From NCBI GenBank assembly GCA_029582155.1, contig CM055897.1, positions 1,574,501 through 1,638,500 of the forward strand: DNA of 64,000 nucleotides, given 5' to 3'. The stretch is from Panopea generosa. Its lineage: Eukaryota > Mollusca > Bivalvia > Adapedonta > Hiatellidae. Position numbers and translations under genes: made by a program. The notes under the pieces were generated by a model. That model was not told the origin of the DNA and searched no databases. It saw only the letters and a program-made list of their open reading frames with translations. This document shows positions 1 to 64,000 of the stretch, in pieces (within the stretch, counting starts at the first letter, position 1; every line of letters begins with the position of its first letter).

Positions 1-40
1 GCTCAATAGAGGTGACTGCTGCGACATGTTTGACTGTATT
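1..40. mobile_element. Right end of a TIR element (MITE family A), cut by the window edge
   Basis: The stretch has CTCAATAGAGGTGACTGC and ends TTTGACTGTA, matching the right ends at 6400-6439 and 59330-59368. Confidence 0.6.
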
Positions 41-640
41 TCATGTAGATTTGGCAATATTTAAGACACATGCTTAACACATTTCTAAGTAATTATCATA
101 TGTTAATTAAATCTTCAACAATTTTATATATTCAGCAATACCGACAACTTAATCTTGATTAAATAACACAACAAAGTAATCCATACAGGTCTATATTTTC
201 AACATATGCACATGTAATTAAAGCAAGATTGTATAAAATTATCACATAATTTACCCTCAAGTTTTTCGTGATTGACATTTTAAAACAATATTAAAGCTTG
301 CAGGCAATAATTTATAAACATTGGCCATTTTAAACGATTCCAATCAACAATTAACATGATTATATCTATAAACAGTAAATATAACAAGGATCACAGATTT
401 GTTATTGGTGAAATGCTGAATGCTTAATTAGAATTATGCTTGGATTTTGTAAACATGTAAATTAACAAGTGTAAAAATAACAAGTATGTTGACACAAAGT
501 CAGCAGTTTAAGTTCCATTAAATGCATAGACAGTTTACAGGACATCTTTCCTAAACCAAACAAGTGTTCAATACAACAAACAAGTGGGATCAATGCTGAA
601 CAAGGCTTTAATACTTGAGTACCGTACATAACTTGATTAC

Positions 641-930
641 AAACTAATAGAAACAATACGATAACAATATTATAGTCTCTCATAGTTCTATATGATAGAA
701 ATTATATGTAAAAAAAACTAATAGAAACAATATTTTAACAATATTATAGTTTCTCATAGTTCTATATGATAGAAATTATATGTAAAAAAACTAATAGAAA
801 CAATACTTTAACAATATAATAGTTTCTCATAGTTCTATATGATAGAAATTATATGTAAAAAAAACTAATAGAAACAATATTTTAACAATATAATAGTTTC
901 TCATAGTTCTATATGATAGAAATTGTATGT
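641..930. repeat. Four tandem copies of a 73-74-bp AT-rich unit
   Basis: Units start at 641, 715, 788 and 862, each beginning AAACTAATAGAAACAATA. It lies in the 3' flank of the C2orf73-like gene. Confidence 0.9.
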
Positions 931-1120
931 ATTATTATTAATAATAATATTACCACTTTTCTTCTGTATACTTAACCTTTATGAATAACCAAATAGATAC
1001 AATTTACTGCAGTATAGAAAACACAATCACGAAACATCTGAAGCACCAAGACTTATAGAAGAATCAAAAACTAAACCAAGAAACAGACAAAATAATATAT
1101 TGAAGATATTATGACAGATG

Positions 1121-1531
1121 TCATTCTTCTTTAACAGCTTCAACATTTAAAGGTTGTTCAGTGTTAGTATTTTCTTGCACTTCTTTACTACTGCTTATTT
1201 CAGGTGCATTTGTTTTTCCATTATTTGGCTCACACTTTGGCTGCGAGTTTGAAGCGGAATTCCTTTTGGATGCCGACTGCTTGGGGGAATGTTTAGGTGA
1301 ACCTTTAGCAGATTGGACTGGTGATGTTTGTTTAGGGGATGCAACTGGCTGTGGTTGTGTGTTAGCCATGCCAGTTGTCTCGAGAAGTTTTGCAGTCTCT
1401 GTTGTAAGCTTTTGAGCTTCATGTTGTTCTTGGCGGATAACACCCTCTTCTGCTGTTATGTGGCTGTAGTGTTCTATAAACTTCTTTGTAGCCTCAGCTG
1501 GCATTGGATCCCACACAAAAGAACCATGACG
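1121..1531 (-). CDS. C2orf73-like exon 4 (stop)
   Basis: The last exon encodes about residues 209-344 after acceptor ATTTTAG and ends in TGA at 1123-1121. It opens with RHGSFVWDPMPAE and a short helix-like stretch. It then turns into a low-complexity tail rich in Ser, Pro, Lys and Gln, with repeated SPK-type motifs, and ends in an acidic stretch. Confidence 0.8.
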   Translation of the reverse strand, partial: RHGSFVWDPMPAEATKKFIEHYSHITAEEGVIRQEQHEAQKLTTETAKLLETTGMANTQPQPVASPKQTSPVQSAKGSPKHSPKQSASKRNSASNSQPKCEPNNGKTNAPEISSSKEVQENTNTEQPLNVEAVKEE

Positions 1532-4500
1532 CTAAAATAATGATAATAAATTGAAAAATAACAATATTAATGTATTTCTTTTCATTGCATCACTTAAAAA
1601 TTATTCTATTATTTTACCACTGGTAGCTCTAATCATTGTTATAAAGAAGATTTGTGTAATAGTAAATGACTGTCTATCTTATGGAGTATGTTTGTTGAAA
1701 ACCGCACTGGACAAAATTATATCTTTTCAACTTTATGCTTTTTTCAACAGTGAGTTTAATTTGATAATTTTACTGTTAAAAATATCATAATTATAAATGG
1801 TAATTTCGCTGTTTTCCCTCTTGAAATAAAAAATGTTGATTTTGTGAACAGTGAAATGTCACACTTCACTTCTGAACAACGAAAATGTGATGCTTACATT
1901 TTGGCATCACCACTCCTGACTATACACACCACAGTGCTCGCTTGATAAGATCAAAATTGATATTTCATTGAAATAAACATTTGTTCTCTATTTACTTAGC
2001 TGGAGCAAAAAGCACCATAACTTAACAGGGAAATAGCCTATGAATTGATATTAACAATATATTTAATCCTTTATTTTTCAGCTTTTAGACAGTTAAAAAA
2101 TTAAGGCCAACAAAAGTTTGACTAAATGTCCTCTGTGGCTGTGTGATCCCAGGTACTGTCATCCAGCGACCACTTACTCTCACTACTTAGGTTGTGGGTT
2201 CAAGTCTAGTTTGGTAAAAAAAAGTCTGCTAGTTACTTGCAGCAAGACAGTTAGTCTACTAAGATTCAATATGCAGTCGCCCTGAACCAATAAAACTGAA
2301 TATGGTGTAACCCTATTAAAATAAAAAAATAAATGTGGAGCTCATTGTCCAGTAGAGCATCGACTCAAGATTGGAGCATCATGGATTCGATCCTCCCCCA
2401 CAGCTATTTGTGGTGTCCTTGAGGTAGGTACTTTTTTTAACATGAAAATTGGTTAATATAAGGTAGCTTAACTATGTGTAACACAAAATATTATAACATA
2501 CACCTGGTATATTTTTGTTTAACTAGCTTTTATAACTGAAAAATATAATTTGTAAATATTGCTATATTGGAGACCTTGACTATATGCCGATACCAATTTT
2601 GTATATAGGAAAAGATATTGGCACATTCTTCACATACTGTTTAAATTTGCGATGCTTAAAGTGTAACAAAATTAGCAGGCTTACCTTTGCTCGGATTGGA
2701 TAGTTTGGATCTATTCGACTGTTGTATTGATGCTCATATGAAATTTTCTCTTTGAAGAATTTTTGTTTGTTATCTCGCGTTCTTAAGAAATTTACTGGTA
2801 CTGAAATAAAAATAAAGTTTGGTAAAGTAAGTATAATACATGATAGCAAGGTTTAATGAATTGTACAACAGACATAGCCAACGACAATGGAATAATTTAC
2901 AGAATACTATGTGACATAGATCTATGTCAACTTAATGATTTTATAGGAGTGTAATGATACATCCAGCTATCAATAGGGTAGAGCATGGTCCAGTGGTAGA
3001 GCACCAAACCCATAATCAGAGGGTCGTGGGTCTGATCCTCCGCCACAGCTATGTGTAGTGTCCTTCAGCAAGACACTTTTTTTGCATAATTATGCTTAGT
3101 ACTGATATAAATTTGAACTAACTATCAATAGATTGCAATACTGAATTTCCTGATTGTATGCATCAATAGTAAAAGCAATGATCCAATAACAACGAAAAAA
3201 AATATTATCTTCATGGCAGATCTTCAAGACATTGACAATGCAACATAAATTAGCTTGGATTTTTTATTTTAGAGATGAAAAAAAAAATATTGGTAAACTT
3301 CATTATATGTTAGGAATGTCATTGATAGAGAGAGAGAGATGAAGCTGGAATGTATCTTTACCACCATTAAAGTTTAGTAAGTAGAGTACAAAGTTGTATG
3401 TGTTTATATAATTTCATGATCAAGAATCATGATAGACATTTTATTAGGTAACATTTTCTTTTATAATTTTGTATTTCACTATCAACTGCAAAAGTATATC
3501 ATTTTGACATTACAAGCACAAAATACCAATGTTTTGTTTTTTTAAATAAAGAGTCATCCTACCAGTGCCCAAAGCTGGCTCCTTGTTAGGGTTGGCTGTA
3601 TGACGTAATGAACCAAAGCTTGCTGACGACCGCTCCCTATCTGCAAAATCAGCTCTGTAAATGGTATCTTTTGTTTTCGGTGGGACATCTAGCGGCTCAT
3701 TGGACACCCGTGATGGCCACCAGTTTTGTTGTTCCGGCTTTGTTACCTCTGTATAAACACTACATATAGGCTCATTCAAAAAACGAACATTATTTCTAAG
3801 GAATCCACATGACCCAGGGTGAGGTTTGTTAATCCTATAGTCCGGGGCAACATGAGGCAGCACTTCAGTTTTCTTGTTATAAATGTCAGGTAAAGCTAAT
3901 CCATTGTTATCCAACCACTGTTTGCGCCATTCTGATGGTTTGTTGGACTCCTCAAAATCATGCTTAAGATGTGTTTGTTCGGCATCATCACTGATCACAC
4001 GAAAAGTGTCTGGACTGTAAGAGATAAATATAATTAAAATAAACTAAAGACTCCCAAAAATTCCCAGCATTAAATAGAGCAAGTAAATCTACAAACATAA
4101 CTTTAAGTTTAACACTCATTTAAACCTCACATTAAGAGAAAAAATTCCAGATTTATAAAAAAAAAAGAAAAAAAGATGCAGGACAAGGAGGAAGAGGGGA
4201 AAATAAACATGCATCATATTCAGTGAACTTAAGTATATATTTATAACAAACAAGGCAACAAAAACTCTTGGCTTTCTAGGACGGAATATGTCACTTCACC
4301 CCAGGGATTAGCCAGATTTAAAATTTAGACAGTTGCCAAACTTGCAGCATGCCTCTCCAATTTGGAATTCCCACCCCCAGGTTAACATGTATGAAATTAA
4401 AATGATACAAAGAATAGCAGCTAGATGGACATGTAGGAGATGGCATAACACCAGTCATTTTGGGGACATGCTTGATAATTTATGATGGTCAATTTCTCTA

Positions 4501-7109
4501 GAGTAATGACGTACCAATACAAGCTTGACATTTTTCTACAAAATACATAATTAATGAACTGGTTGACATTGAAAGAGACCATCACCTTATGAATAACAAA
4601 TTGATTAGGTACTCTAAAAGAACCTCTGACCCACAACAATACAACAAACTGACTGCCTCAACTGACCTTTAAAAGCTTTCATTTTTTCAAAGAGTCATAC
4701 TACTATGGAATGTTCTTTCATAGCTAATAAGGTTCTTTTAAGTCACAGCTTAACTAGACATACAAATTAGGGGTTGTGTGCACGCACAAGTTTCATATTT
4801 AGTTTTATTGTTAAGGTCAGTAGTCAATTTTATTTTTCATTGCACTTTTAGACACTGTATTTAACTTTTATTATATACAATACTTATATAATATAATATC
4901 AAAGATCTGTGGTTAATATTTTTCTTTAAAGTGGTTAAAGTGTAAGCTAGGTCTTTGACAATTGATGTGAAAAAGTCCAAACATGTTGTATTGGCACATT
5001 TTAATACTATATTATATAATAACTAATTTTTCATAAAAAAAACACACAAAAGAAGCGAATAAACTAGGAGCATGATTCATTCTAAATGACAACAGATCAA
5101 GGGAGGAAGGTTGTGTAACCCTTATGCTCAGCACTCTGAAACTCAGCACCCTACAAGAGTGCTGAATCTTCAACTGATTGATGATGCTTTACAAAATAGC
5201 AGGGGGTTATGGTGCCGTCCATGGATCTAGATGTTTACCTGACAAAGAATATGAAAGGATGTTCTATCAAAACTAAAACCTATTGTGACTTTAAGGTACA
5301 GTCTAACCTGTATTAAGCAGCCACCCAAGGGAAATGGTCAAACTGACTGCTTAACACAGGTGGTTGCTTAATAGAGGGTCCATATTTTTTTCGAGAAAGC
5401 TGAAGTCATGATGTTTATTGAGATAGATAAAAAGTGATCACACATGTACCATGCCTGTAAGTTGTATTGGGGGTAAATGAGAAAAATCTGCAGGAAGAAA
5501 ATATCTGAACTGACACTATTTTATATAGAAGTTCATTTAAATAAATAAATAATTTATGTTATAAAATTAAAAATCATTATGTTTCAATTTAGCATAAAAT
5601 AAATCTGTATGAATTTTTTTCATTTAGCAAACGCCGTACAATCCACTAAAAATGTGTAGCTTGTATTCTTCCATTATCTCGTGGTTACGTTAGGACACAT
5701 TTTGATTCTGTGTTTTATCGACACCTTTTCCGAAAATTCAGACGTTTAATTCATCCAGTGTCATAATTTAACAGATATTGTGTATGATATGCATTGGGTC
5801 AATCCTATTATGATTTGAAAAAATAAATTTTTTCCATTGCATTCGCATTCGCTTTCATAGGCAATAAAATTCAATTCAATTATAATTTAAACAAACTGAC
5901 CAATTGCAATTATCTTTTTGATCTTACCCAGTTCTATAATTGTGCATACATGCCTCAGTGAAATTTGCTTCCAATGTGTTTACACCCGACAATAAACCTA
6001 AATAAAACTACCGTAAATACACGCACTTAAACAGTCATGTACCCTGCCTAAGTAACAGTTTCACTAACGTCATTAATCTCGCTATTCTATTTGCTTATTA
6101 GACCGTATATACGTACTCTCGCTCTGGGTAAAGTGGTGTGTTTCATAACAGAAGCAAAAACGTTAATTAATCAGGGGATTATACAATATGATCGGAATAG
6201 CAGCCAGCCAAAAAATGTGACCGCTAAGTGATAAGGGTCGGCTGCTACATCTGACTGCTTACACCTGGCCACTGACCGCATTGTTTGGGATGAAATAGAC
6301 TGGCCACTGGCCATGTTAAAGAGGTGACAGTTTAATACATGTACTTTATATAGGCAATTTACATGGGGGGATTTTGAAGTGGCCGCTTAACACAGGTGAT
6401 TGCTTATAAGAGGTGACTGCAAGGACAGGTTAGACTGTATGAAATATATTAGAAAGATGTGTAGTTAACAACAAAAGATCATTTAAAATATCATTTACTT
6501 GCACTAAACAATTTAAAAATTCCTTTTTCCTAAAAACACTAGTGGATTGGAACAACCTGGACGATCAAATTGTGTACACCAATACAGTAGAGCACTATAA
6601 GATACTCCACCAGAAGTGGCCCATCTACATTATATAAACAGAAACAGAACAGGATCAACAATGTATGCACACCAACAATAGACAGCTCCAGATCTGGACT
6701 CTTAAGCTAAAAAAAGTTTAACAGATCATAACCTGTGACTGTGATCTAAGGGTATAACAAACCACAATAATTTGTAAATAGCAACCATTGATAAAAGCAC
6801 ATGAACAGAAAGGAAACAGACGGACAGATATTTATGGGCAAGGGGACACATACTTTGTGTACATAAAATATCTCATGGAATATCAGTGATTCAAAAGACA
6901 GTATGTGACATGTGCAACAGTAATCCAAAGTGAGTCCTGTCCTTGAATGGAAAAAGAAAATCAAAAGAACTGATACAGTAGTGTGAAAGAATGAGAAGAA
7001 ATAAGGATTTGTTTATTTTGTTATTTATTTAATTATCATTAAAAACGACATACTTATATCTCTCAATAACTTTCTTTTTTCTACATAATGGGGGCATATA
7101 TATCGCCAT
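1121..7109 (-). CDS. Possible C2orf73-family protein, 4 coding exons, 344 aa
   Basis: Coding exons on the minus strand are 7109-7054, 4014-3563, 2800-2685 and 1531-1121. All junctions are GT-AG and phases agree, giving 345 codons including the stop. The protein has a short basic start, a middle with a run of Trp, Pro and Asn-Glu-Pro motifs (about residues 60-170), a block at about 171-215 containing YEHQYNSRIDPNYPIRAKRH, and a low-complexity Ser/Pro/Lys/Gln tail. No signal peptide or membrane segment is seen. From memory the middle and the IRAKRHG-like block resemble the uncharacterised vertebrate C2orf73 family; I could not align them. The style (short, Pro/Tyr/Trp-rich, no catalytic motif) suits microtubule-inner or other ciliary structural proteins, but that is inference. 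The gene is divergent from SPATA17 and probably shares its promoter. The gene structure is more certain than the family name. Confidence 0.7.
2140..2330 (+). mobile_element. Possible tRNA-derived SINE
   Basis: A B-box-like GGTTGTGGGTTCAAGTC lies at about 2191-2207, with a diverged A-box region before it and an A/T-rich tail. The head is weak. Confidence 0.35.
2336..2445 (+). mobile_element. tRNA-derived SINE, family A
   Basis: The head has TTGTCCAGTAGAGCA (box A-like) and GGATTCGATCC (box B), followed by a body GTGGTGTCCTTGAG shared with 2985 and 40030. It lies in an intron of the C2orf73-like gene. Confidence 0.6.
2685..2800 (-). CDS. C2orf73-like exon 3
   Basis: This exon encodes about residues 171-208 between acceptor TTTCAG and donor AAAG|GTAAGC. 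Phases on both sides match the neighbours. It carries FLRTRDNKQKFF and the NYPIRAK block that continues into exon 4 as RHGSF. Confidence 0.8.
2980..3100 (+). mobile_element. tRNA-derived SINE, family A
   Basis: ATGGTCCAGTGGTAGAGCAC is a box A region and GTGGGTCTGATCC a box B region. The body has TGTCCTTCAGCAAGACAC. It is a second copy of the family at 2336. Confidence 0.65.
3563..4014 (-). CDS. C2orf73-like exon 2
   Basis: The largest exon encodes about residues 20-169. It enters after an acceptor TTACAG and leaves at CACTG|GTAGGA. The residues include NNVRFLNEP, EQQNWWPSRVSNEP and DTIYRADF, a Trp/Pro/Asn-rich composition that looks conserved rather than random. Confidence 0.8.
4257..4735 (+). 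pseudogene. Decayed LINE reverse-transcriptase C-terminal region
   Basis: Broken reading frames give LGFLGRNM, then MIQRIAARWTCRRWHNTS, FGDMLDNL and, later, an LVDIERDHHL-like stretch and a LLWN motif. This order is typical of the C-terminal end of LINE ORF2 proteins (CR1/Jockey-like). Stop codons and frame breaks interrupt it. It lies in intron 1 of the C2orf73-like gene, opposite to its direction. Confidence 0.65.
5298..6439. mobile_element. 1.14-kb TIR element (MITE family A, long member)
   Basis: TACAGTCTAACCTGT at 5297-5311 is repeated inverted at 6425-6439, a perfect 15-bp match, and the outer TA may be a TA target duplication as in Tc1/mariner-type elements. Subterminal stretches with TTAACACAGG and TAAGCAGCC also mirror each other loosely. 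The inside has no intact ORF. Confidence 0.75.
7054..7109 (-). CDS. C2orf73-like exon 1 (start)
   Basis: This exon encodes residues 1-18 plus two bases and ends at a good donor (TATAA then GTATGT). The ATG at 7109 sits in AAGATGGCG, with A at -3 and G at +4, and an in-frame TAA lies just upstream. A second in-frame ATG lies at 7097. The joined codon AA+T matches the phase of the next exon. Because the exon is short, it rests on the donor, the phase and the start context. Confidence 0.6.
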
Positions 7110-7114
7110 CTTTA

Positions 7115-7127
7115 GTTAACAGGTAAC
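7115..7127. promoter_or_regulatory. Imperfect RFX X-box
   Basis: GTTAACAGGTAAC compares with the X-box consensus GTNRCC(N0-3)RGYAAC. The right half matches fully and the left half differs at one base, with a 1-nt spacer. RFX factors drive ciliary genes in animals, which suits the neighbours, but a motif this short occurs by chance. Confidence 0.35.
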
Positions 7128-7345
7128 ACAATCCCATATATCACAAAATACGTTCACCTCCCCTTTTCAAAACATCACTTGTCCGCCATATTGTTTATAG
7201 TGTTACTATAGTCACAGTGTTTATACTCTTAACATTTTATAATCTGGAATGCTCATTGAATTTTTTATTTATATATAATTTTAAATTTACATGTCTTACT
7301 TAAAAGTAAAATTAAAATAATGATTTTATAAATCTCGTTTACGCG

Positions 7346-7353
7346 TTACGTCA
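7346..7353. promoter_or_regulatory. CRE-like site TTACGTCA
   Basis: TTACGTCA lies 23 bp upstream of the SPATA17 start codon. It differs by one base from the palindromic CRE TGACGTCA. bZIP factors of the CREB/CREM group act on many testis genes in vertebrates; any role here is inference. Confidence 0.35.
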
Positions 7354-7375
7354 CTCATAACAACACAAAAACAAC

Positions 7376-7443
7376 ATGGCGGCTATGGTAAGGTTGCTTG
7401 CTGAAACTGACACCATAGTCGAAGCCACATATGAGAGAAAAAA
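7376..7443 (+). CDS. SPATA17: SPATA17 exon 1 (start)
   Basis: This exon encodes residues 1-22 plus two bases and ends at AAAA|GTAAGT. It opens with the YY1-type AACATGGCGGC. An internal GTAAGG at 7388 could act as an early donor, but the reading frame and the phase of exon 2 favour the later one. Confidence 0.85.
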
Positions 7444-10400
7444 GTAAGTGTTTTCATTCATTTCTTTATAGATAGTATCCTTTATTTATTTACCTCCTTT
7501 CCTATTTGTTTGACATTCGTCTGTGAATAGCTCACGAATATGTTTTATACTGTTCATACGATACCTAAAATATTTTCAACCATGTAAAGAATGGTGTCAA
7601 TAATAAAAAAAACAGTAGTAAGGTTACTTAAGTGTGCTGAGTAAAAAACCAGTTGCCGATACGAAATGCAAACAAACGCCGAAGCTAATGGAAGTTGAGC
7701 TTTGCGCATGTCTTCCCAGATTGTTATTATATGCGCAATCGCGGTAATAGGTATATCGCGGTGTTAGGTATACAAGGGATATATAAAATAATGTTGTTTT
7801 TTTTTTTGACTAGTTGTTATAATATTCACTGAGCTTGACTATAAAGTTGTGCATTGTAAAACATGACAGTGCCAGCGATTTAAAAAAAAAAAAGATAATA
7901 AGAAACATTCAGTTTTTCTTTGAAAAAGTGATGTAGAGAATTACATCTAAACTATTCCTTCATATAAACACACCGAGACCATAGCTGTATATGTGACATA
8001 AAGGAAAACAACAGAATCATATTATCTGATATTCGTTTGTGGAACAAGCTTCCAGAGAGCATTGTCGACCCTCCCGTGACGTATTAAAGGATAGCGACAG
8101 CTCTCTATGTATAGACTGTGAAGTATACAAAAAGGCAGTATACAGTTAGGACAGGTATTAAAATTAAAATGGGTAAACTGATCAGTATCAATTGACTGGA
8201 GTTCTCATTCAACAGTCAGACCAGCCAGTGCCACTACCCACTATTTTACAACAACTGACCTATTTACGGATATGCCTGAAATTGGTCTCATATATTGTAA
8301 ACATTGTATAGCAATTTAACAGAAGTATGGAGGTTGTAACAAACCAACTCCTCTCAAGACAGAGTCTACTTAACTTCCAAAGGGCCAATTGGATACAGAA
8401 TGTTAACATAGACTGTCAAGATGTGGCTCCCTTGAAACAATTGAACATTTTGTTTTTGATTGTGAATTTTACAGTGAAGAAAGAGAAGAAATGAAGAGAG
8501 AGGCATAGCGTCTTATACATTGTTACAACAGAGACAAAGAGCAAATCAACATGAAAGCCCTTACAGGAAATATTGAGGTGTTTTCAAACTTGCATTAAAT
8601 CAACAAAACGTTTCATGTAATCCGGCTCAAATTTAAACTTACTTCGCTTGGTGACTAACATTAAGTGTTAGTATTCACATAGTTGTAAATCACACAGAGG
8701 AATAAACACACAGAGGCCATAGTCAGCTGTATAGTGACATAAAGGATAAACAACAACAACAACAACCCAATATAAAATATAGAAATCTTAATATTTATGC
8801 AAATGGTATAAAAACGTTAATTTTGTAATTGCATTTAATTTAACAGTGGCATACTTCAAGATTTTTTTTGCTCCAGTAACGTGGTAAATTGTTCTTTTCA
8901 TTTTAATTTTTATTTGAATAGGTATCAGAGAGTATTTTGTGAGATTTTATGCAACATTTATCCAAATACTAAATAATGCTATATTTTTATTGCAAAATTG
9001 AAAAAAATCGACATTTGATCAAAATGATTTTGTTTTTAAAAATCGCAAACAGTTAAATCCGGAGTTATAACTACCTTCTCCAGGACAACTATTATTATCT
9101 GCATCCATTTATGTATTAGTTTTAATTAAATACTAGATGTAAACGATTTCAAATATTGTTTTAAAACCGACATTTTTACATCAAAATTCAAAGCGGGTAT
9201 GTTGTTGATGAGGTAATAATAAACAATCTGTACTATATTTTTTATGCTCCCCCAAAGTGGGGAAGCATATAGTCGCTGCTTCGTCCATGCGTGCGTGCGT
9301 CCGTACGTGCGTCACCAAATTCTTGTCGGGGCTATTTCTCTACAACCTCTGGTTGGAATTTTATGAAACTTGCTAGGATGCATCACTACCAAGTGGAGAT
9401 GTGCATAATGTATTTTTGTTTAGTTTCGATGATTTTTCACGGAGTTATGGCCGTTTAATTGAGTCTTTGACCAAATTCTTGTCCAGGCTATTTCTCTACA
9501 ACCTTAGGTTGGAATTTTAATAAACTTAGTAGGATGCATCATTACCAAGTGCAGATGTGCATAATATCTTTGTGTTCCAGTTTGATGTTTTTTCACAGAG
9601 TTATTGCCCTTTAATTGAGTCTGTGACCAAATTCTTGTCCGTGTTATTTGTCTACAACCCCATGTTGGAATTTTATGAAACTTGCTAGGATGCATCACTA
9701 CCAAGTGGAGATGCACATAATGTCTTTGTGTTCCGGTTTGATGATTTTCCACGGAGTTATGGCCCTTTCATTGAGTCTGTTACCAAATTCTTGTCAGGGC
9801 TATTTCTCAACAACCTCAGGTTGGAATTTTATGAAACTTGCTAACTTGCTAGGATGCATCATTACCAAGTGAAGATGTGCATAATATCTTTGTGTTCTGG
9901 TTTGATGATTTTTCACGGAGTTATGGCCCTTTCATTGAGTCTGTGACCAAATTCTTGTCCGTGCTATTTCTCTACAACCCAATGTTGGAATTTTATAAAA
10001 CTTGTTAGGATGCATCACTACCAAGTGGACATGCGCATAATTTCTTTGTGTTCCGGTTTGATGATTTTTCACGGAGTTATGGCCCTTTCATTGAGTCTGT
10101 GACCAAATTCTTGTCCGCGCTATTTCTCTACAACCCCTTGTTGGAATTTTATGAAACTTGCTAGTATGCATCACTACCAAGTGGAGATGCACATATTGTC
10201 TTTGTGTTCTGGTTCGATGATTTTCATGGAGTTATGGCCCTTTCATTAAGTCTGTGACCAAATTATTGTCCGTGCTATTTCTCTACAACCTCAGGTTGGA
10301 ATTTTATGAAACTTGCTAGGATGCATCATTACCAAGTGCAGATTTGCATAATATCTTTGTGTTCCGGTTCGATAATTTTTTAAGGAGTTATGGCCCTTTG

Positions 10401-13400
10401 ATTCTGTCTGTGACCAAATTCTTGTCCGTGCTATTTCTCTACAACCCAATGTTGGAATTTTATGAAACTTGCTTGGATGCATCACTACCAAGTGGACATG
10501 TTCATAATATCTTTGTGTTTCGGTTTGATGATTTTTCACGGAGTTATGGCCCTTTGATTAAGTCTGTGACCAAATTCTTGTCCACGCTATTTCTCTACAA
10601 CCCCATGTTGGAATTTTATGAAACTTGCTAGGATGCATCACTACCAAGTGAAGTGCACATATTGTCTTTGTGTTCCGGTTCGATGATCTTCATGGAGTTA
10701 TGGCCCTTTCATTGAGTCTGTGACCAAATTATTGTCTGTGCTATTTCTCTACAACCTCAATTTGGAATTTTATAAAACTTGCTAGGATGCATCATTACCA
10801 AGTGCAGATGTTCATAATATCTTTGTGTTCCAGTTCGATGATTTTTTTTGAGTTATGGCCCTTTGATTCTGTCTGTGACCAAGTTCTTGTCCATGCTATT
10901 TTCTCTACAACCCAATGTTTGAATTTTATGAAACTTGCTTGGATGCATCACTACCAAGTGGACATGCGCATAATATCTTTGTGTTCCAGTTTGATGATTT
11001 TTTTTACAGAGTTATGGCCCTTTCATTGAGTCTGTGACCAAATTATTGTCCGTGCTATTTCTCTACAACCTCAGGTTGGAATTTTATGAAATTTGCTATG
11101 TTTGTGTTCCGGTTCGATGATTTTTCATGGAGTTGTGGCCCTTTCATTCTGTCTGTGACCAAAGTCTTCTCCGCTCTAATTCTCTACAACCTCTGGTTGA
11201 AATTTTATGAAACTTGCTAGGATGCATGATTACCAAGTTGAGATGTGCATATTGTCTTCATGAAGCTATTTCGCTACAACCTCTGGTTTTAATTTTGTTA
11301 AACTAACTAGAATATGCACATATTGTCATTTTGTTCCGATTCAATGATTTGCGAATGAGTTCTGTCAAGTGCAGAGCCACATATTGTTCCTGCTATGCAG
11401 TTTGGTATTTTTCAACCAAGTAGCCATCAGCACTAAGGGAATATGGTACAGAGTCAAACACTCACTTGGGGAGCATCCATCGGTTCCGCCAATATTTTCT
11501 TGTTTATTTATGATATTGCATAAACGTACTGGAAAGTGTTATAAAATTCTATCAATAGGAATTTATTGACAAAACTATGGAAATTGTCTTTTAACTAAAT
11601 ATGTATTGACACTAGTTAATACTGAGTGACTTTAAATATTCAAATGTCCCTAGAGGAATTACTGAGAACATTACTGAGAAACCACTGTTGCCTTTATGGC
11701 ATTGAACTAAACTGAACAGTTTTAAACTATTGTAAGAGGATGTCAATTATATGGTGATGCACTTCACCGGAAGAAGATAAGAATATTAACAAAGATTTAC
11801 TAAGTAATGTAATGCACACCCTTTATATGTTACCCAGGCTAAACCAGAGCAGGACAGAGGAGCTGAAGTGCCAAATTTAATTCTTCAATGTTCCTGCAGT
11901 GTGGTGAAAGTTGGTCATTTCTACTTCACACCAAATATATACATTATTGATTTCATTTCATTTTTGCAGTAATGCAGAGGCTGAGAGATTAAGAGAATAT
12001 GCTGCTTCTGTAAAAGTACAGGCCTGGTTCAGAGGGGCAAGAGTTAGATCATATATAAGGTAAGTCTATATTATCTCTGGCTTCAAGCTGTCAGAAATGA
12101 ATAAAATACTTGTAACGACAAAACTTTTGTTTGGTACAGTGGCCAACTGTATTATTGATATCAAATTCAACTCTTTATTAATACCAACATACAAAACAAC
12201 TATATTTTACAAAAATATCATTTGTTTAACTGATGAAAGATACCAAATTTCATTAATATCAAATTATACATGTTTGTCTGTTTTATGATATTAAGACAAT
12301 CTGTTTGATTGATATCAAGACCACAGGGTTTGGTGAAATAAAGATAGCATACTATTTTTTCATTGATGTCAATATTTAGTACTTTGAAACTACCAGAACT
12401 ACCCTTTTTACACATTTATATATAAAAGTAATGATTTAAATAACTGACAAGTTATCACAACCAATTAACAGATATATAACAATAAGGTTTAATTTTGTGT
12501 CAATATTTTTGTTATACTCATTAATTGATGGAAATTCTTTGTTTAATTTTAAATTCACCTGATTAACTGATATAAAAAAACTGTTTAACATACAAAATGT
12601 ATTTGGTTGAATTATCAAGACTGCCAGTTTCAAATGTTATCAAGAAAACACTGCTGTGGTTGCTGAGATAGCCCAATTGATAAACTTATATGTAATGATT
12701 ATTATGGCTACACTCCTATTCCAATACTTTCGATCGCTTAGGTCTTAATCAAGGATTTATTTTGTTTCAAGACTGTTCCAATCAATGAGATGTAGACTCA
12801 TCATGTAGTGTATAATTGTATTTATCCTTGATAAACACTTAAGCGGTCGAAATATTGGAAAAAGAGTGTAACCATATTGATATTTATACTTACTTCCCTA
12901 CGAAGGACACTTAATTATAGTTTTAGATATAATGTTTTCACAGACATGTGAACAACTGTGCTCTACAAGTACAGAGAAGATGGAGAGGTTTCCTGGGAAG
13001 ACGATTCTTCAGATTGTATGTCAAGGTAAGCACAACATTTCTCATACCAGATAAGGAAATCTGCAATCTGGAAGGTGTGAGCCATTACTATATCTCACCC
13101 TAGGGTTGAGATACAAGACAGAAGAAACTTTATTTTGTGTCGGATGTAGAAATATAAAACACTAGCTGTAAAGCTATTTGCCGACAGTAACAAAGCTACA
13201 TAACATGAGTTTAAATTGACGCTTAAAAAATGCATGTGCTGTTGTGCATCATGCAATTCTTTAAAGGTAAATCAACATCTTTGTTTAGAAAAAAATGTAA
13301 AAATATTAGTATGCAAGAAAGATAATCCATTATGAGTATACATACTATTGAGATAACAAAATTCTTGTATTCCGGATAAGGGTAACTGCATTTTTACCAG

Positions 13401-16400
13401 GATTAGATATTTCTATCTTACCCGAGATAAAAATTTTGCTCTGTGACATTGGAACCATCTAGATTACATACAGGTTTATTCCCATATTGTACAAAACATT
13501 TTATACCCCATTCTAAAAGAATTTATGAAAAGAGTGAAGAAAAATTAAACTCCTTTTAAATAAAGAAACAGCAAGTTCAGAGTCATGAGAGCAGCAGCCG
13601 AAGGAATTTGCAGATATTTGGATTTTCTCAACGTATGATCATCATGCAGAACATTTTGCGGGTTGTTTGTTTTTATCATTTAAATTCTTCTAAATCTAGT
13701 TTCTTTTTTTTAATCATCATCTTTAATTTTGAACTGTACAACATAAAAGTTATTGGATCCAATAAACTTCTATATATTGTATGGTCACATGGTAACATCT
13801 TGGGTAGGTGATTGGCTATACAATTACAGGTATAGAATAATATATTTTCTTTCTCATTTTAATTTCTATTGCAGAATTGTGTACTTGTGATGAAACTGAA
13901 TTTGTACAACTCGAAGGCCACACGGGTAAGATATTGTACAATGTGTGTAGATTTATCTTTGACAGCATATTTTTGAATATCAAATAATTTTATCATGATG
14001 CAGTTAGTTATTTGCTTTTATTGGTTTGACAGGTTTGACTAGAGAAAGGAACATTGCCTGTTTTGTCTGAACTTTCCATTAATGTTAACAGTGTTAATGT
14101 GTACAATTGAAGTTCAAGGACAGTACCCCATACTCAATTCATCTGTTATTTTGCTCTGTGGAAACATGTGCCATAGTTCTGTCCATGTATTTTATGTTTC
14201 TGTAAATGATGGTTAACTTAGACACAAAAAATCATTTCTTACTAAAATAAAACTTTAAAATCATATTTAACATGTGCATGCTATTGCATTGTGGTAAGGT
14301 AAAAGCTAGAATACATTTCATAAATAAATATTCTCAATAAATGTTTTAGAGCCACAATAGCGCCAAATATACTGGTACATCAATTTGAATAAATTTATTT
14401 TAATTCACTCCATGTGCTATACCAATGTTTATCACTGTTTATGTTTCACTTTCTTAAATGTATCATTATATTTGATCAGATAAGTGTAGATATTGAATAT
14501 TCAGTTCAGGAGTACCTGTCCATTCATCATTTCAGATACAAAAAATATGGCGAGGATATTATGTACGTAAATATGTGTTCAACTACTACAGTAGAAAGAG
14601 ATATCTGGAAGCACTTGTTATAAAGAATGAAATTATCAGGTATGTCTTGTCTTCTGTTGCTCAATTTAAAAGGAATCTCCTATTAATAAAGATATTTTTC
14701 TTTTGGATTGACAATTTGAAATCATCTACAGTTTAAAAATCACTTCAGCATATACTACGTTTTACCATTATAACAGTTTTGTAGGGAGAAATCTGATTGT
14801 TTCATGTTGCTGGCATGATTATCATTCTGATCTTTACAGATCATAAAGTGTTATGAATATGATATCTTAAAAGGAGTATATCAGGATTAAACACTATATA
14901 AATACTGTTTGACAACTTACTTGTCGTCATTCAGACTTTCTAAGATTCAACAATTCTTACTACATGTAAACTTGTATAATGGATCAAAGTAAAATCAAAA
15001 TAAAATCACTTGACTCATTTAATACCTCACAAAATATGTTGCCATTTCAAGTGGAAAATCTATTTTAGCCTAACCTAGGTGCGTATCCCAAGTTAGTAAG
15101 GCTCTTTTCAATTTGTTAGTTTGGCATGCTAAATAGATATCTTTTTGGCAATACAGGGTCAGTGAATATATATAGGTATGGTATATTAGAAAAAAAGAGA
15201 AAAATGTTTTCAGCTTATTTCAAAATTTTGAATAATCCTGATATTTTCCCTTAAACTCCATAAACTAATGGAGCAAATGTTTTTAAAGAAGAAAGATACA
15301 ATGAGCAGTATCAAATAAAACTACTCTCCCTGGTATGAATGAGTAATTTGCAACAATATACTTACTCTGCTTTGTTTACACCACATTTTCTCGAGAGTTT
15401 TACCATTATTTAACTGTTTAACACATTTAAAATGTCTTGCATGGACAGAAATGAGCTGGACGAGTATGCAGAACAACAGGAGCAGAACCGACGGCGACAG
15501 AGAGAGGCCAAGGACAAGGAGGTCCAGGAGAAACTGGCCAGGAAATATCACTACCTGATCAGTACACATGTCATACCAGGAGTTTTTAACTCTCCCTTCA
15601 TGCCGTAAGTGTCAAACTGGGAGTATTTTATTCTCTCTTCATGCAGTAAGTGTCATACTGGAATTATTTTATTCTCCCTTCATGCAGTAAGTGTCATACT
15701 GGGATTATTTTATACTCCCTTCATGCAGTAAGTGTCATACTGGAAGTATTTTATTCTCCCTTCATGCAGTAAGTGTCATACTGGGAGTATTTTATTCTCC
15801 CTTCATGCAGTAAGTGTCATACTGGAAGTATTTTATTCTCCCTTCATGCAGTAAGTGTCATACTGGGAGTATTTTATACTCCCTTCATGCAGTAAGTGTC
15901 ATACTGGGAGTATTTTATACTCCCTTCATGCAGTAAGTGTCATACTGGAAGTATTATATTCTCCCTTCATGCAGTTAGTGTCATACTGGGAGTATTTTAT
16001 ACTCCCTTCATGCAGTAAGTGTCATACTGGGAGTATTTTATACTCCCTTCATGCAGTAAGTGTCATACTGGGAGTATTTTATTCTCCCTTCATGCAGTAA
16101 GTGTCATACTGGGAGTATTTTATTCTCCCTTCATGCAGTAAGTGTCATACAGGGAGTATTTTATACTCCCTTCATGCAGTAAGTGTCATACTGGGAGTAT
16201 TATACTCTCCCTTCATGCAGTAAGTGTCATACTGGGAGTGTTTTATTTATATTTGGTTCCTGTTTTAAGTACATATTTAAATACTTAAAAAACTTAAATC
16301 AAATAAAAGCATCCAGGTGATCATGATTTTTGACTGGCTCCAGAAGAATTACATTTGGTTTTATTGACATTAAGTATTTAAGTAAAATGCTCTCTCCACC

Positions 16401-19400
16401 AGATATAACACATGAATGGTATAAAGTGTGCTCTTTCCACCAGATATAACACATGAATGGTATAAAGTGTGCTCTCTTCACCAGATATAACACATGAATG
16501 GTATATAGTGTGCTCTCTCCACCAGATATAACACATGAATAGTATATAGTGTGCTCTCTTCACCAAATATAACACATGAATGGTATACAGTGTGCTCTCT
16601 TTACCAGATATAACACATGGATGGTATATAGTGTGCTCTCTTCACCAGATATAACACATGAATGGTATACAGTGTGCTCTCTTCACCAGATATAATACAT
16701 GAATGGTATATAGTGTGTTTCTCCACCAAATATAACACATGATTGATATATATACTATAGTGTGCTCTCTCCACCAGGTATCCCAGTGAGATGGAATATG
16801 CTCTTGCCAGTGCGAAGCCCCTGCCACATAAGAAGACGAGGGTGACAGACAATCCGTATGACCCAGCATGGAAAAGTTATGACCATGAGCTGCCCAAACC
16901 CCAACAGCTGCCACCCATAGCAAACAGACCCCAGGTATGTCCAAGAAAGGGCTTAAGTGTTAGCCTTCAAAATAAAAAACCCACATAACAACCAGCATAA
17001 TCAAAGCTAGATAAAACACATGTTGTCATGTAGAAACTTACAATTATAATAAATAATAGTATACTATTCAAACAAAATAGAAACGTTAAGAAAATTTGCA
17101 GGGGCAAAAAACAACAACTTGGATTTGCCATGTTTTCCTCCTCAAGTTATTATTAAATTGTGTTTGTCTCAAATCTGGCTGGAACCATTGCAATATATAT
17201 ATTTAAGTACTGAGTTGTGTAGCCTTCTATCAGTTCTATATAAGTATGTGTCTTTAGTTTCTACTTATTTAATTTAGCTTAATTGTAAAGGAAGCTCAAA
17301 GCTTATAAATATGAACTGCTCTGGAGTCTGCTTCATGAGTAGAATCAGTGCTAAGTATTGTTTCTTGAGAGACCTCAGCTCAAGCTGGGGATTGAACCTA
17401 CAACCTCTGGCATGAGCGACCAATACTATATTCTCTACTCTACTGTCTCACTTGAGAATGTGTCTTTGAGCACGACATTCTTTGTTAGACTTCTTCAACA
17501 GTTTTTGATGACAACATGGTGAAAATGTATGAAATTGGAATAGAATAGAATTCTAAAGCTTCATATAATATCCAATACTGGTATTTGAACATGACAAATT
17601 AAACATGATGTCAACACAGATCATTACGGCAAAATACAAATAGTTTTGATGCCGCAAAGAAATGGCTTGTAGTAATTAAACCATGATGAGAGATGATAAT
17701 CATGCTCAAGAATATGTTACCTATTGTTTATATGCAGGGTCCATTGATATTCATGTTACGAGTAGATTATCTTTGACGGTCCATTCATATACATGTAACA
17801 AGTAGTTTATCTTTGCAGGGTCCATTCATATATATGTAACAAAAAGTTTATCCTTGCAGGGTCCATTCATATGCATGTAACAAGTAGATTATCTTCATAT
17901 GCATCATATATATGCATGTAACAAGTAGTTTATCTTTGCAGGGTCCATTCGTACACATGTAACAAGTAGGTTGTCTTTGCAGGGTCCATTCATACACATG
18001 TAACAAGTAGATTATTTTTGCAGGGTCCATTCCGAGATCCATCTGATGTACAGAAACAGCGCTACAAGACCTTCCAGCCATCACTACGTGTGGCAACATC
18101 TTTTACGTCTCTGGAACAGGCTCGTGAAAAGATGAAATCGGAAGAGTGGGTAACAAGACTCAATGATAATATGTAAGTTATATTTTTGTGTGTTATATTC
18201 AAATTTCTCTCATTTTAATCTTCATAGCCAGGCCTGGTTAGCTCAGTCGGTAACATGTCTGACTATCAATCCAGGGGTCGCGTGATAGAATTGCTTCCCA
18301 GCCACAGTGTTTGTGACGATTGATATTCGACATTGTGCCTCAAAGTTATCAGTTATTTGTGGAGATAGGTGTGTTTAAGTACTAGTTAACTTTCCAGGAT
18401 CCAAGAAAAGAGTGGTTAGGTTAACTGATTGTCTGTTAGCCCTTGACAGCATAAAATGATGCTTAACATCCAAACAAACAAATAAACCAATTTTCATTGT
18501 TAATTTTTACCATGTTGCAATACAACATTTATTTTTCCTTCTAGAAAATAAACAGACATAAAAAACTCATATTGTATTGAAGGTGTATTCTTACCCTTTT
18601 AAAGTCAATGATCAAAGGCCTCAAAGGCCTGAGGGAAGGCTCGCTGCTTGTGTTAATTTGAAAATGTAGGTTCGGGAAATTGGAAAACTTAGTTAGATTT
18701 CTGATATGTTAAGTAAGAAGGCAATTCATTGGGATTTAGAAAAGAATGTGGTGTGTTTAATATTTCTTTTGTGTATCTGTATAAATAATCTCCTGCATAC
18801 GATACATAGTCCATATCAATACTTTTCCAACAGTACCTATCAAACAATTTAAATAATGCATTTGCAAATGAGTCATCTGAACTCTTAACTTGTCCAACTC
18901 CTTAAGCAAGAATTTCAACGATTCAGCTCAATTTTAATATCTCTAGTTCATTAGTTATGATTTATGGATAACGAAACGCATTCAGCACATAATGTTCTTG
19001 ATTGTCCGAGAATATACGACACATATCCCTAACTCTTTGTCCAGAACAAAACAAACATGACCTACTTATAGATTTAAGTGTATATTAACTTTAGTTATGT
19101 TCGATTCTCATAATGCTTTCAATCAATAATATAGATTATCAATTAATAGCATGTAAACGGTTTTGCGTGACCTAGATTTAATCAATCTAAAAAATACAAC
19201 ACAACCAACATAATGGTTGGATGATCTAATTAACAGTTAAATATGTTTGGATAAACTAATTAGCAACGAAAATTGAGTAGCAATACAACAGTATATGATA
19301 AGGTTAAATATATATATGAAATTATGAATGTATATTTAAATCAATTACTTTGAGTGGTGGATCTGTTCATCAACATCAAAACATGACAGATTGGTGCGTT

Positions 19401-22400
19401 TTTCTGTCAACAACAAAAATAGCCCCCAACTTAATTTCTTTATTTTACTATCAAAATCAAAGAGGACATTCCGCTGTGAATGATATTACACTAACAATCA
19501 CTATTTACTCAAACTACGAGTTATTATATCGAAAACATGTCAATATTTCATCCCGTTAATTATTACACCTGATTACAGTCGAATGGTGTAAGAGATTATA
19601 GCCTCCCCCCCCACCCCCCTCCCCACACACACACACACCAGATGACGTCACTATGCATAGTAGTAAATGCATAAAACAATTTTTTTATCAATGAAAATTG
19701 CAGCGTTTTTTTAGTGCACAGCAATATAAGTTTATTCTTCCGCATTTCAATGGAAATTGTATGCTTCTCGTATCGTATCTTTGAATTCAAATACAGATAA
19801 ATATCCGCAATAAATAAAAAACTTTGAATATTTTTTTGTATAATACGTCATCTGCTATGGCAAATACGTGTTGAAACTTGTGAAATACTTTATTGGTTGG
19901 ATGAATATGGCGGTTCCTGTCATATGTTACCTTTATAACAGATTGCTAGGGCTGCACGACAGCTAAGGGAGTCAGAGCTTTGCTCGCCTTCCAAAAACAG
20001 AGAGATCAAATAAAAAACAATGTCACTTAATATAATTGTGTCTGCATCCCCCAGTACAACCAGTCATTTTAAAGGTGACTCATCCAATATGACTTTTGTA
20101 TCCTGTGTACACGTCCATATTTATTTTATATGTACAGATATAACCTTATATTACAAATGAAATAAGACCCTCTATTGATGTGATAGGTTTTGATCAGCAT
20201 GGCTGATATAGTTAATTGTAAGGTCTATTTTAAATGTTTTAATCAGGTCTTCATCCTATTTATTCTTCTTTATTCCCCAGTTTTGTACCTTTCACAATAC
20301 GGGAGAACAAGTACGAGCCACTCCTTCACACAACCTCGTCATTTGGGCATCCACAATATGGCACAAAGTTTTTTCGTCATGAGACTGTGGACAAACACGT
20401 TACAAGTCTGGTATGTATTTAAGAAAATTTGTTTTGCACCTCTTTAATTCTACAAATACATCAGAATTTGATAGTATGGTGTTTTGCAACCAGTTAAGAA
20501 AGAGTTGTAATAAGTAATGAAAAATTAATGAGTAATAAAAAATAATTGAGTAATTAATGAGTAATGAAAAAATAATTAGTAATTTATGAGTAATGAAAAA
20601 AAAATGAGTCACGAGAAATTAATGAGTAATAAATGAGTAAAGAAAAAATAATTATTAATTAATAAATAATAAAAAATTAATTAGTAATTGAGAAATGAAA
20701 AATTGATGAGTAATAAAAAATTAACTAGTAATTAATGAGTAATGAAAAAATAATAAGTAATTAATGAGAAATTAAAAATTAATGAGTAAATAATGAGCAT
20801 TGAAAAATTAATTAGTAATTAATGAGTAATGAAAAAGTTAATGAGTAATTAAAAATTAACTAGTAATTAAAGAGTAATGGAAAATTAATGAGTAATGAAA
20901 AATTAATGAGTAATGAAAAGTTAGTTAGAGAACTATAATAAAATGTTCTTCACAGGGTAGTTAGTAAAATATTAATTTGATTAGACGCTTATTCCAATAT
21001 TTCGACCCAATAGGTCCTTATCAAGGATAAAATACAATTAGACACTACAGCTCATTGATTTGAATAATCCTGACAACTCTGATAAAGACAAGCCAATTGA
21101 TATATGCATTTTGACTACTGTCACACAAATTGTGCAGCTGTTCTTTCTGTACTTGACAAGTTATGGTGGTACGGGAATCTATGTGATTAAATATGTTGAT
21201 AACTAATAAACTAAATGGATGTAACATTAAAAACACATGGATGCTGACCCAATTGCAGTTATGATACTAACGTAACGTTGCGGGACATAGTGCAATTAGC
21301 CATTTGATATTACGTTGGTGTCGTGTTTCTGATATATAGAAATAACTTTCATACATTTCATCTGTGTCAGGATTATTCCAATCAACGAGATGTCTAATCA
21401 TATTTTATCCTTCATAAAGATCCATTTGGGTCAAAATATTTTCATTAGAGTGTAACTAATTTATTTGAAAAATTAGCTGTTTTATCAACCTGGCCAGCTC
21501 ATTATTTTGTGTTGGTAAACACTTGCCAAGGAGCATAAATTTTATTGTTTTTATATACACTTGCCAAGGAGCATAAATTTTATTGTGTTGATATACACTT
21601 GAGCATAAATTATATTCCTAAAAATGAAATGTTCATACTTTTTTGTAATTGTGTACACATGTGTGATTCCTTATATGCTAACTGGACAGTCTATCAGGAG
21701 AACTACAACTTGTACAAAAAAATCTATCTAAAAATCTACAAATGACATACTGATCCATACATGTTTTCTATCAGCCTGACTGGCAGATGGACACTCCTAC
21801 ATTTGGTTAGTTAGATAATTGTTGTACGCTTTTGTTTGTAGTTCACATTGGAGTCAAAATTGCATCAGCATTTTCAACTTTAATTGAGTGATTTATTATA
21901 AACAACTGTAGAAAAGGACTTTTTTACATAAATTAATATTTTACTCTCAAGCAAATAATTCATATATTAATATCTGAACTTGTGGTCAAACTTTTAAATT
22001 CATCTAAATATATCATACATAATTTTCCAATATATTCAACCATAAATATCTAATTACTAAGTGAATAAAAATATTTTCTTTTAAATTTTCTGATGTATCA
22101 CAAATTCACAATACAAGATCAGTCTGTATGTGCTCATCATTAGAAATACATGTATATTGTATCACAAACTCACAATGCAAGATCTGTAAGTGGTCAGTAT
22201 AAGAAGTACATGTATATTGTATCACAAACTCACAATACAAGATCTGTAAATGGTCAGTATTAGAAGTTCATGTATATTGTATCACAAACTCACAATACAA
22301 GATCTGTAGGTGGTCATCATTAGAAGTACATGTATATTGTGTATCACAAACTCACAATACAAAAGTTTTCACATGTTCTTAGTGGATTTCACTTCTAGAA

Positions 22401-25400
22401 AACTTATTTTAGCTAAATTCTTCTAAAATTTTCAGCACTCTTCATTTGAAAGTACAAAGAGACATCCGGTATAATTTATACGCATTACCTTATCTTGGAA
22501 CAACGTGTGATTCTTACTGTATTTAACAAGGCGGCTGGGATATTGTTGTTGCAATTTATCAAAAAGCATAAATTCATATTATTATATGTTGCATGAAAAA
22601 GGTTAATTTCTGCTTATGGTTGGATATAAAAAGCTTGTTTCAGCATTAAGTTCAGATAACTTTGGGTTTTGGTGAACTTGCCATTCATCACTTTGGTGTG
22701 CATCATCAACCACTTGGAAATATTTATTTGACAAAGAGTCCTCTGTTGGGAATATTATATAAGTAACAATGCCTATTTTTAACTATTTTTTTCAAACTTT
22801 CGGCTTATGAGGGGTTATCCAGAAGTTTTGGACAAATCTCATAATATGAACATGACATGTCGGATATATTTGGAGTTTTAAAAGTATTATATTTAATCTA
22901 ACTGCAAACTGTATGCAAAGTATGAAGAAAATATATATTCAAATAAAACAGCAACATGTATTTCAAACATGTTATGTACACCTATCTGCCACAGGCCAGA
23001 TTTACGTTACGTCGTTGCAATGTCAATTTATTTTACAAGTAATTTTCCAACTCTTATTCGTCGCTCCACTTATACTCTTTTAGCAATTGGAGAACCCTGC
23101 GAGCATTAAAATGCAAGCTATTTATTCTTAAGTATCATATGCACTGTATTGTAACTTATACTTGATTTGCAGCATAGTTCATGAATTGTATTACAGCAAT
23201 CCTTATTGAGGCACTTTTTACAACATTGGCGTGACTTTGTGTGATTTTGACACAGGACACCACACCTGTTATCATCCATTATTGTTTTTCATTCCTCATT
23301 GTACCGTTTGTGTCATTTGTAGACTACGAAATGCACTACAAATAAATTTCTCAGAGCTTTACTATGCATATTTGTCATCTGAATCAGTGTTTTGCTAATA
23401 TTGACACAAACTGTATTGCTACTCCTTGATTCACCTTTTCATCAGATGTGCTATTTGCATAGGAATGAGTCTACCTTTTCAATATAAGTTTATTTAAACT
23501 CCTAACACCTGTGCGCAATGCTGGAATGACACTGTCATGCAGACATTGATGATGTGTCCTCAATAATATATATGATTTACTGCGAGTTTTACAGGAAAAT
23601 GATTGTTATTTTTCACATATTTATCTGTTTAATAGTTCAAAAGTTTGAGCTGCGGCACTAATCATATATGTATGTTGCTATGGATACCATAACATTATTA
23701 CTGACATAAGAAATTTATATACTAAAACACCATACATTGATGACAAATACATCAGTACTGAAGTTCTGAAAATTATAGCAATGTACTTTCATAAATATGG
23801 ATTTTATTAAATTTGTCCATGAACTTCTGGATAACCCCTTGTGTACCTTAAAATTCATCAGGAAAATAGCAAAAAATAATATACATCAAGTCACAAATGG
23901 ATGTGACTATATTATTTTTTGCTATTTTCCTGGTGAAGGCATAAGCCAAAAATTTAAGAGAAGAAAAAAAAAAAAGAGTTAAAAACAGGCATTATTACTT
24001 TGAAATATCTTGGTATTAGTAATTGCATTCTTTATATTGCATCACAATCATTTTTGTTGAAAGTATGTGTATGCCTCCCACATTTGAAGAATGGTGAAAT
24101 GGCATTTAAATGATGAGTAAATTCTGAAAGCGGTGACTTGTTTAATTTACATTTTCTGTGTAGCTATATAATTATAAAATACAGGGCAAGTTCTACAATT
24201 GTCAACATCAGTCAAATTTTTCAGAAGTTATGGCCCTTTTTCAACTCCTTTTTTTGTGTAAAATTTACTTACATATAGCAGGGGCGTCCATGGCACAACT
24301 GTGACCTATCTAAATTTATAAACACTGTATAAATATTGATGAGTCAAAGACTGTGAGTGATATGTTTTGGCAAATACAACTAGGTTTCAACAATACATAA
24401 TCTCCATCTTTTCTTAAGTTTTAAAGGCAGTGTCATGGGAAAAATTGAACTGGTAAAAGATTTCTAAAACTAGAAATATCAATGAAGGTGATGAATAACC
24501 CCAGATGGTGACCTGACACAGTTATTGCACCCTTTTGCTGCCTGCTTTGACACAGTGAACCAATAAGAGTAAACAATCACTTTTTAAGAAGTGTCAATGA
24601 AGAACACTTGCCGAGAAACAGTGACAACAAAAAAAATGTCTAAAAAATTCAAAGGGCCATAGCTCATTGAAAAATTATTCGGGTGCAACATGCTGACGAT
24701 ATGCACAACTAGGCTTGGTACCAGTTACCCATGTGAAGTTTCACTGAATTCAGGCCAATGGTTGCTGAGAAATAATGACCACAAAAAATATGTCTGAAAA
24801 ATTCAAAGGGCCATAACTCATTGAAAAATTTATCAGACGCAACATGCTGATGATATGCACAACTACTCTTGTTACCAGTCACCCATGTGAAACTTCATTG
24901 AATTCAGGCCAATGGTTGCTGAGAATTAGTGACCACAAAAAATGTCTGAAAAATTGAAAGTGCCATAACTCATTGAAAAATTATTCTCGCACAACATGCC
25001 GACAATATGCACATCTAGGCTTGGTACCAGTCACCCTTGTGAAGTTTCATTGAATGTCGGCCACATATGGAAAAAATATGTATGAAAAATTCAAAGGGCC
25101 ACAACTCATTGAAAAATTATTCTTGCGCAACATGCCAACAACATGCACTATAAAGTTTGGTACCAGTCACCCTTGTGAAGTTTCAATGAATTCTGACCAA
25201 TGGTTGCTGAGAAATAGCGATCACAAAAATTGTCCACAGACAGAAAAAAATATGTATGAAAAATTCAAAGGGCCACAACTTATTGAAAAATTATTCATGC
25301 ACAGCATGCTGACGATATGCACAACTAGTCTTGTTACCAGTCACTCATGTGGAGTTTCATTGAATTCAGGCCAATGGTTGTTGAGAAATTGTGACCACAA

Positions 25401-27189
25401 AAAATGTCTGAAAAATTGAAAGTGCCATAACTCATTGAAAAATTATTCTCCCACAACATGCCGACAATATGCACATCTAGGCTTGGTACCAGTCACCCTT
25501 GTGAAGTTTCATTGAATGCTGGCCAATGGTTGCTGAAAAATAGTGATCACAAAAATTGTCCACATATGGAAAAAATATGTATGAAAAATTCAAAGGGCCA
25601 CAACTCATTGAAAAATTATTCTTGCGCAACATGCCAACAATATGCACTACTAGGTTTGGTACCAGTCACCCATGTGAAGTTTCATTGAATTCCAGCAAAT
25701 GGTTGCTGAGAAATAGTGATCACAAAAATTGTCCACAGACAGAAAAAAATATGTATGAAAATTTCAAAGGGCCACAACTCATTGAAAAATTATTCTTGCG
25801 CAACATGCCGACAATATGCACAACTAGGTTTGGTACCAGTCACCCTTGTGAAGTTTCATTGAAATCCAGCCAAAGGTTGCCGAGAAATAGCGATCACACA
25901 AAAATTGTCCACAGATGAACGGAAGAAGTGATGGTCAAGACAAGTGAGACTCCTATATAGCCCCCCCAAACACCTTGTATCTGGGGTTATAGTTGTATTC
26001 AAAATGAATATGAATGTTGAACATTTCTTTATCATTTTTAACTAAATATGAATATATATGAATAATTTGGAATTTCAAATCTGCCAAAATGTGACACAAA
26101 AGATTAATCAGACTGTGAAATAGAAATGGAAATCCCTAATAATGCATGCTCAGTTTGACAAGCTTCACCTCAACAATCTCAATAAATCAAATTCAGTAAT
26201 AATGTGACCAATTTAAAGGTCAGATTAAAATTAAATTGAGATCAATTAAATCATTTCTTAGAGGTCACTCAACAAGCAGTGTTACATACCACAGTGCCTA
26301 ACATGGTTAATGTTAAAATGATGCCACACTGTCAAACATGATGTCAAAGCTACTCTGGGGAAGTTGTCTACCTATGTGTAAAGTTTCATCACTGTCCTAT
26401 GGTTATCTACAAAGTTATGATGTATGGAACACCACTTACTGAGTGACCCTTGTACACTCATAAAATGTATTGCAATGTTAAGCTGGAAATTTATTTTGTG
26501 TAAGCCCAATTAGGAAATCTCTTTTCAATGTAATATGTTTCAGCAGATATCTTTATTGCATTAATGGCTCAGTGTGTCTAATTAAACATTTTATATTGGG
26601 GGGAAATTCAGTTGTTTTGGGTTGTTTTTTTTGCTTATTCTCAAATTTTGAAGAAAAAATAAACATACTGCCTTTAAGTCTTATTGTTTAACTGTCATCA
26701 AAGTAATTGACATTGTAAACATGGGGTTGGTATATATAACTATATACTACATAGGTTTGTTTTAGCCTTTTTTAGGTTTGTTTGTTCTTCAAACTGATTG
26801 GTTTGAAAACTGAAAAAACCTGGGCAAATAAATGAACTATTGACCTTTTATATCTTTTAAATATACTATTGTAATAAATATATTAACCTACTTCTTGATT
26901 TTCTCTTTTTATTGCATTCAATATAATAATACAACTATATATCGTCAAAGTGACCAAAGGATAAAAATGGTTATTGACCCAAGGCAGGGAACTATATGTT
27001 TCAGTCCTTGCTTTGGTTCAATAGTTATTTTCCTTGGATAAATAATTTTAACCATTAACCAATTATAAGCTAGATACTGGTAGTTTTACAATGTTATCCT
27101 TTCCTGTTTTGCAGCCTTTCAAGACCCTTGTACCTCCTATCCCCATCTTTGACAAGTTGAACGACACATACTCGCAGGGACAGGTGTGA
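7376..27189 (+). CDS. SPATA17: SPATA17, spermatogenesis-associated protein 17 with IQ motifs, 10 coding exons, 353 aa
   Basis: The exons are 7376-7443, 11970-12059, 12944-13025, 13875-13925, 14536-14639, 15449-15604, 16778-16934, 18024-18172, 20281-20410 and 27115-27189. All introns are GT-AG and the phases join into 354 codons with the stop. Three IQ motifs lie at about residues 37-52 (VQAWFRGARVRSYI), 60-75 (VQRRWRGFLGRR) and 95-111 (RIQKIWRGYYVRK). A charged coiled-coil-like helix follows at about 133-165, then the family block HYLISTHVIPGVFNSPF. The C-terminal half carries GPFRDPSDVQKQRY, a SLRVA block, EEWVTRLNDN and VPPIPIFDKLN, all in the order known for animal SPATA17 (human about 361 aa). 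IQ motifs bind calmodulin or light chains; the family is expressed in testis and ciliated cells. Start: strong context AACATGG. Two introns carry arrays made from their own splice sites. Confidence 0.95.
7960..8090 (+). pseudogene. LINE remnant
   Basis: A 3'-end-like stretch (ACACCGAGACCATAGCTGTA, then GTGACATAAAGG) at 7966-8005 is followed by a reading RLWNKLPESIVDPPV at 8045-8090, typical of LINE ORF2 C-termini. Intron 1 of SPATA17. Confidence 0.5.
8390..8770 (+). pseudogene. LINE 3' end with (AAC)n tail
   Basis: A reading with CLETIEHFVFDCEFYSEERE resembles the Cys/His motif near the LINE ORF2 C-terminus. A 3' tail follows (CACAGAGGCCATAGTCAGCT, GTGACATAAAGG) and ends in a short AAC microsatellite at 8747-8767. 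The tail repeats the one near 7966. Confidence 0.6.
9244..11476. mobile_element. Composite element: inverted ends around about 13 tandem 156-bp units
   Basis: The left end ATGCTCCCCCAA (9244-9255) is matched inverted by TTGGGGAGCAT (11466-11476). After a TGCGTGCG-rich stretch, units begin ACCAAATTCTTGTC at about 9314, 9470, 9626, 9783, 9948, 10104, 10257, 10412, 10568 and onward. The layout resembles the pearl-type elements described in bivalves. It fills most of the middle of SPATA17 intron 1. Confidence 0.8.
11970..12059 (+). CDS. SPATA17: SPATA17 exon 2, IQ motif 1
   Basis: Acceptor TTTTGCAG, donor AAG|GTAAGT; residues 24-52. It holds the first IQ motif, with Gln40, Trp42, Arg44-Gly45 and Arg47. 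Confidence 0.95.
12706..12873. mobile_element. MITE, 168 bp with about 50-bp inverted arms
   Basis: The left arm from GGCTACACTCCTATTCCAAT to AATCAAGGAT is mirrored by ATCCTTGATA to GAGTGTAACC. It lies in SPATA17 intron 2. A related longer copy is at 20981-21456. Confidence 0.8.
12944..13025 (+). CDS. SPATA17: SPATA17 exon 3, IQ motif 2
   Basis: Acceptor TTTCACAG, donor CAAG|GTAAGC; residues 54-80. It holds the second IQ motif VQRRWRGFLGRR. Confidence 0.95.
13875..13925 (+). CDS. SPATA17: SPATA17 exon 4
   Basis: Acceptor ATTGCAG, donor CGG|GTAAGA; residues 81-97. This 51-nt exon links IQ motifs 2 and 3 and carries the conserved MKLNLYNSKA stretch. Confidence 0.93.
14536..14639 (+). CDS. SPATA17: SPATA17 exon 5, IQ motif 3
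   Basis: Acceptor CATTTCAG, donor CAG|GTATGT; residues 98-131. It holds IQKIWRGYYVRKYVFNYY, the third IQ motif and the Tyr-rich stretch that follows it in this family. Confidence 0.95.
15449..15604 (+). CDS. SPATA17: SPATA17 exon 6
   Basis: Acceptor GGACAG, donor ATGCC|GTAAGT; residues 133-183. It is a Glu/Gln/Arg-rich helix followed by KYHYLISTHVIPGVFNSPFM. The last bases of the exon and its donor are the founder of the tandem array in intron 6. Confidence 0.95.
15605..16245 (+). repeat. 41-bp minisatellite of the SPATA17 exon 6 donor site
   Basis: The donor of exon 6 is at 15605. GTAAGTGTCAT then recurs at 15646, 15687, 15728 and so on every 41 bp to 16220, giving 16 donor-like sites, one changed to GTTAGT at 15974. 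Each unit also repeats the exon end (CTCCCTTCATGC). Later units read CATGCA|GTAAGT, at least as good a donor as the real CATGCC|GTAAGT. Confidence 0.95.
16385..16777 (+). repeat. 41-bp minisatellite of the SPATA17 exon 7 acceptor site
   Basis: TGTGCTCTCTCCACCAG, the true acceptor ending at 16777, recurs upstream with AG ending at 16402, 16443, 16484, 16525, 16607, 16648 and 16689. Two more units (about 16566 and 16730) have AA instead of AG. Confidence 0.95.
16778..16934 (+). CDS. SPATA17: SPATA17 exon 7
   Basis: Acceptor CTCCACCAG, donor CCAG|GTATGT; residues 185-236, with KPLPHKKTRV and ELPKPQQLPPIANRPQ. The acceptor is the last copy of a 41-bp tandem repeat. Confidence 0.95.
17270..17455 (-). 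mobile_element. tRNA-derived SINE, family B
   Basis: In reverse orientation the copy has the box B-like GGTTCAATCCCC (17391-17402) and a body with AGCTTCC..AATTAAGCTAA. It matches 31611, 48780 and 61825. Intron 7 of SPATA17. Confidence 0.6.
17728..18023 (+). repeat. 41-bp minisatellite of the SPATA17 exon 8 acceptor site
   Basis: TTTGCAG|GGTCCATTC, the acceptor and first bases of exon 8 (18024), recurs at 17738, 17819, 17860, 17942 and 17983. Two further units are degenerate: one at 17778 with GAC in place of CAG, one near 17900. Confidence 0.92.
18024..18172 (+). CDS. SPATA17: SPATA17 exon 8
   Basis: Acceptor TTTTTGCAG, donor AT|GTAAGT; residues 237-285. It starts GPFRDPSD and ends EEWVTRLNDN, both typical of the family. 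The acceptor and first bases of the exon are repeated upstream with a 41-bp period. Confidence 0.95.
18232..18490 (+). mobile_element. tRNA-derived SINE, family C
   Basis: TGGTTAGCTCAGTCGGTAAC is a clear tRNA box A region; the box B is decayed. The body has TGACGATTGATATTCGACAT and TTGACAGCATAAAATGATGC, and an (AAAC)-like tail at about 18470-18490. Intron 8 of SPATA17. Confidence 0.6.
19602..19639. repeat. C-rich run followed by (CA)n
   Basis: About 20 bases of nearly pure C pass into a (CA) dinucleotide run. The minus strand has several G-runs that could fold as a G-quadruplex. A similar block is at 53209. Confidence 0.8.
19643..19650. promoter_or_regulatory. Perfect CRE palindrome TGACGTCA
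   Basis: The full 8-bp CREB/ATF consensus lies beside the C/CA run in SPATA17 intron 8. It may be an intronic regulatory site or chance. Confidence 0.25.
20281..20410 (+). CDS. SPATA17: SPATA17 exon 9
   Basis: Acceptor ATTCCCCAG, donor CTG|GTATGT; residues 287-329, including FVPFTIRENKYEPLLH and FFRHETVDKHV. The codon split across the intron gives Ile286. Confidence 0.93.
20505..20935. repeat. AT-rich degenerate minisatellite (AATGAGTAATGAAAAATT type)
   Basis: Short units of about 16-24 bp built on AATTAATGAGTAATGAAAA repeat irregularly for about 430 bp near the start of SPATA17 intron 9. Confidence 0.85.
20981..21456. mobile_element. Long-TIR element, about 476 bp
   Basis: The left arm (GCTTATTCCAATATTTCGAC, then TCCTTATCAAGGAT and TTTGAATAATCCTGAC) is mirrored by the right arm from GTCAGGATTATTCCAATC to GAGTGTAAC. 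It belongs with the MITE at 12706 but keeps a 300-bp centre. Confidence 0.7.
21515..21612. repeat. Three short tandem copies
   Basis: ACACTTGCCAAGGAGCATAA with TTTTATTGT is repeated about three times, the last shortened. Confidence 0.75.
22090..22365. repeat. Four to five tandem copies of a 60-bp unit
   Basis: TGTATCACAAACTCACAATA, then a GATCTGTA stretch and ACATGTATAT, recurs about every 60-64 bp in SPATA17 intron 9. Confidence 0.9.
22811..23838. mobile_element. 1.03-kb TIR DNA-transposon remnant
   Basis: GGGGTTATCCAGAAGTT (22811-22827) is repeated perfectly inverted at 23822-23838, and the next bases (GGACAAAT / ATTTGTCC) match as well. No intact transposase ORF lies inside. A minus-strand stretch at about 23157-23277 reads MDDNRCGVLCQN, then CCKKCLNKDCC, a Cys pattern like the C-terminal domain of piggyBac transposases, but the evidence is thin. 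Confidence 0.7.
24495..25990. mobile_element. Composite element: perfect 12-bp TIRs around about 8 tandem units
   Basis: ATAACCCCAGAT (24495-24506) is matched exactly inverted by ATCTGGGGTTAT (25979-25990). The core has about eight units with AAAGGGCCATAACTCATTG at about 24651, 24806, 24960, 25095, 25267, 25420, 25592 and 25767, each with CAACATGC..GACAATATGCAC and GTACCAGTCACCC. Small ORFs in it are by-products of the repeat. It is pearl-like and lies in SPATA17 intron 9. Confidence 0.85.
27115..27189 (+). CDS. SPATA17: SPATA17 exon 10 (stop)
   Basis: Acceptor TGTTTTGCAG; residues 330-353, containing LVPPIPIFDKLNDTY and ending in TGA at 27187-27189. Intron 9 before it is 6.7 kb, the largest of the gene. 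Confidence 0.93.
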   Translation, partial: PFKTLVPPIPIFDKLNDTYSQGQV

Positions 27190-27585
27190 TTGAAAGAAGA
27201 AGGAACAAGACTTTATACCAATGACTTTCATGCCTTATTACAGAGCTATTTTGAAGTCAGACTTTATATCAGAATTGTCAAATTTTAATTTCTTGATTTG
27301 AAAAAATAGTACATTGTTGTTTATATTTATTAATATTACAAAATGTTATTTTGTTGTAAATTGCAATGTCACTATGCTTAAAAAATCAAATTGATTCTAG
27401 TTTTATCCTTGTGATGTGACAACTGTTTACTAATGTATACAATGACTGTGTTGTTTTTATATTAACATATCTTACTGGATCTTTAAAAGTGATGATAAGA
27501 CATTTTTCGTTTCAACAATTCAGAACTGTTTTGCACAATTTTCACCATGTTCCATTGAAAGACAGTTAAAAATAATACTCTGTTT

Positions 27586-27655
27586 AATAAATCATGATAA
27601 AATAAATATGTAAACTGTTACATGAGTACTGTCCATGCCAAGAACTAAAAATAAA
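27586..27655 (+). terminator. SPATA17: Candidate poly(A) signals of SPATA17
   Basis: AATAAA occurs at 27586-27591, 27601-27606 and 27650-27655, about 400-465 nt after the stop codon, in AT-rich DNA. One or more probably direct 3' end formation; use of any one is unproven. Confidence 0.45.
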
Positions 27656-27689
27656 ATATTACTGAACATGTCAACAACTGATAGAGAGG

Positions 27690-27930
27690 ACCTTGTAGTT
27701 TTATGTCCCCAAACCAGTATGATTCTATAAAACTGGATTTAATAGTTTGATATCAACCTACTACCAATGTGGTTTCCTATAGATAAGACTTTATAGTTTG
27801 ATATCAACCTACTGATATGGTTTCTGTTAGACAAGACTGTATAGTTCTATATCAACTAACAAATGTGGGTTTTTTTAAAGATAAAACTGTATAGTTTTCA
27901 ACCAACCAATGTGGTTTTTGACAGACTGGA
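27690..27930. repeat. Four degenerate tandem copies of about 58 bp
   Basis: TATAGTTTGATATCAACCTA with AATGTGGTTTC and AGATAAGACT recurs about every 55-60 bp just downstream of the SPATA17 poly(A) signals. Confidence 0.7.
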
Positions 27931-28069
27931 CTTATTAGCTTAGCGAAGCTCGTTTGATTTGTGGGGAATCTTTGATTGTTGTCAAAACTGCTTTAAAATG
28001 GAAATGATGATACATTTACAAGAAATTTAGTTTTTGCTTTGTGTTGTAAAGTAATGCTAGATTTGATAA

Positions 28070-29832
28070 ACTTGTACTCTCGAGTGTAGGTGTGACAATG
28101 TTCTAGTACTCTCGAGTGTAGGTGTGACAATGTTCTGGTACTCTCGAGTGTAGGTGTGTCAATGTTCTGGTACTCTTAAGTGTAGGTGTGACATATGTTC
28201 TGTTACTCTTGAGTGTAGGTGTGACAATGTACTGTTACTCTCGAGTGTAGGTGTGACAATGTTCTGTTACTCTCGAGTGTAGGTGTGACAGTGTTCTGTT
28301 ACTCTCGAGTGTAGGTGTGACAGTGTTCATGTAGGTGTTGCAGTGTTCTGGTTCTCTTGAGTGTGGGTGTGACAATGTTCTGTTGCTCTCAAGTGTAGGT
28401 GTGGCAGTGTTCTGTTACTCTCGAGTGAAGGTGTGACAATGTTCTGTTACTCTTGAGTGTAGGTGTGACAATGTTCTGGTACTCTCGAGTCTAGGTGTGA
28501 CAGTGTTCTGTTACTCTCGAGTGTAGGGTTGACAGTGTTCATGTAGGTGTTGCAGTGTTCTGTTACTCTTGAGTGTAGGTGTGACAATGTTCTGTTGCTC
28601 TCAAGTGTAGGTGTGGCAGTGTTCTGTTACTCTCAAGTGAAGGTGTGACAATGTTCTGTTACTCTTGAGTGAAGGTCCGACAATGTTCTGGTACTCTCAA
28701 GTGTAGGTGTGACAATGTTCTGGTACTCTCGAGTGTAGGTGTGACAATGTTATGGTACTCTCGAGTGTAGGTGTGACAATGTTCTGTTACTCTCGAGTGT
28801 AGGTGTGACAATGTTCTGTTACTCTCGAGTGTAGGTGTGACAATGTTCTGTTGCTCTCGAAAGTAGGTGTGGCAGTGTTCTGTTACTCTCGAGTGAAGGT
28901 GTGACAATGTTCTGTTACTCTTGAGTGTAGGTGTGACAGTGTTCTGTTACTCTCGAGTGTAGGTGTGTCAATGTTCTGTTACTCTCGAGTGTAGGTGTGA
29001 CAATGTTCTGGTACTCTCGAGTGTAGGTGTGACAATGTTCTGGTACTCTCGAGTGTAGGTGTGACAATGTTCTGTTACTCTCGAGTGTAGGTGTGACAAT
29101 GTTCTGTTACTCTCGAGTGTAGGTGTGGCAGTGTTCTGTTGCTCTCAAGTGTAGGTGTGGCAGTGTTCTGGTACTCTCGAGTGAAGGTGTGACAATGTTC
29201 TGTTACTCTCGAGTGTAGGTGTGACAATGTTCTGTTACTCTCGAGTGTAGGTGTGACAATGTTCTGGTACTCTTGAGTGTATGTGTGACAATGTTCTGTT
29301 ACTCTCGAGTGTAGGTGTGACAATGTTCTGGTACTCTCGAGTGTAGGTGTGACAATGTTCTGGTACTCTCGAGTGTAGGTGTGACAATGTTCTGGTACTC
29401 TCGAGTGTAGGTGTGACAATGTTCTGGTACTCTCGAGTGTAGGTGTGACAGTGTTCTGTTACTCTCGAGTGAAGGTGCGACAATGTTCTGTTACTCTCGA
29501 GTGTAGGTGTGACAATGTTCTGGTACTCTCGAGTGTAGATGTGACAATGTTCTGTTACTCTCGAGTGTAGGTGTGACAGTTTTCTGTTACTCTCAAGTGT
29601 AGGTGTGACAGTGTTCATGTAGGTGTTGCAGTGTTCTGTTACTCTTGAGTGTAGGTGTAACAATGTTCTGTTGCTCTCAAGTGTAGGTGTTGCAGTGTTC
29701 TGTTACTCTCGAGTGAAGGTGTGACAATGTTCTGTTACTCTTGAGTGTAGGTGTGACAATGTTCTGGTACTCTCGAGTGTAGGTGTGACAATGTTCTGGT
29801 ACTCTCGAGTGTAGGTGTGACATTGTTCTGTC
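28070..29832. repeat. 32-bp minisatellite, about 55 copies
   Basis: The unit is built from TACTCTCGAGTGTAGGTG and TGACAATGTTCTG. CTCGAG recurs every 32 bp, with a few shortened units (near 28330, 28540 and 29610). It starts about 0.9 kb after the SPATA17 stop. Open frames on the minus strand come from the period, not from a gene. Confidence 0.97.
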
Positions 29833-30281
29833 ACCATTGTATCTTCATGGTACTATTTTGATGGTTCTGTTTAAATAACTACCTTGTTTTTGAAACAAGC
29901 AAAATTTCAAATTAAAAACAATGTAGTACATGTAGTACATGTATTTACCAAACTGTTGGTTATAATGCGCTGTGTATAATAAAACTGTGATATGTTGTTT
30001 GCTTTGTTTTTGTGTACATATAAGAGTTTTGTTAATTTTTCAGTATTTTATGAAATACATAAAGCTATCATGGTTTTGAATCCTTATAAATGTTAGACGT
30101 AAACTACCATTATACACCAAGCTACATCGATTTAAAGTTTTGTCAGTTTATGGCATGAAAGGTGTTTTGTTCATCCGACTGTCTGACAGTATACATTTTT
30201 TCTACCAATTAGAATTGGACCATTATAACCCAATAAATGTACACAATTCCAAATGTGTCTATTTAAAAATTATACATGTAA

Positions 30282-30510
30282 TTAACCCTTTACTTCATAT
30301 AGACACCTTCGGACACCTCTAATATTGACGTCTTTGGACACCTCTAATATAGAAGGCTTTTGAATTATTGGGTGAATTATGTTTATATTAACTGACAGAG
30401 TGGAAAACAGTGCAGGAAGTGTTCAGATTGCTCATTACGAGCAATCTGTACTCTTCCTGCACTGTTTTCAAAGGCTTTATGTGATTGGTATCTATGGAGT
30501 AAAGGGTTAA
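30282..30510. mobile_element. 229-bp foldback element with a near-perfect central hairpin
   Basis: The ends TTAACCCTTTACTTCATA (30282-30299) and TATGGAGTAAAGGGTTAA (30493-30510) are inverted copies with one mismatch. Inside, 30403-30433 and 30439-30469 are inverted 31-bp arms with 29 matches around a 5-nt loop. GACACCTCTAATAT is repeated near 30312 and 30338. Confidence 0.8.
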
Positions 30511-31610
30511 AAGGAAAAAAATAATACATTTTCAAAAAGCTTTGTGTACTATTTTATGTTATTTTTTACAGTTACCCAGCAATAATAAATAGATACGAGG
30601 GAAACATTGATTTTTATGGAGCTCTCGTCCAACTAGTCACTATGATGTTTGAAGAACGTTTTAAATGGTTCTTATTTGATATTGCTGAATGGAATTGTGT
30701 AACTTCTTTATTTGTATATTTGCATGCCAAGGTCAAGATGAACTGCTCAAAATTACCCGTGAGGGTGTGTAGCAGAATAAAGAGATATTTAATGACAACC
30801 TTTTTTGAATCCATGTAGCTGCCAGTTGGATGCCTTGTTAATTGTTTCAAAGATAAACTGACATTTTTTGTATATTTTGTATTTAACATGTATATATGTA
30901 CAGGTTGTCTATCCCATATGTGTAAATACATCATGTTCTGGAAAACTTTTTTCTTTTTTGTTATATCTTATTTTCCCCAAAAGAATTTACTTTTGAAAAA
31001 GTAGTTAACTTAAAAAGTGTAATTGCCAAATTATGTAGTACATTGTTTTTTAGAATATGTAAATAATTCCCATTGAACAAAATGATTTATGAAGGGAAGT
31101 GGAAAATTAGATTTGATCATCTTCGACACTTTTATTTCTAAACGACAAATGTCTTGTTAAGTTCTTTGAGTAAAATTGTAACAGTATTCTGCTAAAATTT
31201 CTGATTAGTTGATTCATATAGACTGCCTCGGTGAATTCCATCATGTTTCAGATAATTATTATTCAGATGTTTATTTCTGTATTCATTGTTTTATTCGATA
31301 TTTTCTTTTTCAAAAATATCTTGGACAAGCTACCATTAACTGCAATGATTTTCTTCACATAAATTTTAATTTTATCTCAAACATAACTGTCATTTCAGCT
31401 TATCAGATAAAACTTCCAGATTCCACCTTTCTCCTGCACAATGTGTCAATTTAGAAAAGCAAACATTTGAGATGATCAAGACCAATGGAAAATAAGCAAC
31501 CATGTCCAAATAAATGCCCCAAAGTGACGTGTTATGGACACAACATTAAAAAATCGTAGTTTAGATATCTATGAATGAATAATCAAAATTAACTTTGCAA
31601 GAATTTAAAG

Positions 31611-31800
31611 CGGGGCGGTAGTCTAATGGATAGAGTGTTGGCCATTCACGCCAGAGATTGTGGGTTTGATCCCCCAGTCGACCCGATGCCTCTCATAAAA
31701 CAACACTCAGTACTGATTCTACCCAGGAAGCGGACTCAAGAGCGGTTAATATAAGCTCTGAGCTTTCATTGCAATCAAGCTAAAACAAATTAATATAAAC
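31611..31800 (+). mobile_element. tRNA-derived SINE, family B, best copy
   Basis: The head GTAGTCTAATGGATAGAGTG (box A) and GTGGGTTTGATCCCCC (box B) is tRNA-like. The body has CTCAGTACTGATTCTACCCA and ends in AAGCTAAAACAAATT. Three reverse-orientation copies lie at 17270, 48780 and 61825. Confidence 0.7.
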
Positions 31801-32107
31801 TAAACTAAGAATTCAAATCAAGACCAGTGATACTTAGGGCTGGAATACCATAATATTCTTGTCATCGCACAAGAAAATTTCCTATTTTCAGGGCAATATC
31901 CATCTCCACCATGATTAGAGAACATCAGAAGTATGTAAAACTGACAATTCAATTTTATTGGATGTGTTTATATGATTTTTAAACATTAAGATAGCACCTC
32001 TTCATATATAATCCATGACTGACGAATTAATATATACTTGATTTAAAACAATCGAAAAGCTTACGGACAAATACAAAATAATAAAGCACTTTAATTGGAG
32101 TTTCATC

Positions 32108-32226
32108 TTTATTGCATAATTAATCTTAGTGATTTCTTTACATGTACACTAAAATTGATACATACATGGACTAAATTTACCATTACAACCAGAAGAGCTG
32201 ATAAGTGAATTACAGTTTTTTTTATT
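32108..32226 (-). terminator. IFT43: Candidate poly(A) signals of IFT43
   Basis: Minus-strand AATAAA occurs at 32226-32221 and 32113-32108, about 650-770 nt beyond the stop. Which is used is unknown. Confidence 0.35.
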
Positions 32227-32876
32227 AAATACAGATCAAGCTTAGAACGTGTTATTTCTGAACACAATGTAAGAGAAGAACAAACACCTGGATTCAAAAC
32301 ATCATTCACGATATCACTACATATAAGTGTTAGAATGTTGGAGCCACTTAGGTCCGCTGCATAGCAATGTAAAATGAACATGCTTATAGATCAATTACTT
32401 TAGCGAAAGTTAAATGACATTACAGTTTTTGTAATTGTGAAAAGTTACATAAATTGTGGAACAGACATAGAATTCTCTGCTTTTTCATTGTGGTTGAACA
32501 GACCTGATTGGGCAGATATCAGAGACTTGGATAGACTTAAATAGTGAACAGTAACAAATAATGTAGGTCTGGTATTTTCTTCCAGATTAATTTTCAGTGT
32601 GTTGTTTCACACAGCTATATTTGTCAAATTTCAGAAAGGGTTACCTTCACCTGTCTATACCAAAGCAGGGTACCAGTAGTTGCAATCAGAAACTACACAA
32701 ACATCCTCTGATCATGATCAGCTACACAAGCATCCACTGATTCTGATCAGGATGCACAACCATTGGTTCTGATCCAACTGCAGTGAATTAACTCCTCATG
32801 TCTCACTTCCTCTTAAACAAATCAAAATAAATAAATAAAAAATCAGTTGAGTTATCACATAAGTAAGAGGATATGA

Positions 32877-32999
32877 TCAGACAGTTTGTTCCATTGGTTC
32901 ACTCCCTGTAGTGCTTGCTTCTTCATTTTTCTCCCACTGTGTCAGCAACTCAGATGTGACTTCTGTAAACAATCTATCCCAGTCCCATGGCTTGTCTTC
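32877..32999 (-). CDS. IFT43: IFT43 exon 9 (stop)
   Basis: Acceptor TTATTCCAG; residues 175-214, with KPWDWDRLFTEVTSELLTQW, then a Glu/Thr/Ser tail and TGA at 32879-32877. Confidence 0.95.
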   Translation of the reverse strand, partial: EDKPWDWDRLFTEVTSELLTQWEKNEEASTTGSEPMEQTV

Positions 33000-35900
33000 C
33001 TGGAATAAAAAATGTTATCAACAAATTAATACTTACAATCAATTTTCATTCTCAGAAAAAATAACACTATCAAGCACAATGATCTGTCAAAAAAACACAC
33101 CAAGTTTGAAATGCATACTTTCTATGATAAATTTTTATTTCAGGTTATATATGGCATGTCCAGTTTTATTGATGGAGGAACTACCGTCCTTTATGCAAGT
33201 AAATGGCAAACTTTTTCACATGAAGTTTTTGGGTGAGTGAGACTCAAACCTACAACCTTAGTGGTGAGCAGTAAGTGATCATTAGACGCGTTGCCTTGGA
33301 CCACTTGGCTATGGACAACCCTACTCTACAGTACATAGAACCAGACATAATTAAGTCACTGATGTAATGGAATCAGTTTCTTGAAAAACATTGTTAGTAC
33401 CAATCAATCAAAACTGTTTAAATTCCATAATTGGAATATGTATAAACCCTTGGATATATCCAGCACAAAGGAACATGTAGTTCTAAAGCAGACTGGCCCT
33501 GTGTTGAGATGAAGTGAAATGTTGGGATAATACGACTCAACATATTTTAATAATGAAATACTTTAGAATGAGCTGCTTCCATTGAACGCTATTAGGTATG
33601 TGTGAAATTATTGAAAGTGATGTTAAAAAGAGCACAAGCACCACATTATGATAAATAAAAGATAACCCTGTCCCAACATATAAAACAAATACCAGTACAT
33701 AAATGTGACTTCCGATAGATACTAGGTAGAACAGCTGACCCATCTCTACATACTGCATAAAACATCTTCATCACAGAACATGTATAATGTTAATAATTAT
33801 AAATATGTATAATGTTAATAATTATAAATATTGTATAATGTTAATAATTATAAATAAGTATAATGTTTATAATTATAAATATGTATAATGTTATTTATTA
33901 TAAATAATGTATAATGTTAATAATTATAAATAAGTATAATGTTTATAATTATAAATATGTATAATGTTAATAATTATAAATATTGTATAGGAAACTAAAA
34001 ATTGTTGTTGTTTTTTGGGAAAACCATATGTCTCCCCTTCATACAATTATGAAAATTATTTTAAATGTTATTGTTAATACACGAAACTTGTTTTTCTGAG
34101 AAAAGAATTTTATTGCGTATACATCAACTTAACATTCCATTCCCCACTTAATATGTCAATATTTTCTATTTAAAACAACATCATTGAAACATTTACTGAA
34201 ACGTTCACCATGTACAATTGTGTTGATACAGATGGTAGATAAGAAGGACTTACTTCTACAAGGTCAGCCTCGGTTGATAATGACTTTGTTAACAGTTTCA
34301 GATCTATTTCATTATCCTGCAACAAAGAAATGTATAAACACATAATTATATTGCACTGTGCTCACAAAACATCACAGTTATCAACAATCTGTACCAAAGA
34401 AAGTATGTTATAACATCAATGCAACCAGAAGAAACTGGAACCATTAACAGTCTTAATTTCTATGTTAGTTTGGTTTGGTTTTGCCCCTTGCACTCTGGAC
34501 AACATCTAGGTTGAAACTTCTGATTTGCTCTGTTAGGTTTTGTATCACTGCCAATAATATTGAAAATAAATATATTGTAACTTTAACAAACAGATTTCCT
34601 GAACACTAGTATATAGAGAATATTTGTTTGTTTTGGTGAAAGATCCAACACTGTAGTATATAGAGAATATTTGTTTGTTTTGGTGAAAGATCCAACACTG
34701 TAGTATATAGAGAATATTTGTTTGTTTTACTAACCCTAATATATATAGAGAATATTTGTTTGTTTTGGTGAAAGATCCAACACTGTAGTATATAGAGAAT
34801 ATTTGTTTGTTTTGGTGAAAGATCCAACACTGTAGTATATAGAGAATATTTGTTTGTTTTGGTGAAAGATCCAACACTGTAGTATATAGAGAATATTAGT
34901 TTGTTTTGGTGAAAGATCCAACATTGTAGTATATAGAGAATATTTGTTTGTTTTGGTGAAAGATCCAACACTGTAGTATATAGAGAATATTTGTTTGTTT
35001 TGGTGAAAGATCGAATTATATTTCATCAAGTGACCATCACAAGTCATATTCCCGCTCATGAGAATACTATTTTTGGTGATCACAAGATGAAATATCATAT
35101 GATCTAACATCAAAACAAACAATTCCTGTTGTTTTTTTATTCAATTACATAATTTTTTGTTTATTTTTACCTCAATTTTTTTTAAATAATATTTTTTATA
35201 AATAATCTACTGAGAAATCTCTATCAATCATCAAAAAGCATAACATAAACAAATGTAATTTATTAATGTGTCATTCATTCTTTACACATTTGCAGCACTG
35301 TTATTTACTCCATCCTATATTGCCTACACCACAGTCAATCATAATAAGTATACTTTAGTTTGGTATTATTCTCCGTATTCTATGATTTTATTTTTGGAAC
35401 AACAATGGATGAATCCACAATTTCAGTGTGAGGCAGAGATCTAAAGGTGAGACACCACCTTAACCATCTCAACAATGGATGAACCCACAATCTCAGAAGT
35501 GGCAGTGTGAGGCAGAGATCTGTAGGTGAGACACCACCTTAGCCATCTCAACAATGGACGAACCCACCATCTCAGAGGTGGCAGTGTAAGGCAAATCTAA
35601 AGGTGAGACACCAGCTTAGCCATCTCAACAATGGATGAACCCACAATCTCAGAGACGGCAGTGTGAGGCAGAGATCTATAGGTGAGACACCACCTTAGCC
35701 ATCTCAACAATCGATGAACCCTATATCTCAGAGGTGGCAGTGTGAGGCAGAGATCTATAGATGAGACACAGATCTATAGGTGAGACACCACCTTAGCCAT
35801 CTCAACAATGGATGAACCCATAATCTCAGAGGTGACAGTGTGAGGCAGAGATCTATAGGTGAGACACCACCTTAGCCATCTCAACAATGGATGAACCCAC

Positions 35901-38900
35901 AATCTCAGAGGTGGCAGTGTCAGGCAGAGATCTATAGGTGAGACACCAGCTTAGCCATCTCAACAATGGATAAACCCACAATCTCAGAGGTGGCAGTGTG
36001 AGGCAGAGATCTAAAGGTGAGACACCACCTTAGCCATCTCAACAATGGATGAACCCACAATCTCAGAGGTGGCAGTGTGATGCATAGAATCTATAGGTGA
36101 GACACCACCTTAGCCATCTCAACAATGGATAAACTCACAATCTCAGAGGTGGCAGTGTGAGGCAGAGATCTATAGGTGAGACACCTCCTTAGCCATCTCA
36201 ACAATGGATGAACCCACAATCTCAGAGGTGGCAGTGTGAGGCAGAGATCTATAGGTGAGATACCTCCTTAGCCATCTCAACAATCGATGAACCCAGAATC
36301 TCAGAGGTGGCAGTGTGAGGCAGAGATCTATAGGTGAGACACCACCATAGGCATCTCAACAGTGGATAAACCCACAATCTCAGAGGTGGCAGTGTAAGGC
36401 AGAGATCTATAGGTGATACACCACCTTAGCCATCTCAACAATGGATGAACACACAATCTCAGAGGTGGCAGTGTGAGGCAGAGATCTATAGGTGAGATAC
36501 CTTCTTAGCCATCTCAACAATGGATGAACCCACAATCTCAGAGGTGGCAGTGTTAGGCAGAGATCTATAGGTGAGACACCATCTTAACCATCTCAACAAT
36601 GGATGAACCCACAATCTCAGAGGTGGCAGTGTGAGGCAGAGATCTATAGGTGAGATACCTTCTTAGCCATCTCAACAATGGATGAACCCACAATCTCAGA
36701 GGTGGCAGTGTTAGGCAGAGATCTATAGGTGAGACACCATCTTAACCATCTCAACAATGGATGAACACACAATCTCAGAGGTGGCAGTGTGAGGCAGAGA
36801 TCTATAGGTGAGACATCCCCTTAGCCATCTCAACATTCGATGAACCCAGAATCTCAGAGGTGGCATTGTGAGGCAGAGATCTATAGGTGAGACACCACCT
36901 GAGCCATCTCAACAATGGATGAACCCACAATCTCAGAGGTGGCAGAGTAAGGCAGAGATCTATAGGTGAGACACCACCTGAGCCATCTCAACAATGGATA
37001 AACCCACAATCTCAGAGGTGGCAGTGTGAGGCAGAGATCTATAGGTGAGACACCACCTGAGCTATCTCAACAATTGATGAACCCACAATCTCAGAGGTGG
37101 CAGTGTGAGGCAGAGATCTATAGGTGAGATACCTCCTTAGCCATCTCAACAATGGATGAACCCACAATCTCAGAAGTGGCAGTGTTAGGCAGAGATCTAT
37201 AGGTGAGACACCATCTTAACCATCTCAACAATGGATGAACCCACAATCTCAGAGTTGGCAGTGTAAGGAAGAGATCTATAGGTGAGACATCCCCTTAGCC
37301 ATCTCAACAATGGATGAACCCAGAATCTCAGATGTGGTAGTATGAGGCAGAGACCTATAGGTGAGACACCTCCTTAGCCATCTCAACAATGGATGAACAC
37401 ACAATCTCAGAGGTGGCAGTGTGAGGCAGAGATCTATAGGTGAGACACCATCTTAACCATCTCAACAATGGATGAACCCACAATCTCAGAGTTGGCAGTG
37501 TAAGGCAGAGATCTATAGGTGAGACATCCCCTTAGCCATCTCAACAATGGATGAACCCAGAATCACAGATGTGGTAGTATGAGGCAGAGACCTATAGGTG
37601 AGACACCACCTGAGCCATCTCAACAATCGATACACCCACAATCTCAGAAGTGGCAGTGTAAGGCAGAGATCTAAAGGTGAGACACCACCTAAGCCATCTC
37701 AACAATGGATGAACCCACAATCTCAGAGGTGGCAGTGTAAGGCAGAGATCTATAGATGAGACACCACCTGAGCCATCTCAACAATCGATACACCCACAAT
37801 CTCAGAGGTGGCAGTGTGAGGCAGAGATTTATAGGTGAGACACCGCATTGGCCATTTCAACAATCGATGAACCCTAAATCTCAGAAGTGGCAGTGTGAGG
37901 CAGAGATCTATAGGTGAGACACCACCTTGGCCATTTCAACAATTGATGAACCCACAATCAAACAGGTGTCAGTGTGAGGCAGAGATCTAAAGGTGAGACA
38001 CCACCTTGGCCAGTTCAACAATCGATGAACCCACAATCTCAGAGGTGGCAGTGTGAGGCAGAGATCTATATGTGAGACACCACCTTAACCATCTCAACAA
38101 TGGATGAACACACAATCTCAGAGGTGGCAGTGTTAGGCAGAGATCTATAGGTGAGACACCACCTTGGCCATTTCAACAATCGATGAACCCACAATCTCAG
38201 AGGTGGCAGTGTGAGGCATAGATCTATAGGTGAGACACCACCTTGGCCATTTCAACAATCGGTGAACCCACAAGCTAAGAGGTGTCAGTGTGAGGCAGAG
38301 ATCTATAGGTGAGACACCACCTTGGCCCGTTCAACAATTGATGAACCCACAATCTAAGAGGTGGCAGTGTGAGGCAGAGATCTGTAGATTAGACACCACC
38401 TTAACCATCTCAACAATGGATGAACACACAATCTCAGAAGTCACAGTGTGAGGCAGAGATCTATAGATGAGACACCATCTTAACCATCTCAACCATGGAT
38501 GAACACACAATCTCAGAGGTGGCAGTGTGAGGCAGAGATCTATAGGTGAGGCACCACCTTAGCCATCTCAACAATGGATAAACCCATAATCTCAGAAGTG
38601 ACAGTGTGAAGGAGAGATTTGTAGGTGAGACACCACCTGAGACATCTCAACAATCTATGAACCCACAATCTCAGACGTGGCAGTGTCAAACAGAGATCTA
38701 AAGGTGAGACACCACCTTGGCCATCTCAACAATGGATGAACCCACAATCTCAGAGGTAACAGTGTGAGGCAGAGATCTATAGGTGAGACACCACCTTAGC
38801 CATCTCAACAATTGATGAACCCACAATCTCAGAAATGGCAGTGTGAGGCAGAGATCTATAGGTGAGACACCTCCTTACTCATCTCAACAATGGACGAACC

Positions 38901-41900
38901 CACAATCTCAGAGGTGGCATTGCGAGGCAGAGATCTACAGGTGAGACACCACCTTAGCCATCTCAAAAATGGATGAACCAACAATCTCAGAGGTGGCAGT
39001 GTGAGGCAGAGATCTATAGGTGAGACATCTCCTTACTCATCTCAACAATGGATGAACCCACAATCTCAGAGGTGGCAGTGCAAGGCAGAGATCTACAGGT
39101 GAGACACAACCTTAGCCATCTCAACAATAGATGAACCCACAATCTCAGAGGTGGCAGGATGAACCCACAATCTCAGAGGTTGCAGAGTGAAGCAGTGATC
39201 TTAAGGTGAGACACCATCTTAGCCATCTCAACAATTGATGAACCCACAATCTCAGAAGTGGCAGTGTGAGGCAGAGATCTATAGGTGAGACACCACCTTA
39301 GCCATCTCAACAATGGACGAACCCACAATCTCAGAGGTTGCAGAGTGAAGCAGAGATCTATAGGTGAGACACCTCCTTAGCCATCTAAACAATGGATGAA
39401 CCCACAATCTCAAAAGTGGCAGTGTGAGGCAGAGATCTATAGATGAGACACCACCTTAGCCATCTCAACAATGGATGAACCCACAATCTCAGAGGTGGCA
39501 GTGTGAGGCAGAGATCTATAGGTGAGACACAATCTTAGCCATCTCAACAATTGATGAACCCACAATCTCAGAGGTGGCAGTGTGAGGCAGAGATCTATAG
39601 GTGAGACACCACCTTACTCATCTCAACAATGGATGAACCCACATTCTCAGAGGTAGCAGTGTGAGGCAGAGATCTATAGGTGAGACACCACCTGAGACAC
39701 CTCAACAATTGACGAAAGTGGACTACATGAGAATTATCATTACAGTAACTTGTATCAAGTACAATCGCAAATCTTATTTTTACAGTAAGTTTTAAGTTAA
39801 ATTTATATACAATTAACTGACCAGAGTAAGAAATGCAGCTTGTTTAAGTAGGTCATTGTCCAACTCTCTGTAGGTGGCCACTCTATTTACTGCAACACTG
39901 TAACGACAAAATGTAAATACTTGAATTAGTGTTAAGATATGCATTTGTCTGAGCATGTCTTATGGTTTGTGTGTTGAAATTGACTAATGAACTATGTATA
40001 TATGGCGTAAGTGTGTACATATACACACATAATTGAGTGCATGGTCCAGTGGTAGACCATCAACCACATGGTCATAGGTTTGATCTGCCACTACAGCTTT
40101 GTGTGGTGTCCTTGAGCAAGACACTCTCTGCATATGCTTAGTACTGGTTCTACCAAGGAAGACTCACATGTGATTTGTCCAAGTTGTAAGAACTTGTGTC
40201 ACAATCAAAGTAAAATAAAATAACGCCTAAGTTTGTGTCAACAAAACATAATTTGGTAAATAAGCTGTTACTTTGTAGCATACATCACTGTTTGTAAGTT
40301 AACATGCCAGTACACACATTGCAAACATGTATAATGTAGTTACATTTTAATATATTCAGCTGGTTGCGATTATCTGCAAGTAATCAGCAAAGGTCTTAGG
40401 ATATTTGGTTTCTAGTATGAGAACACATGGATTATGGCCCTGGAAGGTTGCGTGTCAAATTCCTTCAAGCATTCATAATCAATGGAGATACTGTCAAAGA
40501 TCACTTCCCTGAATGGCATGGTCAACATTTAAAGTATGTATTATGTAAATATGTACTTACTTTGGGGCATATGCCACTGTTTGTGTAATGTCATGTACTT
40601 ACTTTGGAGCATATGCCACTGTTTGTGTAATGTTATGTACTTACCGGTACTTTGGAGTATATGCCACTGTTTGTGTAATATCATGTACTTACTTTGGAAC
40701 ATATATATGCCACTGTTCGTGTAATGTCATGTACTTACTTTGGAGCATATATATGCCACTGTTTGTGTAATGCCATGTACTTACTTTGGAGCATATATTT
40801 GTCACTGTTTACATGTATGTTCCATCATGTACTTACTTTGGAGCATATGCCAATGTTTGTGTAATGTCATGAACTTACTTTGGAGCATATGCCATTATTT
40901 GTGTAGTGGCATGTACTTACTTTGGAGCACATATATGTCACTGTTTGTGTAATGTAATGTACTTACTTTACAACATGTGGCACTGTCTAATGTCATGTAC
41001 TTACTTTGGAGCATATTCCACTGTTTGTGTAATGTCATGAACTTACTTTGGAGCATATGCCATTGTTTGTGTAGTGGCATGTACTTACTTTGGAGCACAT
41101 ATATGTCACTGTTTGTGTAATGTCATGTACTTACTTTACAACATATGACACTGTCTAATGTCATGTACTTACTTTGGAGCATATGCAACTGTTTGTGTAA
41201 TGTCACATACTTACTTTATAGCATATGCCACTGTTTGTGTAATGTCATATACTTACTTTGGAGCATATGCCACTGTTTGTGTTATGTCATGTACTTACTT
41301 TATAACATATTCCACTGTTTGTGTAATGTCATGTACTTACTTTGGAGCATATGCCAGTTTGTGTAATGTCATGTACTTACTTTGGAGCCTATGCCACTAT
41401 TTGTGTAATGTCATGTACTTACTTTGGAGCATATACCACTGTTTGTGTAATGTCTTGTACTTACTTTGGAGCATATGCCCCTGTTTATGTAGTGCTATGA
41501 ACTTACTTTGGAACATATGCCACTGTTTGTGTAATGCTATAAACTTACTTTGGAGCATATGCCACTGTTTGTGTTATGCTATGAACTTACTTTGGACCAT
41601 ATGCCATTGTTTGTGTAATGTCTTGTTCTTACTTTGGAGCAAATGCAACTGTTTGTGTAATGCTATGAGCTTACTTTGGAGCATATGCCACTGTTTGTGT
41701 AATGCTATGAACTTACTTTGGAACATATGCCACTGTTTGTGTAATGGCTTGTACTTACTTTGGAGCATATGCCACTGTTTGTGTAATGTCTTGTACTTAC
41801 TTTGGAGCACATGCCACTGTTTGTGTAATGTCTTGTTCTTACTTTGGAGCGTATGCCACTGTTTGTGTAATGTCTTGTACATACTTTGGAGCGTATGCCA

Positions 41901-44900
41901 CTGTTTGTGTAATGTCTTGTACTTACTTTGGAGCGTATGCCACTGTTTGTGTAATGTCTTGTACATACTTTGGAGCGTATGCCACTGTTTGTGTAATGTC
42001 TTGTACTTACTTTGGAGCGTATGCCACTGTTTGTGTAATGGCTTGTACTTACTTTGGAGCATATGCCACTGTTTGTGTAATGTCTTGTATTTACTTTGGA
42101 GCGTATGCCACTGTTTGTGTAATGTCTTGTACATACTTTGATGCATATGCCACTGTTTGTGTAATGTCTTGTACTTACTTTGGAGCACATGCCACTGTTT
42201 GTGTAATGTCTTGTACTTACTTTGGAGCGTATGCCACTGTTTGTGTAATGTCTTGTACATACTTTGGAGCATATGCCACTGTTTGTGTAATGTCTTGTAC
42301 TTACTTTGGAGCATATGCCACTGTTTGTGTAATGTCTTGTACTTACTTTGGAGCATATGCCACTGTTTGTGTAATGTCTTGTACTTACTTTGGAGCGTAT
42401 GCCACTGTTTGTGTAATGTCTTGTACTTACTTTGGAGCGTATGCCACTGTTTGTGTAATGTCTTATACATACTTTGGAGCGTATGCCACTGTTTGTGTAA
42501 TGTCTTGTACTTACTTTGGAGCGTATGCCACTGTTTGTGTAATGTCTTGTACTTACTTTGGAGCGTATGCCACTGTTTGTGTAATGTCTTGTACTTACTT
42601 TGGAGCATATGCCACTGTTTGTGTAATGTCTTGTACTTACTTTGGAGCATATGCCACTGTTTGTGTAATGTCTTGTACTTACTTTGGAGCACATGCCACT
42701 GTTTGTGTAATGGCTTGTACTTACTTTGGAGCGTATGCCATTGTTTGTGTAATGTCTTGTATTTACTTTGGAGCATATGCCACTGTTTGTGTAATGTCTT
42801 GTACTTACTTTGGAGCGTATGCCACTGTTTGTGTAATGTCTTGTACTTACTTTGGAGCGTATGCCACTGTTTGTGTAATGTCTTGTACTTACTTTGGAGC
42901 GTATGCCACTGTTTGTGTAATGTCTTGTACTTACTTTGGAGCGTATGCCACTGTTTGTGTAATGTCTTGTACTTACTTTGGAGCGTATGCCACTGTTTGT
43001 GTAATGTCTTGTACTTACTTTGGAGCATATGCCACTGTTTGTGTAATGTCTTGTACTTACTTTGGAGCATATGCCACTGTTTGTGTAATGTCTTGTACTT
43101 ACTTTGGAGCATATGCCACTGTTTGTGTAATGTCTTGTACTTACTTTGGAGCGTATGCCACTGTTTGTGTAATGTCATCATCCTGCTGTTCCTCCAGGTC
43201 TGGGATTACTGGTATATCTGTGATGTAGAACAAAACGCAAATAACTTAATTTATACAAAGTGGCCATTAAAATGAAAAATAACATCCATAACAAGGTGTA
43301 CTAATATCAATATTACAAAAATATTTTAGCTGCCAATGTCAGATAAGCTTGATGACCCAACCACACACACGCAAAGTTTCATATAAAAAGTGGGTTGATT
43401 TTATAGTATGGACTAGATGGTATGGTAAAGTAACTACCATGCAAGTTTCACAAATATCCAAACAGAAAAACAATGAGATTTTTGCCAATCAGAAGTTCAC
43501 CTTGAGCCATTTATGTAGCAGAGCTTATGAATTTTGTGAAGTAAAATATAACTGTACTAGTAGTAAAAAACCAAGAACTAATAATAATGTTACAGAACTG
43601 TATCTTGTGTTTATAAGTAAAAGGTAGATGTTATGATTAATTGTATTTAATTGTTGGTTTTATGATCTGTTTGTGATGACAGGTTTATAAACCCTCGGGG
43701 AAGCTTACCATTGTCTGAGTCATCATCACCTGACGCCGCACTACGTGGTCTCAATCTCTCACTGAAATAAATATAAAAAGATTTAGTTATTGTTTTTTTA
43801 CAAAAATTGACATTATAGTCATGTCAGACTACTTAACTTTACAACAAAATATGTGTACTTAGATGCATCTCGGACTAGCAAAAACCGACTGAAAACCAAT
43901 CCACGTATTGAACTTATCGATAACAATTGGAAACAAAACAGTGCAATAATTCAGACTCATTCCTTTGTACTTTTATGTCTTTGTTTAGACCTAACAAACT
44001 GGTTAAAGTGAAATATCCTAAAAAAAAAATGTTCTTTTTTTTTAATATAATAATACACAGTTACTAAAATACATATAAATAAGGTGAAACTTTGTTAAAC
44101 CTGGAGAAAAATTAAGTGGGAAAGGTAAAACACAACAGCATTACAAAAGTAATATAAAATTTCAAATGAAATGGATAATGTGCAAATATATCTATTGGGC
44201 CACTCTGTGCATTAAAACAATATCTCCCAAAATTGGGAATATTATGCGAAATTAACCACAAAACATCAATGGGGCACAAAAATATTACAAGGGTTCAGGC
44301 AGGCTAAATTATGACAGGATTGTGGATGACCTAGATAAGATCTGTTAGCTAGTTATCACATGTTATTACAACCACATGGCACACAGGATGTGATGACAAT
44401 GACTCAACTCTTCCACATCATTGCCCCAACCCTGCTGCTGTTGTACAGGTCTTCTGCGGGGTTTATTGCAACGCTCCATTTCAGACTCAATGTCGAGTCC
44501 ATGAAATATGTCATCACTAAAAGGCAATGAATATACATTAAAGCATTATCATTGTCCATACTTTTAGGTTGTTATAAGCCAGTACATTGCCCCGTATATT
44601 GACGTCTGCTCCACATAACATTTGTTACATTTTAATAATATTTGTAATGTACAACATTTCACATTGTTATTTAGAAAAAATTAATGGGAAAACCGAGGGA
44701 TCTTGATAAATTTACATCCATGGCTATGAACATATGAGCAGTAACAACAATTTACCTATGACTGAAGGACTGTTTTAATCTGTTTAACACTTACAAACCA
44801 AGCACTGTGACCAGAGGATAGAACACATTTAGATAGACTTTTATAATACTTTGTAGCTCATCCCTTATATGAATGAAACAAAATTCAAACAGCACACATG

Positions 44901-47900
44901 GGTTGCCAACCGCAGAGAGGGAAATAAGGAACCACACCAGCAAGTTCTCAAAAGCAAACAATCAGGTAGAGCCACAATGGAGTTTACAGAATTATCATAA
45001 CAGGCATAGAAAGCATGAAAAAAATCCATTCAGACAATTTAGCAGGCAGATGTGCATTAATCGACAGCATTTACTAAATTGAAAAAAATAACCATAACAA
45101 TTACATGTGTATGTGTGTGAACCATTTTTCAATACTATTTTAATAAAAAATCTGCATTAAGTAACCTAAATTTAGTATGTGAATATGTTATCTACTTAAG
45201 ATAGGTTATTATATCTGTGCTATCTATCAATTGATTGCTTAGCTTGTATTTAGTCATGTCATTTGGTCAATTGAGTATAATTATGTATTTCTTGTCTTTT
45301 AACTGTTTACTTGCAGTTTCATACATTTAAAAAATGAATGTTATTTGATGAAAGTTTGAGAGATATGACCGTACATGTTACCCCTGTGTAGTAAATGAAC
45401 CCCAAAACTTGTAAGTTGATATCTCATGAATATTCAACAAATAAAGTTCATTTCTTTTATATATATTATTAACGCACCTAATTATCACCAACATGTCCTA
45501 GTTATCATTGATCTAGTACCAATAAACAACTCATGAAGTAAAAGCAAAAGTTAACCTTTCGTTTGGTAATCATTGCTTCATGATGTCAAAAACTGAAATA
45601 ATTGTGATGTTTTAAGCATAACAATCAATTGCAAATCTCTAGTAAAGTTGATTTTATACAAAATATGTCCTAAGTTAAAACTAAAGGTTAATGGAATTGC
45701 ATGTATCAGAAAATAAATGCCAAAATTAAAGGTTTATTGAAAGAATTAGTACATCATGAATGAAAATATTACAGCATTGCTTTCTCTTGACTTAAATACT
45801 TCTACTATATAGTTTTTAAAGTAAAGAGCATTAAAATAAAAATTACAGAATATACAGGTAGGTGGGCATAACTAACATTCACAGTAAATAAAGTTACCCC
45901 TAGCTGTTAAGTATACAATTATTGTTCAGGGTGCTTGGTATGAAAAATCCCCCTACCCACTCCTGAGAAATTGTGTGATAAAATCATGTCAAAGGGCAAT
46001 ATAGGAAATACTGGAAGTTTGATCACATTATTTTATACCTATTGAAAATTGTGCAGAATATCTTTACATCTGTTTCCGATTTCCAAGAGTAAAATTTTTA
46101 TTTAACACTGATTTTTTTTATACCTGAAATTATATTGATAAAAATGTACCGTGAACAATAATATATAATTACTTTATGTATGAAGTGATCATAATAATAA
46201 ATCAAAAATAGCTTTGTTAGTCCTAGACCTATACTAGACTTTACAACACAGCAGTACATGTTGATCGGAGACAAGAAATGCTCTCAATTTGCCATGTGTA
46301 ATATGTGTGCATTTATGTAACAGAACAAGGATAATGTCATCAAAATGGGACCATTCCCAGCACAAGAATATATAGAAATATAAGGCAAAAATGAAAGCCA
46401 AGCCACCATGTCCAGTAATTAAATCATTTTTGAATTGTTTTGGATGTTTTAAATATTATTAGAACAGTAAAACGCTATCCTTGTAAATTATAAAATTTAC
46501 TAAAAAGCTCAATATAGTGAACAAGAGGACGGATAACAGCTGGATATGAACTGCACTGGTCATCATGGCTTATACTCAATACTCAGCCTTTAAAGTTCCT
46601 TACTCAAATATTAATTCATCACTGGAATGGCAAAATATTCAATAAATAGTGAATAAATAATCATAAACAAATTATGAATAATATTCATCAATAAATAATG
46701 AATTATATTTATCAATTGTGATTAATATTTACCAATAAATAATGAACTAAATTCATCAATAAGTTATATTCATCAATAAATAATGAATTATATTCATCAA
46801 TAAATAATGAATTATATTCATCAATAAACAGTGAATAATATTCATCAATAGTGAATTATATTCATAAAAAAATAATAATAATAACATCAATAAATAGTGA
46901 ATTATATTCATCAATAAATAGTGAATAATATCCATCAATAGTGAATAATATTCATAAATAAAAAGTTAATTATATTCATACAAAAAAATTAATTATATCA
47001 TCAATTAATAGTGAATAATATCCATAAATAAATAGCAAATAATATTCATCAAGTAAATAATATTCATAAATAAGTAGTGAATTATATTCATAAAAAAAAT
47101 AATTATATCATCAATAAATAGTGAATTATACTCATCAATAAATTGTGAATTTTATTCATCAATATATGCTTGTAAATAATAATCACATAGAATATCACAT
47201 ATATAGGCAGATATGGATATTGAGGTTATTGTTTTATTACTATGACTTATATATTTCTGTTGTATTGCTAAAATAAGAAATTTTCGCAGTTAGTGTTAAT
47301 TTCTAAATTTAGATTATGTTGACATTCACAATTCAACAAATTTTATGTTTGACATCATAACAACTGTTCCATACTAAATATTTGTTTTTAACTAAACCAC
47401 ATAATTATCTTCTTCGTCAGATGGTCACATGATCGATAATCGACCAATTATAAAAGCTGAAATTTATAAGTCACATAACAAATAGTGTATAATGCTCATT
47501 TATTGATAGTGAACAAATGCAAATCAAAAATGCGCATCTAATATGGCTAGGGCCAACAAAGGTATGCAATAAAAGGTCACAATCAGCATTCATGAAAACA
47601 GGTCATGCCAGGTTACAATACCAGAGTCTTGGGCTGTTTATAATATAACAAGGAGCACAATAATTGTAACATTATACAATATTATATAATAAATAATTAT
47701 AACATAAATACCAGTAAATACCACATGTCTGGGATTCTACAACAGAACTCATGCAACATTTATTGAACGGAACAGCTAACCGCCACCTGACATCTTATGT
47801 ATTCTTTCAAAAAGTATCAAAACAATTTTCAAGACATGTGGATGTGAATAAGAAAGAATATTTTAGGCTCTGTAAAATCAGTACACAATTGTCTGTTTAT

Positions 47901-50900
47901 GTCGTATACAAAACTTATTAACACTACTCAGTATATTAATGAAGATATTGGAAATACAAAAATGGCAGGTTAGCTGTTCCGTTCAGTATAGTAGACTGCA
48001 ATACTTCATAGGGATAATCGTTATATAATAATTCACCTCAGTAGTGTAAAAAGGTGCCAAGTGTAGGCAGTTTATGGTACATTACACCACTCAATTTATA
48101 TAACTGATATGATTTATCAGACAAAGTCTCTTAACTATGTTTATGATAAATACATTTTATTTATTGATATAATTCATCACAAATCTCCTCCCGAAATGTA
48201 CTAACTACACTGTCTATGTATGGTAAAATTCATATATTGTTTATATTTATTAATTATTTATCACACAAAATGCATAAATCACAGGACTGTTATAGGGATA
48301 TCATAAATAATTTTACACATTTTTGTTAGCAGACAAACTAACAAGAGGCCAAAAATTGCTGAAAATGACATTGTATATTTTGAAATTTCAAAACTTTAAC
48401 CCATATGGAGGACTCTCTTAAGAGTCCTTATGGACAATACCTTCCACAACCCCTACCTCCACCCCTCCCTTATTTCCATTTTCACCAAAGCATTCCTATG
48501 TAGAACTCAAATTCCCCACTACATCTTAGCCCCTTGATTTGTATAAGTTTTAAACACCTGTTTGTGGGGATAACAACCCCCTGTTTGTGGGGATAACAAC
48601 CCCCTGTTTGTGGGGATAACAACTGGCTCCTTACTGAGATTCAATCCTTGTTATTGGATCCATTGCTATAACATAAAAATTTGTTTGAATCTCAAATCGA
48701 ATCTTATTTTTGGACAAATGGGTGAGAATTTTCTCATAGTATTTCTTAGTAAAAATCTCTTAAGTTTTATATGCTTATTTTCAACTGTTTAGCTTGATTA
48801 TAAAGTAAACAAGAACTTATAATGAACTGCTCTAGAGTCAGTATTGAGTGTTTTTTGAGAGGTCATTGGGTCAAGCTGTGAATTTAACTCTCAACCTTCA
48901 TGTGTGAGTGGCCAACAATCTATACACTGCACTAATTTGCTGTTACTAGACAATGCTTCAGGGGCCCGTTTCACAAACCTTCGTAAGTCTTACAAATTTC
49001 GTACGAACAAATTGTGATTTCTAGGGACGTTTCATTTCCGCAGTATTTTTACAAATTTTCGAAAGAATACTTTTATCAGGCTTACAAAATATTTTAAAAT
49101 AAGTAAGCGGCACACTAAATGAATTTCCCGACTCTTCTTTCATGACTTTAATTTTGACACTAAGAAGTTCTAAAACTTACGAACGTTAGTGAAACGGGCA
49201 CCTGATCTCAATATGAATATTTTTGTATAAATGGATGAAAAAAATAGTTGCAAGACCTCTGTTATATCCTAACCCTTTTTGATCTGTATAAATGCAATCC
49301 CCTACTCTTAGGGACAATTTAATATCAACAAATTTGATGGACAGGTTCTTTGAGCAGTCTAAAAATAAATGTTATGCATGCACTGCATTCAGATTATTTC
49401 TCAGAAAGTCATATTTAAGAATAATGTGAACAATACTTAAATACATATACTGCAGCAATCAGGTATTCTATTCCAAATGACATTTACATATTTGAAAAAA
49501 AAAAATCTTTTTGCAGTATTTGTTCTTGTGTACCAGTACAATAATGTAAATATGCATTCATATTAATTACAAGTGTGGTTAAGATAGCCTTTCATTAAAT
49601 GTCAATGTTGCCTTTGAGTATGATCTTTATTATGTATGATAAAATAAATATCTTACTCTTCAAACTGCTCCATCCCTTCTCCTAGGTTACGTCCTCTGAA
49701 AAAAACCCACAATATATCTGTGAAAATGAAGGATACATGGTTGGGTAGTAGCTCCAATGTTTGTATACGGAAAGAGGGTATAAAATGAAGAATGGATTTT
49801 TGGTTCTTGCACTCTGCACTTTCACTCATTGACCTCCATCTATGATCCAAATCTAGTTGGGTTCCCTTTCATACTTTTGAAAATACATTTTGGACATGCA
49901 AATATAAACGAAAATAAAGGACAAAAGAAAAGGAGAAAATTTTGTCACGATGAATTATGAAATTTCCTCTCTGCACTTTGACTTACATACTTTTGAAGAT
50001 ATGCTCTGAGTAAAAATAACAAAAAATACAGTATAACAGGGGTGATATTCCTATCATCATTCTAGAATCTGATAGGTTGTATTACTTACTCATTGCCCTT
50101 TATCTATGTTACCAGCCAAGCTGGACACACTGACAAAGCGACAACTATATGCTTTCCCAAATTTTTTCAGGAAGTATAATAAAGTAAAAATTTTGATAGA
50201 TGACTTAAATAAAATTTAGATTTATCAAAAATACAATAACATGTAAAATATAACCAGTCGTCTCACTGAACCTTCCCAACAAGGTTCAGTAAGATCCAAC
50301 AACAGATGTCAGAGTTCTACAGACATGTTTTTATTACAAAAATGCAAATGCGGTAACTCAGTAAAAAACAAAAGGATATACGTAACTAGACCTCATACTG
50401 AACTTTTCAGCAAGTTTCAACTAGATCTGACCACAGAAATTGGAGTATCCCAAACATTTTATGAAAGCATACGGACAGACAGAAAACATAAAAACAATAT
50501 GGCTCGGAGCTGGAAAATTCCACTTGTTCGCTTGCCACATGACGAGTGAACATTTGGTCAGAAAGAGTAATATTTAAGAAACTGACCTTAATATTTCTTT
50601 GATTGTAAGCATTCAATAAAAAATGTTGGGACTGTAGAACGATTAGCTTTTATAAGAAATTTCAAGCTCTGTGACTGAACCAATTCCAGATAGGTTGTAA
50701 GAACATAATCTGACACCATACATATCCCTAGACAGAATCCAAATAAACATTCGCGTCTAGCTTTATATACAATTACCTTCTTCTGGAAACATCTTCACCC
50801 CATCCAGACACCCTGTTAGGCTTTGGTGGCCCATCATCCTACAATGTTGAAGGAGTGATCCATATACAATATACGATGTTTGCATTATTGGCCATCAGTT

Positions 50901-52908
50901 TACTGTTAATATTTTTATAATACCCATCAATTATTCAACAAAAAAATGTTAAATCAAAGTTACATTGTATCTAAACTGAAATACAATATTATGTTTACCG
51001 GTAAGCAAGTGAAATTTTAATATGTAAGGTCAGAGTAGTCATGTATATATTTAGAATTATTTAAGTGTTTTTTTACTATTTAAAAAGTAGATTGCAATTC
51101 ACCTCAAAGTAAAATTATTTGAGAATAAGTGGTAATGACAGAAATATACATAACCACATTTTTCTTGGTCTACAGAGTTAACTTTTTCCCACATGGCTAG
51201 ACATAACTGAATTACCTGAACAAATCGAAGTGTCTGTATCATTAAAATACAGAACTAAAATTAATTCTGATGTTTGGTTAATATTCTTTCAAACTTTGCA
51301 CTCAAAAGCAATTTAAAAAAGATGTGCTTACCAACATGTATATAATATACACGTTGTGAAATATATAAATCTACAATTATGGTTTATGTCATTTTTATTT
51401 ACTACTTACATTATCTGCAGGTTTGCTAACTGCGGGTGCTGGACCTGTTGTGTTATCTGCTGCTTCAAACTCTGGGGCGGCAGGTGCCTTCACCTGTTTA
51501 GCTCTGCGCCCCTGCTTGGCACCCTGTGTAAATACCTTATACATTATATAATATCTACATTTGAATATATGATATAAATTCTGTTATAATAAAAATTTAT
51601 AAATTATTGAATTAATCACTTTCATTCTTGATCAAACTGCTGGTATGTTACAAGTAATTGACCCCTTAATTTCTGCAGTACTTAGCTATTGACCAAGTCC
51701 ATAAAGTATACAGTTATCAAAGTACTTAGTGCTAATTACTGTCCCAGAAACAGAGTTTAACAAAAATGAGATCCACAATGTCCATCAATTGCTCACCTGT
51801 GGCAAGGAGATCATGGTAAATAATGCATTTTTAATAATTCAAGACAATTCAACATATTGTCCAAAATCTTACAGAACCGTCTTGCAGTTTTTCTACGGGT
51901 AAAATATTTCTATATTTCTTCAGCATAGGCACCGCAGAATTATTTAGTTTCAGCAGATTCTTTACTCCCCAAATATTTAGCAGAATAAAGTTTCAAAACT
52001 TGTTTATCTTTGTTCAAACCCTGGTGCACAAGTAACCAGTATGTCACCAAGTAGATTTTTAAAAATATTGAAATTCTCAAAAACCTTTTTGGGACCCCAC
52101 CTGACCTCTTATGGAAATTCAATCCTCTTTATTGAACCAGTTCTTATTTACTATAAAGTGACAGGATGTTGTAAGTAACTTATGTACATTCACTACACTC
52201 CTCCTATCTTTAGCCTGTAGTTTCCTGCAGTTCCTGGCCATATACTGCCCCCTCCCAAGGAAAGAGAGATTTGTACAAACACAGGTTTGTAAGTTAATCC
52301 TCGCTGCTGTTAAAGTGACAGTGGTCACCAATTCAAGTACTAACCCCGTACTTCATTACTTAACTTCAACCATGTTGCTATAAAAGCTAGCTTAACAGGG
52401 AGGCTGTTGTAAGTTACATATGTACATTCACTACAACTAGATAATATTTCAGATCTCAAGCTGAATAATATTTTTGCGGTCCTACGAAACACTGCAAAAG
52501 TCGCACAAAGATGTCCTGAGACACACAAAAACATATATTATATATTATACTTCGTAATGTTCACAGAAATAGCTGATGAGTAGAATGACCTGATTCAACT
52601 AAATAAAATAACAAAATGGCCATGTTAAAATGATTTTAGTCAGATTAAATTTGACAGAAATCGTAAAATTGCAATATTTTTTTCTATTTCCCTTTATTTG
52701 GAATACACAAGTTCACTGTACTTTCTGTTTAAAAGCAGATTCTTAAATTTTAAAAAAAAAAATAGTTTGTCACCACTGTTTCAGATCGTTGCATTTTCGA
52801 AGATTCATTGTAAATTATTACATGAAATTAACAACATCCAGACAAATACAAAAGCTGTGTATTCACCTTCTTCGTATTTTCAGCATCAAACCCGAGATCC
52901 TCACTCAT
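32877..52908 (-). CDS. IFT43: IFT43, intraflagellar transport complex A subunit, 9 coding exons, 214 aa
   Basis: Minus-strand exons are 52908-52867, 51523-51410, 50838-50777, 49695-49657, 43761-43709, 43217-43145, 39897-39822, 34316-34254 and 32999-32877. All introns are GT-AG and phases join into 215 codons with the stop. Human IFT43 is about 210 aa. Family landmarks appear in order: GAKQGRRAKQ near the N-terminus (15-24), a GWGEDV segment (about 64-69), ERLRPRS (87-93), IPVIPDLEE (105-113), a VATYRELDNDLLKQAA block (about 134-149), DNEIDLKLLTK (154-164) and KPWDWDRLFTEV (177-188). IFT43 is a small IFT-A subunit that binds IFT121/WDR35 and serves retrograde transport and ciliary membrane protein entry. 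No membrane segment or enzyme motif is present. It is convergent with SPATA17. Intron 6 begins with about 60 tandem copies of its own donor, and intron 7 holds a 4.3-kb satellite. Confidence 0.95.
33231..33321 (-). mobile_element. tRNA-like sequence (SINE head or tRNA pseudogene)
   Basis: On the minus strand TAGCCAAGTGGTCCAAGGC is a box A region of the Leu/Ser type and GTAGGTTTGAGTC a box B region. The acceptor ends do not pair, so a working tRNA is unlikely. It lies in IFT43 intron 8. Confidence 0.5.
33779..33990. repeat. AT-only minisatellite, about 27-bp unit, 8 copies
   Basis: GTATAATGTTAATAATTATA plus AATAT is repeated with alternating AATATG, AATATT and AATAAG joints, in IFT43 intron 8. 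Confidence 0.9.
34254..34316 (-). CDS. IFT43: IFT43 exon 8
   Basis: Acceptor TTTGTTGCAG, donor GAA|GTAAGT; residues 154-174, DNEIDLKLLTKSLSTEADLVE. Confidence 0.95.
34607..35012. repeat. 47-bp minisatellite, about 9 copies
   Basis: TAGTATATAGAGAATATTTG, then TTTGTTTTGGTGAAAGATCC and AACACTG, recurs every 47 bp. One unit near 34728 is shortened. It lies in IFT43 intron 7, about 290 bp from exon 8. Confidence 0.95.
35398..39715. repeat. 79-bp satellite array, about 54 copies
   Basis: The unit consists of CAACAATGGATGAACCCACA, ATCTCAGAGGTGGCAGTGTG, AGGCAGAGATCTATAGGTGA and GACACCACCTTAGCCATCT. Copies differ by scattered substitutions. The array fills most of IFT43 intron 7, ending about 105 bp from exon 7. 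On the minus strand the unit has tRNA-like pieces (GATGGCTAAGGTGG and GATTGTGGGTTCATCC). Confidence 0.97.
39822..39897 (-). CDS. IFT43: IFT43 exon 7
   Basis: Acceptor CGTTACAG, donor CTG|GTCAGT; residues 129-153, including RVATYRELDNDLLKQAAF, the most conserved helix of the family. Confidence 0.95.
40025..40215 (+). mobile_element. tRNA-derived SINE, family A, full-length copy
   Basis: The head ATGGTCCAGTGGTAGACCAT and GGTTTGATCTGCC is followed by GTGTCCTTGAGCAAGACACT, a GCTTAGTACTGGTTCTACC stretch and an AAGTAAAATAAAATA tail. IFT43 intron 6. Confidence 0.7.
40540..43186 (-). repeat. 42-bp minisatellite of the IFT43 exon 6 donor site, about 60 copies
   Basis: Read on the minus strand, the unit has the end of exon 6 (ATTACACAAACAGTGGCATA), then GCTCCAAA|GTAAGTACAAGAC. 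The true donor is at 43144-43143; the next is at 43102, then every 42 bp. Units near 40540-41150 are more diverged and vary in spacing. The long open frames on both strands arise because 42 is a multiple of three. Confidence 0.97.
43145..43217 (-). CDS. IFT43: IFT43 exon 6
   Basis: Acceptor CATCACAG; residues 105-127, IPVIPDLEEQQDDDITQTV then AYAP. The donor CCAAA|GTAAGT and the last 27-28 coding bases (ATTACACAAACAGTGGCATA onward) form the repeat unit of the huge array that follows in intron 6. The exon-exon join to exon 7 restores a codon (AA+T, Asn128). Confidence 0.93.
43709..43761 (-). CDS. IFT43: IFT43 exon 5
   Basis: Acceptor TATTTCAG, donor AATG|GTAAGC; residues 87-103, ERLRPRSAASGDDDSDN, a core family motif. 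Confidence 0.93.
44409..44516 (-). CDS. IFT43: Candidate IFT43 cassette exon, 108 nt
   Basis: This lies inside intron 4. It follows acceptor CTTTTAG and ends at GAAGA|GTTGAG, a weaker donor. It is exactly 36 codons long and enters and leaves in the phase that fits between exons 4 and 5. Its reading (DDIFHGLDIESEMERC, then a Gln run, then GWGNDVE) repeats the GWG-x-DV motif of exon 3 and joins cleanly to ERLRPRS. It could be an alternative exon, a decayed duplicate, or chance. Confidence 0.4.
44517..46638. other. IFT43 intron 4, no feature recognised
   Basis: AT-rich unique-looking DNA. I see no exon with matching phase and splice sites other than the candidate at 44409-44516, and no clear repeat. 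Confidence 0.5.
46640..47165. repeat. AT-rich minisatellite of about 27 bp
   Basis: TTCATCAATAAATAATGAAT with TATA is repeated irregularly about 18-20 times in IFT43 intron 4. Confidence 0.9.
47764..47986. mobile_element. 223-bp MITE
   Basis: TTGAACGGAACAGCTAACC at the left end is mirrored by GGTTAGCTGTTCCGTTCAG at the right. No coding content. IFT43 intron 4. Confidence 0.8.
48560..48621. repeat. Three tandem 23-bp copies
   Basis: CTGTTTGTGGGGATAACAAC with CCC is repeated about three times in a row. Confidence 0.9.
48780..48955 (-). mobile_element. tRNA-derived SINE, family B, diverged
   Basis: The reverse-orientation copy has GAACTGCTCTAGAGTCAGTA, GGTCATTGGGTCAAGCTG and a decayed B-box region TTTAACTCTCAACC. 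It aligns by eye with 17270 and 61825. Confidence 0.55.
48960..49203. mobile_element. MITE with GGGGCCCGTTTCAC ends
   Basis: GGGGCCCGTTTCACAAACCT at the left end is mirrored by ACGTTAGTGAAACGGGCACC at the right, with the next bases CGTAAGT / ACTTACG also paired. IFT43 intron 4. Confidence 0.8.
49657..49695 (-). CDS. IFT43: IFT43 exon 4
   Basis: Acceptor TTTTTTCAG, donor GAAGA|GTAAGA. This 39-nt exon encodes residues 74-85, GRNLGEGMEQFE, with the next codon split. Confidence 0.88.
49700..50770. other. IFT43 intron 3, degenerate repeat-like DNA only
   Basis: There is no supported exon. Positions 50240-50490 have CTCACTGAACCTTCCCAACA and CATACTGAACTTTTCAGCAA, which look like diverged copies of one unit ending near a CGGACAGACAGA stretch, similar in style to the composite elements elsewhere. 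Confidence 0.35.
50777..50838 (-). CDS. IFT43: IFT43 exon 3
   Basis: Acceptor ATTGTAG, donor AGAAG|GTAATT; residues 53-72, with VSGWGEDVSRR. Confidence 0.9.
51410..51523 (-). CDS. IFT43: IFT43 exon 2
   Basis: Acceptor TTTACACAG, donor AAT|GTAAGT; residues 15-52. It opens GAKQGRRAKQ, the basic motif of the family, then becomes Ala/Pro-rich and probably disordered. Confidence 0.9.
52867..52908 (-). CDS. IFT43: IFT43 exon 1 (start)
   Basis: Fourteen codons beginning MSEDLGFDAENTKK, then donor AAG|GTGAAT. The start has A at -3. A short acidic N-terminus followed by a basic stretch in exon 2 matches the family. Confidence 0.85.
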
Positions 52909-53080
52909 TTTAATATCACTGTATTGTACAGTTTGTAATGCAAGAATTTCGGAATTTCACGTTGGTCGAAAGTTGTTTATATTGGAATCCATGGAAGGGA
53001 GATAATCGGTAAATTTTCCAATTCACTCCCGAATAAAATATTCACTTTGCCGTCGTCATCATATCATAATTTACCTTGAC
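52909..53080 (-). promoter_or_regulatory. IFT43: IFT43 5' flank
   Basis: This is the region upstream of the IFT43 start codon and must hold its 5' UTR and core promoter. I see no TATA box or clear X-box. Confidence 0.35.
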
Positions 53081-53208
53081 ATGACAAAAACACAAAAAAG
53101 TCCATGATCCGTGAAGCACTATCCATATATCCGTGAAAAAAATGATCCATGAAGTATTTTTGGCTTGCATCTACGGATTAAGTATTTTTGGCTTGCATCT
53201 ACGGATCC

Positions 53209-53242
53209 CCCCCCTGCCCCCCCCCCCCCCACACACACACAG
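53209..53242. repeat. C-rich run followed by (CA)n
   Basis: A long C run broken by one TG is followed by ACACACACACAC. It parallels 19602-19639. Confidence 0.85.
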
Positions 53243-53439
53243 GTTGCCTGTCCGTTACAAAAATACTAATAGTAACGCCAAGTTACTCAACAAGATAAGC
53301 TATTACTTTAGAAAGGAAACTTTATTTGTATGTTGATTTCGAAAGTTAAACATGTTCCTTGAAACCAAACTGAGGCTCTCCATGGGTTTTGGAGATCTTG
53401 GGGAACACGGCCAATAAATTTAATAGATCTGGGGAACAT

Positions 53440-53590
53440 TGGCCACTACGATCCTCTGCCACTGCTATGTGTGGTGTTCTTGAGCAAGGCACTTTATCCA
53501 CATGTGCTTAGAACTGGTTCTATCTAGGAAGACATCAAGCATGATTTGTAAGGTAATTTGTGTTTCACAATCAAGGTAAAATAAATAAGT
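53440..53590 (+). mobile_element. 5'-truncated family A SINE
   Basis: The body matches the copy at 40025: CCACTGCTATGTGTGGTGTT, CTTGAGCAAGGCACTTTATC, GCTTAGAACTGGTTCTATC and an AATCAAGGTAAAATAAA tail. The tRNA-like head is missing. Confidence 0.65.
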
Positions 53591-53929
53591 TTGAAACATA
53601 ACTCTCACATCGTGCTAAATTTGTTGCATATTCATACCTCTGCTTGTGTTGGGTTTTCATTTTTCTTGAGTGTATATAGCAATTTCAAAACTTGACCACA
53701 AATACAACAAATTTGCAATATGATGAAACTCGTATATCGGGAAGTTAGTTAAGTGTTAATAGGGCGGTTTTAAAGGCACAAGGTTAACCTTTCAAAGTAA
53801 CGAAATGACCTCAAATGGTTTCCAGTTTCCAATAATTTACTACGTGATATTTTTTAATGGTGACATGAGTTTTATGAAAGTCCTTCAAGGGGTTTTAGCG
53901 ATAGAGAGCAGACATAATTACAAACTTGA

Positions 53930-54570
53930 ATTGTGACATTGACTTTGACCTGACATGGTTGGAATGCCAGTTAAGCACATCATTCGTTTCAATGAGGTGT
54001 GCACATGGCCCAAGTTTCATGAGAAACCTTCAAGAGGGTTTAGGATATACAGAGGTCATGAACTAAGGAACCTGATTTGCACTGTGACCTTGACTTTGAC
54101 TTACCATGTCTGGAATGTGGGTTTTACATTTCATCTCGAGGAGGGGAATATCCTTCAAGGGCTTAGGAAATATAGAGCAGACATGAAATCATGGCTAAAT
54201 CAGAGACAGTGACCTTGACCCCAACATGGTTGAAATGTGGGTTGTGCACATCACCTCATTGAGTTGATCACTAAACTAAACTAAAGTTTCATGTAAAACC
54301 TTCATGGTGTTTAGGAAATATAGAAAAAAACATAAAATAAAGATGAAAACATTTGGCTTTGAACTATGACCATGACCCAATATGATTGGAATGTAAACTA
54401 TGCATGTCAGCTTGAGGAGTTGAACATCTGATCCAAGTTTTATGGCAATCATTCAAGCTGTTTAGGAATAAAGAAATAACACGAAGTCATAGCTAAATCA
54501 TAGTCAAGTACATTTACCGGTAACCTTGAAATGTGACCTTGATCTTTAACCAACATGGTTAAGATGTAGA
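53930..54570. repeat. Degenerate tandem repeat of about 130 bp with TGACCTTGAC motifs
   Basis: About five units carry GACATGGTTGGAATG..G, a CACAT stretch, CAAGTTTCATG, CCTTCAAGGGGTTTAGG and ATATAGAG..GACAT. It is related in style to 55511-56969. Confidence 0.7.
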
Positions 54571-55510
54571 TTCTGCACATTATGTTAAATAGGTAACAGT
54601 AGAATATTAACATACCAGCTAGTATGTATGTTGTTTTGTTTGTTTACTTATATATGCGTCATTCAAATAATAACATGTAAGTCTGAAAGTCTAACACTAT
54701 AATTCAGTGGAACTAAATGCCTCCCCTATAGTTCTCACTACACATTTGAATTTTGTTCTTTGTTCTATATAAAATATGGTCTAGGATTTCCATGTTAAAC
54801 AAAATTCCAGAAAAAAAAGTTTTTAAAACATTTTTTTTTTGTCATAGCAGAAGTGTATCCCCACATAAAAATGCACAATAACTGGTAGGTTGACCACCTT
54901 GGTTTATTTTTAATGAAGGTGTAGTGACACCCTATGATATTTTTAATAGTAGAAGACTTCAAATGTTCATAAATACATGCATTATGTTGAAATCCTATAA
55001 ATGTCATTTTTTTAACACCAGTGATGTCTTATTGCAGTATATGCTATGCCAGCTTTTACTTTACTTATCTGCAGCAAGAAATCACAACTACTATAAACCA
55101 TTTTGAAAATATTCCGAAACCAACTTACATACGACTTTTTTTTTTAAGTGTAATAATCATGTTACCATGGGAAAAAAATGGGCATAACTGTGTATCGACC
55201 AGTATATCGCTTTATCACAAAGGTAGGCTGTGAAGATGTCGAGTTATCAATGCAAGGCCAAGGCTGGACAAATGACATCAACTAGAAATGCAATACAATA
55301 TCATGATAATTGTGTTTTAATTTTAAAAAGGGATATTTCTCCACATAAGTGAAGTTATGGTTCTATTACTTATATGTAGAACATTGTCAAGGTCATCCAA
55401 AGTAAAGCTGACTTGTTTCGAATACATTTTATACAACTTTCTATCAAACTTGTTGATTGTGGGTCAAAATAGTTTCAAAGAAAAATGAAACAAGAAATGT
55501 CACTGGTAAG

Positions 55511-56969
55511 TTTTGCATGCACCCCAAATGGTCATTGAAAAATAACAATATAATTATGTTATAATAGGTAGCGATGTTTCCATGAATATCGAGAGTAATG
55601 GACTGATGTTTCAAACTAGACATGCAATTTCATGTTTTTTACATTAACGTGTGACCTTGACCTTTGTGTAACCTTGACCTTGACATCTGATGTAATGGGC
55701 TGGGTATTTCAACAGTTAGATGCTGCTGAAACATCATCATGACATGCTGATCACTTGTGTCAAGCTATTCTAAAATCCCTAAATGTAAGACAAAGTTACA
55801 GATCAATGGTTGGTCAATTGAGCCAAGTGTTTTTGAAATCCATCCATATATGATAAAGAAAAATGACAGACTTGAAATCTCAAACAGATTCAAAGTGTTG
55901 TCATACATACTAAAAGTGTGACCTTGAAATTTGAGGTATGGGTCTAGGTCTTACTTATGACACGTTGTCATGTCATCTTGATAAATTGAGCCAAGTCTAA
56001 GGCAAAGTCACAGACCAGACACACAATATCAAACAAATTGATAGTGCGACCTTGATCTTTGAGGAAAGGTTCTGGGTCTTACAGGTGCCACTTAATTATG
56101 TCATGTTGATCAACTGAGCCAAGTGTTTTTAAAATTTATCCATATATGACAGATCGGACAAGAAATGTCAAAATGACTGAAAGTGTTGTCAAACAAAGTT
56201 AAATTGTGACCTTGACCTTTAAATTGGAAGTTTGGGTATTAAGTGCAACACAACGTCATGTTATGTTGATCATTTATAACAAGTATTTATAAAAATCCAT
56301 CTATGCATGACAAAGTTGCAGGCCGGACACGAAATCTCAAACAGACTCAGTGTTGTCACTCAAAAATTGTGACCTTGACCTTTGAGGTACAGGTGTGGGT
56401 CTTACTCGCAACACGTTATCATGTTATGTTGATCAATTGTAGCAATTATCATTAAAATCCATCTATGCATGACAAAGTTACAAGCTGGACAAAAAATCTC
56501 ACAGACTCAAAATGTTAAATAAACTCAAATTGTGACCTTGACCTTTGAGGTACAGGTGTGGGTCTTACTTGTGACACATGTTATGTTGATCATTTGTAGC
56601 AAGTATTTATAAAATCCATCAATGCATGACAAAGTTACAGGCCGGACACCAAATCTCACATAAACTCGAAGTGTTGTCAAACAAACTCAAAAAGTGACCT
56701 TGACCTTTGAGTTACCGGTGTGGGTCTTACTCGCGACACGTCGTCATGTTATGTTGATCATTTGTAGCAAGTAACATTAAAATCGATCTATGCTCGACAA
56801 AGTTACAGGCCGGACACGAAATCTCACACAGACTCGAAGTGTATTCAAACTCAAATTGTGACCTTGACCTTTGAGGTATGGGTGTGGGTCTTACTCGCGA
56901 CACGTGATCATGTTATGTTGATCATTTTGTACCAAGTATCAACAAAAAGTTTTGGGGGGGGGCATAAAA
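55511..56969. mobile_element. Composite repeat: about 8 degenerate units of about 160 bp with possible inverted ends
   Basis: Units carry GTGACCTTGACCTTTGAGG, GTGTGGGTCTTACTCGCGAC, CATGTTATGTTGATCA, ATCCATCTATGCATGACAAA and GGCCGGACACGAAATCTCA. The ends TTTTGCATGCACCCCAAA and TTTTGGGGGGGGGCAT are loosely inverted. Confidence 0.75.
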
Positions 56970-56999
56970 ATAATTTTCATTATTTGTTGCGGTAAAAAA

Positions 57000-59185
57000 A
57001 TCTGAATGGCTTTGATTAGTTGTACCCATTACACAACTATAAACCTTTGAGGACTCTGGGACAAACATTTTCTCCCCTTGAGAAGTGCAACCAAACAAGT
57101 ATATTAAAGATAATAATACATGACAGAGCCAGGACAGGAATGATAATTTTCCTAGAATTCATAATGGCCAGGGCCATTTTCATTTTCCGGACCGATTACC
57201 ACCTCATAGCCCGGCTCTGTCGTGTATTAACCTCTAATTACACAACTATAGGCCAAGTGTAGGGATTCTTGGTCCAACAGTTCCTGAGAAATAAAGGTCA
57301 ATGCAAAAACTTTCTTCTTAAAAGGAGACAAAACTTACAAATATTTTCATTATTATACTTTTATCGTAAGCTGATGTTTGGCAATTCAAAGACAACACAA
57401 ATTGCTTTTTTTTTTCAATTTAATATATTTCAGACCATTTGCTAGAACATAATTCACTTTGATAATTTGACAAAATATAAATAATTCATTGAAGCTAGTG
57501 TGGAACAATGAACGTGTAAAACATACACTAACTTCGTTCAAAAACAGACAAACACATACAAAAAGTATTTTTTATTATGAAACGAAAGAAAGACTGAAAG
57601 GATAATGTATATATTTTCATATGGAACACTTTACATTCAAAAGATGAACTAATATAAAACACTAAATGGAAAAATCATATCAGCCAATAAAAAAAGAGCA
57701 AGAAAAAAAAATGTTTCCTTTTTTTCACCAAATAAGAATTTTCAATACAAAGAGATGCAACAAAATAAAAGATGGCTGCCCAGTAACAGTTGTATAAATT
57801 TTCAAAAATCAACAATAAAATCCTGTAAAATCTCAACTTGACAAAACAGTTATTATTTGTTTCTTATAAAATAAACTTGTAATATATCTGTAGGAGATAA
57901 TCAATTTTGTGACTTTCTTTTTTTAAATACTAAAATAAAACAAAAACATTGAATACTCAGGAATTCAATGTTATCCAAAAATAGTAAGTACCGGTATAAC
58001 CAACATGAAAATATATTTGTTGAACCAGAAAAATACAAATATTCTCAAAATATTTATCTTTCATGAGAAATAATTTGTTTAAAATGGAATACCTGCGTGA
58101 TAGATTTTGAGTTTATTAAAAGTGTGCGGATATCGCCTCAGTTACAACATACATGTAGTTTACGTCTAAACCCAGGACACCACATTTATCACCGCCTCAC
58201 AAAATGATGAGCTCCACATTTATACACATTAACAAAACAACAAACTGGAAAGACACAATCTGCCCTGTACTCTTGCTTTAGCAAGTGTGCATTTCCAGAG
58301 CAGTATTAATTTGACATTCAGTTATGACCTTTGTTTTATACTTTAGCAAGCTGTTAAAAAAATGTATATTACATTAATCATATTATGTGTCAGCATTTTG
58401 GATTTATCAGCAAACAAACAGAACCATTGTGGACCACAGGGTTTCCAAATTATACTCTTGTAGAAAAGGCAAACATAGATGAACAAAATAGACTATGGGA
58501 AAATGAACATGAAAATCATCTACAGTTTTTTAGATGAGATAAGTATTCAACGCTATTCTTTTATTTAACATACCAAGAAAAGACTATTGCAATTAAATCT
58601 TTATTTCAATTGTTGCAAATGTGACCTACCACTGACATTTGTTGCTTAGCAAAACACAGACTCCATATGCTAAAAAAAGATATTTCTAATAACATTCTGT
58701 ATTACAGGCCTTAATGCCATTTTTGAACAGGTTACGGAATATGACTTCTTTGTATGGCATTTAGTTTTATTGGTGGAAGACGCTGAATCTAAGTAGAACC
58801 ACAAAAACTGGCATAATTTTTCACAAAAAATTTTATTGTTTGAACTGAGCCTGAATCAATAACTTCAGCAGTCACTAGCAATATATTTTGGGACGGCTCC
58901 TTAGACTACATAGGACACTTGCAATTAAATATTGACAAGAATTATAAATATTATTTACGCATGAATATATCTAATTACAATGGAAAGATCTTGCCTCCTA
59001 TCTAACACACTCCATAACCATAAATTGTCATGTGAAATTAAAACCTTATCGTCATCACAAGGACAGCTTGTCCACCATCTCTACATTAACCAATAATAAA
59101 GGACAATTTGTTCTTTGATCACTCATGTGGCACCCTGGATCCCAATTATACGTAACCACCTCTTGCTATAAACAGAAAATGGAAC
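57000..59185. other. AT-rich DNA, no feature recognised
   Basis: I see no exon with usable splice sites and no clear repeat on either strand. It could be intergenic or a long 3' UTR of a gene outside the window. Confidence 0.4.
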
Positions 59186-59189
59186 AAGA

Positions 59190-59368
59190 TAGTTAAACCT
59201 GTCTTAAGCAGCCAGTTGAGGGAATTAGCAAGTGGCCTTTTAAGATAGGTTGTTGCTTAACACAGATTAACTTGCTCTGAAAACATAGAAATGAGAAATA
59301 GCAAATGCAGCTGTTTAAGACAAGTTGCTGCTCAATAGAGGTGACCACTTACACAGGTTTGACTGTAT
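59190..59368. mobile_element. Short MITE, family A
   Basis: AGTTAAACCTGTCTTAAGCA at the left and ACACAGGTTTGACTGTA at the right are inverted with a few mismatches. CTCAATAGAGGTGAC matches the window's first bases. Confidence 0.7.
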
Positions 59369-59874
59369 TATCATATATTCTATTGTTTGAAATTGTTAAT
59401 ATGCAATCTGCCATACAGCAAAAAGGATCACTGTTGACGACTACTGCAAGTAATGATGCGTATATAGGGACTTGTAAAATTCAGTTTGATACCAAATTGT
59501 TACAAATCATTAAAACGCAATTTGATATTTGTGACATTAAACCGAATTTCACATAAATTCTTCATATTTTTTAATCTTTATAAATTTTCTGTCACAATAA
59601 TATACCTCAGCTTTATAAACCATTTTCTGAAAGGACAGGTTGTTCTAAGACTGAACAACGTTCAATGAATGCTCATTCATATTTCAAGTTAATATGTTAG
59701 AACTGTTCTGACAGCATAACCTGGATATTTAAAACAGATGAATTGGGAAAAATTAGATACATTTTAAGTGTTTCAAAAATGAATTTGAACTGAATTATTA
59801 TTGTAAAAAGAAAACAACTTAAGTCTTATACAAATCACACGTTATATCAGTTAGGTTAGAAACAGTACCAAGTA

Positions 59875-60000
59875 AACGTTGATAAAGTGCCTTGCTCAAG
59901 GGCACAACACATCACCCTGACCGGGTATCAAACTCACAACCCGCTGACTGAGTCTTATGCTTTGTACAACCGGATCATTCATGTTCAAGAGTTACCATAT
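59875..60000 (-). mobile_element. tRNA-derived SINE fragment
   Basis: On the minus strand GGGTTGTGAGTTTGATACCC is B-box-like, followed by TTGTGCCCTTGAGCAAGGCA, the same body type as family A. Confidence 0.55.
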
Positions 60001-61820
60001 AAAAGTATTACAAGTCATGTTTGTAAAATAAACTAAAATAAAAGTGAAATGTATTTTAAGACATTTCTACAATGACTGATGGCTGGTTGTAACATTTAAG
60101 TATCAAAAAATATTTCAAATCATGTTTAAAATATAATTGCATTAATAATACGAGTAACATGTACAGTGGTGAAAAATTATCACAATAGGTGGACATTATA
60201 AAATAACACAAACATTACATCTATACATACTAACCCTCGCAATAAAAAATACATAGACCCAGAACACAAACCTAAAATATATATGACATATTAAAAAGTA
60301 TAAATTCTAATAAAACATGTGTTACTCTGAACTCAACCATCATGTTAATAATGAACAATATAACTATAACAATATATAAAGAATAACAAACCATATATAA
60401 AGAATTTGTTGTATTTCTGTTCACAAAAAGGAGTTCAACAAGGGCTCTATTGGTGTGTACAATATAATACAAATATTAAGTATATAATAACAGCAATATC
60501 AGTAGTGAATCACTGCACCTGGAAATGAAGATCTTTATTTGTCAGAAGGAGAATTAGTCTGTTTTATGTTTTAATTATAGTTAAAATTGTTTGGTTTATG
60601 TTTCAATTATCATAACAATTTCTGCATACAGATTTAAATATGAATTAAGTTAGTGAGTAACATCGTACTGACATGCTTTTAATACTACTGTTTTATTAAA
60701 ATTGCTATCACCTTGTTACAAATATAAATCTTAAATTACAAACGAGATATCAAAGATAATTTCCATAAAAGGAAATAATTGTTAGAGCCCTATTAATTAC
60801 ATAATTACCTACATGTATATACATCTCCTCTTTGTAAACATCTTATATAAACAATAATTACAATAATACAAACAGATCAGCATACCTGATGCAATTTCAC
60901 AATCTTAAAAGAGTTAAAAAAGATGATCTACATAATGTAAATTTGGCAGTAAATACTCTTATCAAAATGATATTGGATACCTTCTATGCACGGTCTTAAC
61001 ACATTATGCATGAAAGAGTAGACAAATCTCCTTTTGCATGTTTGGACTATCCACACACTTTTCCCAGACAAAGGCTGGTGTAGTTAACACATGACATAAA
61101 GTCACTGACAGGATAAATATATCTGCATAGTTTCAGTTTACCATGTTCCTGTTCCTGATAGTATCAAATGGACATTGTTAAACAAAACAATCAGTCGATT
61201 TTATGCAAACAGTACAAATTCACGTAAAAAAAAATTACAACAAATAACAACTCTGTGACCCAGGAGACAAGGAACATTTTATAACCAAGTATATGCTATG
61301 ATGACAATTATTAAAACTAAGAACTTTCTAGCATTTGTTTACTTTACTCTGATTGTTATCTACCATGATAAAAAAATTGTTAGGCAGAGAAAATACCAAG
61401 ATGTTCATATTTACAATTTTTTTCCCCAAATAAAACAATAAAGTGATATTTATTAACTTAAAACTTTCATTTCTTTCAATTAAATAAAACAAACTAATTT
61501 CTCCTTTGGCAGTCACCTATTGTTCAGAAGTTAAAGCACCACATATATAACTAATACTTGAGACAGGAAGTAATCATAATAAAAAGGATTATTGGTTAAA
61601 GCTGTTTCCAAATTATTTTAAATGCTGATTGAACGACTCTAAGCGAGGGACTAGTTTTACAGGTAAGATGTTGGCATAGAACCGTCAATATGATACAGAA
61701 ACTATCAGGTTAAGAGCTACATCTTCAAAGTTGAAGAAGTGAAGAATATCACTTAAATTTTCAATTTTTTTTATCTGTTGAGTAAAATCAGAGCAAACGC
61801 CTTCAGCGTTTATGCCGATT
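60001..61820. other. AT-rich DNA, no feature recognised
   Basis: Neither strand shows a coding exon or a clear repeat. The stretch resembles UTR or intergenic DNA. Confidence 0.4.
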
Positions 61821-61824
61821 TATT

Positions 61825-62002
61825 TTAGCTTGATTGCGTAGAAAACTCTAAGCTTATATGAACCGCTTTCGAGACCACTTCCTCGGTAGAAACAGTACTG
61901 AGTGTTGTTTTTTTCGAGGCATTGGGTTAAGCTGGAGATCAAACTCAAAACTTCTGGCGTGAGCAGCCAACACTTTATCCACTATACTACCTCCCCGCTT
62001 AT
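61825..62002 (-). mobile_element. tRNA-derived SINE, family B, near full length
   Basis: On the minus strand: AAGCGGGGAGGTAGTATAGT, GGATAAAGTGTTGGCTGCTC, then GAGTTTGATCTCCAGC and a body ending AATCAAGCTAAAATAAA. It is the closest partner of 31611. Confidence 0.7.
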
Positions 62003-62221
62003 TATATAGGTTGACAGGAAATAGTGAATGTTTTGTGCTTTAATTTTTAGAATCACTCTGACAATAAAGAGGTAAATAGAAACATAATTTGACTGCTTGT
62101 TTTATGAGTTTCTTTAACATTTTCATGTTCCATTGTTGAAACAAAATTGAAGTTATATGCCAACATCTCATAAGGTTTACAACTACACCAGAAGATAGCA
62201 ATTGTTAATTGTAACACAACT

Positions 62222-62235
62222 ATTGCCATGGCAAC
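62222..62235. promoter_or_regulatory. Near-perfect RFX X-box palindrome
   Basis: ATTGCCATGGCAAC matches the ideal X-box GTTGCCATGGCAAC at 13 of 14 bases. No recognisable gene start lies beside it within the window. Confidence 0.35.
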
Positions 62236-64000
62236 TGCATCTATGACCTTCACATGACCTTCAGATAAATGATATAAACAAACCAAGGCCAAGTTCTGTA
62301 ATAATATACATCATCATAATCGTGAACAAATCCTTGAATTACAGAATGGATCCAGAATAAATATTGCCAGAAAGGGTCTATATTTACGACTTCTGTGCCA
62401 GCACGATTCTTCGTCAAACCTTCACATACATGCTGGAGCTCTTCCATGTATGGACAAACCAGCAGAACTTTATTGCCTACTGGTTTGAATTTTGTTTATT
62501 GATAATGTACGACAGAATCATGGTTTTGTTTGTTTATGATTTATAACCTGTACTTACATGAATGTTGCGGTATAATAATTTGTAATAGCACCAGTTTCTA
62601 CCAGAATTTACCGGTAATTATAATATATGCAAACTCTGGTCAATCACACAAATTATAATGGAACGACTAGGAAGACTACAATCATAAACTTATCGTCACA
62701 GTTATGATCATTTTGATGGTTCTATGTAAAACTGATCTATTTCCATATTTGTTTATTTGAAAACAGAACAGTGTTGCACTGAACCCTCAAAATTTTAAAG
62801 AATTAGAGGAACACAATTTTAATTGTGAATGAGACCTTACTTACAATTGTGTTCCTCTGCAACCAGAATTACCACCGAGAAACGTTAAAAAAATTCTAGT
62901 TGTCTATTAGATGAATAAACAAATCCTGTAGGTAAACAAATAAATGAAAGAAAAAGGTAAAAGTAAATTCACAGATCCCCTTGTGTTTTCTAATGTTTAT
63001 CTTATCACATCTATCCCCCAACTAATTTGAAACATATTAGCACTTTTAACAATTAAGAAAAGATGACACACGACTACTGTACACGTATACATACCAACAC
63101 CATGGAGGAAAAAAAATAGTGCATGTTTACACGACTACCTATACAAGACCAGCACTATACAAAACTTAATGAGCTGATTATTGAGAAAATGTACCACATT
63201 GCCTGTATATTGGATTACATGTTACGATGTCTGTGATTATCACGAGTATACATGTCCCATTAACTGAATTTATTTCTTAAAATAATCCTTATATCAATAC
63301 ACCAGTTTATCATCGCAATAGATGTAAACTTTTGGTTATTCTTTTTTCACAAATGTGTAGCTTAAAACAAATTTACATTTTTTGTTTCATATCCTCAGAT
63401 ATCTGTGTTGTCAATAAATACTCATGACTGAGAATAATATCGTCTTGACCTGTTTCTTACAGAGTACAGAAGCTGTGATTATCCTTGCAACTACTGGCTA
63501 GAACAGACCTCTGGAAGTCATGATGACATCCATGCCTTACAGGCACAACAGTACATTATCTCACATGATGTTGCTCAAATAATTCTTGTGCACTGTGTAC
63601 ACTATATTGTAAATATATATTTATATATTAGTTTGATCTAGAAGACATTACACTATGTGTAGCTAAAATTTAACATGTATACGTGAATACAACACACACC
63701 ACGGACAGATTCTCTCAGCAGTTTTGTGAACTCATTTTGACTGAAAGTCACAAGTAGTTCCTGGAGTACAAGTCACCTCCCTTAAATAAACTATTTAATT
63801 AAAGGGAAATTACTCAAATCACCCAGAAAAATACTCTCTAATCAGTCAGGAGTGCTCAATATAGAGAAGGCAGAAAAAGTGTACAATGGTATATATATTC
63901 TGTAATGCTTCTTTATGCGTGTAAATATATTTATGTAAAGTACATAAACATGTCAATCAACTATTGGATATTGCATGTTAAGGTACAAAATCCTTGGTGG
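62236..64000. other. AT-rich DNA, no supported gene
   Basis: An acceptor-like TTTCTTACAG at 63458-63467 is followed by one frame open for about 55 codons on the plus strand, without recognisable similarity or a clear donor. I do not call it. Confidence 0.35.

What the first reader, a model, noticed from the sequence alone, without database searches (positions are those of the whole stretch)
15605..43217. Four splice-junction minisatellites in two neighbouring genes share a 41-42-bp period
Two donor arrays and two acceptor arrays with unrelated sequences all have 41 or 42 bp units, whereas other arrays nearby have 32, 47, 60, 73 and 79 bp. A common mechanism acting at exon edges is suggested; 42 bp is about four helical turns. 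I know of no named process that does this, so this may be an undescribed mode of minisatellite birth.
Basis: inference. Interest (0 to 1): 0.8.

Follow-up and report, generated by a model that had tools for sequence, protein, structure and literature searches.

The report
Splice-junction minisatellites ("mirages") in SPATA17/IFT43

Summary
The four arrays are real. Three sit at splice edges of SPATA17 (+) and one at IFT43 (-), with units of 41, 41, 41 and 42 bp. Each repeats a splice site; adjoining exon sequence is clearly repeated in W1 and W4, partly in W3, weakly in W2. This anatomy has a name: "mirages", minisatellite-like duplications of exon-intron boundaries described in lancelet genes.

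I sampled the same genome at 109 Pfam-matched exon stretches (218 edges). Ten edges carry such arrays; positions 110-330 bp into the flanks predict 2.9 (ratio 3.5, bootstrap 1.4-8.6, P 8e-4). Coarser tests are weaker or not significant, so an excess at exon edges is likely, not settled.

The shared period is not general. The ten independent arrays have units of 38, 41, 42, 49, 63, 66, 82, 95, 97 and 108 bp, not different from 64 other arrays (KS P 0.84), with no sign of 10.5-bp phasing.

Best explanation: rare tandem duplications straddling a junction are tolerated because the exon-proximal site keeps splicing; the extra copies become intron and amplify. A post-hoc hint: donor GTs in distal copies show 1 substitution in 129 copies (18 expected).

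The parts
14536..14639 (+). SPATA17 exon A (IQ-like, ...IWRGYYVRKYVFNYY...), no TRF array at its edges
   Evidence: splice sites placed; weak IQ match, E 0.058; TRF
15449..15604 (+). SPATA17 exon B, ends ...THVIPGVFNSPFMP
15569..16247 (+). W1: donor mirage, 41-bp unit = 36 nt of exon B's 3' edge + GTAAG; 16.6 copies
   Evidence: exon copy 30/36 identical to unit
16388..16777 (+). W2: acceptor array, 41-bp unit containing TGCTCTCTYCACCAG; TRF span 16388-16752 (8.9 copies), then a partial copy with the true acceptor; exon-side similarity weak (14/26)
16778..16934 (+). SPATA17 exon C (YPSEMEYALASAKPL...NRPQ)
17733..18032 (+). W3: acceptor mirage, 41-bp unit containing TCTTTGCAG|GGTCCATTC; 7.3 copies
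18024..18172 (+). SPATA17 exon D (GPFRDPSDVQKQRYKTFQPSLRVA...NDNM)
40552..43176 (-). W4: donor mirage, 42-bp unit = about 32 nt of exon e2's 3' edge + about 10 nt of intron (GTAAGTACAA); 62 copies; proximal donor at 43144
   Evidence: exon copy 31/32 identical to unit
43145..43218 (-). IFT43 exon e2 (DIPVIPDLEEQQDDDITQTVAYAPK)
   Evidence: Pfam IFT43 over cut-off; splice sites
43709..43761 (-). IFT43 exon e1 (RLRPRSAASGDDDSDN)
   Evidence: splice sites; similarity to IFT43 is recalled, not tested
39822..39889 (-). IFT43 exon e3 (VNRVATYRELDNDLLKQAAFLTL); acceptor approximate; no TRF array touches it
   Evidence: found by motif; donor; similarity to IFT43 is recalled
34254..34316 (-). IFT43 exon e4 (DNEIDLKLLTKSLSTEADLVE)
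   Evidence: weak Pfam IFT43 match, E 0.0062, below the cut-off; splice sites
32928..32999 (-). IFT43 exon e5 (EDKPWDWDRLFTEVTSELLTQW...), 3' end not determined
   Evidence: Pfam IFT43 over cut-off; acceptor

Best explanation
These are mirage-type minisatellites. A tandem duplication (or short slippage event) happened to span an exon-intron junction. Its exon-proximal copy kept the original reading frame and splice site, so mRNA was unchanged; the second copy, with its stretch of former exon and a duplicate splice site, fell into the intron. Freed from coding constraint, the intron-side copies then expanded and contracted by unequal exchange or slippage and were homogenised, while the exon-proximal copy stayed fixed by selection. 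Shown: anatomy, both kinds of junction, recurrence in unrelated genes of the same genome, and, in the nine donor cases, that moving from the proximal to the second donor would bring in a stop (8) or shift the frame (1). Inferred: the order of events, use of the proximal site in vivo, and the amplification mechanism. The 41-42 bp coincidence within this window is most likely chance.
For: Anatomy of four arrays. Gene identity. Ten further junction arrays at exons of the kinesin, SNF2 and myosin families, each with the junction inside the TRF array; conserved coding motifs at the donors show the exon as the source (for example DEAQALKSST, GDDMGLGKTVQ, LVDEESKFPK). Excess over flanking positions: 10 of 218 against 2.9, P 8e-4, ratio 3.5 (1.4-8.6); against 1.5-2.1 expected from the 10-kb regions, P 8e-5 to 4e-6. 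Period distribution not different from other arrays, KS P 0.84. Reading past the proximal donor meets a stop before the second donor in 8 of 9 donor arrays; the ninth (L071, unit 41) stays open but would shift the frame. Named precedent with the same anatomy and, by its authors' RT-PCR, regular splicing in lancelets (PMC3087553 section 16; PMC3902484 one passage).
Against: No transcript data, so use of the proximal site is inferred; random sequence would often contain a stop too. The excess at junctions depends on the control: a histogram of array boundaries is not significant (11 of 654 near bins; P 0.24 against all farther bins, 0.42 against bins at 50-349 bp); fixed offsets from the match end catch only 5-8 of 218, and single control shifts reach up to 6 of 214 among those printed. 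The ten were judged by eye, the control by rule. A purely neutral, position-blind model does not predict an excess, so tolerance alone may not be the whole story. W2's exon-side similarity is weak (14/26) and its TRF span stops short of the acceptor, so it may be an intronic array that merely reached the junction; W3 shares only 9 exon nt.
Confidence: 0.78

Rival explanations
1. A dedicated process at exon edges makes minisatellites of about 41-42 bp (four helical turns).
For: Four of four in the window; 2 of 10 in the sample against 2 of 64 other arrays at 41-42 bp (Fisher P 0.086); all 14 junction arrays together give Rayleigh P 0.064 for 10.5 bp, but this includes the four that prompted the idea.
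Against: Eight of ten independent junction arrays have 38, 49, 63, 66, 82, 95, 97 or 108 bp; KS P 0.84 and Mann-Whitney P 0.57 against other arrays; Rayleigh P 0.52 in the independent sample. With n 10 the power is low.
Confidence: 0.06
2. Junctions are true mutational hot spots for tandem duplication (for example through transcription- or splicing-linked breaks), whatever the unit length.
For: 3.5-fold excess over flanking positions; two kinesin paralogues (L022, L039) have different arrays at what appears to be the same donor.
Against: The excess rests on ten arrays, and a coarser test is not significant. Lower loss of arrays anchored on an essential exon would look the same.
Confidence: 0.3
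3. Chance: the genome is so rich in minisatellites that some will touch junctions.
For: Non-junction arrays of base 20-130 bp cover 7-8% of the sampled 10-kb regions; the boundary histogram is not significant.
Against: A junction must fall in the terminal copy; that predicts 1.5-2.9 of 218, not 10.
Confidence: 0.12
4. The distal donor copies are functional, for example as a U1-binding array that aids splicing or suppresses premature polyadenylation.
For: In the four of nine donor arrays with 15 or more copies the GT has 1 substitution in 129 copies against 18.2 for random adjacent columns (pooled P 0.004, post hoc); in three of five acceptor arrays the AG has 7 in 25 against 4.5 (P 0.19). U1 suppression of polyadenylation is the subject of PMC3826338 (title and start of abstract in a listing only).
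Against: Copies are not independent and the test was chosen after seeing the data; array by array the share of column pairs as conserved as the GT is 0.54, 0.12, 0.05 and 0.51. The wider splice window gives combined P 0.048, the first crude version over 13 arrays P 0.54. Selection on the exon copy, spread by gene conversion, would give the same pattern.
Confidence: 0.1

Closest known systems
Lancelet (amphioxus) mirages in Adh3, globin BflGb6/BflGb9, TnC and PGBD5 (PMC3087553, PMC3902484)
   Same: Minisatellite-like tandem repeats that span an exon-intron boundary, at 5' and 3' boundaries, with AG/GT signals in many copies; inner copies homogenised, outermost copies less so (there; here seen for W1).
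   Different: Different animal lineage (here inferred bivalve); arrays here up to 62 copies against 3 and 6 units in the two BflGb6 haplotypes (copy numbers of Adh3 not seen); units here 38-108 bp against 10-72 (Adh3), 60 and 108 (PGBD5) and 150-160 bp (globins). Frequency is estimated here in a sample of edges. No transcript or polymorphism data here.
Variable internal tandem repeats at exon-intron boundaries in human segmental duplications (PMC2812944, passages)
   Same: Minisatellite expansion at exon-intron edges.
   Different: Those were found through variation between paralogues and can form novel introns or coding repeats; here moving from the proximal to the next donor would break the frame.
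[quoted passage not shown] PMC3443670 passages)
   Same: Tandem duplication, in the potato case across an intron-exon boundary, supplies extra splice sites.
   Different: No new intron is shown here; introns appear enlarged, and their age was not tested.

Membership tests
Mirage (tandem repeats spanning exon-intron boundaries) | Repeat unit contains both exon edge and intron edge | tested here: met
   W1 30/36 and W4 31/32 clear; W3 9 nt then chance-like; W2 weak, 14/26; ten more arrays contain a junction in the sample
Mirage (tandem repeats spanning exon-intron boundaries) | Occurs at both 5' and 3' intron ends | tested here: met
   Window 2 donors, 2 acceptors; sample 7 donors, 3 acceptors
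Mirage (tandem repeats spanning exon-intron boundaries) | Many copies keep splice signals | tested here: met
   Donor GT 1 substitution in 129 copies (4 of 9 donor arrays); acceptor AG 7 substitutions in 25 copies (3 of 5 acceptor arrays)
Mirage (tandem repeats spanning exon-intron boundaries) | Inner copies homogenised, boundary copy set apart | tested here: inconclusive
   W1: exon copy differs from the unit at 6 of 36 positions, distal copies average 3% mismatch; W4's exon copy is not set apart (31/32)
Mirage (tandem repeats spanning exon-intron boundaries) | Does not disturb regular mRNA splicing | not testable with these tools
   No transcripts; frame analysis of nine donor arrays is consistent
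Mirage (tandem repeats spanning exon-intron boundaries) | Length instability between alleles or somatic cells | not testable with these tools
   One assembly only
Proposed class of 41-42-bp splice-junction minisatellites | Junction arrays share a 41-42 bp period genome-wide | tested here: not met
   2 of 10 independent junction arrays; KS P 0.84 against 64 other arrays, 49 from the sample and 15 from the window
[quoted passage not shown]
   No relatives available; the introns' age is unknown

The most novel reading that the evidence does not exclude
Exon-intron junctions in this genome are preferred birthplaces of minisatellites of any unit length (about one edge in twenty), and the amplified donor copies are held intact by selection, either directly, as an array of U1-binding sites, or through gene conversion from the one real junction.
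Probability: 0.2. Interest if true: 0.75.

Novelty: new member of a known kind. Interest (0 to 1): 0.45.

Why it matters
[quoted passage not shown] If about 5% of splice edges in another animal genome carry them, they are a broad source of intron growth, length change at splice sites and raw material for intron gain, and a test of whether junctions attract or merely tolerate tandem duplication becomes straightforward in any annotated genome of this kind.

Tried and rejected
Period hypothesis: tested and not supported in the sample. Helical phasing: no signal, P 0.52, n 10. Younger or longer arrays at junctions: copy identity not different from other arrays (P 0.89); copy number somewhat higher (P 0.06). 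L058 (42-bp array) and L077 (11-bp-based array) lie near exons but do not include the junction and were not counted. The IFT43 79-bp array ends about 100 bp from exon e3's donor and does not touch it. PDB searches with single exons found nothing. A crude column-conservation script (13 arrays, combined P 0.54) aligned several acceptor arrays badly; wrap-around alignment replaced it for 7 of the 14 arrays, the others having few copies. Paper searches: three held a mollusc word (20 of 40 listed, 11 of 11, 7 of 7); no title or abstract start in these listings tells of such a case.

Rows dropped: of 393 family matches listed were typed into; left out by hand were 33 UCH, 21 myosin, 6 SNF2 and 3 kinesin matches (count), mostly short fragments, matches with many stops or low in the lists, but not all weak. 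Of the 330, 109 were examined: 36 in 20 of 183 ten-kb regions and 73 in 60 of 242 small regions, both in random order. Some stretches may share one exon. L050 and L088 look like near-identical copies and both count.
Full report
What is there. Tandem Repeats Finder confirms four arrays with 41, 41, 41 and 42 bp units. Stacked copies show donors at 15605 (+) and 43144 (-) and the acceptor before 18024 (+) inside the exon-proximal copy; for W2 the TRF span stops 25 bp before the acceptor at 16777/16778 and the junction is a further partial copy. The + strand gene is SPATA17 (a PDB chain of that name matches the joined exons at E 8e-28). The - strand gene is IFT43 (two exons over the Pfam cut-off, the only two matches at E up to 1 in the genome). 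W1 repeats 36 nt of exon plus GTAAG; W4 repeats about 32 nt of exon plus about 10 nt of intron; W3 shares 9 exon nt and then little more than chance; W2 shares the acceptor but only 14/26 beyond it.

Where it comes from. From composition and this number of large contigs I infer a bivalve mollusc; no call names it, and the typical bivalve chromosome number is recalled.

It has a name. [quoted passage not shown] both intron ends are affected, units range from 10-72 to 150-160 bp, the authors' RT-PCR and the Adh3 data suggest that regular splicing is not disturbed, and the mechanism is called unclear. PMC3902484 (one passage) adds PGBD5 (60 and 108 bp) and troponin C. PMC2812944 (passages) describes minisatellites at human exon-intron boundaries.

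Is it more than chance? I located exons by six Pfam family searches, drew regions in random order without looking at repeats, and read 109 exon stretches in 80 regions. Ten of 218 edges carry an array that contains the junction: acceptors L011, L027, L045; donors L022, L024, L039, L062, L071, L072, L087. The expectation for a position to lie in a terminal copy is 1.5-2.1 of 218 from the 10-kb regions, depending on the score threshold (P 8e-5 to 4e-6), and 2.9 from positions 110-330 bp into the flanks (Poisson P 8e-4; ratio 3.5, bootstrap 95% 1.4-8.6). Against this: fixed offsets from the match end catch only 5-8 of 218, single control shifts reach up to 6 of 214 among those printed, and a histogram of array boundaries in 50-bp bins shows no significant excess (11 of 654 near bins; P 0.24 and 0.42). 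The ten were judged by eye, the control by rule. I read this as a likely but not settled excess.

Is the period special? Base units of the ten independent arrays are 38, 41, 42, 49, 63, 66, 82, 95, 97 and 108 bp (L039's 63 alternates with 57, and L011's TRF period 127 is three units of 42). Against 64 other arrays (49 from the sample, 15 from the window): KS P 0.84, Mann-Whitney P 0.57; 41-42 bp in 2 of 10 against 2 of 64 (Fisher P 0.086); Rayleigh test at 10.5 bp P 0.52 (others 0.80). Pooling the window's four gives Rayleigh P 0.064, but those four prompted the question. The common period in the window is best taken as coincidence.

How it works. At the donor arrays the conserved coding sequence marks the exon copy as the original (motifs). 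Reading past the proximal donor meets a stop before the second donor in eight of nine; the ninth (L071, unit 41) stays open to the second donor but would shift the frame. So only the proximal donor should leave the message intact, and the distal copies should behave as intron. This is consistent with neutral tolerance but weak as proof, since random sequence would often contain a stop.

A hint of constraint. With wrap-around alignment, the donor GT in distal copies of the four donor arrays with 15 or more copies (of nine) has 1 substitution in 129 copies, against 18.2 for random adjacent column pairs (pooled P 0.004); array by array the share of pairs as conserved is 0.54, 0.12, 0.05 and 0.51. 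In three of five acceptor arrays the AG has 7 in 25 against 4.5, not significant. The wider splice window gives combined P 0.048 for donors and 0.96 for acceptors. The test is post hoc and copies are related. Direct function of distal donors, or conversion from a single constrained exon copy, could both explain it.

Verdict. Observation confirmed; common period not supported as a rule; the structures belong with mirages, apparently frequent in this genome. Three paper searches with a mollusc word listed no such case, but they cover only open-licence papers and I saw listings only.

Noticed in passing
window 17253-17453: Dispersed repeat, possibly a tRNA-derived SINE by its look (recalled), with 40 further matches at 73-82% identity elsewhere in the genome, a lower bound because only the best candidates were scored.
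   Followed up: no
window 30297-30360; L021 8904-9015, L022 9198-9259, L023 2399-2657, L056 1341-1479: A 25-bp tandem unit like ATATAGACGCCTTTGGACACCTCTA recurs at unrelated places, so it looks like a dispersed minisatellite family, unlike the mirages.
   Followed up: no
L022 4006-4974 and L039 438-679: Two kinesin matches at the same Pfam positions (272-303 and 273-302) carry donor arrays with different units (38 against 57-63 bp); a third such match, L033 (276-302), has no TRF array.
   Followed up: partly
window 3510-4043 (-): Exon of a ciliary microtubule inner protein 6 gene (PF15667, E 4.2e-14), a third cilium-related gene beside SPATA17 and IFT43.
   Followed up: no
window 15605-16777: One SPATA17 intron is mostly arrays: a donor array and an acceptor array with only about 140 bp between them.
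   Followed up: no
L020 5164-5646, L050 138-257, L088 138-257 and window about 18395-18445: Sequence like GTGTGGTTAGGTTAACTGACAGTCTGTTAC recurs, tandemly in the loci, suggesting a dispersed element with an internal repeat.
   Followed up: no
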